Assembly: GCA_032622095.1 (NCBI GenBank)
Contig: CP136065.1
Span: 248,123,474-248,187,473, forward strand
Length of the DNA stretch: 64,000 nt
Reading direction: 5' to 3'
From: Siphonodentalium dalli
Lineage: Eukaryota; Mollusca; Scaphopoda; Gadilida; Siphonodentaliidae
The notes beneath the pieces are model-generated. The model had not been told where the DNA came from. It saw only the letters and a list, made by a program, of their open reading frames with translations, and searched no databases. Below are positions 1-64,000 of this stretch, piece after piece. The number at the start of each line of letters is the position of its first letter. Within the stretch, counting starts at the first letter, position 1. The position numbers and the translations under genes are program-made.

Positions 1-417
1 CAACTGATTTCAAAACATCCACAAATGAAGTTTGATGAAAATGGACAATTAACATATGGTGAAAAAGTTATTAGAGGATCAAATATTGTTGATCTCCTCA
101 ATGATATTGTACGACAAAGAAAAGGTTTCGAACCAACAGGTTAGCAAACCTTTTCACAAGGATTGAGCGAGCTTAATGTACCTCAAGATTTTGTAGGGAA
201 CAGAAACCGCTGGCTTTGGATTAAAAAACATTTGAAAGATGATTCAGATGATGATTTTGAAACTCCGGTACAAAGCATAACACCAAAACGATTTGATTCT
301 CGTCGATTCACACCAATGAAAGGTATAAAAGCAAGACATTCAAAAACTAAAATAGCAGATAGGTTGACACCAAAGGGTATTAAAACAGAAAAACACAATG
401 GGATCCATACTAGATGA
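1..417 (+). pseudogene. Conserved Polinton-cargo protein, 5'-cut and interrupted
   Basis: An open frame runs in from the left edge and continues to 417 with one in-frame TAG at 142-144. Visible features are a GSNIVDLLND segment near codons 26-35, then an LNVP..FVGNRNRW segment after the stop, then a basic tail rich in Ser, Thr and Lys. From memory, this pattern accompanies integrases and capsid genes of Polinton/Maverick-like elements (the nematode F54H12 neighbourhood), but its role is not known to me. The 3' end overlaps the next frame (ATG at 398), as in compact viral gene packing. The single nonsense codon in an otherwise readable frame suggests moderate decay. The true start lies outside the window. 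The family assignment rests mainly on context. Confidence 0.55.
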
Positions 418-1485
418 ACAGTTATCTAAAATTTTCTATAACCCGAAGAAAGTTGGAAGTTATGGCGGTGTAAAGAAGCTTTTTGATGAAGCGAAAAAGC
501 AGAATAAAAAAATAAAACTCATAGATGTGAAGAAATGGTTGCAAGGCCAGTCGACATATACTTTACACAAACCAATAATTAGAAAATTCCAACGTAGAAA
601 GACTGTTGTAGCGGGGATTGATATTCAATGGCAGGCAGATTTAGCTGATCTTCAGAATTTGAAAAAAACATAATGATAATTGCAGATATCTGTTGTGTGT
701 GATAGACGTTTTTTTCAAAATTTGCTTGGGTACTGCCAATCCACGATAAATCTGGACAAACTTTGATCGAATCATTCAGGAAAATTTTGAAATCTTCAAA
801 ACGTAAACCAAAATCGTTTCAAGCTAATAAAGGTTCTGAATTCAAAAATGAAAAGTTTTTGAAATTTCTGCGATCAGAAAACATTCATTTCTTCACAACT
901 GAGAATCCAGAGACTAAAGCAAGTATTGTTGAGCGATTTCAAAGAACTTTAAAAACTCGTATGTGGAAGTATTTCACACACAATAAAACTTCAAGATATA
1001 TTGATGTTTTACAGCCCCTAGTCAATTATTACAACAATAGTTATCACCGTAGCATAAAATCGAAACCGTCGGAAGTTACTTTGAAAACTGAAGCTGAAAT
1101 TTCCAAAAATCTATATGGAACAGGGAATAAAAAAGGAAAATCTACACTGAAAGTGGGTGACTTGGTTCGTATCAACAAAACCAAAAGAACATTTGAAAAG
1201 GGTTATTTACCAAACTGGACTCGTGAAATTTTCAAAGTTGATAAACTTTGTAAAACTAATCCAGTAATATACAAAGTTTCTGATCTTGATGGTGAAGAGA
1301 TTGATGGATCATTCTACAAACATGAAATCCAGCATATAAAAGAGAGTAAGGTGTATGAAATAGAATCAGTTATTGATAAAAGAACGAGAAGAGTGGGTGG
1401 TAAAACAGTAAAAGAAATTAAAGTTCATTGGCTTGGATATCCAAACAAGTTTGACAGTTGGATCCCAGCTTCAAATTTAGTATAA
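398..1485 (+). pseudogene. Polinton-type DDE integrase with C-terminal chromodomain, broken
   Basis: This is a retroviral-type integrase that would insert the element into host DNA. The first part (398-673) holds a GSYGGVKKL region and QWQADLADLQ with the first catalytic Asp. It ends at a TAA, and frameshifts separate it from the second part (763-1485). That part carries QANKGSEF, where the second catalytic Asp is expected but the codon at 826-828 reads Asn. It then carries IVERFQRTL with the catalytic Glu, and a C-terminal chromodomain at about 1351-1482 (YEIESVID, then HWLGYPNKFDSWIP). The order integrase core then chromodomain matches the C. elegans F54H12.3-type transposon protein. The breaks and the Asp-to-Asn change both indicate an inactive copy. 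Chromodomains in integrases generally bias insertion toward modified histones; that is inferred here. Confidence 0.85.
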
Positions 1486-1498
1486 AACAGAATATATC

Positions 1499-1756
1499 AT
1501 GTTGGAAAATCATTCAGATTCAATTAATCTCGATGAACCATCACAATTTAAGTTCTGTGGTGAAAAAGTTGCTAAGAACCAAGTCACCTACTTCACGCAG
1601 ATAATTATTATTTATATCATAATAATTACATCTATTGTACACATTAGTATCCAGAGCGCAAACAAAGAATTGTGGCTTATTCTTCTAAGTAGTTCTCTAG
1701 GTTATATTCTACCAACACCTGGACTGAAATTATTGAAAAATACTGAGAAAAAATGA
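1499..1756 (+). CDS. Small two-helix membrane protein of the Polinton-like element
   Basis: An 85-residue uninterrupted frame. The N-terminal ~30 residues are hydrophilic. A strongly hydrophobic Ile-rich segment (about residues 31-53) and a second hydrophobic segment (about 59-76, ELWLILLSSSLGYILP) follow, then a short basic tail. This predicts a hairpin membrane protein. Small two-helix proteins are commonly seen beside capsid genes in Polinton-like cassettes, but I cannot assign a function. The start ATG follows the integrase stop by 13 bases. Its stop (TGA, 1754-1756) overlaps the next start as ATGA. No equivalent was found in copy B. Confidence 0.6.
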   Translation: MLENHSDSINLDEPSQFKFCGEKVAKNQVTYFTQIIIIYIIIITSIVHISIQSANKELWLILLSSSLGYILPTPGLKLLKNTEKK

Positions 1757-2572
1757 ATTCATTCTACATAACTCTCATGAGTGATAGTTCAATGTCACTT
1801 TACCCAGCCAACTCACACTGTTGTTTCACAGTTAAATTACCAAACACCATACATATTGATTAAGAGCTTTGGGAAGTTGCAATGGTTGAACTAATTGTAC
1901 CATCAGAAACATACAACATTATTGGAGATGCCTGCAAAATAAAAATAAAAACTTCTGTTCCAAGATTTTTACAATATCTGCACAAGTTACCAATAAGTGA
2001 AGTAGTAATTTCAAAACCAGAAAATACCAGGAGCATATTCTGGTGGATCACATTTGACAGATGCAATTCAAGGTGTAATTGATATTACATTAAACAGATT
2101 GATGCCAGAACTGGAAATCGTGTTCAAAGCACAACAACGAGTTAAAATTTCAAACAATAGTTATACCAAAGTAGGTCTTGTACTCCCCAGAGCTCTTTTG
2201 GATAAACTTGGTTACAGAACAGAATCAGAGACTGCGACATTTGCTGCCCCTTCGATAACATTTCCATATGGAGTTGATTTAAATGCGGAGCATAATCAAT
2301 TGTTTGTTTATTCTGACATTTCTGATTATACAATTCTTAGTGATGTTGAAGCACCGATATTACGAGTGACATCATTCGAGAGTAAAAGAATACATGATGG
2401 TATACATATTAAGCATGAATTCAAAAACTTACATTATGTGCCAGTATCAAAGTCTAGCTTTGATACCATAAATGTGTATATAACTGGTGATACTGGTAAA
2501 CCAATTCAGTTTATTGGTGGAAAGTCTATGGTAAAGTTGCAATTCCGACGCCGAAGTAATTTGTATTTATGA
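1753..2572 (+). pseudogene. Penton-like minor capsid protein (copy A), one stop and one frameshift
   Basis: It begins MNSFYITL, the same eight residues that open the copy B gene at 30361, and later has LWEVAMVEL matching copy B QWEVDLAEI. An in-frame TAA (1861-1863) aligns with a Leu in copy B, so it is a simple TTA-to-TAA mutation. A frameshift lies at about 2030-2060. The second part (to 2572) ends with a segment like copy B: DTINVYITG, then a GGKSMVKLQFRR end. In Polintons the gene upstream of the major capsid gene is a single-jelly-roll penton; I infer that role from position and conserved ends. Start and stop each overlap a neighbour as ATGA. Confidence 0.7.
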
Positions 2573-2950
2573 TGATCCCCGTGTATAGAGGCGTATCTAG
2601 ACAGTATGGAAATGGAATTGGTTCACTATTCAAATCTGCAATGAGAACAGTAATACCGTTTCTAAAAACCTATTGGTCAGATTGCTAAACAAAAAGTATT
2701 CAAGCATGGACTTTCTGCAGTCGAAGATATCATTCATCGTGGTAAAAGTCCAAAAGAAGTATTTTTGAAACAAGGTAAAGAAGCATTGAAATCTTTTGGA
2801 AGGGAAACAATAAAGAAAATATCAACACCAAATGGCATAAATAGATCATCGCGACCTTTGAAAAATCATTCTTCTCGCAAACGAGTTAGAAGTAAGTCCA
2901 TTAAAACGCCTGTGAAGAAATCAAAACGATCTCTCGATATATTTGATTAA
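2569..2950 (+). pseudogene. pVI/pX-like basic virion protein (copy A), frameshifted
   Basis: It starts within the ATGA overlap with the penton-like gene. The N-terminus has YRGVSRQYGNGIGSLFKSAM, a Gly-rich then amphipathic stretch like adenovirus pVI/pX-type minor virion proteins, followed by VIPFLK. A frameshift near 2670 moves to a second frame (to 2950) that is rich in Lys, Arg and Ser with repeated basic clusters and ends KRSLDIFD. Copy B has the same layout and a near-identical end (KKSKDIFG). Such proteins line the capsid interior and are often processed by the viral protease. That role is inferred, since overall similarity is short. Confidence 0.6.
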
Positions 2951-2952
2951 TC

Positions 2953-4255
2953 ATGATGATGCAAAATGGATCATGCGAATGCAGCAAGTCCGAGTTAGAT
3001 GCTTCTGATGTTCCACCAACAATGACAACGATGTTGGAATCACAATGGATAGAACATCACCCGATTAGCTCTTTGAATAATTCCGCACCGATAGAATTTG
3101 TAATTCCGCCTCAAACTGAAAAATGGACAGATGTAAATCAATCATATTTGTACCTGAAATTCAAAATCACAAAAGCAGATGGAACAAACTTGGTTGATGG
3201 TATTGATGAAATTGCGCCTATTAACAACTTTTTCCATAGCATGTTCAGTAGTATCGATATTTACCTAAATAACAAACTTGTAACGGCAAACGGAGATACC
3301 TATCCTTATCGAGCCTACATGGAAAATCTCTTGGCTTATTCTGGTGAATGTAAAGAAAATCAACTTGCCGCACTAGAAATGTGGTATCCCGAAACCGCTA
3401 AACAGTTCACCGAAAACACTAAAGCTGGTGGTAATGATGGATTGAAATCTCGCCAAGCAATCATAGCAGGTAGTAAAACGGTAGAATTGTGTGGTCGTTT
3501 ACACACAGATATATTTCTACAAGAGAAATACTTACCAAATGGAATTGAGATAAGAATTCGTCTCAATAGAGCGAATCCAAAATTCTCTTTAATTGGTCAG
3601 GCCGACGGAAAAATAGTATTTGAAACGGCAGTTTTCAATGCTCGTACAATTACGCTGATGCCAGTAGTAGCAATTAACTTGAACCAAACAATAATACAAA
3701 AAAATATGAAAATACCGATTAGAAGAGTTGAAGTAAAAACATTCACTATTGGTGCAGGGCTTAGATCAAACATTGAAGATCACCTTTTTCAAGGACAAAT
3801 GCCAAAGAGACTTTTCATAGGCTTGGTATCAAACAAAGATATGAATGGCGATATTGAAACGAACTCATTTCATTTCCAACACTTCAATCTGAAAAAACTT
3901 GAAGTTAGTCAGGACGGACATACCATACATAACCGACCATTTGAACCAAACTTTGAATCAGAACATGCCTAAGATCTTATTTATCACTGTATCAGTCTTC
4001 GGGTATGTTGGACAAAACAAATCCTTTGGTTTGAATCTCGAAAAATACATGAATGGTTATTGTTTCTGTGGTTACGACCTCACACCTGACCAAGGGGCAG
4101 AGGAAGGACATTTGCATCCTATAAAAACCGGTAACATAAGGTTAGAGCTTCAGTTTGCTACAGCTCTAGCTTCAGTGATCAACGTGATAGTCTATGCTGA
4201 GTTCGATAATCAAATTGAAATCAACAGTTTGCGAGAAATAATAACAGATTATTAA
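2953..4255 (+). pseudogene. Major capsid protein, Polinton F54H12.2-like (copy A), frameshifted
   Basis: About 434 codons, close to the copy B gene. The first part (2953-3972, 339 residues) is open and contains PINNFFHSMFSSIDIYLNNK, DTYPYRAYMENLL and YLPNGIEIRIRL. A frameshift near 3960 moves to a second frame ending at 4255, which carries YDLTPDQG, NIRLELQFATAL and VIVYAEFDNQIEI. These blocks recur in the same order in copy B. The family is the metazoan F54H12.2-like group, regarded as double-jelly-roll capsid proteins of Polinton-type viruses; I rely on recall for that. It follows the pVI-like gene by two bases. With a single break it is the best preserved capsid gene in the window. Confidence 0.8.
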
Positions 4256-4259
4256 AAAC

Positions 4260-4715
4260 ATGGATGGATTGCATTTGGAGGAAAAATTGAGACTGGAAGT
4301 TGGAGGACTCGATTTCATTCCATATGTTTCTATCCTTGACAAAGTTCGGAAAACTTTCGAGAAATGTTTCGTTCATGAAATACAAAATCAAATTTCAAAA
4401 GAAGTGACACTCAATTGTGAAGGATGTAAAATAGATCATCCAAGTCAGACACGACATTTACTTTGTCTTTGGACACCACCTATACAATGGGAAGATATGT
4501 TCATTGATATAGTACTACTTAAATTGAACATCTACCGAGTTATGGAACAATGGTATCCAGAAATAGAATCATTTACACCACAAGAGAAATTTGAGGCATT
4601 CAAACTTTGGAAAGATATAAAGGAAGTTGTTCATGCAAACTGTATCCAATTTAATTCGGCTTTTGTTGACTTGTGGTGTGAAAAAGTAAAAACATACTAC
4701 GAAGATAAACACTAG
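4260..4715 (+). CDS. Cys/His-motif protein shared by both Polinton-like copies (no PC4 domain here)
   Basis: A 151-residue uninterrupted frame starting four bases after the capsid stop. The informative segment is CEGCKIDHPSQTRHLLC (about residues 59-75), with spacing C-x2-C-x9-H-x2-C and a shared Ser-Gln before the His. Copy B has the same spacing and the Ser-Gln (CFGCINNCASQKDHDMC). A helical-looking, Trp-containing tail follows (YRVMEQWYP, LWKDIKEV). The motif suggests a small zinc-binding site, perhaps for nucleic acid or protein contact in virion assembly or expression; this is inference and I do not recognise a named family. The gene lies between the capsid and protease genes here, but after the protease in copy B. 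Confidence 0.55.
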   Translation: MDGLHLEEKLRLEVGGLDFIPYVSILDKVRKTFEKCFVHEIQNQISKEVTLNCEGCKIDHPSQTRHLLCLWTPPIQWEDMFIDIVLLKLNIYRVMEQWYPEIESFTPQEKFEAFKLWKDIKEVVHANCIQFNSAFVDLWCEKVKTYYEDKH

Positions 4716-5141
4716 CGAACTTCAGCATATACTAGACAAATCATCCTACCTATGTTCATTGTATGGTGTGGTGTGTGCAAAAGATCAGTTACCACACGAG
4801 AAACCTCATCATGTAAAAGCATACATAGTAAATACACATACGTCAGAAAAGCCAGGAGAACACTGGGTTGCAATTTTCTTCAACATCACGGTACAAACGT
4901 GTGTGGTATCGACTGCATATTTGCTTTACATTTCTTGAAAAGCGGATATGGTATAAAAGTATTAGTTGAAATGAATTTTGATGGTGACTACTTCAAAAAT
5001 GATAGAAAAGTATTTGATTGGTTTCATAGAAACTATGAGCCCTTACGAAAAGAATCAGAAACATTACCCAAAACATGTATTTCACAAAGACTTACTGTGA
5101 ATTTCAGTGTTGATAAAATGTGTTCATTACCAATTGTTTAA
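4716..5141 (+). pseudogene. Adenain-like cysteine protease (copy A), internal deletion
   Basis: Remains of a protease homologous to the one at 32759-33121. The His block (GEHWVAIFFN) is readable around 4856-4887. The Gln/Cys block (LQHHGTNVCGIDC, keeping the Q-x6-C spacing) is in another frame around 4879-4917. The stretch between them, which carries the acidic catalytic residue in copy B, is missing: the two blocks abut almost directly, so roughly 35-40 codons were deleted with a frame change. No start codon is evident. In adenoviruses and Polintons this enzyme matures capsid proteins. This copy cannot be active. Confidence 0.7.
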
Positions 5142-5294
5142 ACATGTTAAAATCATAATCAATTGTAAATATGTTGATTGTTAATGATGAAATGAGTTAC
5201 CAAATGTAAATTATGTACATTTGCATTACCAATTATTTATTGTAAATATGATAATTTCATGATTAGTTGTAAATATGTTGATTCTTAATTCAAA

Positions 5295-5300
5295 AATAAA
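5295..5300 (+). promoter_or_regulatory. Polyadenylation signal after copy A cassette
   Basis: AATAAA lies in an AT-rich tail about 155 bases after the protease remnant, followed by a T-rich stretch (5321-5334). It could end a polycistronic copy A transcript. Chance AATAAA is frequent in such sequence, so support is positional only. Confidence 0.35.
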
Positions 5301-5427
5301 AGTTATGTTGTTGAAAAACAGTGTCTGTTTTTAATGATCGTCTTCGGCAAGGTCGGTGAAGATCTTAATTCACCAAAAAAGAAACACATTTGAACTTCAT
5401 TCGGGAAAATTGGTAGAAAATCACAAT

Positions 5428-5463
5428 GACGTCGTCAACGACGTCCGCGCGTTTTACATATAA
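5428..5463 (+). promoter_or_regulatory. CRE-like palindrome plus TATA-like box
   Basis: 5428-5445 is an inverted repeat (GACGTCGT, two-base spacer, ACGACGTC) holding two CRE-type GACGTC cores. A TATA-like CATATAA follows at 5457-5463. The next ATG is at 5499, with a pyrimidine-rich CATTTCTTC about 25-30 bases after the TATA-like box. This is a compact core-promoter layout feeding the unit ending in the stem-loop at 5943. Activity is inferred. Confidence 0.45.
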
Positions 5464-5498
5464 CAAAAATCCCATTTAGAGCATATCATTTCTTCACG

Positions 5499-5929
5499 AT
5501 GGAATACCCTAAAACTGATCTTGGATCTTATGTCAGAGCCATCCGTGTATCGGCTCCGAGGGAAATTGCGGTGTGGGAGACCCTTTCCTGGCAGTATATG
5601 GTACAGGTGAAAAGTTCTTTGAACTATTCACTTTTGTCAATGCAACTTGGGCTCGCAATCCTACACTGTTCAGTGGACAGGAGACAGAAAACATCGAATG
5701 GTTTGGGACAACAGGTGGCTTACTTGCGGTGGCGGCAACCCTTCTGTGGAGAAAGCTCGTGTTTTGGGGAGAGAAGAAGCAGTACAGATTAGACGTATCC
5801 CCATTGAAGGGTGTGAGTATACCGCAAGGTATATTTCCACCTCTCATCGAGGGTTCGCTTGTGTTTCGGGAGTTGGATCAAGAGGATGGATTTGAGTTCC
5901 TAAAGACCCCTTATCCACTTTTCTTGTGA
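5499..5929 (+). pseudogene. Unrecognised short intronless gene ending in a histone-type 3' stem-loop
   Basis: The ATG at 5499 opens a frame (MEYPKTDLGSYVRAIRVS...) that stops at 5792. A second, overlapping frame is open from 5519 to a TGA at 5927-5929 and includes GTGEKFFELFTF, a hydrophobic GTTGGLLAVAATLLW segment and IPQGIFPPLIEGSLVF. The second frame ends 13 bases before a canonical histone stem-loop. One frameshift between about 5545 and 5790 would link the promoter-proximal start to that end, at about 143 codons, a histone-like size. Neither frame looks like H1, H2A, H2B, H3 or H4, and I recognise no family. It may be a decayed unknown gene with replication-dependent mRNA processing, or an unrelated sequence beside a transplanted histone 3' end. 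Confidence 0.35.
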
Positions 5930-5942
5930 TCTAACGTAAAAC

Positions 5943-5958
5943 GGCCCTTTTCAGGGCC
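5943..5958 (+). promoter_or_regulatory. Histone mRNA 3' stem-loop
   Basis: GGCCCTTTTCAGGGCC forms a perfect 6-bp stem with a TTTC loop. It is preceded by AAAAC and followed by ACCCA, matching the metazoan replication-dependent histone consensus in stem, loop and flanks. The element binds SLBP and replaces poly(A) in histone mRNAs. I did not find a clear purine-rich U7-binding element just downstream. Confidence 0.8.
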
Positions 5959-6065
5959 ACCCAAAACCTGCTATCAGATGGCTCTTACATGCACATTTTC
6001 ACAGCGCTAGCGTCTTCGAATTTATTCGAAAACTTTCGCTTTTGTTAAAAATGCACTGGTAAAGT

Positions 6066-6206
6066 AGCACAATTTACTAATGTCTCGATTTTTCTCGGTA
6101 TTATTCTAAGTTCAGTTAGTCCAGCGAAGGGGAGCGCCCTTCGCTTACAAGTTACAACACTGCCATTAGAATCCGAGAAAAAATCGACACATTCGTAAAT
6201 TGTGCT
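6066..6206. repeat. Nested inverted repeat (hairpin/MITE-like)
   Basis: Arms 6066-6098 and 6173-6206 are reverse complements over about 33 bases with few mismatches (AGCACAATTTAC against GTAAATTGTGCT). The loop contains a second perfect 8-bp hairpin at 6124-6144 (GCGAAGGG, GAGCG, CCCTTCGC). TTCGAA-bearing sequence flanks it on both sides (about 6013-6025 and 6228-6240). It looks like a small fold-back element. Confidence 0.6.
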
Positions 6207-6291
6207 CTTTTCTGTCAAAAAAAACCCCTTCGAAGCGCTCATCTTACTCTTTTGGAATCAAGCACAACCTCTAGACCTACCCTGGGCGGGT

Positions 6292-6416
6292 CACTCTGGT
6301 CCCACCCCCTCGCTCGGGGCCACTCTGGCCAATGGACCAGAGTGGCCCCGAACGATGGGTTTGTATTTCTTCTGGCACATGCAGAGTGGCCCCGAGCGAG
6401 GGGGTGGGCCAGAGTG
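6292..6416. repeat. GC-rich fold-back element with nested palindromes
   Basis: The 36-base left arm (6292-6327) and 35-base right arm (6382-6416) are near-perfect reverse complements (CCCTCGCTCGGGGCCACTCT and its complement). The core also contains GGCCACTCTGGCC / GGACCAGAGTGGCC as an inner palindrome. Its high GC content stands out from the flanks. Apparent ORFs on both strands here are by-products of the palindrome. Confidence 0.65.
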
Positions 6417-7542
6417 GCAGCCAATACTACTGGCATGATTGGGGAACACTAATCCCATCATGTTTTGAGAAGAAACATGATATGCTGACAATGCACTAAA
6501 GAGGTCCCGTTCCCACGGACAACCCGTCCCAAAGTGGAAATTACAGACACATAACGCAAGAAAACAGAGTATACATGTATATATTGCAACATTTTCTTTC
6601 ATAATGATAAATCGATATTAATATCACTGTTTACACAGGTCAAGTTTGAGGTATTATCACGTCGCGTCCGGTGGTGTATACGTCCACGATTCCTTTGGCA
6701 CACCCAATAGAGGTCGCATCCTAGATGACAGCTCAACATGGTCACCGGCAGCCATCTTGGATTTCGAGTTTGAATCCATCAGCGGACTCTACATATGCCA
6801 CAGTCATGACCGGAGCGTCCCAAACATGTATGTGTACAATCAGCCTGGGGTCTAGATATGAGCTATATTAAATTTTCCATTTTTCGTTGAAAACAAATGT
6901 ACGTCAGCGGCAATCTTGGGTTTCAACTTTGAATCCATCGACACGCTCTACAGGCCGCATTTATGAGCGGATCGTTCGAAAATGCTATGTGCACAATTGG
7001 CCTTGGGTCTAAATAGATGTGATGTATGGAATGTTTCCGTTTTCATAAAGAAAACCATGGCGCCAGTGGCTACTACCGCATTTATAGTACACACCGGGGC
7101 CTCATTTATGACTGGATCGTCGCCATATTTTATGTGTGCAATCGGACTTGGGTCTATATGTGACATGACCATTTTTTTCCGATTTTTCCTATAAGAACAT
7201 TGCGGCCGGTGGCCTTCTTTGATTTCGACTTTGAATCTATCTGCACACTTTACACTATATACAGGCAACATTTATGACCAGATCGTCCTCAATTTTGATG
7301 TGTACAAACGGTCTGGGTCTGAATGAGAGCAATCGGGTTTACCCTGATTCTCAATGAAACAAAATGGCTGTCCACTGCATGATCATGAAATTAGCTATGG
7401 AGGTTGATATTGGCATATAGATGAGAACGAGTGCATTTGCATGTGCTTGCCTTTCTCAAACATGGTGGTCATCTTGGATTTCCCCCATTTTAACTCTATT
7501 ACAGGCTACAACATTCATGCATGGGTATATTGAAGTTCAATG

Positions 7543-7605
7543 GGAGAGAGGAAGAGAGAGTGGGAGAGGGAGAGAGAGATAGAGAGAGAGAAAAAAAAAG
7601 AGGGG
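7543..7605 (+). repeat. GA-rich microsatellite inside R1
   Basis: A run of GAGAGAG with occasional T and an A-rich end, repeated at the same place in units 2 (about 8418-8450) and 3 (about 9822-9860). Confidence 0.7.
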
Positions 7606-9857
7606 GAAGGCGGCAGTGGTGAAGACGAGACTGAATATCGTTCGGCTATTGGAGTTATGGTGAGTACTTTTAGTTCAACTACGTGAAGGTGTTGTTTAGA
7701 AGACGACGTTTTATCTGATAACCACGCAAGTTTGGCACATGTAAAGATAAATTTGGGGAACACTATTCCCATCATGTCTTGAGAAGAAACATGATATGCA
7801 GACATAATGCACTGAAGAGATGCCGTTTTCAAGGAAAACCCGTCCCAAAGTGGATACAGATACTTAACGCAAGAACACAGAGTATATATATTGCAACATT
7901 GTCTTTCATAATAATAAATCTATATATTAATATCACTGTTTACACAGGTCAACTTTGAGCTATTACCATGTCGCGTCCGTAAGACTACAGCGGTGGCGTA
8001 CGTCCACAATTCCTTTGGCACACCGTAAGGTCGCATCCTAGATGTCAGCTAAACATGGCCACCAGCAGCCATCTTGGATTTCGAGTTTGAATCCATCAGC
8101 GGGCTCTATATACCTATACTGCAGCCATTTCCGAATAATCCCAACAATGTATGTGTACAATCAGCCTGGGGTCTAGATGTGAGCCATATCGAATGTTTCC
8201 ATTTTTCGTTGAAAACAAATGCACGTCGGTGGCCATCTTGGGTTTCAACTTTGAATCCATCGACACGCTCTACGGGCTGCATTTATGACCGGACTGATTA
8301 TGTATGCACAGCCTACTCACTACACAAACATGTTTGCACACCAACCAACCCACTACATTTCGGAAAGTCACTACGAAGATTATGTGCATGTCTGCATGAG
8401 TATATAGAAGTTCAATGGGAGAGAGATAGAGAAAGAGACAGGAGAAGGCGGATGTGGTAAAGACGAGACTGAATATCGTTCGGCTATAGGAGTTATAGTG
8501 TGTACTTTAATTCAACTACGCGGAGGTGTGGTTTATAAGACGACATTTGACCGGGTAACCACGCACGTTTTGCACCAATATGGATATATTTGGGGAACAA
8601 TATTCCCATCATGTTTTGAGAAGAAACAAGGGACAGAGAATTCCATCTTGATATGCAGACATAATGCATTGAGGTGATCCCGTCCCCAAGGACAACCCGT
8701 CCCAAAATGGAAATTACAGATACTTAACGCAATAACACAGCGTATATATACAGCCGCCTTCTCTCTTTCATGATAATAGATATATTAATATCACTGTTTA
8801 CACAGGTCAAGTTTGAGGTATTATCAAGTCGCGTCCGTAAGACTCATCTAGGATGCGAACTCTATAGGGTGTGCCAAAGGAATCGTGGACGTATACGACA
8901 CCGCCCAGCTACACATGGTCACCGGCAGCCATCTTGGATTTCGAGTTTGAATCCATCAGCGGACTCTACATAATTATGCCGCAGTCATGACCGGATCGTC
9001 CCAACAATGGATGTGTACAATCAGCCTGAGTTCTAGATGTGAGCTATATCGAATTTTTCCATTTTTCGTTGAAAACAAACTGATTGCACGTCGGCGGCCA
9101 TCTTGGGTTTCAACTTTGAATCCATCGACACGCTCTATAGGCCGTATTTATGAGCGGATCGTTCGAAAATGTTATGTGCACAATTGGCCTTGGGTCTATA
9201 TAGATGTGATGTATGGAATGTTTCCGTTTTTCGTAAAGAAAACCATGGGCGCAAGTGGCCACTACCGCATTTATAGTACACACCGGGGCCTCATTTATGA
9301 CTGGATCGTCGCCATATTTTATGTGTGCAATCGGACTTGGCTCTATATGTGACATGACCATTTTTTCCGATTTTCCTTTAAGAACATTGCGGCCGGTGGC
9401 CATCTTTGATTTCGACTTTGAATTTATCTGCACACTCTACACTATATACAGGCAACATTTATGACCTCAATTTTGATGTATACAAACGGTCTGGGTCTGA
9501 ATGAGAGCTATCAGGTTTACCCTGATTCTCACTGAAACAAAATGGCTGTGCACTGCATGATCATGAAATTAGCTATGGGGGTTGATATTGGCATATATAT
9601 GAGAACGGGTGCATTTGCATGTGCTTGCCTTTCTCTAACATGGTGGTCATCTTGGATTTCCCCCATTTTAACTCTATTACAGGCTACAACATTCGTTTGC
9701 ATGGACTGATCATGTATTCACAGCCCACTCACTACACAAACATGTTTCCACACCAACCAACCCACTACATTTTGGAAAGTCAATATACGAAGATTACGTG
9801 CATGAATATATTGAAATTCAATGGGAGAGAAGGAGAGCGAGCGAGAGATGGAGAGAG

Positions 9858-9861
<4 letters not shown>

Positions 9862-9896
<35 letters not shown>
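9862..9896 (+). repeat. (AT)n microsatellite
   Basis: About 35 bases of alternating AT/TA within R1 unit 3, next to the GA tract. It gives spurious Ile-Tyr ORFs. Confidence 0.9.
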
Positions 9897-9899
<3 letters not shown>

Positions 9900-10037
9900 A
9901 GAGAGAGGGAGAAGGCGGCTGTGGTGAAGACGAGACTGAATTTATCGTTCAGCTATTGGAGTTATGGTGTTCAACTGCGCGGAGGTGTTGTTTAGAAGAC
10001 GACATTTGATCGGGTAACCACGCACCTTTTGCACAAA

Positions 10038-10060
10038 TCTCATATATATTTTTGAAGACC

Positions 10061-10097
<37 letters not shown>

Positions 10098-10557
10098 ATG
10101 TCTGTCCTTAATACAAATCTACGATTCTCGACCGATCGGGACGAAACTTGGTACGTGCGTGTAGTTTGACCAGGCGGTGGTCGTTGTCGTATTGGCGAGC
10201 CCGTGCGACACCCGTGCAGCGCATGCGCAGACGAGATCTCGGAAACTGGTGGAGCTATCGACTTGAAATTTGGTATGTGAATGTATCTTGCCCCGAGTAC
10301 GAATTTTATCGGGTCGCCGAGCCCGTGCGACGCCAGCTTCGCGCATGCGCAGACGAGATCTCGGAAACGGGTGGAGCTATCGACTTGAAATTTGCTATGT
10401 GAATGTATCTTGCCCCGGATACGAATTTTATCTGGTCGACGAGCCCGTGCGACGCCAGCTTCGCGCATGCGCAGACCAGATATCGGAAACGGGTGGAGCT
10501 ATCGACTTGGAAATTTGGTTTTTGAATAGCCCGGACAACGTCGGGCTCATCGGCTAG
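10038..10557 (+). mobile_element. Helitron-like non-autonomous unit 1 of a head-to-tail chain
   Basis: It begins TCTCATATATATTTTTGAAG after an A and ends CTAG at 10554-10557, with a short hairpin (CCCGGACAACGTCGGG) just upstream. A TCTG-rich tract follows the 5' end. The body is tandem ~120-base monomers containing CGCGCATGCGCAGACGAGAT and GAAACGGGTGGAGCTATCGA. A TC 5' end, CTRR 3' end and 3' hairpin without TIRs are Helitron hallmarks. No Rep/helicase is present. Confidence 0.65.
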
Positions 10558-11278
10558 TCTATCTATTATATATTTTGGAAGATCTGTCTGTCTGTCTGTG
10601 TGTGTGTTCGCGATGAACTCGAAAAACGGCAGACCCGATTTCGATGAAACTTGGTATGTGTGGGTATTTTCGGCCGGGGACGAACATAGGCATATTAATT
10701 TGTCCGTGCGACGTGACCTTGAAATCGGGTAATTTCAAGGTTAAACGCCCGAATATCACGGGATTTCAATGAAACTTGGTATGTGTGGGTATCTTCGACC
10801 GGGGAGTGGCATAAACCTATTAATTTGTCCGTGCGACGTGACCTTGACCTTGACATCGGGTCATTTCAAGGTCAAATGCCCAAATATTACGGGATTTCAA
10901 TGAAACTTGGTATGCGGGGTACATTCGTATGGGGAGTCTCATAAGCATATCCATTTGCCCGTGCGACGTGACCTTGACCTTGAAATCGGGTCAATTCAAG
11001 GTCAAATCGCCAATTTTGATGGGATTTCGACGAAATTTGATACATGGGGGTACTTTTGTCAACTGAGTGAAATCGTGACCCCGACCTGACCTTGACCTTC
11101 AAAATAATAAATTCAAGGTCAAATCGGGTAAAACCGGATGGATTTCGACGGGCACGTTTGTCGGGTACTTTTGTCCGGGCAGTGTTTTGGACTGGTCGAA
11201 TCGTGACCCCACTTGACTTTGACCTTCAAAATGGACAATTCAAGGTCAAAGCCCGGACGAAGTCGGGTCACCTTCTAG
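10558..11278 (+). mobile_element. Helitron-like unit 2
   Basis: It begins TCTATC directly after the CTAG of unit 1, with TATTATATATTTTGGAAGAT next, and ends CACCTTCTAG at 11278. The body has about four ~130-base tandem monomers containing GATTTCAATGAAACTTGG and GTGACCTTGACCTTGAAATC. The 3' hairpin CCCGGACGAAGTCGGG is about ten bases from the end. Confidence 0.65.
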
Positions 11279-11642
11279 TACTATATATTTTTGAGACTTC
11301 GTATATATGTGTGAATGTATGTACTTCATAGAATCCAAAACGCGTGTAAAGATTGAGCTCAAACTTCCTATGTAAGTGTCAAATCACACCGACACGACCG
11401 TGGTCGCGGTTTAGAGAAGCTCAGAGCACCCGTTCTCCAATCTCAAATCACCGCAAAGGCACGGCGGGGGTTAATCAAGTGATTATTTAATGAGCGTTTG
11501 TTTTTGACGCATCTCTATAAAGAGCGTCTGTTTCCCATTCAACGTTATTCGCATCTGCAGAGTTATACGGGAACGCAAACGTTATCGCTCGAAATTTATT
11601 CCCTGCGAGCACGGATGGCGCGCTTTGTTTTTACAGTATATA

Positions 11643-13788
11643 TGTTACAGTAAATCAGTGAAATTAGTAATTACGCGAAATCCCTAGGAATTACATGAAA
11701 CCACTAAACATGGTCCGTGGTTACACGAAATTACTGAATGTGTCAGGGATTTCATGAAACCACTAAAAGTGGCTAGGGATTACGCGTAATCACTGAAATT
11801 TGTTAATTGATTTTACACATTCTTACTGGTCAGATTTCAGTAAATAAGTGTAATGGATTTTAAGAGTCTCATTTGCTACTTTACACAATATAAGTCCAAA
11901 CAAGTTGTCTCAATGACTAATTACCTTCTCTGTTGGCATTATTATAAATTAACAGCTAAGTGCTATTATGGAAGTTGTTTATGTTAATCATTTGAGCGAT
12001 ACTAAAATTAATAGCTGCTCATTACTATAAATACTGGGTTGTTTTCTATACATTCATCTTCATTCAGAAATGGCGTCCGATAACAAGGAGGAGAGGTTTA
12101 AAAATGAATTGTTTATGCAATATGAGCTGTGCAGTAAAAATCTCTTTCAGATATCGGAATATTCTAAAGTTATTACTCAACTGAAATTAGCTAGTGAAAA
12201 TTCTAAAACCAAGGATCGGAACGCTTACTATTTGCTGAGCAAGTAAGTACATTTTATAGTTAATTTGTTTTGTAGTCCTTATTGCACATTGATAGCTACA
12301 TGTAATTGAAGATTACTAACAACATAATTATGTTTTGTTTTTAATATAAAAGTTAATAATTCGAATAATAGTTATTGTATAATTTATAATATTATATATC
12401 AAAATTTGCATGCCAGTATCACATTTTCTTTAAATTAATGACCCGTATGTTTGTCATTACAGATATGAAATCATGCAGTGCGGTGATGTCGAGAAACTGA
12501 TCAAACGACGTAGCAACCCTGAGGAACCTATTCTATATTTCGTCACAATGGAGAAACGTTTGATGTCATTCAACGAGCACACCTCGCTACTGGTCATGGC
12601 GGCCGCGACAGAATGATAAAAGAATTACAGAAAAAATACGCAAACATCTCAACAAAAGCTCTAGAGCTCTTCAAATCGTTGTGTATGGAGTGTCAGAAAA
12701 AGAGGGTTCGGCCGAAGACGAAAGGGGTGGTGGTGCGACCAATTCTGACGAAAGAGTTTACGAGTATATGTCAAGTGGATTTGATTGATATGCAATCCCT
12801 AGCAGTCTCCGACTATAACAGCCTAACATGTAAAAACAAGTAGATGATGACTTTGTATTGCGCTAAGTGAAAATCATCCGTGCTTCTGTTTTGTCTACAA
12901 AAAAGTGAAACTAAATTTGTAACTGGTATATTTCCATTTAATAAATTAAAGGCACGTGAGGCCTTAGTTGTCGAAAATATTCACATTTGTTCCAATCACC
13001 GTAAACAGAAAAAAACATTAAAACGCATACAGTTTCGTTCATATACACCTTGACCATCGCGTAAACAGCATGTTATCATAAATACCTACTATATTTTACC
13101 TTAGCAAGAGCCTGATTGTGTTACAGAAGACATCACAATGCTGCTGGCTAATCACACACAAATGGCATAAACGCCCTTTATTCGTTCCATATAAGTAATT
13201 CACCAACAAAGAACGCTCTTTATGTTTACCATCATAATATAAACAAACACCAGAAAAGTAACTTTTTTGTGCTTTTGTTTACATAACAATGGTCAAATAT
13301 ATGACAATAACATACTGTTTATGCGATATTTCTTATTTATATACGGACAAAGTCTGTCTAGATTTTGTTGTTCTTTCTGTTTGTGGCGGTTTTTGACGGG
13401 TGGAAATATTTTCACAGGATACCCACTGCCAAGGCCAACCGTACCTTTAAAGTATCGTTTAGCTAATAAATGTTTAAAAAATCGAGAAACACAGGAACAT
13501 TGATGATGATTTATCTTAGCATCAAACATCTTATTGTATAAATGTTTGTAATATGACTATAATTTTTATGTATTTCATAACTTGTTTGCAATAAAAGAAT
13601 TTAAACTTTAACTTGGTTGTCCTTCAGTAATTTCATGAAATCCCTGGTGCCTAAAATCAGTAATTACGCGAAATCCCTGAATTTTCTAGTAATTTCATGA
13701 AATCCCTACTCAGATCAGGGATTTCATGAATTTACTAAACGATTCAGGGATTTCGCGTAATTACTAATTTCACTGATTTACTGTAACA
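11643..13788 (+). mobile_element. Ginger-like DNA transposon, internally deleted
   Basis: 2,146 bp bounded by 43-bp perfect terminal inverted repeats (11643-11685 and 13746-13788) starting TGTTACAGTAAATCAGTG. They are flanked by TATA at 11639-11642 and 13789-13792, a 4-bp target-site duplication. A TGTNR terminus with a 4-bp TSD is diagnostic of Ginger elements as I recall them. Subterminal copies of GGGATTTCATGAAA and its complement (11740-11790, 13630-13760) may be transposase-binding sites. The interior encodes a spliced, truncated integrase on the plus strand. The perfect TIRs imply a fairly recent insertion. Confidence 0.8.
12070..12840 (+). pseudogene. Truncated Ginger/KRBA2-like integrase, two exons
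   Basis: Exon 1 (12070-12242) starts MASDNKEERFKNELF and ends at GTAAGT. The intron is 12243-12462 with a TTGTCATTACAG acceptor. Exon 2 gives YEIMQCGDVEKLIK. A frameshift at about 12550-12560 separates this from the following frame, which reads RAH..TGHGGRDRMIKEL and FKSLCMECQKKR, a zinc-binding HHCC domain (His codons 12578 and 12595; Cys codons 12682 and 12691). GVVVRPILTKEF and QVDLIDMQSLA with the first catalytic Asp (12778-12780) come next. The frame ends at 12840, so the rest of the DDE core is missing. KRAB-A-domain protein 2 (KRBA2)-type genes share these blocks. AATAAA follows at 12940-12945. Confidence 0.75.
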
Positions 13789-14503
13789 TATACACCGAAA
13801 TCATCCCACATAATCACGAATATAGCATCAGATTTCTCCCCAGATATACCGTTATAAAGCTACTGGAATCTGCCAATCTACGGGAAATTCCAGGGAATGC
13901 CGATTGAGCTCAAACTTGCTACCTACGGGAAGTGTCATATATATGAGTGTGTCCTTTATAGACTCTAACCGATTGAGCTCAAACTTGCTAAATAAGAAAA
14001 TAGCCCCCAAGCCGTAAATATCAACAACAACGATATTGCTACCTACGGGGAGCAACGTTATTAGCATCTGCATAATTATGCAGAGAGAAAGTGCTTTCCT
14101 ATTTTTAGAACGCAACACATGTTTACGTCGCGTTGGTGATTGAGGTTCACAACGGGGTTAATTGACTGTCCGCTCTTTGCGACGATGAGGTTCACGGCGG
14201 GGACTATTGACCAACACTCACAATTTCGTCTTTTGCATCAGATACCAACACCTCGACCGATCGGGACGAAACTTGGTACGTGAGTGTAGTTTGACCAGGT
14301 GGTCGTCGCTGTCGTATTGGCAAGCCCGTGCGACGCCAGATTCGCGCATGCGCAGACCAGATCTCGGAAACGGGTGGAGCTATCGACTTGAAATTTGGTT
14401 TTTGAGTAGCCCGGTCCTGTACGGGGTTACATTGAAAAACTAAAATTAATGGATCGACCAAAGCCATGGGACGAATGCCGCCAGTGGCGGGCTAACCTGC
14501 TAG

Positions 14504-15254
14504 TCTATTATATATTTTTGGAAGATCTGTCTGTGTGTCAGGGTGTCTGTGTGTGTGTGTGTGTCTGTCTGTTTCCAATGGACTCGAAAACGGCTGAGCC
14601 GATTTCGATGAAACTTGCTATGTGGGGGTATTTTCGGCCGGGGAGTGACATAGACCTATTAATCTGCCCGTGCGACGTGACCTTGACCTTGAAATCGGGT
14701 CATTTCAAGGTAAAATGCACGAATATCACGGGATTTCGATGAAACTTGGTATGTGGGGTATTTTCGGCAGGGCAGTGCCATAGGCCTATTAATTTGCCCG
14801 TGCGACGTGACCTTCACATTGAAATCGGGTCATTTCAAGGTCAAACGCCGAATATCACGGGATTTTGATGAAACTTGGTACGTGGGGGGGGGGGGTACTT
14901 TCGTATGGGGAGTCTCATAAGCATATTCATTTGCCCGTGCGATGTGACATTGACCTTGAAATCGGGTCAATTCAAGGTCAAATGGGATTTCCACGAAAGT
15001 TGATACATAGGGTTACTTTTGTCCACTGAGTGTTTTGGACGGGTCGAGTCGGGACCCCGACCTGACCTCGACCTTCAAAATGATCAATTGAAGGTCAAAT
15101 CGGGTAAAACCGGATGGATTTCGACGGGCACGTTTGTCGGGTACTTTTGTCCGGGCAGTGTTTTGGACTGGTCAAATCGTGACCCCACTTGACCTTGACC
15201 TTCAAAACGGACAATTCAAGGTCAAAGCCCGGACGAAGTCGGGTCACCTTCTAG
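14504..15254 (+). mobile_element. Helitron-like unit 4
   Basis: It begins TCTATTATATATTTTTGGAA immediately after the CTAG of unit 3 and ends CACCTTCTAG at 15254, with hairpin CCCGGACGAAGTCGGG. The body has about five ~130-base monomers (GTGACCTTGACCTTGAAATC, then GGTCAAAT). The following T (15255) begins the R1 flank. Confidence 0.7.
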
Positions 15255-15566
15255 TATGGATATATTTGGGGAACAATATTCTCATCATGTTTTGAGAAGA
15301 AACAAGGGACAGAGCTTTCCAACTTGATATGCAGACATAATGCATTGAGGCGATCCCGTCCCCAAGGACAACCCGCGATCAGGACAACCCGTCCCAAAGT
15401 GGAAATTACAGATACTTAACGCAAGAACACAGAGTATATATATTGCAACAGTTTCTTTCATAATAATAGATATATTAATATCACTGTTTACACAGGTCAA
15501 GTTTGAGCTATTATCACGTCGCGTCGTTAAAACTACGGCGGTGGCGTTATACGTCCACGATTCCTT
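15255..15566 (+). repeat. R1 array, fourth unit (right of insertion), truncated
   Basis: TATGGATATATTTGGGGAAC continues exactly where the R1 sequence stops at 10037, judged against the uninterrupted unit junction at 8570-8600. Similarity ends at CACGATTCCTTT, about 15566. Confidence 0.75.
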
Positions 15567-16078
15567 TTAGACCAGGCGCTTGGTGCATCAAAATGTAAGA
15601 ATTGCACAAATTATGATAAAAGCATGAAACTTGCCACATATGTTGCTTGGACCTTACTGATCATTTTCAGATATGGACCCCACGAGATTTGGCCCCGCTT
15701 AGCAACGGTTGCTTGGCAATTACCCGAAAGTATAAAATGATCATATGAGGATGTATTACAGTATTTCATTCAACGTTATTTGTTGTGGATAGCATATTTG
15801 AGTTCTATTTGTGACATAGGATCAATTGCAAAATCTTTTACCTTGTTTCCTATCATAATGCCCATAACAACCGTTGATATGCAGCTACCCAGACAGTAAA
15901 ATGTATATTTGGCACTCTTCTCTGACATTTTTGGACCAGAATTGGTGGTAGATTAGTCTTAAATACATTTTCTATATGCTAATACATCACACAGTGTATA
16001 TTATATAGGGATGGATAGTTTCTATGGTTGGAAGGTGTCGTTGTGATCGTTCTTAAGAGACCAACACATATTATTTTT
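15567..16078. other. No recognisable feature
   Basis: AT-rich unique-looking sequence. I see no ORF, repeat or RNA signature. Confidence 0.5.
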
Positions 16079-16600
16079 ATGTTTACCCATTCCATAGTAT
16101 GGTAAACATAGCGTCAACGTCCGGATTGACTACTCGTCGTTAGTCCGTCCGTCCGTTGTCTGTCTGCATGATGTCCGTAGACACGCATGGTGCGATAACT
16201 CGAACATTTTCTATCTGATCGGAATCAAATTTTGTATATGAATTTCTCAGACCAAAATACAGATCGAGTTCGAATATGGGTTTGATTTTTTAAAGGAGTT
16301 ATGGCCCTCTTTCAACTTCGAATTCATGGATGCTATGATCACTAAACAAATTTATCTGATCCAAATTTGGTATGTGCGTTTTTCCACCTAAAATACAGTT
16401 CGAGTTCGAATATGGGTTATGGCCCTTGACATAGAATTAATGCATGCTTCGATAAATCAACCAGTTTTCATCTGATAGAACCAAATTTGGTATGTGAGTT
16501 TCTCAACTCAAAATACAGATCGTGTTTGAATCTGGGTTAAATCCTGTATTTTATACCAGAGTTATGGCCCCTTTTTAACTAAGAATTGAACAGATTTTAG
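16079..16600 (+). repeat. Diverged ~110-bp tandem repeat with terminal inverted motif
   Basis: ATGTTTACC (16079-16087) pairs with GGTAAACAT (16101-16109). A GTCCGTCCGTCC tract follows, then about three diverged monomers with ATCTGATC..AATTTGGTATGTG, AAAATACAG.TCGAGTTCGAA and GAGTTATGGCCC. Another copy lies at about 17220-17330. GAGTTCGAA resembles a tRNA B box, but no A box or cloverleaf is present. 16600-17219 and 17330-18030 hold nothing I can name. Confidence 0.55.
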
Positions 16601-18029
16601 ATTTTTATGCTTACAATATATAACCATAGCAGCTTACAATTAATTACCTGTGATATCAGTTAGCTCTAAGTGAGAGACAATAGTAAACCTGTATTGTGGG
16701 AATTAGAGTTATGTTTAACCATCATATGTTCAGCAAAGCAGTGAAAGGTGTAATCCATTCATGAATTGGATCAGTCTACTGTTCATTTGTAGGTATGTTC
16801 TCAGAATTGGAGCAGACAGAGAGAACCGCATTTAGTAGCACTATTTTTATAAAGTTACACAGTCCTATAATGATATCTGATACTCACTGCTGCACATATA
16901 CAATGACTTTAATAGCCATCTGTTGTTTATTGCATTTCCATAGTGTGTGGACAGTGTTGGCCCAGGGTTTATCAACTCCCACATAGCTCTTTGGTTTAGC
17001 CTATCAATGCAGTGTTCAAGTGACATACCCGGCACAGTCGCCTAATTTTATAGAGTTAAAATTGTTAACCCCGGTCATCAATTTATGATTTTGTATATTT
17101 GTCATGTAATCATTCTCCTATTATATCCCTTTCACTTGTATGGATTTTTGTTGTTAAAATGAACCCATCTCACCATTCCTGATACTTAGTAGAAATACCT
17201 TTCATCTGATATATCTCATTGTATTGATATGTGTGTAAATTTGGTATGTGAATTTATCAGTCCAAAATACAGATAGAGTTCGAATTTGGGTTTGATCCAT
17301 TTTTTTTAAAATGGAGTTATGGCTTATGGATTATCGCGTCCGAACTGAAAATAGCTTATCACTATCGCCAAGGTATGGGTTAAACATCTGACGATCGTGA
17401 TCGGCCGATCGTTAAATTTCAAAAGCATCAATGCCCATAATATAATGTCTTATATACATTGAATACTAACATTTCTGATGCACCTTTATTAATTGTTACT
17501 ATTTTAACCAGTGAAACTTATAGAATTATTGGATTTATCTATCACAGATTTGGCATCAAAATATGCTAAAATTAACTTTTCAGGTTTGGACCATTGTTTT
17601 CATATAAAATGGAACTATCATTGGTATCAAAGGTGTTTATTGTTCTATTCTGTCCTAAATATTTCACACTGGTGTGTTTTGTAGACAAAATTACCCAAGA
17701 TGGCTTGCAAAATTTGCAGATTTGGTAAAAAAGTAGATTTTCCACATATACATGTATCCGACCATTATTCTCTGCTGTTCCGAAAAAGTAGCAAATTGGG
17801 ACTCTGTTGGTTATCAACCATGTTACTTAATCAACTTACAATTAAATTTAATGTTATATTCTGGTTGCCACAGTACCTTGTGAGTTATGACAAATTAATT
17901 TTAAAGGATGCAGTTTGGAATTTTGCCAAAAGCGTCTCTGGTCAGGTTTTGAACGGATATGCGCAGAAATGGAACTGAGCCGGAGCATATTTATTTGGCT
18001 ACTGTCGCACATTAGCATAAAAAATTGAT

Positions 18030-19255
18030 TGACTTAATACATGGTGTATATATGTCGAAATGGCAGCAATGAAGTGACTGTGTGGTGATGTGAGGTGAAT
18101 AGTTATACAAGGAGTGGCTATTTGGTAATGGATGGGCTCCACATTGAGATGTATGGATGTATAAGGAGTGGTCATGTGCGAGGTGAATATGTATACATGG
18201 AAGCTGCATAGAGTGGCTATATGGTCATTGAAGTGGTCACTACTTCAATGACCATATGGGTATAACAAGAGTAGCTACATAAGTATCTGTGTTGTTTATG
18301 TATATATGAAGTGACTGTATGGTCATGTCTGGTATGCACATGTGCACCTTGGGTGGCTGTATTGTCATGGCTGGGTTTATATGTATAGATATGTTGGCTG
18401 TATGATTATGGGTAGGGTGCATGGACAAAAAGGGAGTGGTTGTATGATTATGGGCAATGCGTATATAGGTGTTCATGGAATGACTAAGATCATGATTGTT
18501 GAAGTGTATGTGCATACCTGTGTAGCTGCTTGGTCACTGGCTGGCGTGAGAGTACATATGAAGTGCCATTGTGGTATGTATGTATATGGCATGTATATGA
18601 TTATTTTCTGGTGCTGATATATTGTCATAGGTGGGTGGATATGTATACAGGGAGTATATGTATGGTCATAAGAGTATACAGCGAGTGGCTGAATTGTCAT
18701 GGGTGATGTGTATATGCAAGTCTGGAGTGTACAAATGGCCGTGTGTGAGGGGTATTATTATATGCATTTAATGGTAGGGTGTATATGTATACCTGAAGTG
18801 AAGCTATGGTCAAGTGCGGGTTGTATATGCATATCGTGAGTGGCTATATTGCCATGTGTATGACAAATAGGTATACATGGAGTGACCATAGGGCCAATGG
18901 TGGAGTAATATGTATACACGGTAAGACTGTATGGTCACAAATGTGGTGTATAAGTTTACAGTGTGTGGCTGAATTATCATGGGTGAGGTGTATATGCAAG
19001 TCTGGAGTGCATAAATGGCCGTGTGTACAGGGTATAACAATATATTGATGGGCTGTATCGCTATGGGTGTGGCGAATAGGTATACAGTGAGTGACCGTAT
19101 GGCCAAATGGTGGAGTGAATAGGTATACACGGAGTGACAGTATGGTAATACATTTGGTGTATGATTGTCATGGGTGAGGTGTATATTCAAGCCTGCATGC
19201 AGTGTGTGAACGGCCGAGTGTTCGGGGTCATTTTATATATAGAAGGGCTGTATGC
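18030..19255 (+). repeat. Degenerate ~50-bp minisatellite
   Basis: Loose tandem units of the form GTATATGTATACATGGAGTG, then GCTGTATGGTCATGGGTGAG run across about 1.2 kb with many substitutions and variable spacing. Small His/Tyr/Thr-rich minus-strand ORFs here are produced by the repeat. Confidence 0.65.
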
Positions 19256-19260
19256 CAGTG

Positions 19261-20187
19261 TATGTCCATTTGGGGGCATATATATATATAAGGCTGTTTT
19301 CAGCATTAGGCAGACATGACCCTATTACCATCATTAGGCAGACATATACAAAAAACTTTAAAACCGCTCAATTTTAAACACTCTTTCTCTAGTTTTGTTC
19401 TAAATGTGACCACCAAGGTGTGATCAATGGGAATTTGTAATTCCTCAAGTAATATGAAATATACAAATTCTCAGGTCTGCCTAATTCTGAGAGGACCATT
19501 GACCATCATTAGGCAGACTGTGACATTATGCAGACCAAATCCGGTCTGCCTACTTTTTGCATGCCAGTCACAACTAGTTATCTGGGGCTTTAATTGTTAA
19601 CACCTCTCCTTTTTCAACCGATTTAGGTTGTCTTTTGTCTATAAAATGATGGGACTGAAAAAAAAAATTTGTTAAAGGCATTTCAGCCCCGTTAGTTTTG
19701 AGACATGTATATTCTGTCGATATATACTTTCATCATTGTGCGGTCGAAACATCCACAGCGGTCTTGAAAAAATAAACTTTTCTGGTTTTTGCATTTTTAT
19801 GTATAGGATGCAGCAAAAAAGAAGATAACAGGTCAAATGTCATTAAAACATCGAAAAATCTGGTGTATACATCGAAATTGAGTACAAATTTCGGGATTGA
19901 AAAAAGACCGCACAATGATGAAACTGTATATCGATCGAATATACATGTCTCAACATTATCGGGGCGGAAATGCCCTTTTCAACAATTTTTTCAATCCCAT
20001 CATTTTATAAACAAAAGACAACCTAAATCCGTTGAACAAGGAGAGGTGTTAACAATTAAATCGCAAGATAACTGGTTGTGACTGGCATGCAAAAATTAGG
20101 CAGACCCGATTTCGTCTGCATAAATTCGCGGGTCGGCCTAATGCTTACTCTACATAGCTATATATATATATGCCCCCAATGGACATA
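19261..20187. mobile_element. Fold-back element with a ~200-bp hairpin stem
   Basis: Outer inverted ends TATGTCCATTTGGGGGCATA (from 19261) and its complement (to 20187). The inner stem arms 19543-19745 and 19906-20106 are reverse complements, highly similar by eye, around a ~160-base loop. The left side between the outer end and the stem carries repeated TTAGGCAGAC (about 19312, 19341, 19508) and inverted GTCTGCCTAA (about 19475). No transposase ORF. A transcript would form long double-stranded RNA. Confidence 0.75.
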
Positions 20188-20509
20188 TATGCGGATATAT
20201 TTGACAATGGTGTGTGTTAGGACCATTACATAATATGCCAGAATTTGAACTACGAATATTGCTTTGTGTGCTTATGAAAGACTACCAACGGAGAATGTGA
20301 TAAGTGAAGTTTGCCCACTGAAAACAAGAAATAAATAGTATAATATATGACAGGAGAAATTTAAAATATCGCAGTTGTCTATTTGGATATAATAATTCAA
20401 AAAATTACTACATTGAACAAGATTGTTCTCAATTTATATTTGATCACCGTACCGGGGTGTTTCACATCACTTTAACATAAAATAGTGAGGTTCATAACGG
20501 TTTATATAT

Positions 20510-20890
20510 AGCGCCAGACATATGTTTTCCGAAAGACATTATTATCTGGTGTACATCTACATGTAATTGTAAGAGCACTGCATGTCGTGAAAATATCAAT
20601 TCACCTGTATTGTCGATTATCACAAAACGTGTATACACACGTCTGTTACAGTTACACCGAGACTACCAGTTCATATATAAATTGCCGACATTGATCAGAC
20701 ATAATAGGTCAGACATGCATACTGCATAAAAAGATAATTTCTGGTGCACGGCTAATTACAAGAGCACTGCATGCCGTGCAAATTTCTATTGACCGGATGT
20801 GTATTGTACGGTATATTCTGAAAAAATATATTTGTGAATAAAAATATCTCAAATAAATTGCAGACATTGATCAGACATAATAGGTTAGAC
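20510..20890 (+). repeat. Tandem duplication of a ~185-bp unit
   Basis: AAGAGCACTGCATG.CGTG recurs at about 20571 and 20759, and GACATTGATCAGACATAATA at about 20687 and 20866, giving two diverged copies. 20900-21598 shows no other feature. Confidence 0.6.
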
Positions 20891-21598
20891 ATGCACAAAG
20901 AGCTGGTCTCGACATGTGGTTTCATTCAGGGGCCGCCTCTTGAAACGTGCTATTGATACCTCAGCGCTCTGGTGCTCTGTGTATCATTTTCTAAAAATTG
21001 TATGTCACAAGAACTGCACTCAATTCAACAAAAGAGCACGCTGTAAATCACGAGTAATAATTTAAGTTCAGACGGGCGAATCGACGCTCGTCAACCGCGA
21101 AGTCTCGCCAATTCAATTCCACAACGGTAAATTAAAACGAATGTGCGTGGTGGGAATACCGTATGTAAAGCGTTTACGATATTAAGCAAAAACACCGAAC
21201 TCCGAGGGAACATACTAAGCCTCAAACACATGTAAAACATAAGTATGTCAGTCATATCCCGAGGTTCCTATCAGTCGTGGTTCGTTTCAGCTGGTGTCCG
21301 TGTCCGTAACAGCCGGTGGTCCGGTCCTAATTTAATTGTCAATAATCGTGGTTTGGTGTGATACAAGTTAAACAAATAGCTTCAGCATACAGACATGACT
21401 GCTCATGTTCCCGGTCCTGCTTGTACACAGTTGCACCCCTATTGCTATATCATTATGCAAGCAAGAGCGTTGACTCAGACTGCATAATTATATTAATTAT
21501 ATGTAAAGGGTGTCAACGCATACCTTGAAACCAATTTGGAAAGCTCGCATTATTATTTCGAGTTATCAGGAATAAGAAAGGCCAATACAGGGAACATA

Positions 21599-22032
21599 TC
21601 TATTATATATTTTGGAAGATATGTCTGTGTGTGGTGTATCTGTCTGTGTGTGGTGTGTGTGTTCGCGATGAACTCGAAAACGGCCGACCCGATTTCGATG
21701 AAACTTCGTATGAGGGTACTATCGGTCGGGAAGTGGCATAGGCATATTATTTTTCAGATCCGAGGTCAACTTTTCACGTGCCGAGGTCAAATCTGTTTTT
21801 ACGCCGTTTTGTGCTAATGACATTGGGCAATATATATATATATCTCGGAAACGGGTGGAGCTATCGACTTGAAATTTTGTATGTGAATGTATCTTGCCCC
21901 GGTACGAATTTTATCGGGTCGCCGAGTCCGTGCGACGCCAGCTTCGCGCAGACCAGATCTCGGAAACGGGTGGAGCTATCGACTTGAAATTTGGTTTTTG
22001 AATAGCCCGGACGAAGTCGGGTCACCTTCTAG
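21599..22032 (+). mobile_element. Helitron-like non-autonomous element
   Basis: It begins TCTATTATATATTTTGGAAG after an A and ends CACCTTCTAG before a T; hairpin CCCGGACGAAGTCGGG sits near the 3' end. It mixes both monomer types of the 10038-15254 chain and contains a (TA)n run at 21830-21843. 434 bp, single copy. Confidence 0.7.
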
Positions 22033-22269
22033 TTGTATATATAAGTGAAAAGGCAGCAGTTCTCGTTAGCCACACAAATGTCGTATCAATTATGTTTTCC
22101 AACAATCTAGAAACAAGTTAATGCTAAACGGTCGTAAAAATAAAAAACACAGCCATCTTTTGGCCAACGTGCTGTACATTAGTTGAAAAATAAAGCTTTA
22201 CCGATGAAGCTAATGGTGTGTTCTTGTGATCGCGCGTGAACTGCACCTCACAATCTAGTCGGATTCCTT

Positions 22270-23130
22270 ATGTCGAAAAAAATGGTCGCGCGTTTTAGGA
22301 ATGTTAAAAGCGATATGAGAACAGTTTCTATACCACCAGTGTGTCTATTTTCAGAATCTACCTGTTTCCAGCTTGATATTTTAGTGGAAACAGGTTTGTG
22401 TGAGGCTTTTGTTTGTGTACCCCTCCATTTTTTCCCCGTCCACCTTGTAATAAAAACATGCTATTACGCATAGCAAGTTCGGTAAGTGGTTTTCTTTGTT
22501 CATGGAAATCGAAAAACATGAGGAGATCTTGCCAAAAATTACTTAATTACATATCTTAATAAGGAATTTTATCATAAAATCATCAGATGAATTGTATTTA
22601 TGACTGCATTTTCAATTTTCTTTTCAAATATTAAGGTATTGTTTGTTCTTAAAATCAGCTACATAACATATAGACGAACACGAACAATCTCCAAGGATAT
22701 CCTGATCATATGCCACAAACAGAACTTTGATACATCGATTTTTGGTAAAGATATCGCAGAAAAGCTAACCCTACTCCCACCCTAGCTGATTTCACAAGTC
22801 ATATTCCTTTGGTCGAAAACAATGGTCGCGCCATTTCGGATTGTCTAAGACGACATGCAAATGGTTTATTTATCAATAGCGTGACTACTTTCAGAGTTTA
22901 CCTGTGTCCAGTTGAAATTTTATTGGAAAAAAGTGTTTTTGGACTGTTTTAAGAATTTAAAGAGCGTTTGCTTATTATACACATATTAATCCTCATAACT
23001 AACTTTCTGGTGGACTGTGCGAATTGAAATTAACAAAAGTGTCAAATATGGCGGTCTACTTTCAGAGTCTACTTGTTTCCAGTCTGACATTTTAATGGAA
23101 ACAAATTGTTTGGACGGTTTAAAAAAAAAA
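22270..23130 (+). repeat. Three diverged copies of a dispersed segment
   Basis: GTCGAAAA.AATGGTCGCGC occurs at about 22273 and 22812. ACTTTCAGAGT.TACCTGTTTCCAG.. with TTTTA.TGGAAAC follows near 22350, 22885 and 23060. The copies lie 180-540 bases apart in the same direction. Unknown origin. Confidence 0.45.
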
Positions 23131-23645
23131 AGCGTTTCCTGATTATACAGATATTAACTAACACGATTAGCCTTTTCGTGAATTGCGCGAGTTGAAATTA
23201 TGCACATATGTCAAGTATGACTCAGAAATGTATTTTTGAGAATGGTGTCGTCAAATAAGTCTCCGCGGGTATAGTACTACAGTTGCGAACAGAACTAACG
23301 TTGGACCCTATAGAGAGTTTGACAATTTACTCAAATGTTCACAGTGGTGGAACTTAATGGCTATCATATATGCATGCGTCTTACATGTAATCTATCGTAA
23401 TTACATGTGCTTTTACAAAATTAACTCGCAATATAGTCAGGCCACCAGATACAGTAGTTGATAAAAAATGTGGTTCACATCAATCATATACATCACAATC
23501 ACGTGATTCAGTGATAATGTCCACTATTCTGGAAATGTAATGTTTATCAAGACTAAAGTTTCAGGATACGACGAAGTACCGCATAATACGGAGTTGTGTG
23601 CTAACAAATCTGCGAGTCATATTTATGTAAGTGTCAGTCAAAACT

Positions 23646-24856
23646 TTTAGGACATGGGAATATTTTTTGTATTTCATGGCCACGAAATACTAATTCGTGG
23701 CCACGAAATAACTAATTCGTGGCCACGAAATAACTAATTGTGATATACGATCATCAGTCCCATTGTTGTAATTGAAGCGGATAGAGGTGATCTGGTTGTT
23801 GTTGTCCACCATCTTGGCATGAGCCACGGCGATTTGAGATAAAGGGTGTTGTGGGGTGGCCCGTAAAACAAATTAAGTAATCACCAACCCGATCCAAAGT
23901 TGCCGCCGTCCTGGGGTGGGTTAAATAGCCACCCACGACATTCAGTATATCTTGGGGCCACCCCACAGCACCAATTATACCACATCAAACGGATAAGGGG
24001 CCGATAAATTGTATAGGTGCCATATTTGAACCCATCTGGGACGGCCATTTTGGATCGGGGATGGTGAAAGCGGGTGAATATTTAGTTTGTCTCAGGGGTC
24101 AGCCTACAATACACTGTATTCGACATAAAATGGGGGGGGGGTTGCATGGTACCATATATGGACCCCTCTGATTAGTTATCATTTTCGCTCGAGTGGGCTG
24201 AAGGTGTAAAAATTTAGCTTGCTTTGCGAGCCACGGTACAACACCCTTTATTTGATCTATATACTTCAAGTGACCGAGAAATAATGTGTACCCTATTTGA
24301 CCCCTTCTGAGCGGCGATTTTGGATCTGGTATGGTTGAAAGTGGTGAATATTTATAAGTTTGTTTTGGGCCCACCCTACAAAACCTCTTATTTGATTTAA
24401 ATTGGCCAATATGCCGACAGAAATGTCATTCCCATTCGATCCCTTGTGGTAAAAACTAATAAATATTCAGTTTGTCTTGGACTCATGTTTCCCCATTCTC
24501 CCTGAGCTAGTTTATATCGGACGTTCATATCCCCATAGAACCCGGGTCCCACGCCATAAGGGGTTTATAGTAGCTTCTCGTACGCATTGTTTCTAAAACA
24601 TCAACTTAGTGTAACCATATCGTAAATGTATCTGGATATATGCAAAGGTCAATCGGTTATTTCGTGGCCACGAATTGGTTATTTCTTGGCCACGAATTAG
24701 TTATTTCTTGGCCACGAATTAGTTATTTCGTGCCCACGAATTAGTTATTTCGTGGCCACAAATTAGTTATTTCGTGGCCACCAAATTAGTTATTTCGTGG
24801 CCACGAATTAGTATTTCGTGGCCACAAAATAAAAATAAAAATTCCCATGTCCTAAA
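23646..24856. mobile_element. Non-autonomous TIR element with TTCGTGGCCACGAA palindrome arrays
   Basis: Termini TTTAGGACATGGGAAT (23646-23661) and its exact complement (24841-24856). Inside each end lie tandem ~21-base units built on the 14-bp palindrome TTCGTGGCCACGAA: three on the left (23675-23738) and about eight on the right (24655-24830). The interior holds diverged ~150-200-bp repeats (ATTTGAACCC, GGCCATTTTGGAT, GGTGAATATTTA). No clear target duplication or transposase. Confidence 0.75.
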
Positions 24857-26045
24857 CCAGCCACCGTAGCTTATGGATCATTCTATTTTGGTATTAAATT
24901 TGGAGAAACCCGACCAGCATCAATGTAACAACTACAACAACTCATCTATGCCAATGATATGTTTAGCCATATACATGTGGATAGGGCGGTATTGTTTAAA
25001 AATGTTAAACAATGTTATCATGTCCATATGTATTGCTAAATATTGCTGGGCTTATATAGATGGTTGTTCTATAATTCCTGGTCGGGTTTATCCGATGCAG
25101 TTAATACTCAAATGTCAAATTTGAGATATACCTGGTCGTCAAACTGAACCAGATGTCTTATCTAAGGTTGGCAAAGGTTGCTAATCAAATAACACAATGG
25201 TGTAATAATCATCCAGTGGTATTGACTTAATTTAGTCAGTGTCTAATCACATGGTGCTGGTTTTGTTAAAAGTTGGGCACATGCATGTCTACAACTATGC
25301 AGCCATGTTCTGCATAGGCCACTTATAATTATAAGATCGGGAGACTTTGCCACCGGTCCCGATAGCTCCTTAGTAACTGTTACTAAGCACCTATACTCGG
25401 AATTTGCAGGAAAATGCAACTATGGTTGATATCAAGTTTACTCATTCAGCTCTACTTTAGTGGAAATTAGAATTTACTTGATTTTCACAGCTATACACGA
25501 AGCGTGGAGATTAATTGTGGTCACTGTACTGAAGTTGGCCAAAAGTAACTGGTGTGGGAAGTGTGAAAGCAAAGCCTATACTGCTATAGTAAAGATCTCA
25601 GCTGCACCGAAATGTCCATTTATCAGTAGCACAAATCCTGCGAAAACACAGATTCTCTCAGTACATGTGGGATAGACTCCGATGACAACGATTGAGTTAA
25701 TGACAACGAACAACTACCATCTATACCTGTGCATTTGTGACACTACATCCCGTTATGATCAACGATGTGGTTTTAAAACTAGTCAGTTGACAACATGACA
25801 GACAAGTATCAAATAAAACAATAATACAATATGTAATCACATCGTGAACAGTCTTGTTGTGAATATTTTCGTTTGATTCAATAGGCTGCATATTATCAAA
25901 ATTACAAAACCATTCGACACTTACTTTTGCCAATTACTGTATCTTGGGGCATAACTATATCATATGTTGCAAATATTAAATCACGGATAGTTACAGTGGG
26001 TCAAACACGAGTGTTAAACTTCATATATAGTTGCGCAGGATTGCC
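24857..26045. other. No recognisable feature
   Basis: Unique-looking AT-rich sequence with only short ORFs. I see no repeat or RNA signature. Confidence 0.5.
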
Positions 26046-26430
26046 AATAAGTGATATTACAATCAACGTTTGAGCATAACACGAAACTCTCCATAGGGTT
26101 AAGTGTTAAATTTTGATCGCAACTGTAGCCAGCAAGAATCATCTGATCACATCCATTCTTTTTAAAACTACGTCTGTGTTTCATACTTAGTATTTTGAGG
26201 TATATCAGTACGCGCATATCATCATACGCAAAATGGCGCCATTTATCCAAAGTTCTATAATCTCTATAGGGCTCAGTGTTAAATTTTGATCACAACTGTA
26301 GTCAACAGGAATGAACCGATCACATCAAAATTTTCACAAATACATGTAACGGTCATATCTAGTAGATTGGAGAAGTTTCAAATCGCACCGACCACCATAC
26401 GCCAGATGGCACAATCTATCGTTTTCAGTA
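26046..26430 (+). repeat. Duplicated ~190-bp segment
   Basis: AGTGTTAAATTTTGATC.CAACTGTAG recurs at about 26102 and 26272, followed in both by GAATCATCTGATCACATC / GAACCGATCACATC and CATACGC.A.ATGGC. Two diverged direct copies. 26430-27060 shows nothing further. Confidence 0.5.
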
Positions 26431-27059
26431 AATACGAAACGCTCTCTAAATTATGTTGATCCCGATTTAGGCCGACCCGCCAAAATTCAAGAATGGAAAC
26501 AAGTCAATCCTGAAAACACACCTACTAGGCATACATAATCCGTTTTTAACAAAACAAAAATGCAAAATGACATAAGGAATCGCACAAACACAAATGAAAA
26601 GCTCATTCTGGGATCTCAGGCCTATATAGCGGAAATGTCATTACATTTCTTGATTAAGTACCCACACGTATAAGTTCTAGGGACGTGGCAAGAGGTTTCC
26701 CGTGGTAGAGCTCCATCAAATTTCCCACCATCTGCACCCTCTCCCCTTGAACCAAACATCAAACTCACACGTTAGCAGAATGCCTTTTCCACCCCCTTGG
26801 AAATATCCAACATGACACACCCTAAGATTGGAAAATTAGCAACTTTTATTGGTTGAAAAATCAAACAATGAGAACAGTTCCAACCTATATACGGTGTCAA
26901 ATTAATGTCCAACTAATGTTGTGTCAGGCATGAAATTTCCAACTGCTGGAAATGTACCAAAGTTTAGTTTAAACATATTTATTTGTCAAATTTAGATAAC
27001 ACATGATATATAACACATACATTTGTTTATACAGACAATGTGATTGGAGGACAAGTGCT

Positions 27060-27640
27060 GCCTCACTTAAGCTTTGGTCTATATGTGACATGACCATTTT
27101 TTTCCGATTTTCCTTAAAAAACATGGCGACCGGTAGCCATCTTTGATTTCGACTTTGAATCTATCTGCACACTCTACACTACAGGCAACATTTATGGCCA
27201 GATCGTCCTCAATTTTGATGTGTACAATCGGTCTGGGTCTGAATGAGAACTATCAGGTTTACCATGATTCTCACTGAAACAAAATGGCTGTGCAGTGATC
27301 ATGAAATTAGCTATGGAGGTTGATATTGGCATGTAGATGAGAACCAGTGCCTTTGCATGTGCTTGCTTTTCTCAAACATATGGTGGTCATCTTTGATTTC
27401 CCCCACTTAAACTCTTTATTACATGCTACATTATTCGTTTGTACGGACTGATTATGTATTCGCAGCCCACTCAATACACGAACATGTTTGCACACCAACC
27501 AACCCACTTCATTCTGGAAAGTCACTATACGATGTCAGTTAAACATGGCCACCGGCAGCCATCTTGGATTTCGAGTTTGAATCCATCAGCGGACTCTACA
27601 TATACCGCAGTCATGACCGGATCGTCCCCAAAAAATTATG
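27060..27640 (+). repeat. Partial R1 repeat
   Basis: Matches the central part of R1 units: TGACATGACCATTTTTTTCC, GACTTTGAATCTATCTGCAC, CATGTGCTTG, CCATCTTGGATTTCGAGTTT. It leads directly into the minisatellite. Confidence 0.7.
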
Positions 27641-28816
27641 TGTACAATCAGCCTGGGGTCTAGATGTGAGTTGATATCGTGTACAATCAGCCAGGGGTCT
27701 AGATGTGAGTTGATATCGTGTACAATCAGCCTGGGGTCTAGATGTGAGTTGATATCGTGTACAATCAGCCTGGGGTCTAGATGTGAGTTGATATCGTGTA
27801 CAATCAGCCTGGGGTCTAGATGTGAGTTGAATCAGCCTGGGGTCTAGATGTGAGTTGAATCAGCCTGGGGTCTAGATGTGAGTTGATATCGTGTACAATC
27901 AGCCAGGGGTCTAGATGTGAGTTGATATCGTGTACAATCAGCCTGGGGTCTAGATGTGAGTTGATATCGTGTACAATCAGCCTGGGGTCTAGATGTGAGT
28001 TGATATCGTGTACAATCAGCCTGGGGTCTAGATGTGAGTTGATATCGTGTACAATCAGCCTGGGGTCTAGATGTGAGTTGACTCAGCCTGGGGTCTAGAT
28101 GTGAGTTGAATCAGCCTGGGGTCTAGATGTGAGTTGATATCGTGTACAATCAGCCTGGGGTCTAGATGTGAGTTGATATCGTGTACAATCAGCCAGGGGT
28201 CTAGATGTGAGTTGACTCAGCCTGGGGTCTAGATGTGAGTTGAATCAGCCTGGGGTCTAGATGTGAGTTGAATCAGCCTGGGGTCTAGATGTGAGTTGAC
28301 TCAGCCTGGGGTCTAGATGTGAGTTGAATCAGCCAGGGGTCTAGATGTGAGTTGACTCAGCCTGGGGTCTAGATGTGAGTTGAATCAGCCAGGGGTCTAG
28401 ATGTGAGTTGACTCAGCCTGGGGTCTAGATGTGAGTTGAATCAGCCAGGGGTCTAGATGTGAGTTGACTCAGCCTGGGGTCTAGATGTGAGTTGAATCAG
28501 CCTGGGGTCTAGATGTGAGTTGACTCAGCCTGGGGTCTAGATGTGAGTTGAATCAGCCAGGGGTCTAGATGTGAGTTGAATCAGCCTGGGGTCTAGATGT
28601 GAGTTGACTCAGCCTGGGGTCTAGATGTGAGTTGAATCAGCCAGGGGTCTAGATGTGAGTTGAATCAGCCTGGGGTCTAGATGTGAGTTGAATCAGCCTG
28701 GGGTCTAGATGTGAGTTGAATCAGCCTGGGGTCTAGATGTGAGTTGATATTATGTGTACAATCAGCCTGGGGTCTAGATGTGAGTTGAATCAGCCTGGGG
28801 TCTAGATGTGAGTTGA
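27640..28816 (+). repeat. 28/39-bp minisatellite expanded from an R1 segment
   Basis: Near-perfect tandem units of 28 bp (AATCAGCCTGGGGTCTAGAT, then GTGAGTTG) or 39 bp (the same plus ATATCGTGTAC). Two variable sites (AATC/ACTC and CCTGGGG/CCAGGGG) alternate in part of the array (about 28300-28480) as a 56-bp dimer. The unit is the R1 sequence at 6835-6860 and 8155-8185. There are no spacers, so it is not a CRISPR. Confidence 0.9.
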
Positions 28817-29640
28817 TATCGAATTTTACGGATAATGTGCCCTTAATGTATTCTACAAATGTTCTAAATTATGAGATTATTGACGTCACTCATGAACTCA
28901 TGTGAGATTGTGGTTGCGTGTTCTTGACTATTTATCATGTAGCTAACATCTGGGACATTGCGGGAAGTGACCACATTGTACGATTATCGTGAGGCAACGT
29001 TTGGCACACTGCACGGTATATTTCTCTGTCCACTATGACGACAGAATACGTAATTCCGAGCAAGGATACATTCCGGTAACGTCGTGGACTCGGGGTAAGT
29101 TCGTCGGTAACGCTCATTGCCGGACGGCCGCGGCAATTGGACACAATAGACTATTCTCCATTTGTTCTGCATTATTTCGCCGATATTAAAGGACATTTAT
29201 TTGCAAATCTCACCTCACGCATATATGTATGCAGGAACTTGGCATTTATGAAGCAACTGTTTTGTAGGACATTGATTGACAATTCTTCCGAAGAAATCAT
29301 ATCGCGAGAAAAACAATTTTATATTCAATTCCTTGAATATCTGGAATTTACCATTTTCATGGATTAACTTAACGTTTTTAATAACAGATGTAATTAGATG
29401 TAACTGCCACAACAAGATGAACACACACCATGTCAGTGCCGATTATCGATACACATGCAGATGAATGCCGAGTTTTTCGCATATGATTGAATGTACAACA
29501 CAGGATAAGTAAGAATTCCCATCCAAGTGGAATAACCATAAACTGACGAATTCATGTCGTACATGGTGTTATGTCGGTCGCGCTGGTGTCAGCCGTGCAA
29601 TAATATTCACAATATAACTATGTGTAACAGGATATAGACC

Positions 29641-29800
29641 AAGCTGGAATACTGGTACATGTAAGTTCATAAGCCAAGCCAAGCTGGAATACTGGTACAT
29701 GTAAGTTCATAAGCCAAGCCAAGCTGGAATACTGGTACATGTAAGTTCATAAGCCAAGCCAAGCTGGAATACTGGTACATGTAAGTTCATAAGCCAAGCC
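29641..29800 (+). repeat. Four perfect 40-bp tandem copies
   Basis: AAGCTGGAATACTGGTACAT, then GTAAGTTCATAAGCCAAGCC, repeated four times without a mismatch. 28817-29640 and 29801-30119 show no credible gene. Confidence 0.9.
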
Positions 29801-30119
29801 AAGCCGTTGATGGTTTCGACAGACGAGTAGACTATGATCGAATCCGCTTGTAGTACCGTAGCTTAGGTAGTAATACACGATTTCCAGCAATGTTGCCAAC
29901 ATGGGAGGGGGTACTGTACTTCAAATCAATACTGAGCCAATATCTTTAGCATCATGTCCCACCAAGCATGTTTTAATTCGACAGAAATTTTAGGTGTAAT
30001 CATTTGTCTGTACTTTAGCTTCTTCGTACAATTTGTCATTGAATTATGCCCCTTGGGTTGCACACACAAAACGCTCAATTTTACCCATTTTTGTACTCAA
30101 ATTGGCCATTTTCAACCCA

Positions 30120-30349
30120 AAAACAGACCATGATAGTGCGAATGTCAGTAAATAAGATTCTTCCACCTGATAGAGCTATGGGGGGGGGTGGTTTCTATTT
30201 GACCCATTTTTTCGGACTCGGCCCGAAATATTTTCGGCCCAAAAAGTGGCCATTTTTTAATATGTGACAGTTTGCCACATTTTCCGAAATTTTCCCGACC
30301 GAGCAGAGCGAAAACTGGAATTCGACCCACTCCCCCCCCCCCCCCCCCC
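30120..30349 (+). repeat. CCGAAATTTTCCC-type repeat, ending in a C tract
   Basis: Contains TTTCGGCCCAAAAAGTGGCC, GTTTGCCACATTTTCCGAAA and GACCGAGCAGAGCGAAAACT, shared with 42040-42240 and related to 53515-54535. It stops at GACCCACT, followed by a pure C run that leads into copy B. Confidence 0.65.
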
Positions 30350-30360
30350 TCAGCTAAGAA

Positions 30361-31090
30361 ATGAACAGTTTTTATATTACTCTCCCGAGCAATGCTTCTA
30401 TGGACTATTACCCGAAGAACACGGTGGCTCAATTCACCACCAAACTACCCGCTTCAATCAACCTCGAAGGACAATGGGAGGTAGACCTCGCTGAGATACA
30501 GTTTACCTATTCGTGGTATACCGTTTCTAGAGATGGTGTTTGGTTTGAGGTGAAGAGAAATAACAGATACCGAACGACCTATTTACCAGTAGGCAATTAC
30601 GAAAATCTGCAACAAATGATATATGAGCTGTACATACAACGTGACTCAATATCAAAACCATTATATCGCGTTCACCTACAACGAATCTTCAAATTTTTTA
30701 GAAATGTCTATCAGAGAAAGGACGACTGTTAAGGTCAGTGAAATGTTCGCGCATATCATGGGTATGGACGTGCGTGAAATGAAGACCGGATATCACGAAT
30801 CGGTGCACCCTGTCAGTATCGCTAGGGCGAAATTATCCTCCGTCTACGTGTATTCAGATGTGGTGAAAGAACAAATAATCGGAGATACATACACCCCGCT
30901 GCTTCGAACGGTTCCGATCACCGTAAACTACGGAGAGCAATGCAGTCAAATATTCAACCGAATTTATTACCTACCTATCAATAAGAAGAATCTCGACTCC
31001 ATCGAGATCAATATAATGACAGCAACCGGTCTTCCAGTGTCATTCTTAGCCGGTAAATCAGTGGTAACGTTACATTTTCGCAAATTATGA
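30361..31090 (+). pseudogene. Penton-like minor capsid protein (copy B), one frameshift
   Basis: The first frame (30361-30732) starts MNSFYITLPSNASMDYYP and contains INLEGQWEVDLAEIQFTYSW. The second frame continues to 31090 with VSEMFAHIMGM, RTVPITVNYG and a SIEINIMTATGLPVSFLAGK end. A frameshift lies between about 30640 and 30720. Gene order, N-terminus and C-terminus match copy A (1753-2572). It would form the single-jelly-roll vertex protein if the Polinton analogy holds. The stop overlaps the next start as ATGA (31087-31090), as in copy A. Confidence 0.75.
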
Positions 31091-31427
31091 GGACCGCTAA
31101 CTGTTGCGACGGTAGCCTATATGACGCTTACTATAGGAAACAAGTCGGCAGAGGTCTCCCAGTTTTCGCGGGAGCTAGAACTCAGAGGGGCTACGATAGT
31201 ATTTTCGGAGGTATTCGCAACGCTTTACTACCGTTGATGAGAACAGCTGGCAAACATCTGCTTTCTGGTGGGATAGGTTTAGCCACCGATGTGATTGAAT
31301 GCGGTGACAAACCGGGGGACAAACCGGCAAGAGAGTGTTGAATGATCTCAGTAGGGTCAAGCCTATAAAAAGCAAGAAGCCCAGAAAGAAACTCATTACC
31401 AAGAAGAGTAAGGACATATTCGGTTGA
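31087..31427 (+). pseudogene. pVI/pX-like basic virion protein (copy B), frameshifted
   Basis: The first frame (31087-31341) has YYRKQVGRGLPVFAGARTQR, then GYDSIFGGIRNALLPLM and an amphipathic GKHLLSGGIGLATDV. A frameshift at about 31320-31335 leads to a second frame with a Lys-rich tail ending KKSKDIFG at 31427. The Gly-rich segment before a hydrophobic helix resembles adenoviral pVI/pX-type precursors. The DIF end is shared with copy A. Role inferred from position between penton and capsid genes. Confidence 0.65.
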
Positions 31428-31431
31428 TATA

Positions 31432-32741
31432 ATGGCTCTCATAAACCCAAGACAGCGGAGAGTGTTAACAGTGAATTAGATCTTTTTACGTTACCGAATA
31501 CCCAGACCTCGGTGCTTAAAGCCTCCTGGGTAGAATACAGACCCGTTTCTACGATAACTCACGGAAGTCCTATATAATTTCACGTTGAAGGAGTCGGAGA
31601 GGACTTCGTCGATCTATACAATTCTCATATTCACGTTAAAGCTAATATAGTGAGGCAGGATGGAGGAGATCTGGCGGCCGGAGCTAATGTCGCCCCTGTT
31701 AACAATTTTCTCCATAGTATGTTTTCTCAAGTAGACGTCTCACTGAACGATAAATTAATTACATAATCTACCAACACTTACCCCTACACCGCCTATCTAC
31801 AGACTTTAATCAGTTTCGGTCCGGCGGCTAAAGATTCGCAGCTAAGTAACGTTTGTTGGGTTAAGGACACGACCACTAAAATGGAGACTACCGGAAATGA
31901 CAACGTCGGATATAGACTCAGGAAAGAATTGGCGGCTACCAGTAAGGACTTGGACATGATAGGCAAATTACACCTCAGTGTTTTTAATCAAAACCGATAT
32001 CTGCCAAATGGTGTAAATGTTCGTTTGAAATTAATTCGCTCCAAAGACTCGTTCTGTTTGATGTCGTCGGATGTAGAGGGTACCTACAAGGTGAACGTGA
32101 AATAAGTTTCTCTATTCGTGCGCAAAGTATGCGTTCAATCGGCTGTAAATTTAGCGATAATAAATGCTATGAAGTGCGGAAATCTCATGTACCCTATACA
32201 GCGAGTGGTTTGCAACACTTTTTCGGTGCATAACGGTAGCATGTCGCTAACCAAAGAACACTTATTCCAAGGTCGAGTCCCGCGTCGTGTAGTCCTCTGT
32301 TGCGTGGACAACCAAGCATCCAACGGAGCAGTCGCCAAGAACCCTTACAATTTGAAAAACTTTGACATTAATTTCGTAACTCTATCCTTGGATGGGGTTT
32401 ACATACCTAGCAAACCGCTGAAGCCCGATTTCGAAAATCAAGCTGTAGCTAGGAGTTACGCCTATTTGTTCCAAGGATCGGGGCGCTTCTACGAAGATTC
32501 GGGAAATGGGTTAACGATAAAAGATTTTATTAACGGATTCGCGGCTTGGCCTCTCGATTTAACACCCACCTTGTCAGCTGGAGATGGGAATTTCGAACTA
32601 GTCAAGAATGGGAATTTGAGATTGGAGATAGGTTTCGCTACTGCACTACCCAACACTATAAATGTTATTGTATATGCCGAGTTCGATGACCTCATTCAAA
32701 TTGATTCATCGAGAAATATCATCTTCGACTTCCTAACATAA
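31432..32741 (+). pseudogene. Major capsid protein, F54H12.2-like (copy B), several breaks
   Basis: The ATG at 31432 is in a short frame that ends at a TAG near 31477; the rest is in another frame. That frame is open to 32741 except for TAA codons at 31575-31577, 31764-31766 and 32103-32105. It contains VNNFLHSMFSQVDVSLNDKL, NTYPYTAYLQTL, RYLPNGVNVRLKL, KEHLFQGRVPRRVV, NLRLEIGFATAL and NVIVYAEFDDLIQID, in the same order as copy A. Two of the TAAs align with Glu and Ala in copy A; the third lies in a diverged stretch. The long intact C-terminal part (from 32118, 207 codons) could mislead annotation as a full gene. Confidence 0.8.
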
Positions 32742-32758
32742 CACAGTTATAAGACAGG

Positions 32759-33121
32759 ATGGACGGCGGTCAGATTGAAGCGTTTTTATTAAGAGATCTT
32801 TTCGCGGGGAAGACGTTCGTCGGGGTGTTCGCTCGAGATGACTTGATCGGGGTTAAATTCAGACCCCCATTTTCCCTGGTAGCGAATACGGACAGACACC
32901 ACGAACTGGGGCGTCATTGGGTAGCTATACACGTTAACAGCCTCGGGACGGGTGCGTATTTTGATAGTTACGGAGCGGGACCTTTCCATATACACAAGTT
33001 CACAAACTTCCTAGATGAGAATGCTAGCTCGTGGAACTATAATCATATACGACTCCAGGGTCATTGGTCTGAGGTCTGCGGCCTTTACTGCATATATTTT
33101 CTGAAAAGCGTTAATAGATGA
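32759..33121 (+). CDS. Adenain-like cysteine protease (copy B), catalytic residues present
   Basis: A 120-residue uninterrupted frame. His53 (GRHWVAIHVN), Asp69 (YFDSYG), Gln100 (RLQGHW) and Cys107 (EVCGLYC) match the adenovirus protease set in order and near-identical spacing, including Gln-x6-Cys. The enzyme processes virion precursors in adenoviruses and, by inference, in Polintons. It starts 17 bases after the capsid stop. It is shorter than adenain (about 200 residues), with the end just after the Cys helix, so the C-terminus may be lost or naturally short. It stands out as unbroken between damaged genes. Expression is not shown. Confidence 0.8.
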   Translation: MDGGQIEAFLLRDLFAGKTFVGVFARDDLIGVKFRPPFSLVANTDRHHELGRHWVAIHVNSLGTGAYFDSYGAGPFHIHKFTNFLDENASSWNYNHIRLQGHWSEVCGLYCIYFLKSVNR

Positions 33122-33210
33122 GCGTCGATGACTGCTATAACTGAAGCGTTCAGCGAATGGAACTTCGCCTCCAACGACTATAATATAATCAGAGCGATAA
33201 TCGATGGAAA

Positions 33211-33247
33211 GGCGGTCGTTTCAGACCGCCGACGAGCGACAGTCGCT
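33211..33247. repeat. Two short hairpins upstream of the PC4-like gene
   Basis: GGCGGTC / GACCGCC (33211-33230) and GAGCGAC / TCGCTC (33234-33247) form adjacent GC-rich hairpins in the gap between the protease and the PC4-like gene. Function unknown. Confidence 0.45.
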
Positions 33248-33261
33248 CGATCGATAACGTA

Positions 33262-33890
33262 GGCGGTTCCGATAGCTTCTTTAAAACGAGAATTTCGCAG
33301 GAGGGAAGCCATCTGAGCGACAATTTATTTCTCACAAACAACTCCGAAATCATGATCCATTTGGGTAGAACTATCTACGCGGACGTCTCGCTTTACATGG
33401 GGAAACCGAAAATCCACATACGGAAATACTATCAGAAAGACGGCAAAAACGTCCCGACGACCTACGGGATTGCTTTGGACCCGAGCGAGTTCAATATTCT
33501 GCGAGATAATATTGATAGGCTCCAAGAACTCGTCCATCTGAAGATGTTACCGAAGAATTTCTTCTCAGAAACTCTGGACGAACACTCGACTTTGAGAGCT
33601 ATACTGCTGACTACCTACACCGAGATGGGGAAGAAAGCCGTTGACTCGGAGTTGCAGAGTATGTGTTTCGGTTGCATTAATAATTGCGCGTCTCAAAAAG
33701 ACCACGACATGTGTTTGGTGATGATATCGATCGGATCGAAGTCTATGAAACGGCGATGAAAAAACTAAATAGAACTGCGTTATTCGCTAAATTCAGGGAA
33801 GCTGCGAAGAAAAATAACATTGAAGCGACGTTGAGTGAGTTTCAAGCTATAGTTATATCTGACCGAGAACTTCGTGAGGCTATCATCTGA
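33262..33890 (+). pseudogene. PC4-like domain fused to Cys/His motif (copy B), frameshifted
   Basis: The frame is open from 33184; the first ATG is at 33352. The segment GKPKIHIRKYY, then YGIALDPSEFNILRDNIDRL (about residues 17-62 from that ATG) fits the PC4/Sub1 single-stranded DNA-binding fold: a beta strand with IRKYY, a G..L.P.E..L turn and a C-terminal helix. After a linker, CFGCINNCASQKDHDMC repeats the Cys/His spacing of the copy A protein at 4260. A frameshift near 33715 leads to the last frame, ending at 33890 (KKLNRTALFAKFREAAKKN). PC4 proteins bind melted DNA and promote transcription or replication; a viral role here is inference. Confidence 0.6.
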
Positions 33891-34165
33891 ACAATTATCT
33901 ACAATGTATAAGTGTTGTATCTACATAAACGTTCCAGTATCCGACGCCTGGATCAGACGACTGAATAGCGTCGTGAGTGACTTTTCAGTATCTCATCATG
34001 AACATTCGAAAAAACGATTATCTAAACGATGTATAAGTGTTGTATTTTTATATCTATGTAAATGTGCGTTAGTCGTATTCCTAGCTTGGTAGTGCCAGGG
34101 GAAATCACTCTACTAATTTGTATTTGGTGTATTGTAACCAAAACATGGAAATCTCATCATGCTAG
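33891..34165. other. Right flank of copy B, no gene seen
   Basis: Contains two ACGATGTATAAGTGTTGTAT-like copies (33903-33920 and 34027-34046), a ~125-base partial duplication. It continues at 41235 after the LINE. Confidence 0.5.
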
Positions 34166-34179
34166 AAAGTATTGAATGC
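34166..34179 (+). repeat. LINE target-site duplication, 5' copy
   Basis: AAAGTATTGAATGC matches 41221-41234 exactly. Because the 3' copy follows a poly(A) tail, the leading A residues are ambiguous, giving 11-14 bp. Confidence 0.85.
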
Positions 34180-34545
34180 ACTTCCGGTTTCGTAAAAGTA
34201 AACAATGGATCGATAAAAAAGCTCTCCTGTTCCAAAGCATAATTCGTTATTGTAAAACTATGTAAGACGACCATTATTGACTCTTCTCTATGTGTATAAC
34301 TACCGCTTGATTAACCAAGGTAATCGGCACAAATTGAAAACTGTATGCTATGTTTTTGATGTTTGAACTGTTTCGTATGGCTTAATTTCGAGGACTATCG
34401 ATTACATAACAGATTTCTTGTCGATTTATTCGTCACGCTTGAGTAGTTCCATTGAGTTCAGTGTTAAAATTAGTCTAGACGGTTGGCCTATTGGTGTCGT
34501 TAATTGTTGGTTTCACTATCCGGATTCTCTGATCAGTTAACAACA

Positions 34546-35490
34546 ATGGGCGACGGAAAAGACGACAAGACACAGGGAAAGAAAGGGACGCCGAAGGTAC
34601 CTGCTGCCCCAACTAAAGAAAAACAGAAGGACAAAGCACCTGCGTCGAAACGTGCTCGAGAGGAAAGAGACAGTCTTGGGGCCAATTCTTCTTTCATGGA
34701 GTCCGAGGCCTTTAAGGGACTGACGGAACAGCTTACTCGACTAGAAACACATATGGACACACTCCCAACAGTGAAATTCATGGAAGAGTTCCTTTCAAAA
34801 GGCATAGAAGAGAAGTTTGAATCATTCAAAACGCAACTGCTGGCTGATATCGACAAGCATATTTCGGTTCACATAAAGGATTTGACTGACAAAATTAACC
34901 ACTACGAGACGGAAGCAGATTTGTTGCGAGAAGAAGTTGACGTGTATCGTGCTGAAAACGACAATTTAAAGACAGACATAAAATATATCAGGCAACAATT
35001 AAATAAAGCGGAACAATATTCCAGGAAAACGTGTGTACGAGCTTTGGATATCCAGGTCACAGAAAATGATGATCACACTTTGGCAGAAAGATTTCGCAAC
35101 ATTGTAAATCAGTCGCAGACCGAAATTAAGATAAGTACGGCTGATATTGTAGCGGCTCATCGACTTCCTTCCAAATCACAGCCTCCCCCGTGTATCGTGA
35201 AGTTCCTGCGATCCGATACACGGAACATGGTGTTCCAAAAGAGAAAAGTTCTGAAGCAGAAGAAGACGGACGGATCGATGGCCCCGGTTAAAGTGCGCGA
35301 CGACTTAACTAGGGACAATCTGCAGCTGATGAACTCACTGTTTGACCACAGGATGGTCAAATACGGATACCACCGGAACGGGTTTATTTGGGCAAAGCTG
35401 CAGAACGACACGAATGTTAAAGTTGACATTTTAGAAAACCTGGACCACTTATTCAAAGACGCTGCGAAAAGATCGACCGCTAGAAAATGA
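34546..35490 (+). CDS. LINE ORF1 protein (RNA-binding chaperone)
   Basis: 314 residues. I chose ATG 34546 (context CAACAATGG) over upstream non-ATG codons. A Lys-rich N-terminus (about 1-45) precedes long heptad-like stretches (about 60-170, with ETEADLLREEVDVYRAENDN), predicting a coiled coil. QYSRKTCVRALDIQV then starts an RRM-like module with DIVAAHRLP, PPPCIVKFL and RNMVFQKRKVLK. The C-terminal part has YHRNGFIWAKL. L1 ORF1 proteins trimerise and coat the element RNA for retrotransposition. The frame is uninterrupted and ends well before ORF2, so ORF2 needs reinitiation or another route. Confidence 0.85.
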   Translation: MGDGKDDKTQGKKGTPKVPAAPTKEKQKDKAPASKRAREERDSLGANSSFMESEAFKGLTEQLTRLETHMDTLPTVKFMEEFLSKGIEEKFESFKTQLLADIDKHISVHIKDLTDKINHYETEADLLREEVDVYRAENDNLKTDIKYIRQQLNKAEQYSRKTCVRALDIQVTENDDHTLAERFRNIVNQSQTEIKISTADIVAAHRLPSKSQPPPCIVKFLRSDTRNMVFQKRKVLKQKKTDGSMAPVKVRDDLTRDNLQLMNSLFDHRMVKYGYHRNGFIWAKLQNDTNVKVDILENLDHLFKDAAKRSTARK

Positions 35491-36732
35491 CTTGTGATAT
35501 GACTATTCTCACCTTTGTACATAAGTGCTCTATTGACATCGACCTGATACCCCATCCGCCCAACATCATCACCCCGCTAAAATTAACCTGATAAAACCTA
35601 CTTGCAAACTTCTCCTATAATTCATATTTCGCTGTCAATTTCTTTTTCTCCCCATTTCTGACACATAACTTTACAACGATACTCAAAATCTGTAACCACC
35701 CCACTAAAAGCGTCCTGTTTAATTTAATCTGATCTAAATCTCCTGTTATAATTTCTTTTTTCGCTCAATGTCTGCAACCACCCTACTAAAAATGTCCTGT
35801 TTAAGCTGATCTGAACCCCCTCTTATAATTCATTTTTCGCTGCCAATATGTTTTCCTATCTGATGCACATATACACATATCGTGTGTCATACTTCTATAT
35901 TATCTCAATAAGTGAAATAATATTTTTTTAAATACATATGCCGAGATTATAGTTCATAACAATGGCACTATACACTTGCGCATAAACTAATCCAATCACC
36001 ACCAAGTGAAGTTAGCAGACATACCTTGACAAACTGAACATTATGTTACTCTGGCCTAACTATTAATCTGACCATTCACTGACCGCCTGTTGTCAACCTG
36101 AATATCGATTGATTCTATTTATAGACTGTACCTTTCAGCTGCATTGCCCAAACACATATCGATTGATTTTATTTATAGATTGTACTTTTCTCAGCCATGA
36201 CGTGTCCGATATATGTCACACCTTACATTAATTTGCGAAGCTACATATCAGGCTGAACTTTAATTGTCTTATTGCAATACATCTCGCGTTCTCAAAGATT
36301 GTTTAAGTTATATTGACAAATCATTGGCTAATTAATACCAGGTTGTGTATTTTTGTTACCGATTAATGTCGACTTTTAAAATTGTTAAGTATATACACAT
36401 GTTGCCGTACGTATATACAAACACACTGAATTAAAGCCCATTACTGAATTGACCACACCATTGAATTCTAGTCACGAATTTAGACCTAAAATTAAAATAG
36501 TTATCTATTCTGTTTACGGAGTTAATAATGCGCACTACACATAACTGTCTTTAATATTACATTCAAACAATATGCTTTGGAACTGCCTGTCCCGAACTAG
36601 GAAGCAATTTTCACACAATCCTCTCTTTAATGTATTTCTGTCCTCTACTAAGGTTTGCACTATGTTTGTTTCTTATTCACATGTATTTTGAAAATGAAAT
36701 ATGGGTTTGCTCTAACAATCTACAATTAATAG

Positions 36733-39597
36733 ATGTCGGTTAAAATTCTTTCAATGAATTGTCAAGGACTTGGGGATAAGAAAAAACGGAGAGATGTCTT
36801 CACATACCTTAAAAAGTTGAAGTATGACATTTACTGTTTACAAGACGTTCATTTTACTCGCGATCAAGAGAGATTTATTCAATCGGAGTGGGGTTATACT
36901 TGCTGTTTTAATTCTTTCAAATCATCAAGTAGAGGCGTCGCGATTTTATTCAATAATACATTTGGTCTAAAGATTAATGCATTACATACGGACCCAAATG
37001 GGAACATGCTCATAGCCGAAATTAATGTAGATGATTTCAAGCTAACATTAGTAAATATATATGGACCCAATGCAGATACCCCGTCTTTTTATGAAAAAAT
37101 TAACAAAATACTAACCGATGATATCATATCTGATAACGTTGTGATTTGTGGTGATTACAATATTGCCCTTAATCCTTCAAAAGACTGTTTTAATTACGTT
37201 GGTGACAATAACCCGAAAGCTCGCAAGGAACTATTTAAACTAATCGGCGAAAAAGACCTCATTGATGTATGGAGATATCAGAACCCAGAACAACTAAGAT
37301 ATACTTGGCGAAGAAAGTCCCCGTTTAAACAAGCACGTTTAGATTATTTTCTCATATCAAACTGTATTTTGCCTTTTATTGAATCATCTTCCGTAATACC
37401 TGGTTATCGTACCGATCATTCAATAGTAGCTGTGAACTTCAAATTATGTGATACGAAACCCGGACGTGGCTATTGGAAATTTAATAACTCTCTACTTTCT
37501 AATAAAACTTTTGTCGATAAAATAAATGAAACTGTAAAGACGACTGTCGAACAATATAAATCGTCGGACAATGACACGCTATGTGATAACGAAGAGAGTC
37601 CAAAGTTTCAAATAAACGACCAATTATTCTTTGAAACATTGCTCATGGAGATGAGAAAAACGACGTTAACTTTTTCAAAAGCACTAGCAAATACTAAACG
37701 CCAAGAAGAATCTTTACTTGAAGCAGACATTGAAGTGTTAGAAAATCGGCTTACTGATGATGATGGTATTGAGAAATTACAACAACTTAAACTACGATTA
37801 GAAGATATAAGAAAAAAGAAATTAGAAGGCGCAATGATACGTTCAAGAGCTCGATGGGTCAGTGATGGGGAAAAACCAACTAAATATTTTCTTAACTTAG
37901 AAAAAAGACATTATATGAATAAAGCACTTCTTCGGGTTGAAAAAGAGGATGGTAAAGTGGTTACAGATCAAAATGATATTCTCGAAGAGGCCAAACTATA
38001 TTACGAAAAATTATATGAAAATAGACACGAGAACACAAATGTATCGGACATTGAACAATTTGTTCGCGTTCAAAATGATAACACAAATAATTTCCCAAAT
38101 AAATTATCTCCAGAAATCTCTCACACCCTTGAATCACGTATTTCTGAAAACGAGGCATTAACCTATTTAAAACATATGCGCAATAACAAAAGCCCTGGTT
38201 CCAGTGGCTTCTCGTGTGATTTTTATAAAATGTTTTGGAATAAAATTGGTAAATTCCTAGTTAGGTCATTAAACTACGGCTTAGATAAAGGTGAATTATC
38301 GGTTACACAGAAACACGGTATTCTTACTCTGATTCCAAAAGAAAACAAACCAAAACAATTCCTAAAAAACTGGCGACCTATTTCACTTCTTAATGTGTCA
38401 TACAAAATTTTATCCGGTATACTTTCTGAAAGATTGAAAAGTGTAATTCAAGATCTTATTCATCATGACCAGAGTGGGTTTTTAAAAGGTAGATTCATTG
38501 GCGAAAATATACGATTAATATCAGACATCCTGTCCACAACAAAATCTGCTAATATCCCTGGACTACTTGTACTCCTTGACTTCGAAAAAGCTTTTGATTC
38601 GGTCTCATGGTCATTCTTGTCGTCAGTCTTAAAATACTTCAACTTTGGGGATAATTTTATTAAAATCATTAATTGCTTGTATAACGGTATATCGTCAAAT
38701 GTCAATATCAACGGGCATATGTCTCGTAGCTTCAGAATCTCGAGGGGCTGTCGCCAAGGTGATCCAATTTCGCCTTACATTTTTTTATTGTGTGTAGAAA
38801 TATTAGGTATAGGATTCCGGAAACGGAAAAATATCAAGGGTATTAAGATAGGGAATTCAGAATTTAAACTTTCACAATATGCTGACGATACCTCATTTTT
38901 TCTTGATGGTGACCCCCAAAGCCTTGACAATGCATTCGAGCTATTACATGAATTTTATCTTATTTCAGGTTTAAAAATTAATTACGACAAAACAGTTGCG
39001 GTATGGATTGGTAAGAAAAGAGATTGTACTGACTCTATATGTGACAGATGGAAAATAAGATGGCTATCAAATGGTTTTAAAGTTCTCGGTGTAAATTTCC
39101 AATTAGATGCCGATGATATATTTTCGAATAATTACATCACAGCGTACAACCAGATACGAACAATTTTTTCTGTGTGGTCTAAAAGACACCTGACGGTTAT
39201 CGGGAGAGTCACAATATTCAAGTCATTGGTACTTTCTAAACTCTCGTTTTTATTTATGACAATTCCAAATCCACCAAAAACATTCTTAACTGACATAAAC
39301 AAAGACATATATAATTTCATATGGGATAAAAAACCTGACAAAATTGCTAGGAAATATTTTCAACAAGACTATTCCATGGGAGGTTGTAAAATGATTGATA
39401 TCCAAACATTTATGCATTCAATGAAAATATCATGGGTGAAACGCTACATAACTCAACCGGAGTCTTGGCAAAACCTCGTCCGATATCAAATGGAGTGTAC
39501 AAACAATGACAAATGGTATCTATCGAATGGATGTGCCCTTAATAGATATAAAAGCAAATATATCAATCAATTCTGGATAGATGTTCTAGATGCATGA
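36733..39597 (+). CDS. LINE ORF2: endonuclease and reverse transcriptase
   Basis: 954 residues in this frame. The endonuclease domain (about 1-235) shows LSMNCQGLGDKKKRRD, CLQDVHFT, ICGDYNIALNP, RLDYFLIS and the catalytic TDHS at 227-230. The reverse transcriptase (about 470-800) shows WRPISLLN, LLDFEKAFDSVSW (Asp616), SRGCRQGDPISPYIF and YADD at 716-719. KINYDKTVAVWIG follows. It nicks the target and primes cDNA synthesis from the LINE RNA. The frame stops at 39597 after FWIDVLDA; the remainder continues in another frame from 39594. A one-base deletion there is the simplest explanation, so this copy probably lacks a full ORF2. Confidence 0.9.
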   Translation: MSVKILSMNCQGLGDKKKRRDVFTYLKKLKYDIYCLQDVHFTRDQERFIQSEWGYTCCFNSFKSSSRGVAILFNNTFGLKINALHTDPNGNMLIAEINVDDFKLTLVNIYGPNADTPSFYEKINKILTDDIISDNVVICGDYNIALNPSKDCFNYVGDNNPKARKELFKLIGEKDLIDVWRYQNPEQLRYTWRRKSPFKQARLDYFLISNCILPFIESSSVIPGYRTDHSIVAVNFKLCDTKPGRGYWKFNNSLLSNKTFVDKINETVKTTVEQYKSSDNDTLCDNEESPKFQINDQLFFETLLMEMRKTTLTFSKALANTKRQEESLLEADIEVLENRLTDDDGIEKLQQLKLRLEDIRKKKLEGAMIRSRARWVSDGEKPTKYFLNLEKRHYMNKALLRVEKEDGKVVTDQNDILEEAKLYYEKLYENRHENTNVSDIEQFVRVQNDNTNNFPNKLSPEISHTLESRISENEALTYLKHMRNNKSPGSSGFSCDFYKMFWNKIGKFLVRSLNYGLDKGELSVTQKHGILTLIPKENKPKQFLKNWRPISLLNVSYKILSGILSERLKSVIQDLIHHDQSGFLKGRFIGENIRLISDILSTTKSANIPGLLVLLDFEKAFDSVSWSFLSSVLKYFNFGDNFIKIINCLYNGISSNVNINGHMSRSFRISRGCRQGDPISPYIFLLCVEILGIGFRKRKNIKGIKIGNSEFKLSQYADDTSFFLDGDPQSLDNAFELLHEFYLISGLKINYDKTVAVWIGKKRDCTDSICDRWKIRWLSNGFKVLGVNFQLDADDIFSNNYITAYNQIRTIFSVWSKRHLTVIGRVTIFKSLVLSKLSFLFMTIPNPPKTFLTDINKDIYNFIWDKKPDKIARKYFQQDYSMGGCKMIDIQTFMHSMKISWVKRYITQPESWQNLVRYQMECTNNDKWYLSNGCALNRYKSKYINQFWIDVLDA

Positions 39598-40559
39598 AAA
39601 TATTAAACTTAAAGATGGCCCCAAAAACGCACAGTGATGTGCTCTCATCGACGATTGTAAATAACGATATTTTCAAAATAAACAAACACGCAATTAATGA
39701 CAGATCGTTGGCCCTTCGTGGCATATATTTTGTGAACGATCTTATGTGTGATAATAACAAATTAATGTCCTATGACGAAGCAAAGCGGTTATATGGCATT
39801 AAAACAGATTTTTTGACATACAACGGTATAATCTCTTCAATAACAAAATACCTAACTAAAATGGAAAACTCTAGTAGCTATCAACAAAGTAACAACGAAC
39901 GACTGAACAACCCAATACTACCGTATCAGATCGAACACTTACTCAAATCGAATTCGAAATATATATACAATTGCATTCAAGACCCAAAAATGAACATGAA
40001 CCTCATCTCAAAATGGGAGAAGAAACTAAATATGCACCATGAATTAGACTGGTGGTCAGACGTTTTTAAAACTCCCTTTGTTCAGTTTTGTGACACGAAA
40101 TATGTATGGTTTCAATATCGGATAAACAATAGAATATTAGGGACTAACAATGTACTAAAGAAAATGGGTCGATCTGAAAATGATACATGTTCTTTTTGTA
40201 AAATTGAAAAAGAGACCATTAGCCATCTTATGTTTCAATGTCACATTATTGCTTCGCTGTGGAACGAGATTCGTATATGGATATTTAACACGACTTCAAA
40301 TAAATTAGAAATTAATTCAAACACTATTTTATTTGGCAAAGCTGATACTTTGAAAATTGATCCACTCCTCCAAACGATCTTGGTCATAATTAAGTATAAT
40401 ATATACCGATCAAAGATGAGATCTGAATTACCAAAATTGCAAAATATCCAAGCAGAAATACGAATGTACGCAAAAACTGAAAGATGGATTTTTTACAGCA
40501 AATCTAGATATACTGAGTTCGAATATCGGTGGGATAAATGGAAAGGTCTGTTACACTAG
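39594..40559 (+). pseudogene. LINE ORF2 C-terminal part, frameshifted
   Basis: 321 residues overlapping the ORF2 stop as ATGA. It contains VWFQYRINNRILGTNNVLKK and then CSFCKIEKETISHLMFQC (about residues 198-216), the zf-RVT-type Cys/His motif found at the end of L1/Tx1 ORF2 proteins, followed by SLWNEIRIWIF. This is the normal C-terminus rather than a third gene. The break falls exactly at the domain linker. Confidence 0.85.
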
Positions 40560-41220
40560 TACAGTTAAACAGCACATACATAACTATAGATATTTACATG
40601 TATGCTGGAAATGTAGTACATAACATTGCACATGCCTGGCACACAAGTATTCCGTAAATATTATTTAGTATTGTAAAAACTGTGTTTAAACACGAATGTG
40701 GACCAGACATGTGCCGTGTTGTGTGACTTACCTAATAGTATGCTTACTTATTTGAATCATATAGTGAGTAAAATTAATTGCATACCACCTATCCATGCCG
40801 TACATAATCACGTTACGTAAATATACCAGATTTTAAGACTTTTAGCTCGATGCTAACATTAATTAATAATCCCTCAATGTTAATATTTTGCATTATGTAA
40901 TTACCATATATATACCTAATAACGTGAGGGACTCAGAAAAAATTACAAATAATACATATACCCAATATTTCATTTTCATTATATTCATTATATTTATTAT
41001 TATAACTAATGGAAATTTAATATAACTAAACAACACAGCATTCATAGAACCATTCACTCCACACTCTTTTTTCTCTTCTACCTTTCTACAGTCTCAAAAA
41101 AAAAAAAAAAAATAACGAAAGAGACAAAAACCATTACCAACCATTAACTGTAATATAATTCATGTATTACCACAATGTATTTGTCTTTTTTCAAATAAAA
41201 ATTTATAAAAAAAAAAAAAA

Positions 41221-41234
41221 AAAGTATTGAATGC
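41221..41234 (+). repeat. LINE target-site duplication, 3' copy
   Basis: AAAGTATTGAATGC directly after the poly(A) run; partner of 34166-34179. Confidence 0.85.
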
Positions 41235-41529
41235 TATTTAAAGCCGCATCCAGATTTTTTTGGGATTTTTTAGTTTAATTTATTTATTGTTTTTGGACAC
41301 AATTTCACATCAAAGCCATATGAATGCTGATCAATCTGTTAAACGCCATGTTGTCAGATGGTATAAGGTATTTTCGATACAGTTGTATATGAAGTGGTTA
41401 CAGACAAGCATTGGAAATATGGTAAAATGTTCATATAACTTGTTTACAAGTCATGAGTCAATTGATAAACAAAAACAAACTTTATAACTGAAACAAATAC
41501 CAAGCCTAAATGGTGTGAGCCAACAGATT

Positions 41530-41700
41530 GTTAGGTAAAACATGGGTGGGTACCCTGTATGAAATTGGAAAAAAAATTGCTTCAAATAAGGGGTGATTTG
41601 GCTGGATTTTGAGGTAAAAAGTGGGTGGGTACCCAGCATGAAATTTGAAAAAATATTTTTTCCTTCAAATAGGGGGTGGTGGGTACCCAAGAGGCGGAAA
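41530..41700 (+). repeat. Three copies of a GTGGGTACCC-bearing segment
   Basis: GTAAAACATGGGTGGGTACC and GTAAAAAGTGGGTGGGTACC, each followed by a CATGAAAT.TG(A)n stretch and TTCAAATA.GGGG, then a third GGTGGTGGGTACCC. Units are ~75 bases and diverged. Confidence 0.55.
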
Positions 41701-42039
41701 AAAAAATTTCAGCCTACTGTCATGGCACTTTTTCCCGACCCCCCTGGTTGTAGGGGATCTGAAAAATAGAAAAATAAGTATCTGGGTGGCATACCAGCCA
41801 GTGTAGCCTGTGTTAACTTAACTGTGTCATTACTTGTTTGAAGGTTCATTTATTTTACAAAACTGGGAAAGTTCTCAAAAAAGTGAAACATTTGGATACG
41901 CAACAGGGTTTTCGTATTCAGTGTTATTGGTTACAGGAAAATAGCCCGATTTCTCTCCCCTGAATTATGTCATCTGGGCTCGCAAGACATTTTTTTCAAA
42001 TTGAAACGATAACTTTTTTTCTATTTCAAATATTTCTCA

Positions 42040-42440
42040 GCTACCCAAAAACTTTTTGGCCCAAAAAGTTCGGCCCAGGTGGCCATTTTTTAATATGTGA
42101 CAGTTTGCCACATTTTCCGAAATTTTCCCCACAGAGCAGAGCGAAAACTGGAAGTTTGCCACATTTTCCGAAATTTTCCCGACCGAGCAGAGCGAAAACT
42201 GGGATTCGACCCACTTTTTCGAACTCGACCCAAAATCTTTTCGGCCCAAAATTTTTGCCATTTATGACCCCGCACTTGTTTCGGACTATTTTCGTTTATT
42301 TTCGGACTTTGCCTATTTTCGAGGCAATTTTGAACTTTTTTCCAGAATTTTTTTTCACAGGAAATTTTGTCTCGCTCTACTTAAGACGTTGCCATGGTCA
42401 TTTGCCACATTTTCCCAATTTTTTGAATAAGGAATAAGTA
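42040..42440 (+). repeat. CCGAAATTTTCCC-type repeat, second locus
   Basis: Shares more than 40 consecutive bases with 30245-30300 (through ATGTGACAGTTTGCCACATT). It has an internal partial duplication (GAGCAGAGCGAAAACTGG at 42135 and 42184) and ends GAATAAGGAATAAGTAAC, also found at 54533. 42450-43600 holds no other feature I can support. Confidence 0.65.
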
Positions 42441-43599
42441 ACGAAATTCACGCTGCTCAATTTTTTGTGTATTCTAAATTAAATTTTTGTCGATTTGTGG
42501 ACGTCAATATAATATAATATTGACGGATTTGTATGTCTCACATCCCTCATGGTCTAATTTTTCCTTGACCATGGTGGATAATAATTACTTAATTATTTTT
42601 CGGTAATTATAATCCATATATATATAATGGCTGCATTGTTTTGGTGACAACTGCTGTTTTCATGTGATGCCTTGCGTCTAAAGGAAAAATGGGAAATGGA
42701 GTCATATAATGTCACACTGTATATATATAGGACCACCAGCTATTATGCGTTTTCCAGCACAGGGACGCATATAACCTCAAACATTGCACCCATTCAGCAA
42801 AAATCAGTCGTAACACAGAACAGGGGCGTGTAACACAAGACAAACGGGACAGAGCTGCTGCTCTCGTTCCCAATCTCCTGAATCTAATTATAGTGACGAG
42901 CCTTCCTAAAATGTAGGCTTCCATCAAATGTAGGATTGATACTGAAATGATCACACAAGCTCACAAGCATCTTGTCTCTTTTGACCTGCTGTTCAGAAGA
43001 GAATACTCATGCTATTGTTAAAGGCACATCTGCATTGCAGAGAGTTGCATATATTGCCAGAACAGAAATATATAGCAACAGAAAGTAATGTTTACAAACA
43101 TTGAAATGAACCAAAATGAACATCTGAACTTTCTGTTATTCCGAGAGTGCCTAAATTGAAAAATAGTTACAACAGTATGCCTTATACTAACATCCATTCT
43201 GTTCTGCTGAATATACAATAAAGAGCGTTTAATCACATGACCATAATGAAAACGATTACGGACTAAGGCTCGAATATTACCAATGAGTTTCTTTTTATAT
43301 CTTATGTTTCTATTTACCTTTCTTGTGTCGTGTCTAGTGGATTGGCGTTCGGTAGAAATTAAATAGGGATTAACTAATTTCTGTGTTTCTTCCAATTCAC
43401 CACTAACAGTGTCTTCATTTGTATGTGTATCATTACCGCCACGAAGTGGGTGGACACTGGTGTACAGTTTGTATAGACTCATGGTCGTATGGAGGAATGT
43501 ATTCTTGTTTCGTACTAGAGTATAAATCGTACCGATAATTACGATAGTACGACAAAGATTAGCACATGTGTTTACGTCACCGGTGTAATTGTGGGGACA

Positions 43600-44330
43600 T
43601 GTTTCTATTATGAAGATTTGCTATCCCGAAGGTCCGCTATTCCGAAGGTTCTCTATTCCGAAGGTTTTTGTTATTTTTAGGTTAATTCTATATTCTAAAG
43701 TATTGAGACTAATTTGAGAGGGTTCATTTTCACAAAGATTCTTTTTATGGAGTGTGCGCTCACATCCGAACTGATCCTGCGCGCACACCGATACAGATAC
43801 AGGAGGAAATAACTTAACTTAGAACATTAAATGTGATTTTGTTTTGTTTTCGCGGGTTTTCTTGAGATTTAATGTCATTACGTGGGCCCATACCGTTGAA
43901 TTCTTGGCATATAATATGAATGTTGTGGTATATACAGTTGACTTAAGTGATGTTCTGTGTGGGCTCCAATTTGGAGTTCAATATTTAAGGGCCAAGTTTA
44001 GAATTTTATGGGTCCATAGCTTTGAACTCTGGGCATATAATATGCATATTGGGGGGCATGTCTCTATTCCGAAGGTTCACTATCCCGAAGGTCCACTATT
44101 CCGATATTTCTCTGAATGTTCGCTATTCCGAAGGTTCACCAATCCGAAGGTTCGTTATTCCGAAGGTTCTGTGTTCCGAAGATTTTTGTTATTTTAAGGT
44201 TAATTCTATATTCTAAAGTATTGAGAGGGTTCATTATCACGAAGATTCTTTTTATGAAGGAAATAACTTAAAACATTAAATGTGATTTTGTTTTGTTTTC
44301 GCGGGTTTTCTTGAGTTTAATGTCATTACG
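43600..44330 (+). repeat. Direct duplication carrying ATTCCGAAGGTTC minisatellites
   Basis: ATTCCGAAGGTTCGCT-type ~19-base units occur at 43619-43665 and 44066-44180. Each cluster is followed by the same flank (GGTTAATTCTATATTCTAAA, GATTCTTTTTATG, GTGATTTTGTTTTGTTTTCG), so a ~520-base segment was duplicated. Confidence 0.65.
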
Positions 44331-44789
44331 TATGACCTTATTTCTCATTACATATTCACGCCAAGCAGCCCACACAATTGCTATGTTTCCATGCGATTTA
44401 ATGTGATTACGTGTGACCTAATATCTCAATAAGCTGAATCAAGAGTACGCCTGCTAAAGGCGAATTATAACAGTTGGGGCTATAACGCTCAATGAATACT
44501 GGAGGCTATAACAAACTGCGCAGCAGAATGTCGCTGAATGGACGAGTATGAGATGAGCCTAACTGCAATTGTGACTTTGTTTAAAGGCCCACTTAACTTT
44601 CGAGTCATTCATTTTTTATAGTATATACGGTTTTAATAACAATTTATGCCATCAAATTTGAATAATATACTATAATATATCACCATTTGAAACGCAGAAT
44701 ACTTCTATCTCCTAGTTTGAAACACCTTTAAAATACAGCGTCGTATATCTAGCAATTAGCAACCAACATGTCCTCCTCGGCTTTTCATA

Positions 44790-45358
44790 TATTTCAACGT
44801 AATTTGATACTTATGGGTATTTATGTCCGGGAAGTGTTTTGGACGGGTCAAATCGTGACCCCGACTTGACCTTGACCTTTAAAACTGTCAATGCAATGTC
44901 AATTTGGGTAAAACGGACAAATTTCGGCGAAATTTGATACCTAGGGATACTTTTGTCAGGGGAAAGTTTTGAACGGGTCAAATCGTGACCTTGGCCTGAC
45001 CTTGACCTTCAATGTGGTCAATCAAAGGTCAAATCGGACAAAACGGATGGATTTCGACGAAATTTGATACCTATGGGTACTTATATCGGGGGAGTGTTTT
45101 GGACGGGTCAAATCATGACTCCGACCTCACCTTGACCTTAAAAATTGTTCATTAAAGGTCAAGTGGGGTAAAACGGACGGATTTCGACGAAATTTGATAC
45201 CTAGGGGTACTTTTCTCCGGGTGGGGGTGTTTTGGACTGGTCAAATCATGACCCTGACCTGACCTTGACTTTCGAAATAGTCAATTGAAAGTCAAATCGC
45301 GCCTTTCACCGGAAATCAGATGGGAAACAGCCCGGGCGAAGTCGGGCCCATCAGCTTG
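44790..45358 (+). mobile_element. Old Helitron-like remnant, 5'-truncated
   Basis: Four ~130-base monomers (GATTTCGACGAAATTTGATA, GACGGGTCAAATC.TGACCCC, GACCTGACCTTGACCTT) end in hairpin CCCGGGCGAAGTCGGG and CAGCTTG in place of CTAG. No TCTATTATATA start. More diverged than the other copies. 45359-47146 holds only unsupported ORFs and one small palindrome (CTCCAATATAGCGATATTGG, 46710). Confidence 0.6.
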
Positions 45359-47146
45359 TGTAATAAAGAAGACAGTTTGAAGAAAGTAACGTATGACACG
45401 AGAAACGGGAAAACTTGAAATATGGAAGTATGCAAATTTCCCGCATCAAATTTGAAAGCTAGTTTATAGAATAATTGTATTATAATTTATATGTATGGCT
45501 AATAATATGATATTGGTGGCGTTACCATTTCTGACTATGGTTTTCTTGTTATAAGTGCACGGGAGTCGGCACTCGTTGCTGAAGATAACATTATCACCCA
45601 GCAGTATAGGGCCAACTAACACAATCACCCATTGGTCCCGATTAGATATGAGAGTAGGGGGTTGTTTATGTTGTAAAGTCTGCACCCTCTTTTTAGTGGC
45701 ATAATGTAGGCACCCGCCGATCCACAAGTTGTGTATTCCTACTTGTGGTAACAGTACATTGTTTGGGAATGTATATATATTTGACGCACATTCCATGATT
45801 TCCACTCACAAAATGGTTTCCAATCGTATTATCATCATCCAATTGTGAGAACTCAAGAATCGTTTACAGTAACATTTAACGAAGAACAATAACTCTAAAA
45901 TAAAACAAAATATCAAAACATCGCAAGCATAAGCTGTATAATAATACACCATCTCAGAGATGGGGCCTACCCAAGGGGAAGTTTATGAGAGTTTGCTAAC
46001 TCTCATCAATGGTCCACGATAATGTTTGAATAATCGCATAAATATTGAAGATGCTTAGACTGCAGCTGCAGTCTGAATATGATGCGGTTCAATTGAATAT
46101 ATGATGCGGATCGGGGCAATATATCAAATTAAACTTAGCAAGAAATAAGTCAAACGACATACGTTAGAGCTTATCTCATACAGAGCCATTAGTTGATTTG
46201 ACAAGTTCCCGATGAAGAGGACTGCTGTCCTTTTGACGCAAAACACACCCACATGAGAGAAATCTCAGCACACGAAAACTATGCCAGATTCAAAATATCT
46301 CGTGACAATTACTCGTACCTCTTATTACTATCAGCTGATGGTAATAAATTACCTGATCCTACGATTGAAGTTCAAAATTATGTAGTTCAAAATTCATTTA
46401 GCTGGAATTTGTTAAGGGTTTAACACAAGCAAGTAACCCTGTTTTGGCTCGTGGGTTCGTAACATGGGTTTTTGGAACCCATCAGGGCGGTGTTCATTAA
46501 GAGGTCTCAGAGAGGTGTTAACCATGTCTCTGAGAACTATGCTGCCTCATTTTGGGCCAAGAGGTGTTGGTATATCCACCTTCCCTGAATTTTAGAGTAG
46601 GCTGGTCGTTCTTTTTATTAAAATGGGGAAAAGTGTTGTATTTATGGGTTTTAATAGTTAGGCCTGGTAGAGTAAAACCTGTATCAAATAGATACGTCTC
46701 GGCAAACGGCTCCAATATAGCGATATTGGAGCGAAGATACGGGGAAATCCGAAAACCACCGATGATGCCCGAAGATAGCCGGAAGTTCACGAGATGACGA
46801 GGCTGACGGAAACCCATCACTTGAATCCAGATCTTCTTATTGTCAACATCGTGTATTTCTATTGCTGTATTATTAAAATGTATTATTTCACACTTGCACT
46901 TCATGTATAATTATTCACAATGCACTGAACCCCATATATATTACATACTCACAAATCGACTCCACCCACCCGTATGTGCAATTTCACTTATATATCAAGA
47001 TGTTCCGCCCACTTTGGTGTCTTAAAAACCACCCGAACGAGATCCGTCAATTAGTTGAATATAACATGAATGCCAATTTGGGGTGAGGGTCAGAGTATAG
47101 CTCTTGACGTTACCCCGCTACCGTCCAAATTAGCGATTGGCATTAA

Positions 47147-47712
47147 AGGGATACTGTACCCAAATGTTGTTGTTGGTTTCTGTAGTCTCTGGGTCGGAGA
47201 ATAATGTAACAATTTTTCCATTATTTGAAAGTCTGTTGAGTACGAAGTAGTGTTACGGATGGAAAATTTACCGGAATGCAAAAATACAAATTGTTGTTGT
47301 CGAGTAATTTTTGTACAGTTTTCAACCAAATGTATCAAATAAAAGTTGTATTTATATATATGCATACTAGTCACATATACTCATTTATCGTCACTAGTCA
47401 GTGAGTGGGTTGAGTTTTCTCCCCGTATCAGCATAATGTTTCAAACGATCGTGTGTGCAATGGTTTACTAATCCAGTATCCCTCAATTATAATTTGATTA
47501 CGTCTGGTACACGGAAATTCGTATTTTAATTTACGCCATTTTCAATTTATATTAAATTATTAACTTTTAAATTATAAAATTTTAAGATAGCCTATTAACC
47601 TGAGCGTTTACAGAATACATCTTCGACTCAAATTACTTATGTTTCTATATATTATCGATAATAGATCGTTGTTATCATCGGAAATTTATTGAAAATGGCG
47701 TACAGTACCCCT
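47147..47712. mobile_element. TTAA-flanked MITE, single copy
   Basis: AGGGATACTGTACC at the left, complement GTACAGTACCCCT at the right, with TTAA at 47143-47146 and 47713-47716. Relative of the MITEs in the 56252-64000 array (same ends and shared inner pieces near the right end such as GACTCAAATTA.TTAT). TTAA targets suit Kolobok- or piggyBac-type transposases; the AGGG terminus favours Kolobok as I recall it. Confidence 0.8.
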
Positions 47713-48179
47713 TTAACTAAATTTATCGTTTTGAAGTTTAAAGGTACTCAATCCGATTAAGCACTCCTAAATTACTATTTCTTTGGCTTCGGGGGGGGGG
47801 GGGGTAAAAAATATTTGAGTCGAGTCGATGAACCCACCCTCCAAAGCTCAGAGTGATCAGATATCGATTTTTGAAGTTTGTTATTTTTTTTAATCTGGCC
47901 CATGCACATCCACGCGCTCTTGAAAAACGGACAAATTACTCACAAATTGTGGGTGTAAGATGTATATCCTGTCGTCACCTGACAATTCGCTTGGACGATG
48001 AAGAAAGTCCACATAAATTCGATTCGACACAACTTGACATTCACGGATGAAAACTACCAGCAGAAACAGCTGCCATCACCCGAGATAACAAACGTCAGCT
48101 CTGTTAGCTACCACATACCGGAATCGGCCGAGCAGGAGACTCAGTCTTTTTTGTACCAGGGCCGGGCGAAAACCTCAAG

Positions 48180-49370
48180 GTGGAAGGAGACGGAGAGAAG
48201 AAACAACTCATTTTAGCGACAGTAAATATAAGAAATGTCCAAAGCAACGAAGCCTATCTAGACCAACTCCTGGAGGAAACAGACATATTATGTGTCCAGG
48301 AACACTGGTTGTTTGCATTTCAAAAACCCATAATGGCAAAGTTATCAAGCAAGAGAGCTGTGCATGCGAAGTCTGTGGATGAACACGACCCCATCTCGCC
48401 GTATCAAGTCCCCAGAGGCTACGGCAGAACAGCAATATTCTTCAATAAGAATCTTGACCTACAATATAGATTACAACCGGATGGAAGCAATAGCATAGTA
48501 TAGTGCTGGAGCTCCTCACTCAACCACCAACCTGCATAGTATGTGTGTACATGTCTGCTAGAGAGAACCCGAAAATTGATGACTTCAGAGCAGTACTTGT
48601 GGAAATTGAAGAAATTCTGGAAAAATTCAGCTCCCATGCAGTGATCTTATGCGGAGATTACAATGCCTCATTGACAAGAGACCCAAAACATGACAGGGAT
48701 TCAAACTTAATAAAGTTCTATAAGAAAAAGGACCTGTTTACACAAAAAGGAGGAACGCCCACATTCTTTCACACAAATGAAAGAGATACAGCAGAAATTG
48801 ACTACATATTCTGCAATCCCTCTGCCAGAAAGCTGACTTTCGCCTGGGTAGTGGACAACAAGGAACCACTGAATACGTCTGATCATATCCCAGTCCGTGT
48901 GTCTCTCCAAATATCCACGAAGAAGGTTGAAAACGACATCATGCAAAATCATACCTAAACCTAAATGGGATCGCTGTAACAAAGCTTTATACAACGAGAA
49001 TGTATCCTCAAAGTTACAACACTTTCTAGAGGAACCTACAACCGAGTACCAACTACATCTCTCTGTAAAACATCTGACAACAGTACTGACCGAAGCAACT
49101 CAGACCAGCATTCCAGGACACAACGATCAGATAAAGCTAAAAACTAAACCAAAAGTCTGGAATGAAGGCATTAAGGCAGCTATCAAGCATGAGAATGCAG
49201 TCTGGTAGAAGTGGAAAACCGCAGGAACACCTGACAGAACGAGTAGTGAATACAGAGAAATGAAACAAGCGAAATCCACTCTGCAGAAATTACAACGACA
49301 AGAAGGTGCCAGAAGACGATCAGAGGCCATTGAGAAACTTGTGGAAGCTCAACCGAATCCAAAGACCTTG
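48180..49370 (+). pseudogene. LINE fragment: endonuclease domain only, 3'-truncated
   Basis: Frames in succession give ATVNIRNVQSNEAYLDQLLE, ILCVQEHWLF, GYGRTAIFF (to 48503), then ICVVYMSARE-like VCVYMSARENPK, ILCGDYNASL, AEIDYIFCNP and TSDHIPVRVSL (48503-48958), then a linker (48959-49370) ending EAIEKLVEAQPNPKTL. This is an exonuclease-endonuclease-phosphatase domain and linker from a non-LTR element different from the one at 34180. Frameshifts lie at about 48503 and 48950, with a TAG at 49206-49208. Reverse transcriptase is absent: sequence similarity stops before it. LINE fragments usually lose the 5' end, so 3' loss implies a later deletion. Confidence 0.7.
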
Positions 49371-50576
49371 CCATCCAAACGCACGAGTGCTTTCTTTCCC
49401 GATTATGTATATTTTTGTAACTACTTATCGTCCTATATAATTTTTGTTCCATAAACGATAGTCAAGCCGTTAAGCATTTGATAATCAGCGTTTATTTACG
49501 ATCATTTTGGTGGTTAAATCGTCAACATCGGTCCATGCAATGTAAACCAATAAGCCATATATGTATGTTATCGCCTTCTGCAATGTGGCATATTCAATGT
49601 CGTCATGTGCGCGGAATTTCCGCACGTTGTTCATTTCATAACGGTCTTCCCCGAAAGCGATAATTGGGAAGTTGTCGATTTCATTAATGTACATTCATAT
49701 GTGTCACTGCTCCCAAGTACATGGCGATCCTCACACAAAATACTTCTATGATCACATTACAGACATCGCGGAGCGGTCTGATATCATAGATAAGCGTACA
49801 GTACCATTCATTCGCGACATTTACGTTGTCCTCCAGCAAACATTTATAACCAACCAACCTCAAGGGATCCACTCTTTCAATCTTTCACGATAATGTCGGC
49901 ATGAACACATTGAATCACCGAGATGGTTCGATGTAAAAAGTACATAACAACGCTTGTCGGATAAAAGTATCAACTCAACAGTTGGAATATTAGTGTTCAA
50001 TAAATATATGCAAATTAGCAAACACCACAACTGGTGTGTTTTGCGAATCCGTTGGGTATATAAGATCTATGATTTTAGTACGTAGTTGTGATGTGAAATA
50101 GATGAGTTACTGCAGTGTGTGTTTGGAGATATTCTTGCAATACAACATCAGGCGGGCGACAAAAACAATGTCTCCCGGCTCAGCGGGGCGACAAACGGCA
50201 CGGCACGTGACATGACATTGGCCAATCAGAAGGGTGGAAAATGACAACAAGCCATATTTCCGACTTAATCCTGCAAAATTCTGCTGTGGTTATGGAGTCG
50301 GTTAATTAGGACATTTCTGGAATCAAATAGTTTACTGTTCATCCCAGTTTGAAGAATAATGCTAATACCAAACATAACCATGATATACACGCGCGACTCT
50401 TCTTGGGGCATCTCAGAAACCAGAACTGAGGAAACATGTTATAGCGTGTAATGGCAGGCTGGTAGCCACTGCCTGGAGTAATAGGCTTCGTAATAATTGG
50501 GAATAATATGGATAGATAGCCCAATTTCACTTCTTTTTTTGCTCACGATATCAGTGACGATAAAATCTTCGTTCAT

Positions 50577-50584
50577 GTGATTAA
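50577..50584 (+). repeat. hAT-like target-site duplication, left
   Basis: GTGATTAA, repeated exactly at 52278-52285. Confidence 0.8.
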
Positions 50585-51367
50585 CATGGGCGTAGCCAGC
50601 AATTTTAAAAGGCGGGTTCGATTATTAGCTTGAGGGGCACAGGACCGAGGTGAAAAGCTCCGACCGCGCCGCGTGTGAAGGGTGCATGAGGGAGTGTTCA
50701 TTTTCCCGCAGGTGGGTGTCCGAAGGGGGCTCACCCGGAACAAACAAAATGAACCCATCGAACGCGAATCTGGAGCATATTTGACGATTATTTGTGTAAT
50801 ATCTGTACGTATATTAGAGAGGTAATAATGTTTTGGATTTGATCTACCGATTATGTGAGAATACATGACATGGCAGTATTTGTCTTCATACGTGATCAAG
50901 TTTTATGTACTAATGTTTTCTCCATGTATGGGACGTGACCGCGTGTAGTATAGACTAGGATAATAAAGAACGACGATAAAACCCAACCAACCCCAGATAT
51001 AATCTGTGTATGATATCCCTTTGCGATCTGATGAAGTTTTTATAGACCTGCACTCGAAATTGTTATGTTATTGGCTGAAGTGGGCTATATAATATATGGA
51101 ATTGAACGACAGTAAATCACTCATTGCATATATATCCCATTATCGTTAGATCTATATATACGTGCATGTAAAACATGCTATGAAAAGCTTGGAATGTCCT
51201 GCATATTTATTTTCCTATACTATATACATGAACAAACTGTATTTTACTTATTCCATGTACATGAAATCTATAACCCTGACCTATTGCATGCCAAATGGAA
51301 TTTTTAACAAAGTTGGGGAGACCTGCAATCCCCGGCGCCATATCCCTCTAATGGGCACTCGGGATTT

Positions 51368-51470
51368 TGAACCCTCGGACTGTCGCACCCTCGGAGTATC
51401 GTACCCTTGAACCATCGGACTATTGAACCCTCGGACAATTGAACCCTTTGACTATTGAACCATGGGAGTG
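51368..51470 (+). repeat. Short GAACCCTCGGACTATT repeats
   Basis: Five or six imperfect ~17-20-base units inside the hAT-like element, with isolated copies at 51505 and 51681. Confidence 0.6.
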
Positions 51471-52081
51471 GCTCGGGCTAGCGCGCTGTACCCGGCCTGT
51501 AATAGAACCCTCGGACCAACGTGCTGTTTCCATCTTGGGGCATTATCGGGTCTATCGAAAAGTTACTGGGCATGTACAATCTCACACACCAACTAAAAAT
51601 GTGCTCCTTTTTTGGTTGATAGGAGTGGGACTTCAATTAAAACCCTGTTTTTGGGGGGACTTCATGTCCAGAAACTGTGTTCGAACCCTCACACTGTAGG
51701 CCTAATTTTCCGCCTAATCATCGTCATCGATTTACTACGTGCCCACACGGGAATACAACTTGACACCCAAAAATGTACCCTATACTTGTAGTGTTTGCAT
51801 ACACTGTCTATTCGTTCATAATTGCCAATGACTGTGAAAACTAGTTTGACATGCACACATTCATATAGCGTCACTTTAGTTGAAACTGAACATAATGCTG
51901 TCCACTTTAGACTAGCAACGTCATATGCCGACATGCCATGCATGGGACTATTGATTTGATTCACATTAAAATCTAATTTTCGCCCCGGCGTATATGTGGA
52001 TTTCACTGAAACATACGGACCTCAATTTAATGTGAAATAATCTAGTATAGGCCGATCATGCTTTTGTCGACTGCTTAAGTT

Positions 52082-52215
52082 CCCTCGTCGCCTAACTTCC
52101 AGGGTTCGACGGTTCGTTGTCTCGGGCAACTTCGGCGATCATGCATTAATTTAACGAACCTCAGAAATTGCTCGATCCAACGACCTCTCGAACCCTGGAA
52201 GTCAGGCGACGAGGG
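52082..52215. repeat. Hairpin with 28-bp arms
   Basis: CCCTCGTCGCCTAACTTCCA.. (52082-52109) pairs with 52188-52215 with one mismatch. It sits in the right part of the hAT-like element and may be a second, nested MITE. Confidence 0.65.
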
Positions 52216-52651
52216 CACCTCTGTGTTCAAGGGCGGGTTCGTCCGAACCCATCGAACCCTAGCTGGCTACGCCCATGGTGATTAACATTACAAGCTGATC
52301 CACATTAACTTGGAAAACAATGTGAAATTGTTCAAGCTGACCCGGCTGGCCTTCAATTTATTTGTTAAGATTTTATGTTTTACGTTGTCAAAAGTCTATT
52401 TTATTCCATTATTTATTATATCTTTATTTCGATGTCACATATGGTCAAGTGTGCTTTCACTTTATCGCTAATTTCAACTGAGTTCGGCATAGTTATTCTT
52501 ATTTTGTTGTATCAGTAGATGGAATCCTGATTAAATTTTATTTTTCCAATAGCGCAGTTTCTAGTTATATCAAGTTGAATTTGGGTTATTGTTGGCCATT
52601 GTGCAACTGATCCAACTTTTGATAACCTCTATATGTAGTATAGCATTACTA

Positions 52652-53290
52652 TCTATTATATATTTTGGGAAAGCTGTGTATGTGTGTGTCTGTCTGTATG
52701 TCTGTATGTGTGTTCGCGATGGACTCGAAAACGACCGAGCCGATTTCGATGAAACTTGGTATGTGGGGGTACTTTCGGCCGGGGAGTGGCATGGGCCTGT
52801 TAATTTGCCCGTGTGACGTGACCTTGAAATCGAGTCATTTCAATGTCGAACGCCCGAGTATCACGGGATTTCGATGAAAATTAGTGTCTGGGGATACTTT
52901 CGTATGGGGAGTGTCATAAGCCTATTCGTTTGTCCGTGCGACCTGACCTTGACCTTGAAATCGGGTCAATTCAAGGTCAAATCGCGAATTTTTATGGAAT
53001 TTCTACGAAATAGGATACGTAGGGTTACTTTTGTCCACTGAGTGTTTTGGACGGGCCGAGTCGTCACCCCGACCTGACCTTGACCTTCAAAATGATCAAT
53101 TCGAGGTCAAATCGGGTAAAATGGGATGGATTTCGACGGGTACTTTTGTCTGGTACTTTTGTCCGGGCAGTGTTTTGGACTGTGACCCCACCTGACCTTG
53201 ACCTTCAAAATGGACAATTCAAGATCAAATCCCGCAATTCGCCGAAAAGCAGAGGGGAAACAACCCGGACGAAGTCCGTCCACCTGCTAG
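52652..53290 (+). mobile_element. Helitron-like non-autonomous element
   Basis: It starts TCTATTATATATTTTGGGAA after an A and ends CACCTGCTAG before a T. Body of ~130-base CCTTGACCTTGAAATCGGGT monomers, 3' hairpin around CCCGGACGAAGTCCG. 639 bp. Confidence 0.7.
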
Positions 53291-53514
53291 TTAACTATAT
53301 ATGACCCGTTTCTGTTCGAAACCATCAAAATAAGACTCAATAGCAGGAATGGAAAACAAATTTGGCATATGGAAAAAACTGCTTTTTAGACGCAGGAGAC
53401 ACCCACCCACCCCATCATACGTGCCTGGAAAATTTTCCGACCCCCCTGCCATTACAGCTAAAAAAAATTCGGACTTTTCGACCAAAATCTTAGTTTTTTT
53501 ATGTTCCCGTGGTC

Positions 53515-54535
53515 AGTTGCCACATTTTCCCCAAAAAATCGGACCGAGCACAGGTCGGACACTTTTTCGGACCACTTTTACCAACTCGACCCAAAACATT
53601 TTCGACCCAAAATTTTCCGCCCAGCTGGCCACTTGAGAATTTGGCGTCATTTGCCACATTTTCCCAAAAAAAATCGGACCGAGCACAGGTCGGACACTTT
53701 TTCGGACCACTTTTACGAACTCGACCCAAAAACTTTTCTGCCCAAAATGTTCCGCCCAGCTGGCCACTTGAGAATTTGCACCCATTGGGGGGACATTTCC
53801 TCTTCATTTTTTAGACTTTGCCTAATTTCGAGGCATTTCGAACTTTTCGACCCAAATGTTTTCGGCCCAAATTTTTGTTATTTTTCACCAAGTACGTTGC
53901 CGTGGTCATTTGCCACATTTTCCCAAAAAAATCGGACCGAGCACAGATCCGACACTTTTTCTGACCACTTTTACCAACTCGACCCAAAACATTTTCGACC
54001 CAAAATTTTCCGCCCAGCTGGCCACTTGAGAATTTGGCGTCATTTGCCACATTTTCCCAAAATAATCGGACCGAGCAAAGGTCGGACACTTTTTCGGACC
54101 ACTTTTACGAAATCGACCCAAAAACTTTTCTGCCCAAAATGTTCCGCCCAGCTGGCCACTTGAGAATTTGCACCCATTGGGGACATTTCCTCTTCATTTT
54201 TTAGACTTTGCCTAATTTCGAACTTTTCGAACTTTTCGACCCAAATATTTTCGGCCCAAATTTTTGTTATTTTTCATTAAGTACGTTGCCGTGGTCATTT
54301 GCCACATTTTCCCCAAAAAATCGGACCGAGCACAGGTCGGACACTTTTTCGGACCACTTTTACCAACTCGACCCAAAAACATTTTCGACCCAAAATTTTC
54401 CGCCCAGCTGGCCACTTGAGAATTTGGCGTCATTTGCCACATTTTCCCAAAAAAATCGGATCGAGCACAGGTCGGACACTTTTTCTGACCACTTTTACCA
54501 ACTCGACCCACTTTCTGACATTTTGCGAATAAGGA
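53515..54535 (+). repeat. ~390-bp higher-order repeat of CCGAAATTTTCCC-type monomers
   Basis: TTTGCCACATTTTCCC recurs at about 53518, 53649, 53908, 54043, 54298 and 54434: alternating spacings of ~133 and ~257, a 390-bp super-unit present about 2.6 times. Each has two GACCGAGCACAGGTCGGACA monomers plus a spacer with GACTTTGCCTAATTTCGA. Long ORFs on both strands follow from stop-poor composition. Confidence 0.85.
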
Positions 54536-54831
54536 ATAAGGAATAAGTAACAAAATTCACGTTGCTAAAAAAATGTGACGATATGCTGTGGACGTAGTTA
54601 ATACCATAATTATTATGCAGATATACATGTAATTTATCTACATGTGTGCCCAAAAACCAGCTGACTTTGGTGAATGAAAATTTGTATAAAAAAACAGGCC
54701 ACATATCTATTACACTTTTTAATCACTCCATTTACCCCGTTAAAAAAATAGAAAAAAAGCATTTTCCTATGAGATCACAACTTAATTATTGTCGCGATGG
54801 TATACGAGGTCCGTGCATTACATGCAGAGTG

Positions 54832-55317
54832 TTAGTGCAAGAAGCTTTTTGCTTTCTTTCGCCATAACAGCGTGAACATCCATAATGACGAAAATGGTGT
54901 GATTGCAGCCCTGGATACTAGTTCATTACTAGTGTAACATTTCAATGATTTGTGCAAGAAACAGCGAGGACCATTAATTTTGGTTGACTTTTTGCAAATT
55001 TGTTTTTCCTTAGTTTGTTCGACTGTGGTTTCAGTATTTGAGCATATTGAAAATATAGAGTTAGTGCGCCTTGTTTCTTTCTTGATTACGCAAGGCCCTA
55101 CTCTGATAACATGTTGTTTCTGGCATGTCAGCCGAAATCGTTCACGAGATTCATCTTTGGATGTATTTGATTTTGATAGCGATTTCAGCAGAATTCGTTC
55201 ATTAAATTCATCATTACTTCTCCAGTTGTTCCATTGAGGAAATGATATGGATTTATCTATATACAACATATACTCTGGTTCGCGGCGGACTGTCGTTTTC
55301 CGATTCAAAAGAATCAC
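54832..55317 (-). CDS. ORF of unknown function downstream of the Gag-like segment
   Basis: 161 residues on the minus strand, overlapping the Gag-like frame (55253 onward) in another frame. Basic and Cys-containing (SRERFRLTCQKQHVIRVGPC, then CKKSTKINGPRC), without a recognisable CCHC zinc knuckle. It could be the frameshifted continuation of the same gene or chance. I do not recognise it. Confidence 0.25.
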   Translation of the reverse strand: MILLNRKTTVRREPEYMLYIDKSISFPQWNNWRSNDEFNERILLKSLSKSNTSKDESRERFRLTCQKQHVIRVGPCVIKKETRRTNSIFSICSNTETTVEQTKEKQICKKSTKINGPRCFLHKSLKCYTSNELVSRAAITPFSSLWMFTLLWRKKAKSFLH

Positions 55318-56089
55318 ACGATAAATCTATCACATCTTGGTTCGTAATATTGGCATCGCCAAGAGTTACGTTTCGGTTAAATTGGTGAAATCGAACATGT
55401 TCTATAGCAGCCGCCATAGACTCTGTTGGGGTAGACACTTCTCGAAACTTTAGTTCTTCGACTTGCGGCCGATCATTATCACCGAACCTATTCCCCATTT
55501 CAATAAGGATTTCCTTGAACGTCATATGCGAACTATTTTCTTCGAGCGACTTGTGATAGTCGAGGGCGGAACCCTCCAGACAAGATTACAGTGTAGCTTT
55601 ACATTCGGCTTTATTCCAACGTTGAAATTCAGCGAATGAACGGAATTCGAAGTCAAACGGCTGCCCAGTTACTTTACCGCCCTTTGATAATGGTATTTGT
55701 GGCGGTATTGAGTTTACTCCATTTATATGTACATCTCGACGATAATTTTGTCTGGGTCCCGTGTCAGCAGACGCAGGCATATTTTGGGCAGGTTTTGCAT
55801 TTACCTTCTCGCGCCCGGATGTTACTGAAATTCCACTGATTGTTGGTTCCCGTAATGAGTTTTGGTCAGACCGACGTTGAAATGTTATGTCAACATCACC
55901 CCTTTCTGGCGATTTGGTTAGATTTTCCGTTGTAACAGTTTGGTAACCACCATAAACTTGTTCGTCAGTTCCGCTAATTGTTATAGGAACATTTTGCATA
56001 GGTGGGTTAGTTGGAATTCTGCCAGATGGATATTGTTGCATTGGAACATTCTGAGTAGTAACTAAACTCAGATTGTTGGACTGGATCAT
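55253..56089 (-). pseudogene. Gag-like C-terminal segment of the P/Q/N-rich gene
   Basis: Minus strand. The frame from 56089 reads a Pro/Gln/Thr-rich stretch, then QPFDFEFRSFAEFQRW, a TAA at 55586-55588, and in the same frame LEGSALDYHKSLEEN, MTFKEILIEMGNRFGDND, VEELKFREVSTPTESM and AIEHVRF, stopping at 55253. The pattern L.G.A..Y...L, F.E......RFG, then F......ES resembles the capsid (Retrotrans_gag) domain of Ty3/Gypsy-type Gag proteins. Upstream, a run of 14 G (56094-56107; C on the coding strand) separates this frame from the preceding one. A one-base change in that run would connect them, so slippage or assembly error is possible. No protease or reverse transcriptase follows in the window. 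Confidence 0.45.
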
Positions 56090-56109
56090 GATCGGGGGGG
56101 GGGGGGGTT

Positions 56110-57317
56110 ATTTGGTACCTGTATCTGAGGTACTGACGCATTCTCGCCGTATTGTGTTGGCGGAACCTGGGGATTCGCTCCCAATACATTTGATGGTTGC
56201 ATTGTAGGTTGCATTGGTATTTGCTGATACGGTTGTTGGCTAACAACCGGAGTCTGCCGAGAGGTTGTAGGCGGTTGATCTGTTATCGGAATATAAGGCA
56301 CCTTTTTACCAAAAGCATTCGTAAGCATCCAACCAGTTTGCTGTTTGGGGTCATTTCCACACGATTGTGCGGTGACAAACTGTTGACTCGTCGGACCTGG
56401 TCTGTTATTTGGAGGATTTATTGTTGTCCCCACGGGGAAAATTTGCCCATTCCCCATTGACTGCATCCCGGAAACTGTCTGGGCAGAAGGGATGGCTCCG
56501 GCAATCATGTTTGTAGCTACAGACATCATTGCCTGATTTAAATAGCCCCCCGGCGAGATTTGAACTGCCATAGCTTGATTATACCCTGGTTGTGGAGGCA
56601 TAATCACTGCAGGGTTAAATTTCTGTACCAAAGCTTGGTGTATTTCTCCGGATTGGTTTACCACCGGTTTGCTAACGGGTGGGACCGAAACTGATGATAC
56701 GGACATTGTAGAAACCCCATTCTGAGGTACATGTTGGGGCACAGAACCCGACACAGAATTCCCCAGCCAAACTTGATTCGCCCGTGCATTGCTTTGCATT
56801 GCCCCAAGTGGACCCGATAATGGCGTCGTGCACACATTTGGGGTAGGCATACTCCGAATGTTTGTACCCCATGGCGTTTTATTTGAAACATAGCCATGTG
56901 GTAGTGACACTGTGGATATGGGCCAAGATGTCGGATGTACTGCCGGTGTCTGTACGGGAAGAATTATTTGTTTGAATGTACGAACTCCAAAGGGAGCATA
57001 ATTTGTAGTAGCTCCTTTATACCGAGTCCCATTTAGCTGAATGGGGGCAGTAGCTAACTTGGAAATTGGACACGTCCCTGTACTGGAACAGGTGTAAGTA
57101 GACGTTGGTGCTTGTATACCTTTCCTACCCAGTCCGTCGCCCATGTTGGGATACGGTTTCCACCTGTTTGAAACTGGTTTCGCTCTCCTAGTGGACCCTG
57201 GATTGGTTACCTTATCAACATTGTGAATTCCCTCAACTTGCTTTGGTCTAACGACCTCATGACTTCCCACTGGTTGTGGATTCATTTGATTTGTGACCAC
57301 CGGAGCGCCATAATTAA
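56110..57317 (-). pseudogene. Middle segment of the P/Q/N-rich gene, array unit 1
   Basis: Minus-strand frame after the MITE: NYGAPVVTNQMNPQPVGSHE, then low-complexity Pro/Gln/Val/Asn/Ser sequence (PVSKPVVNQSGEIHQALVQK, PPQPGYNQAMAVQI, PVGTTINPPNNRPGPTSQQF). It passes the array junction after TTSRQT and continues uniquely into SQQPYQQIPMQPTM toward the Gag-like end. It lacks a 6-bp insert (CCTGAA near 56827) that units 2-4 have. The composition predicts an intrinsically disordered, prion-like region. Only this unit is joined to the 3' part of the gene. Confidence 0.55.
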
Positions 57318-57959
57318 AGGGGTACTGTACACTAAGATAGGCGATTTTTTTATTTACTCCCATTGAAATAACTTTCAAGTTAGATTGTGTTCGTGTTATA
57401 TGAGTTTCGTATAAACCTAATTTAGCGAAGAAAATATTGATCTTGGAAACAAAAATATTACGATTTCAAACTACGCGCCATGTTTTTGACCTTCACCGGA
57501 GAAGACGCAGATCGCAGGAAGCACCGGAAGTTCATTGCTCACAGCTCGATTGATGCATTCAATCTCTTCCATCGAACAATCTCACTCCCTATACAATACT
57601 TGACGCTTTATGACTCTTGTTTCTTTCTCCTTTTCCCCCGAATCGGTTATAAATGCCTTCTTTTGCAGGTAACATGTTTTGTTTGCAACTCAATAATGTT
57701 CGCGAATGGCCGTCGATAAAAGACACGCAACATATGCGATTTCAAGAACGGTAACTCGTAATGGCATAATTCTCCATTTTATGACTCCAGCCATAAATGA
57801 ATTTATATTAAATAATTCAATTTAACTTTTACGATAGCCTGTTAACCGGAACGTTTTCAGTAGACATCGTCGACTCAAATTAGTTATTTTATAATATAAT
57901 ATTCATATTAGATCGCTATTGTCACTGGGAATTTATTGAAATTGGGGTACAGTACCCCT
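57318..57959. mobile_element. TTAA MITE in array unit 1
   Basis: Ends AGGGGTACTGTAC / GTACAGTACCCCT, 642 bp, TTAA on one side (57314-57317) and TCAA on the other (57960-57963, a TTAA with one change). It interrupts the coding frame of the P/Q/N-rich gene. Confidence 0.85.
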
Positions 57960-58525
57960 TCAAGGAAAGGCGAACCAAACATTTGCATGTTATGTGGATT
58001 GAATACCGGCGGATTCCAATATGGCGGCGGTACATGTGGGTGACACCAAAAATGTGGCACGCACGGTTGCACGTCTCTGGGTTGATAAGAGATATATGAA
58101 CCATTTGTTGTCGGATCTGGTGTCAAATTTGTATCCGATTGTGGAATTGTTACAGTCGTCTCTGGAATTGTGGACATCTGCAGATTTCCCATCCCATTTC
58201 CCGATAAGTAACTGGACATAGTTTGCACGTTGGTAACTTGGGCCCCTGAATCATAAATGGTACCATCAACATTAGTTGGGTACAATGGTTGTTGGTATGT
58301 CATGTTTTGATTCGTTCCAACTGCCATTTGTTCTGTATTCGGGGTTTGGACATTGCTAGCCTGCCAAGCGTTAATTTCATTTGACAATAAGTCCGGCGCG
58401 TTGAAACTGTTATGTGATGCCCCACCACCGTTACTCACTTGCGAATATCTTTTTTCGCAATGGTTAGTGTCACTCCCGATAACCATTGACTGCATGAACG
58501 TTTGATTTGATGGGTAATCATACAT
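57960..58525 (-). pseudogene. N-terminal segment of the P/Q/N-rich gene, unit 1
   Basis: ATG at 58525 (minus): MYDYPSNQTFMQSMVIGSDT, then Asn/Gln/Ser/Thr-rich sequence (MTYQQPLYPTNVDGTIYD, MSSYLSGNGMGN) and a Pro/His/Trp-rich VPHFWCHPHVPPPYWNPPVF. The frame runs into the MITE after MFGSPFL. Discounting the MITE and one TTAA, the frame is continuous with the NYGAPVV segment. This ATG abuts the previous unit's end, so whether it is the native start is uncertain. Confidence 0.55.
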
Positions 58526-58537
58526 TAATCCGATTGA

Positions 58538-59605
58538 GTCTGCCGAGAGGTTGTAGGCGGTTGATCTGTTATCGGAATATAAGGCACCTTTTTACCAAAA
58601 GCATTCGTAAGCATCCAACCAGTTTGCTGTTTGGGGTCATTTCCACACGATTGTGCGGTGACAAACTGTTGACTCGTCGGACCTGGTCTGTTATTTGGAG
58701 GATTTATTGTTGTCCCCACGGGGAAAATTTGCCCATTCCCCATTGACTGCATCCCGGAAACTGTCTGGGCAGAAGGGATGGCTCCGGCAATCATGTTTGT
58801 AGCTACAGACATCATTGCCTGATTTAAATAGCCCCCCGGCGGGATTTGAACTGCCATAGCTTGATTATACCCTGGTTGTGGAGGCATAATCACTGCAGGG
58901 TTAAATTTCTGTACCAAAGCTTGGTGTATTTCTCCGGATTGGTTTACCACCGGTTTGCTAACGGGTGGGACCGAAACTGATGATACGGACATTGTAGAAA
59001 CCCCATTCTGAGGTACATGTTGGGGCACAGAACCCGACACAGAATTCCCCAGCCAAACTTGATTCGCCCGTGCATTGCTTTGCATTGCCCCAAGTGGACC
59101 CGATAATGGCCCTGAAGTCGTGCACACATTTGGGGTAGGCATACTCCGAATGTTTGTACCCCATGGCGTTTTATTTGAAACATAGCCATGTGGTAGTGAC
59201 ACTGTGGATATGGGCCAAGATGTCGGATGTACTGCCGGTGTCTGTACAGGAAGAATTATTTGTTTGAATGTACGAACTCCAAAGGGAGCATAATTTGTAG
59301 TAGCTCCTTTATACCGAGTCCCATTCAGCTGAATGGGGGCAGTAGCCAACTTGGAAATTGGACACGTCCCTGTACTGGAACAGGTGTAAGTAGACGTTGG
59401 TGCTTGTATACCTTTCCTACCCAGTCCGTCGCCCCTGTTGGGATACGGTTTCCACCTGTTTGAAACTGGTTTCGCTCTCCTAGTGGACCCTGGATTGATT
59501 ACCTTATCAACATTGTGAATTCCCTCAACTAGCTTTGGTCTAACGACCTCATGACTTCCCACTGGTTGTGGATTCATTTGATTTGTGACCACCGGAGCGC
59601 CATAA
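58538..59605 (-). pseudogene. Middle segment of the P/Q/N-rich gene, unit 2
   Basis: Same protein sequence as unit 1 with few changes (for example SGPLSGP with the extra two residues, KLVEGIHN for KQVEGIHN). The frame enters from the MITE and ends QTQSD-stop at the junction, where the next unit begins. Confidence 0.55.
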
Positions 59606-59609
59606 TTAA

Positions 59610-60249
59610 AGGGGTACTGTACACTAAGATAGGCGATTTTTTTATTTACTCCCATTGAAATAACTTTCAAGTTAGATTGTGTTCGTGTTATATGAGTTTC
59701 GTATAAACCTAATTTAGCGAAGAAAATATTGATCTTGGAAACAAAAATATTACGATTTCAAACTACGCGCCATGTTTTTGACCTTCACCGGAGAAGACGC
59801 AGATCGCAGGAAGCACCGGAAGTTCATTGCTCACAGCTCGATTGATGCATTCAATCTCTTCCATCGAACAATCTCACTCCCTATACAATATGACGCTTTA
59901 TGACTCTTGTTTCTTTCTCCTTTTTCCCCGAATCGGTTTTAAATGCCTTCTTTTGCAGGTAACATGTTTTGTTTGCAACTCAATAATGTTCGCGAATGGC
60001 CGTCGATAAAAGACACGCAACATATGCGATTTCAAGAACGGTAACTCGTAATGGCATAATTCTCCATTTTATGACTCCAGCCATAAATGAATTTATATTA
60101 AATAATTCAATTTAACTTTTACGATAGCCTGTTAACCGGAACGTTTTCAGTAGACATCGTCGACTCAAATTAGTTATTTTATAATATAATATTCATATTA
60201 GATCGCTATTGTCACTGGGAATTTATTGAAATTGGGGTACAGTACCCCT
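59610..60249. mobile_element. TTAA MITE in array unit 2
   Basis: Same ends as at 57318, with TTAA on both sides (59606-59609, 60250-60253). About 640 bp. Confidence 0.85.
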
Positions 60250-60815
60250 TTAAGGAAAGGCGAACCAAACATTTGCATGTTATGTGGATTGAATACCGGC
60301 GGATTCCAATATGGCGGCGGTACATGTGGGTGACACCAAAAATGTGGCACGCACGGTTGCACGTCTCTGGGTTGATAAGAGATATATGAACTATTTGTTG
60401 TCGGATCTGGTGTCAAATTTGTATCCGATTGTGGAAATGTTACAGTCGTCTCTGGAATTGTGGACATCGGCAGATTTCCCATCCCATTTCCCGATAAGTA
60501 ACTGGACATAGTTTGCACATTGGTAACTTGGGCCCCTGAATCATAAATGGTACCATCAACATTAGTTGGGTACAATGGTTGTTGGTATGTCATGTTTTGA
60601 TTCGTTACAACTGCCATTTGTTCTGTATTCGGGGTTTGGACATTGCTAGCCTGCCAAGCGTTAATTTCATTTGACAATAAGTCCGGCGCGTTGAAACTGT
60701 TATGTGATGCCCCACCACCGTTACTCACTTGCGAATATCTTTTTTCGCAATGGTTAGTGTCACTCCCGATAACCATTGACTGCATGAACGTTTGATTTGA
60801 TGGGTAATCATACAT
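60250..60815 (-). pseudogene. N-terminal segment of the P/Q/N-rich gene, unit 2
   Basis: MYDYPSNQTF frame as in unit 1, with small differences (AVVTNQN for AVGTNQN, LPMSTIP for LQMSTIP, TTNSSYI for TTNGSYI). Confidence 0.55.
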
Positions 60816-60827
60816 TAATCCGATTGA

Positions 60828-61895
60828 GTCTGCCGAGAGGTTGTAGGCGGTTGATCTGTTATCGGAATATAAGGCACCTTTTTACCAAAAGCATTCGTAA
60901 GCATCCAACCAGTTTGCTGTTTGGGGTCATTTCCACACGATTGTGCGGTGACAAACTGTTGACTCGTCGGACCTGGTCTGTTATTTGGAGGATTTATTGT
61001 TGTCCCCACGGGGAAAATTTGCCCATTCCCCATTGACTGCATCCCGGAAACTGTCTGGGCAGAAGGGATGGCTCCGGCAATCATGTTTGTAGCTACAGAC
61101 ATCATTGCCTGATTTAAATAGCCCCCAGGCGGGATTTGAACTGCCATAGCTTGATTATACCCTGGTTGTGGAGGCATAATCACTGCAGGGTTAAATTTCT
61201 GTACCAAAGCTTGGTGTATTTCTCCGGATTGGTTTACCACCGGTTTGCTAACGGGTGGGACCGAAACTGATGATACGGACATTGTAGAAACCCCATTCTG
61301 AGGTACATGTTGGGGCACAGAACCCGACACAGAATTCCCCAGCCAAACTTGATTCGCCCGTGCATTGCTTTGCATTGCCCCAAGTGGACCCGATAATGGC
61401 CCTGAAGTCGTGCACACATTTGGGGTAGGCATACTCCGAATGTTTGTACCCCATGGCGTTTTATTTGAAACATAGCCATGTGGTAGTGACACTGTGGATA
61501 TGGGCCAAGATGTCGGATGTACTGCCGGTGTCTGTACAGGAAGAATTATTTGTTTGAATGTACGAACTCCAAAGGGAGCATAATTTGTAGTAGCTCCTTT
61601 ATACCGAGTCCCATTCAGCTGAATGGGGGCAGTAGCCAACTTGGAAATTGGACACGTCCCTGTACTGGAACAGGTATAAGTAGACGTTGGTGCTTGTATA
61701 CCTTTCCTACCCAGTCCGTCGCCCCTGTTGGGATACGGTTTCCACCTGTTTGAAACTGGTTTCGCTCTCCTAGTGGACCCTGGATTGGTTACCTTATCAA
61801 CATTGTGAATTCCCTCAACTTGCTTTGGTCTAACGACCTCATGACTTCCCACTGGTTGTGGACTCATTTGATTTGTGACCACCGGAGCGCCATAA
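60828..61895 (-). pseudogene. Middle segment of the P/Q/N-rich gene, unit 3
   Basis: As unit 2; ends QTQSD-stop at the unit junction. Confidence 0.55.
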
Positions 61896-61899
61896 TTAA

Positions 61900-62541
61900 A
61901 GGGGTACTGTACACTAAGATAGGCGATTTTTTTATTTACTCCCATTGAAATAACTTTCAAGTTAGATTGTGTTCGTGTTATATGAGTTTCGTATAAACCT
62001 AATTTAGCGAAGAAAATATTGATCTTGGAAACAAAAATATTACGATTTCAAACTACGCGCCATGTTTTTGACCTTCACCGGAGAAGACGCAGATCGCAGG
62101 AAGCACCGGAAGTTCATTGCTCACAGCTCGATTGATGCATTCAATCTCTTCCATCGAACAATCTCACTCCCTATACAATACTTGACGCTTTATGACTCTT
62201 GTTTCTTTCTCCTTTTCCCCCGAATCGGTTATAAATGCCTTCTTTTGCAGGTAACATGTTTTGTTTGCAACTCAATAATGTTCGCGAATGGCCGTCGATA
62301 AAAGACACGCAACATATGCGATTTCAAGAACGGTAACTCGTAATGGCATAATTCTCCATTTTATGACTCCAGCCATAAATGAATTTATATTAAATAATTC
62401 AATTTAACTTTTACGATAGCCTGTTAACCGGAACGTTTTCAGTAGACATCGTCGACTCAAATTAGTTATTTTATAATATAATATTCATATTAGATCGCTA
62501 TTGTCACTGGGAATTTATTGAAATTGGGGTACAGTACCCCT
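61900..62541. mobile_element. TTAA MITE in array unit 3
   Basis: TTAA at 61896-61899 and 62542-62545. 642 bp, same ends as the others. Confidence 0.85.
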
Positions 62542-63107
62542 TTAAGGAAAGGCGAACCAAACATTTGCATGTTATGTGGATTGAATACCGGCGGATTCCA
62601 ATATGGCGGCGGTACATGTGGGTGACACCAAAAATGTGGCACGCACGGTTGCACGTCTCTGGGTTGATAAGAGATATATGAACCATTTGTTGTCGGATCT
62701 GGTGTCAAATTTGTATCCGATTGTGGAATTGTTACAGTCGTCTCTGGAATTGTGGACATCTGCAGATTTCCCATCCCATTTCCCGATAAGTAACTGGACA
62801 TAGTTTGCACATTGGTAACTTGGGCCCCTGAATCATAAATGGTACCATCAACATTAGTTGGGTACAATGGTTGTTGGTATGTCATGTTTTGATTCGTTCC
62901 AACTGCCATTTGTTCTGTATTCGGGGTTTGGACATTGCTAGCCTGCCAAGCGTTAATTTCATTTGACAATAAGTCCGGCGCGTTGAAACTGTTATGTGAT
63001 GCCCCACCACCGTTACTCACTTGCGAATATCTTTTTTCGCAATGGTTAGTGTCACTCCCGATAACCATTGACTGCATGAACGTTTGATTTGATGGGTAAT
63101 CATACAT
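62542..63107 (-). pseudogene. N-terminal segment of the P/Q/N-rich gene, unit 3
   Basis: MYDYPSNQTF frame, nearly the same as unit 1 apart from the residue next to the MITE. Confidence 0.55.
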
Positions 63108-63119
63108 TAATCCGATTGA

Positions 63120-64000
63120 GTCTGCCGAGAGGTTGTAGGCGGTTGATCTGTTATCGGAATATAAGGCACCTCTTTACCAAAAGCATTCGTAAGCATCCAA
63201 CCAGTTTGCTGTTTGGGGTCATTTCCACACGATTGTGCGGTGACAAACTGTTGACTCGTCGGACCTGGTCTGTTATTTGGAGGATTTATTGTTGTCCCCA
63301 CGGGGAAAATTTGCCCATTCCCCATTGACTGCATCCCGGAAACTGTCTGGGCAGAAGGGATGGCTCCGGCAATCATGTTTGTAGCTACAGACATCATTTC
63401 CTGATTTAAATAGCCCCCAGGCGGGATTTGAACTGCCATAGCTTGATTATACCCTGGTTGTGGAGGCATAATCACTGCAGGGTTAAATTTCTGTACCAAA
63501 GCTTGGTGTATTTCTCCGGATTGGTTTACCACCGGTTTGCTAACGGGTGGGACCGAAACTGATGATACGGACATTGTAGAAACCCCATTCTGAGGTACAT
63601 GTTGGGGCACAGAACCCGACACAGAATTCCCCAGCCAAACTTGATTCGCCCGTGCATTGCTTTGCATTGCCCCAAGTGGACCCGATAATGGCCCTGAAGT
63701 CGTGCACACATTTGGGGTAGGCATACTCCGAATGTTTGTACCCCATGGCGTTTTATTTGAAACATAGCCATGTGGTAGTGACACTGTGGATATGGGCCAA
63801 GATGTCGGATGTACTGCCGGTGTCTGTACAGGAAGAATTATTTGTTTGAATGTACGAACTCCAAAGGGAGCATAATTTGTAGTAGCTCCTTTATACCGAG
63901 TCCCATTCAGCTGAATGGGGGCAGTAGCCAACTTGGAAATTGGACACGTCCCTGTACTGGAACAGGTATAAGTAGACGTTGGTGCTTGTATACCTTTCCT
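63120..64000 (-). pseudogene. Middle segment of the P/Q/N-rich gene, unit 4, cut by the window edge
   Basis: Same low-complexity frame, with GKEVPYIP for GKKVPYIP and NQEMMSV for NQAMMSV. The MITE and N-terminal part of this unit would lie beyond 64000. Confidence 0.55.

What the first reader, a model, noticed from the sequence alone, without database searches (positions are those of the whole stretch)
4260..33890. Shared Cys/His motif, fused to a PC4-like domain in only one copy
C-x-G-C...SQ-x2-H-x2-C has the same spacing in copy A (4260-4715) and copy B (33352-33890). In B it follows a PC4/Sub1-like domain; A has none. This suggests an uncharacterised zinc-binding cargo protein that gained or lost a single-stranded DNA-binding module, possibly controlling late transcription or replication.
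Basis: partly seen in the sequence, partly recalled or inferred. Interest (0 to 1): 0.75.

Follow-up and report, generated by a model that had tools for sequence, protein, structure and literature searches.

The report
PC4 module fused to Maverick gene
Virus-like Maverick elements in this animal genome carry a small cysteine/histidine protein that I could not match to a named family, and in one lineage it is joined to one or two copies of a DNA-binding domain (PC4), which may make it a helper of the element's DNA copying or gene expression.

Summary
In the window, copy A (4260-4715, 151 aa, no Pfam domain) and copy B (33352-33759) share C-x-G-C-x3-[H/C]-x-S-Q-x2-H-x2-C; B has a true PC4 domain (PF02229, E 2.6e-11). 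Both sit in Maverick/adintovirus-type elements (A: PolB, ATPase-like and chromodomain integrase-like ORFs, capsid-type genes, protease remnant; B: late genes only). In the 2.23 Gb genome A has at least 150 copies (no PC4 detected near 32 of 32 examined); B belongs to a PC4-bearing family whose best-kept lineage is PC4-PC4-CxGC (36 places at >=90% identity, 31 without stops). Profiles of PC4-bearing and PC4-free groups match over 77 columns (97.7%, E 1.9e-12): the shared part is a domain of about 110 residues, not only a motif. One branch (100/98) separates the groups: one gain or one loss of PC4. In two A-type copies examined the domain is instead in frame with the protease. Zinc, ssDNA binding and function are inferred. 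Best reading: an element-encoded PC4-type ssDNA-binding protein for protein-primed replication, positioned by a zinc-stabilised helical domain that A keeps without PC4.

The parts
4260..4715 (+). Copy A: intact 151-aa ORF, CxGC domain without PC4
   Evidence: >=150 genome places; AlphaFold model mean pLDDT 80.9, all helical
4416..4466 (+). Motif of A: C-E-G-C-K-I-D-H-P-S-Q-T-R-H-L-L-C
   Evidence: all nine key positions invariant in 29 of 29 close copies examined
398..1485 (+). Element A: integrase-like reading frames (broken), C-terminal chromodomain
   Evidence: Chromo E 3.8e-7; window 398-670 matches an ORF of L070 at 1.6e-9
1499..1753 (+). Element A: small hydrophobic (membrane-type) ORF, also upstream of PC4 genes in L066, L067, L082, L083
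   Evidence: tblastn 3e-5 to 1.4e-9
1753..2572 (+). Element A: penton/minor-capsid-like gene (broken)
   Evidence: homologous to B's 30361-31087 (33-36% id); name recalled
2953..4255 (+). Element A: major-capsid-like gene (broken)
   Evidence: 30-51% id to B's 31452-32738; name recalled
4752..5138 (+). Element A: protease-like remnant
   Evidence: local matches to B's protease-like ORF, E 0.001; 70-82% id to pieces of frames in L062, L092, L093
5376..5469 (+). Element A: right terminal repeat; matches L090 240-332 inverted (and L090 336-421 direct), about 14.7 kb to the left
   Evidence: blastn 80.6% over 98 columns inverted, 82.4% over 91 direct; left end read
30361..31090 (+). Element B: penton/minor-capsid-like gene (broken)
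31452..32741 (+). Element B: major-capsid-like gene (broken)
32759..33121 (+). Element B: adenovirus-type protease-like ORF
   Evidence: Peptidase_C5 E 0.0016, 18.6 bits, below cut-off 21.3
33352..33759 (+). Copy B: ORF with PC4 domain, linker and CxGC motif in one frame
33352..33537 (+). PC4 domain of B (residues 1-62)
   Evidence: PF02229 2.6e-11 (best stretch residues 3-53)
33664..33714 (+). Motif of B: C-F-G-C-I-N-N-C-A-S-Q-K-D-H-D-M-C
33711..33890 (+). Rest of B's CxGC domain, in another frame (copy B is broken here)
   Evidence: 8 of 2000 shuffles score as high, co-linear; in the relative L029 it lies in the frame of the motif

Best explanation
A and B are decayed integrated copies of two Maverick/adintovirus-type lineages that encode homologous proteins. 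The shared part is a helical domain of about 110 residues built round C-x-G-C-x3-[H/C/R]-x-S-Q-x2-H-x(1-2)-C, most simply a structural zinc site (inferred). In A the domain has no PC4, in a gene between capsid protein and protease. In the other lineage it is the C-terminal part of a protein with two PC4 domains in tandem (one in the B group). A PC4 domain binds single-stranded or melted DNA as a dimer (recalled); two in one chain could form that dimer within the molecule. Most likely mechanism: the protein coats or remodels the single strands that the element's PolB displaces, as adenovirus DBP does (recalled), and may also act at melted promoters; the CxGC domain links it to another element or host protein. 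PC4-free A proteins would keep only that contact and use a host ssDNA-binding protein. Shown: domains, homology, genome context, purifying selection on one lineage. Inferred: zinc, DNA binding, replication role. The confidence is for the whole statement (lowered from 0.45 after one search showed the domain in frame with the protease in two A-type copies, which leaves more room for a virion role); for anatomy and homology alone I would say 0.9.
For: PC4 in B above the curated cut-off; two PC4 stretches in L066, E 2.7e-22; profile A8 finds PDB PC4 chains at 4.7e-12 and MoSub1 at 9e-4. Domain homology: hhalign 97.7%, E 1.9e-12 over 77 columns between 6 PC4-bearing and 12 PC4-free domains, and each HMM finds the other group. 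Genome: 36 places of the L066 protein at >=90% identity over 250-251 of 251 residues, 31 of 36 without internal stops, five identical, the query's own place included; 0 nucleotide differences in 753 between L066 and L076 on different contigs. Selection: dN/dS 0.27 for L066 against L067 (p 1.2e-4), 0.15 in the CxGC domain (p 6e-4), 0.40 and 0.30 in the two PC4 domains (p 0.06 and 0.08, not significant alone). Context: deoxynucleoside kinase (6e-54) upstream, packaging-ATPase-like ORF downstream; MCP and protease homologues on the same strand at C8 (L087). PolB in element A (PF03175 1.8e-15). Protein-primed bacterial viruses encode their own divergent SSBs (PMC8276246, passages). No PC4 found in element A: 0 significant frames in L090, L091 and window 1-6000 (best E 0.78), two independent controls and B itself at <=1e-24; 0 of 32 loci round A copies have a PC4 frame at E <= 1; 2 of 150 A places have a listed B- or L066-type PC4 place within 30 kb, none of 53 further PC4 places lies within 60 kb.
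Against: No biochemistry. The motif is lost in L083 and degenerate in L082 although PC4 is kept, so a zinc site is not needed in every lineage. In L092 and L093, the two long A-type frames fetched for the check, the domain runs in frame into the protease (E 5e-13 to PRO_B), which fits a late or virion role of the CxGC part. PC4-bearing members are known here from one genome only: 0 of 11 outside homologues has PC4, and scans of IMG/VR, GTDB contigs and (B alone) phages found none. Host PC4 is mostly described as a transcription cofactor (listing). The A type has over 150 places without PC4, so PC4 is not essential to this kind of element. The DNA-contact residues of PC4 were not tested one by one. 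Copy numbers and absence near A are limited by lists of 150 scored candidates.
Confidence: 0.4

Rival explanations
1. Transcription rival: the PC4-CxGC protein is a late-gene coactivator that holds melted viral promoters or contacts host RNA polymerase II, the zinc-like domain giving specificity.
For: PC4/Sub1 is a transcription cofactor in eukaryotes (abstract starts in search listing); the gene lies beside late genes in B and beside the packaging-ATPase-like gene in L066.
Against: No promoter data; two tandem PC4 domains next to a deoxynucleoside kinase fit DNA metabolism as well. Not separable by sequence.
Confidence: 0.28
2. Virion rival: the CxGC domain belongs to a late, protease-linked protein (assembly or genome core), and PC4 merely adds DNA affinity for packaging or condensation.
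For: A's gene lies between capsid protein and protease; in L092 and L093 it is in one open frame with the protease; in L066 the gene lies just before the packaging-ATPase-like gene.
Against: L092 and L093 are 2 loci picked for their long frames; 2 further A-type long frames gave no (L046) or partial (L062) protease match; most A frames end after about 156 codons. Nothing shows the protein in particles.
Confidence: 0.22
3. The CxGC domain is not a zinc site but a conserved helical protein-binding module; its Cys/His are buried or redox-active (compatible with the other readings).
For: AlphaFold gives an all-helical fold with the motif between helices; one lineage lost the Cys; P0005 and P0009 each lack one Cys or His.
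Against: Five clustered candidate ligands with near-fixed spacing in 13 rows: C56 and C69 invariant, C53, H60, H66 nearly so.
Confidence: 0.3
4. The A/B similarity is chance: random Cys/His in unrelated reading frames.
For: A-B BLASTP alone E 0.004; the 27 motif hits in IMG/VR looked like chance, 0 of 27 in a credible ORF.
Against: Profile-profile E 1.9e-12 over 77 columns; A finds L066 by tblastn at 2.7e-5 over residues 27-112, in a set of 14 loci.
Confidence: 0.02
5. The PC4 fusion is an artefact of decay or insertion in copy B.
For: Copy B is broken and its neighbours too; in L069 a PC4 frame does run on into a reverse transcriptase.
Against: Eight B-group loci, the window's own included, share the fusion at 89-100% identity, and other lineages have it in open frames of 258-292 residues.
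Confidence: 0.01

Closest known systems
PC4/Sub1 family (PF02229), human PC4 1pcf/4usg, MoSub1
   Same: PC4 core over residues 1-61 of B; profile A8 at 4.7e-12
   Different: Two PC4 domains in one chain in most full-length relatives, followed by a CxGC domain; encoded by Mavericks
Adenovirus DBP and other SSBs of protein-primed viruses (B35SSB, phi29 SSB)
   Same: Proposed role; DBP is also a zinc protein and its gene lies next to the protease gene (recalled)
   Different: No sequence match to them came up in the searches made; PC4 type instead of the OB-like fold proposed for B35SSB (PMC8276246, passages)
'Ziftr' zinc-finger genes of some adintoviruses (PMC11071296, passages)
   Same: Zinc-motif accessory gene in an adintovirus-type genome
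   Different: Described there as remotely CTCF-like; no PC4 mentioned (0 occurrences); sequences not compared here
DUF2616 (PF11077), seen in a baculovirus gene table
   Same: Weak match of P0002 only, E 0.014
   Different: 15.6 bits against a cut-off of 25; 1 of 13 members

Membership tests
PC4 (PF02229) | Profile score over the curated cut-off | tested here: met
   B 43.3 bits, L066 78.5, L068 42.4, L029 37.8, cut-off 25; L070 with 17.9 is below it
PC4 (PF02229) | PC4 fold, dimer and ssDNA binding | not tested
Maverick/Polinton (element A) | Viral/organellar type B DNA polymerase | tested here: met
   DNA_pol_B_2 1.8e-15 in L090 5500-5910, upstream of the window in the same element
Maverick/Polinton (element A) | Retrovirus-like integrase with chromodomain | tested here: inconclusive
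   Chromodomain passes (3.8e-7); the integrase core gave no Pfam hit
Maverick/Polinton (element A) | FtsK/A32-type packaging ATPase | tested here: inconclusive
   Pox_A32 20.1 bits against 22.8; 38% identical to the L066 ORF
Maverick/Polinton (element A) | Terminal inverted repeats | tested here: met
   Inverted match of the right end with L090 240-332, 80.6%; the left end is itself palindromic, so a direct match exists too
Maverick/Polinton (both) | Double-jelly-roll MCP and penton | tested here: inconclusive
   A and B genes are homologous to each other; no Pfam match and no credible PDB match for the MCP pieces; identity recalled
Maverick/Polinton (element B) | Polymerase and integrase | tested here: inconclusive
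   None recognised among the ORFs near B that were scanned; late genes are left
Adenain-type protease (PF00770) | Profile score over the curated cut-off | tested here: not met
   18.6 against 21.3 bits for B, a 120-codon ORF
DUF2616 (PF11077) | Profile score over the curated cut-off | tested here: not met
   Best 15.6 against 25, 1 of 13 members
Zinc-binding protein | Bound zinc | not testable with these tools
   Only ligand-like Cys/His spacing

The most novel reading that the evidence does not exclude
The PC4-PC4-CxGC protein is the unrecognised single-stranded-DNA-binding protein of animal Mavericks, a PC4-type SSB for protein-primed replication, and the PC4-free A proteins of the sister lineage recruit the host's own PC4 through the same CxGC domain: fused in one lineage, separate partners in the other, which predicts that A-type proteins bind host PC4.
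Probability: 0.25. Interest if true: 0.78.

Novelty: new variant of a known kind. Interest (0 to 1): 0.6.

Why it matters
Mavericks encode a PolB taken to be protein-primed (PMC4028283, passages), and protein-primed bacterial viruses have dedicated ssDNA-binding proteins (PMC8276246, passages). Five papers in the library hold both 'Polinton' and 'single-stranded DNA-binding protein' (listing, and passages of one). I saw no PC4 domain reported for these elements in the searches I made (an open-licence library only). A tandem-PC4 protein with near-identical copies on several contigs makes the question testable, and its sister family without PC4 is a natural control for what the added module does.

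Tried and rejected

Circularity: the search that gave P0002-P0011 included a B piece; PC4-bearing relatives were fished with B or L066. The A-L066 tblastn match is free of this but was run on 14 loci chosen that way. The PC4-repeat HMM contains B, L066, L068, L070 and L084 repeats, so only L082, L083, L085 and L086 are independent controls. L070 is labelled PC4x1 in the tree script, but a second PC4 lies upstream of it with a stop in between. The names MCP, penton, protease and ATPase rest partly on recall.
Full report
What was claimed and what is there. The pattern C-x-G-C...S-Q-x2-H-x2-C is present at 4416-4466 and 33664-33714 (mean 0.00 in 100 shuffles). Copy A is an intact 151-codon ORF without any Pfam family; copy B's ORF 33352-33759 begins with a PC4 domain (PF02229, 43.3 bits, E 2.6e-11) that matches solved human PC4 chains. 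PC4 and motif are in one frame. Behind the motif copy B changes frame; the tail in the other frame scores above all but 8 of 2000 shuffles and aligns in order behind the motif.

Surroundings. Upstream of A lie integrase-like frames with a chromodomain, a small hydrophobic ORF, and genes homologous to those of B: penton-like and capsid-like (30-51% identity), with a protease-like remnant downstream. Outside the window the same element has a viral type B DNA polymerase (PF03175, 1.8e-15) and an A32-like ATPase frame (below the cut-off), and its two ends match as an inverted repeat, giving a length near 14.7 kb. For B only late genes were recognised. In A the gene lies between capsid protein and protease; in B it follows the protease.

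Is it a family? The last protein search (E <= 10) gave 11 proteins, all carrying the motif with slight changes; P0011, at E 0.32 the weakest but 71% identical to P0006, is named as from the sea anemone Exaiptasia. None has PC4 (0 of 11; P0001 was scanned in 53). An HMM from these 11 finds A at 1.3e-35 and B at 0.0014 among 1235 window frames, next best 0.93.

The whole genome. The genome search answered. The window lies in a 2.23 Gb genome of 9 contigs. B has sixteen close places at 74-100% identity, itself included, by my count of the list, and many more at 38-42%, most in open frames of about 265-292 residues. Many of these have a second PC4 match just upstream: L066 is PC4-PC4-CxGC, 251 residues from its first Met, with two PC4 stretches at E 2.7e-22. 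Searching with it (150 of 839 candidates scored) gave 36 places at >=90% identity over 250-251 of 251 residues, 31 of 36 without internal stops, five identical in protein with the query's own among them. L066 and L076, on different contigs, do not differ in 753 bases, so these insertions look young. More distant lineages are 32-33% (258-272 and 296 aa) and 28% (244 aa). A has at least 150 places at 87-100% (150 of 958 candidates scored), 101 of 150 without internal stops by my count. All nine key motif positions are unchanged in 29 of 29 A copies examined, a weak point since these copies are close.

Same domain? Six PC4-bearing domains and twelve PC4-free ones were aligned apart. hhalign joins them at 97.7%, E 1.9e-12, over 77 columns covering the helix before the motif, the motif, and the stretch behind it; each group's HMM finds every member of the other at 4e-3 or better; the motif-less L083, in neither HMM, is found by the PC4-group HMM (4.7e-10) and not by the other (0.063). 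A tree of 19 rows splits the two groups by one branch (100/98; 100% of 200 bootstrap trees; rooting arbitrary), so one gain or one loss is enough. L066 against L067 shows purifying selection, dN/dS 0.27, strongest in the CxGC domain (0.15, p 6e-4); the two PC4 domains alone are not significant (0.40 and 0.30; p 0.06 and 0.08).

Does element A have PC4 elsewhere? No frame of 25 residues or more in L090, L091 or window 1-6000 matches a PC4-repeat HMM (best E 0.78; controls L082 and L086, and B, which is in the HMM, at 1e-24 or better). The same HMM finds no PC4 frame at E <= 1 in 32 of 32 loci round A copies (30 best places and two more), while it finds the weak, diverged L083 at 9e-5. Of 150 A places, 2 have a B- or L066-type PC4 place within 30 kb, one of them the window's own B (chance mean 0.4, largest 3), and none has one of 53 further PC4 places within 60 kb. 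The lists are incomplete, because each search scores 150 candidates.

A second fusion. Some A-type places have open frames well over 200 codons. Of four such frames looked at, two (L092, L093) carry the protease behind the CxGC domain in one frame (31.7% to B's protease-like ORF, E 5e-13), one (L062) part of it (82% to A's remnant over 50 residues), and one (L046) no protease but an open frame reaching upstream. So the CxGC domain occurs with PC4 in front in one lineage and, in part of the other, in frame with the protease behind.

Context of the PC4-bearing gene. In L066 it stands between a deoxynucleoside kinase (PF01712, 6e-54) with the small hydrophobic ORF, and an ATPase-like ORF 38% identical to that of element A. 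At C8:78.17-78.18 Mb capsid (1e-59) and protease (1e-14) homologues follow on the same strand. In L068 the neighbour is a NADAR protein (5.9e-38); in L070 an integrase-like ORF (1.6e-9).

Structure. The A domain is predicted with mean pLDDT 80.9 as eight helices, the motif (residues 53-69) lying behind a 34-residue helix and reaching into a short one. The P0006 model was too poor to read its N-terminus.

How it may work. PC4 binds ssDNA and melted DNA as a dimer (recalled); two copies in one chain could form that dimer alone. Protein-primed replication displaces a long single strand (recalled), and protein-primed bacterial viruses carry dedicated SSBs (PMC8276246, passages). I therefore prefer an SSB-like role, with promoter melting and a protease-linked virion role as the chief rivals, and take the CxGC domain as the contact that both lineages need. 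The steps from sequence to DNA binding, metal and partner are inference. Results against: the Cys are lost in L083 and degenerate in L082; some A-type copies join the domain to the protease; no relative with PC4 outside this genome was found.

Known or new. Searches of the open-licence library found no paper holding both Polinton and PC4 or adintovirus and PC4; of 31 papers with three of five terms, the 10 listed held neither Maverick nor Polinton. In PMC8097293, PMC4028283, PMC11071308, PMC10120064 and PMC11071296 the term PC4 does not occur in the main text (term look-ups, not whole readings). The main adintovirus paper was not held. So the gene looks undescribed within what I could search, in a known kind of element.

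Noticed in passing
L084, L085, L086, L089: A second class of tandem-PC4 genes (161-214 aa frames) with a different Cys/His tail and no CxGC motif; in L085/L089 the gene and a BIR-RING (IAP-like) neighbour lie in inverted arms of at least 1830 bp, 99.8% identical; several other such genes occur in inverted pairs in the list.
   Followed up: partly
L092, L093 (C4:146.86 Mb, C6:5.24 Mb): A-type CxGC domain in one open frame (329 and 338 aa) with the downstream protease-like domain.
   Followed up: partly
C3:93470100-93517283 and C1:272648348-272659448 (genome): Copies of A in regular arrays: three about 23.4 kb apart, and three exactly 5333 bp apart.
   Followed up: no
L069 (C8:77312500-77316500): A PC4 reading frame runs open into a reverse transcriptase (open frame 855 aa), probably a retroelement insertion.
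   Followed up: no
L082, L083: PC4-bearing relatives in which the CxGC motif is degenerate or lost while the rest of the domain is recognisable.
   Followed up: partly
L068 500-1078; L066 414-1091: NADAR-domain and deoxynucleoside-kinase genes as neighbours of the PC4 gene.
   Followed up: partly
window 56086-64000: Tandem repeat of a 2.29 kb unit, with ORFs of 381 and 205 aa on the minus strand in the complete units, no Pfam match at E <= 0.01.
   Followed up: partly
window 36733-40559: Open LINE-type retroelement: endonuclease and reverse transcriptase (954 aa) followed by a zf-RVT ORF.
   Followed up: no
L087 184-2883: 900-aa open frame with C2H2 zinc fingers on the strand opposite to the capsid genes.
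   Followed up: no
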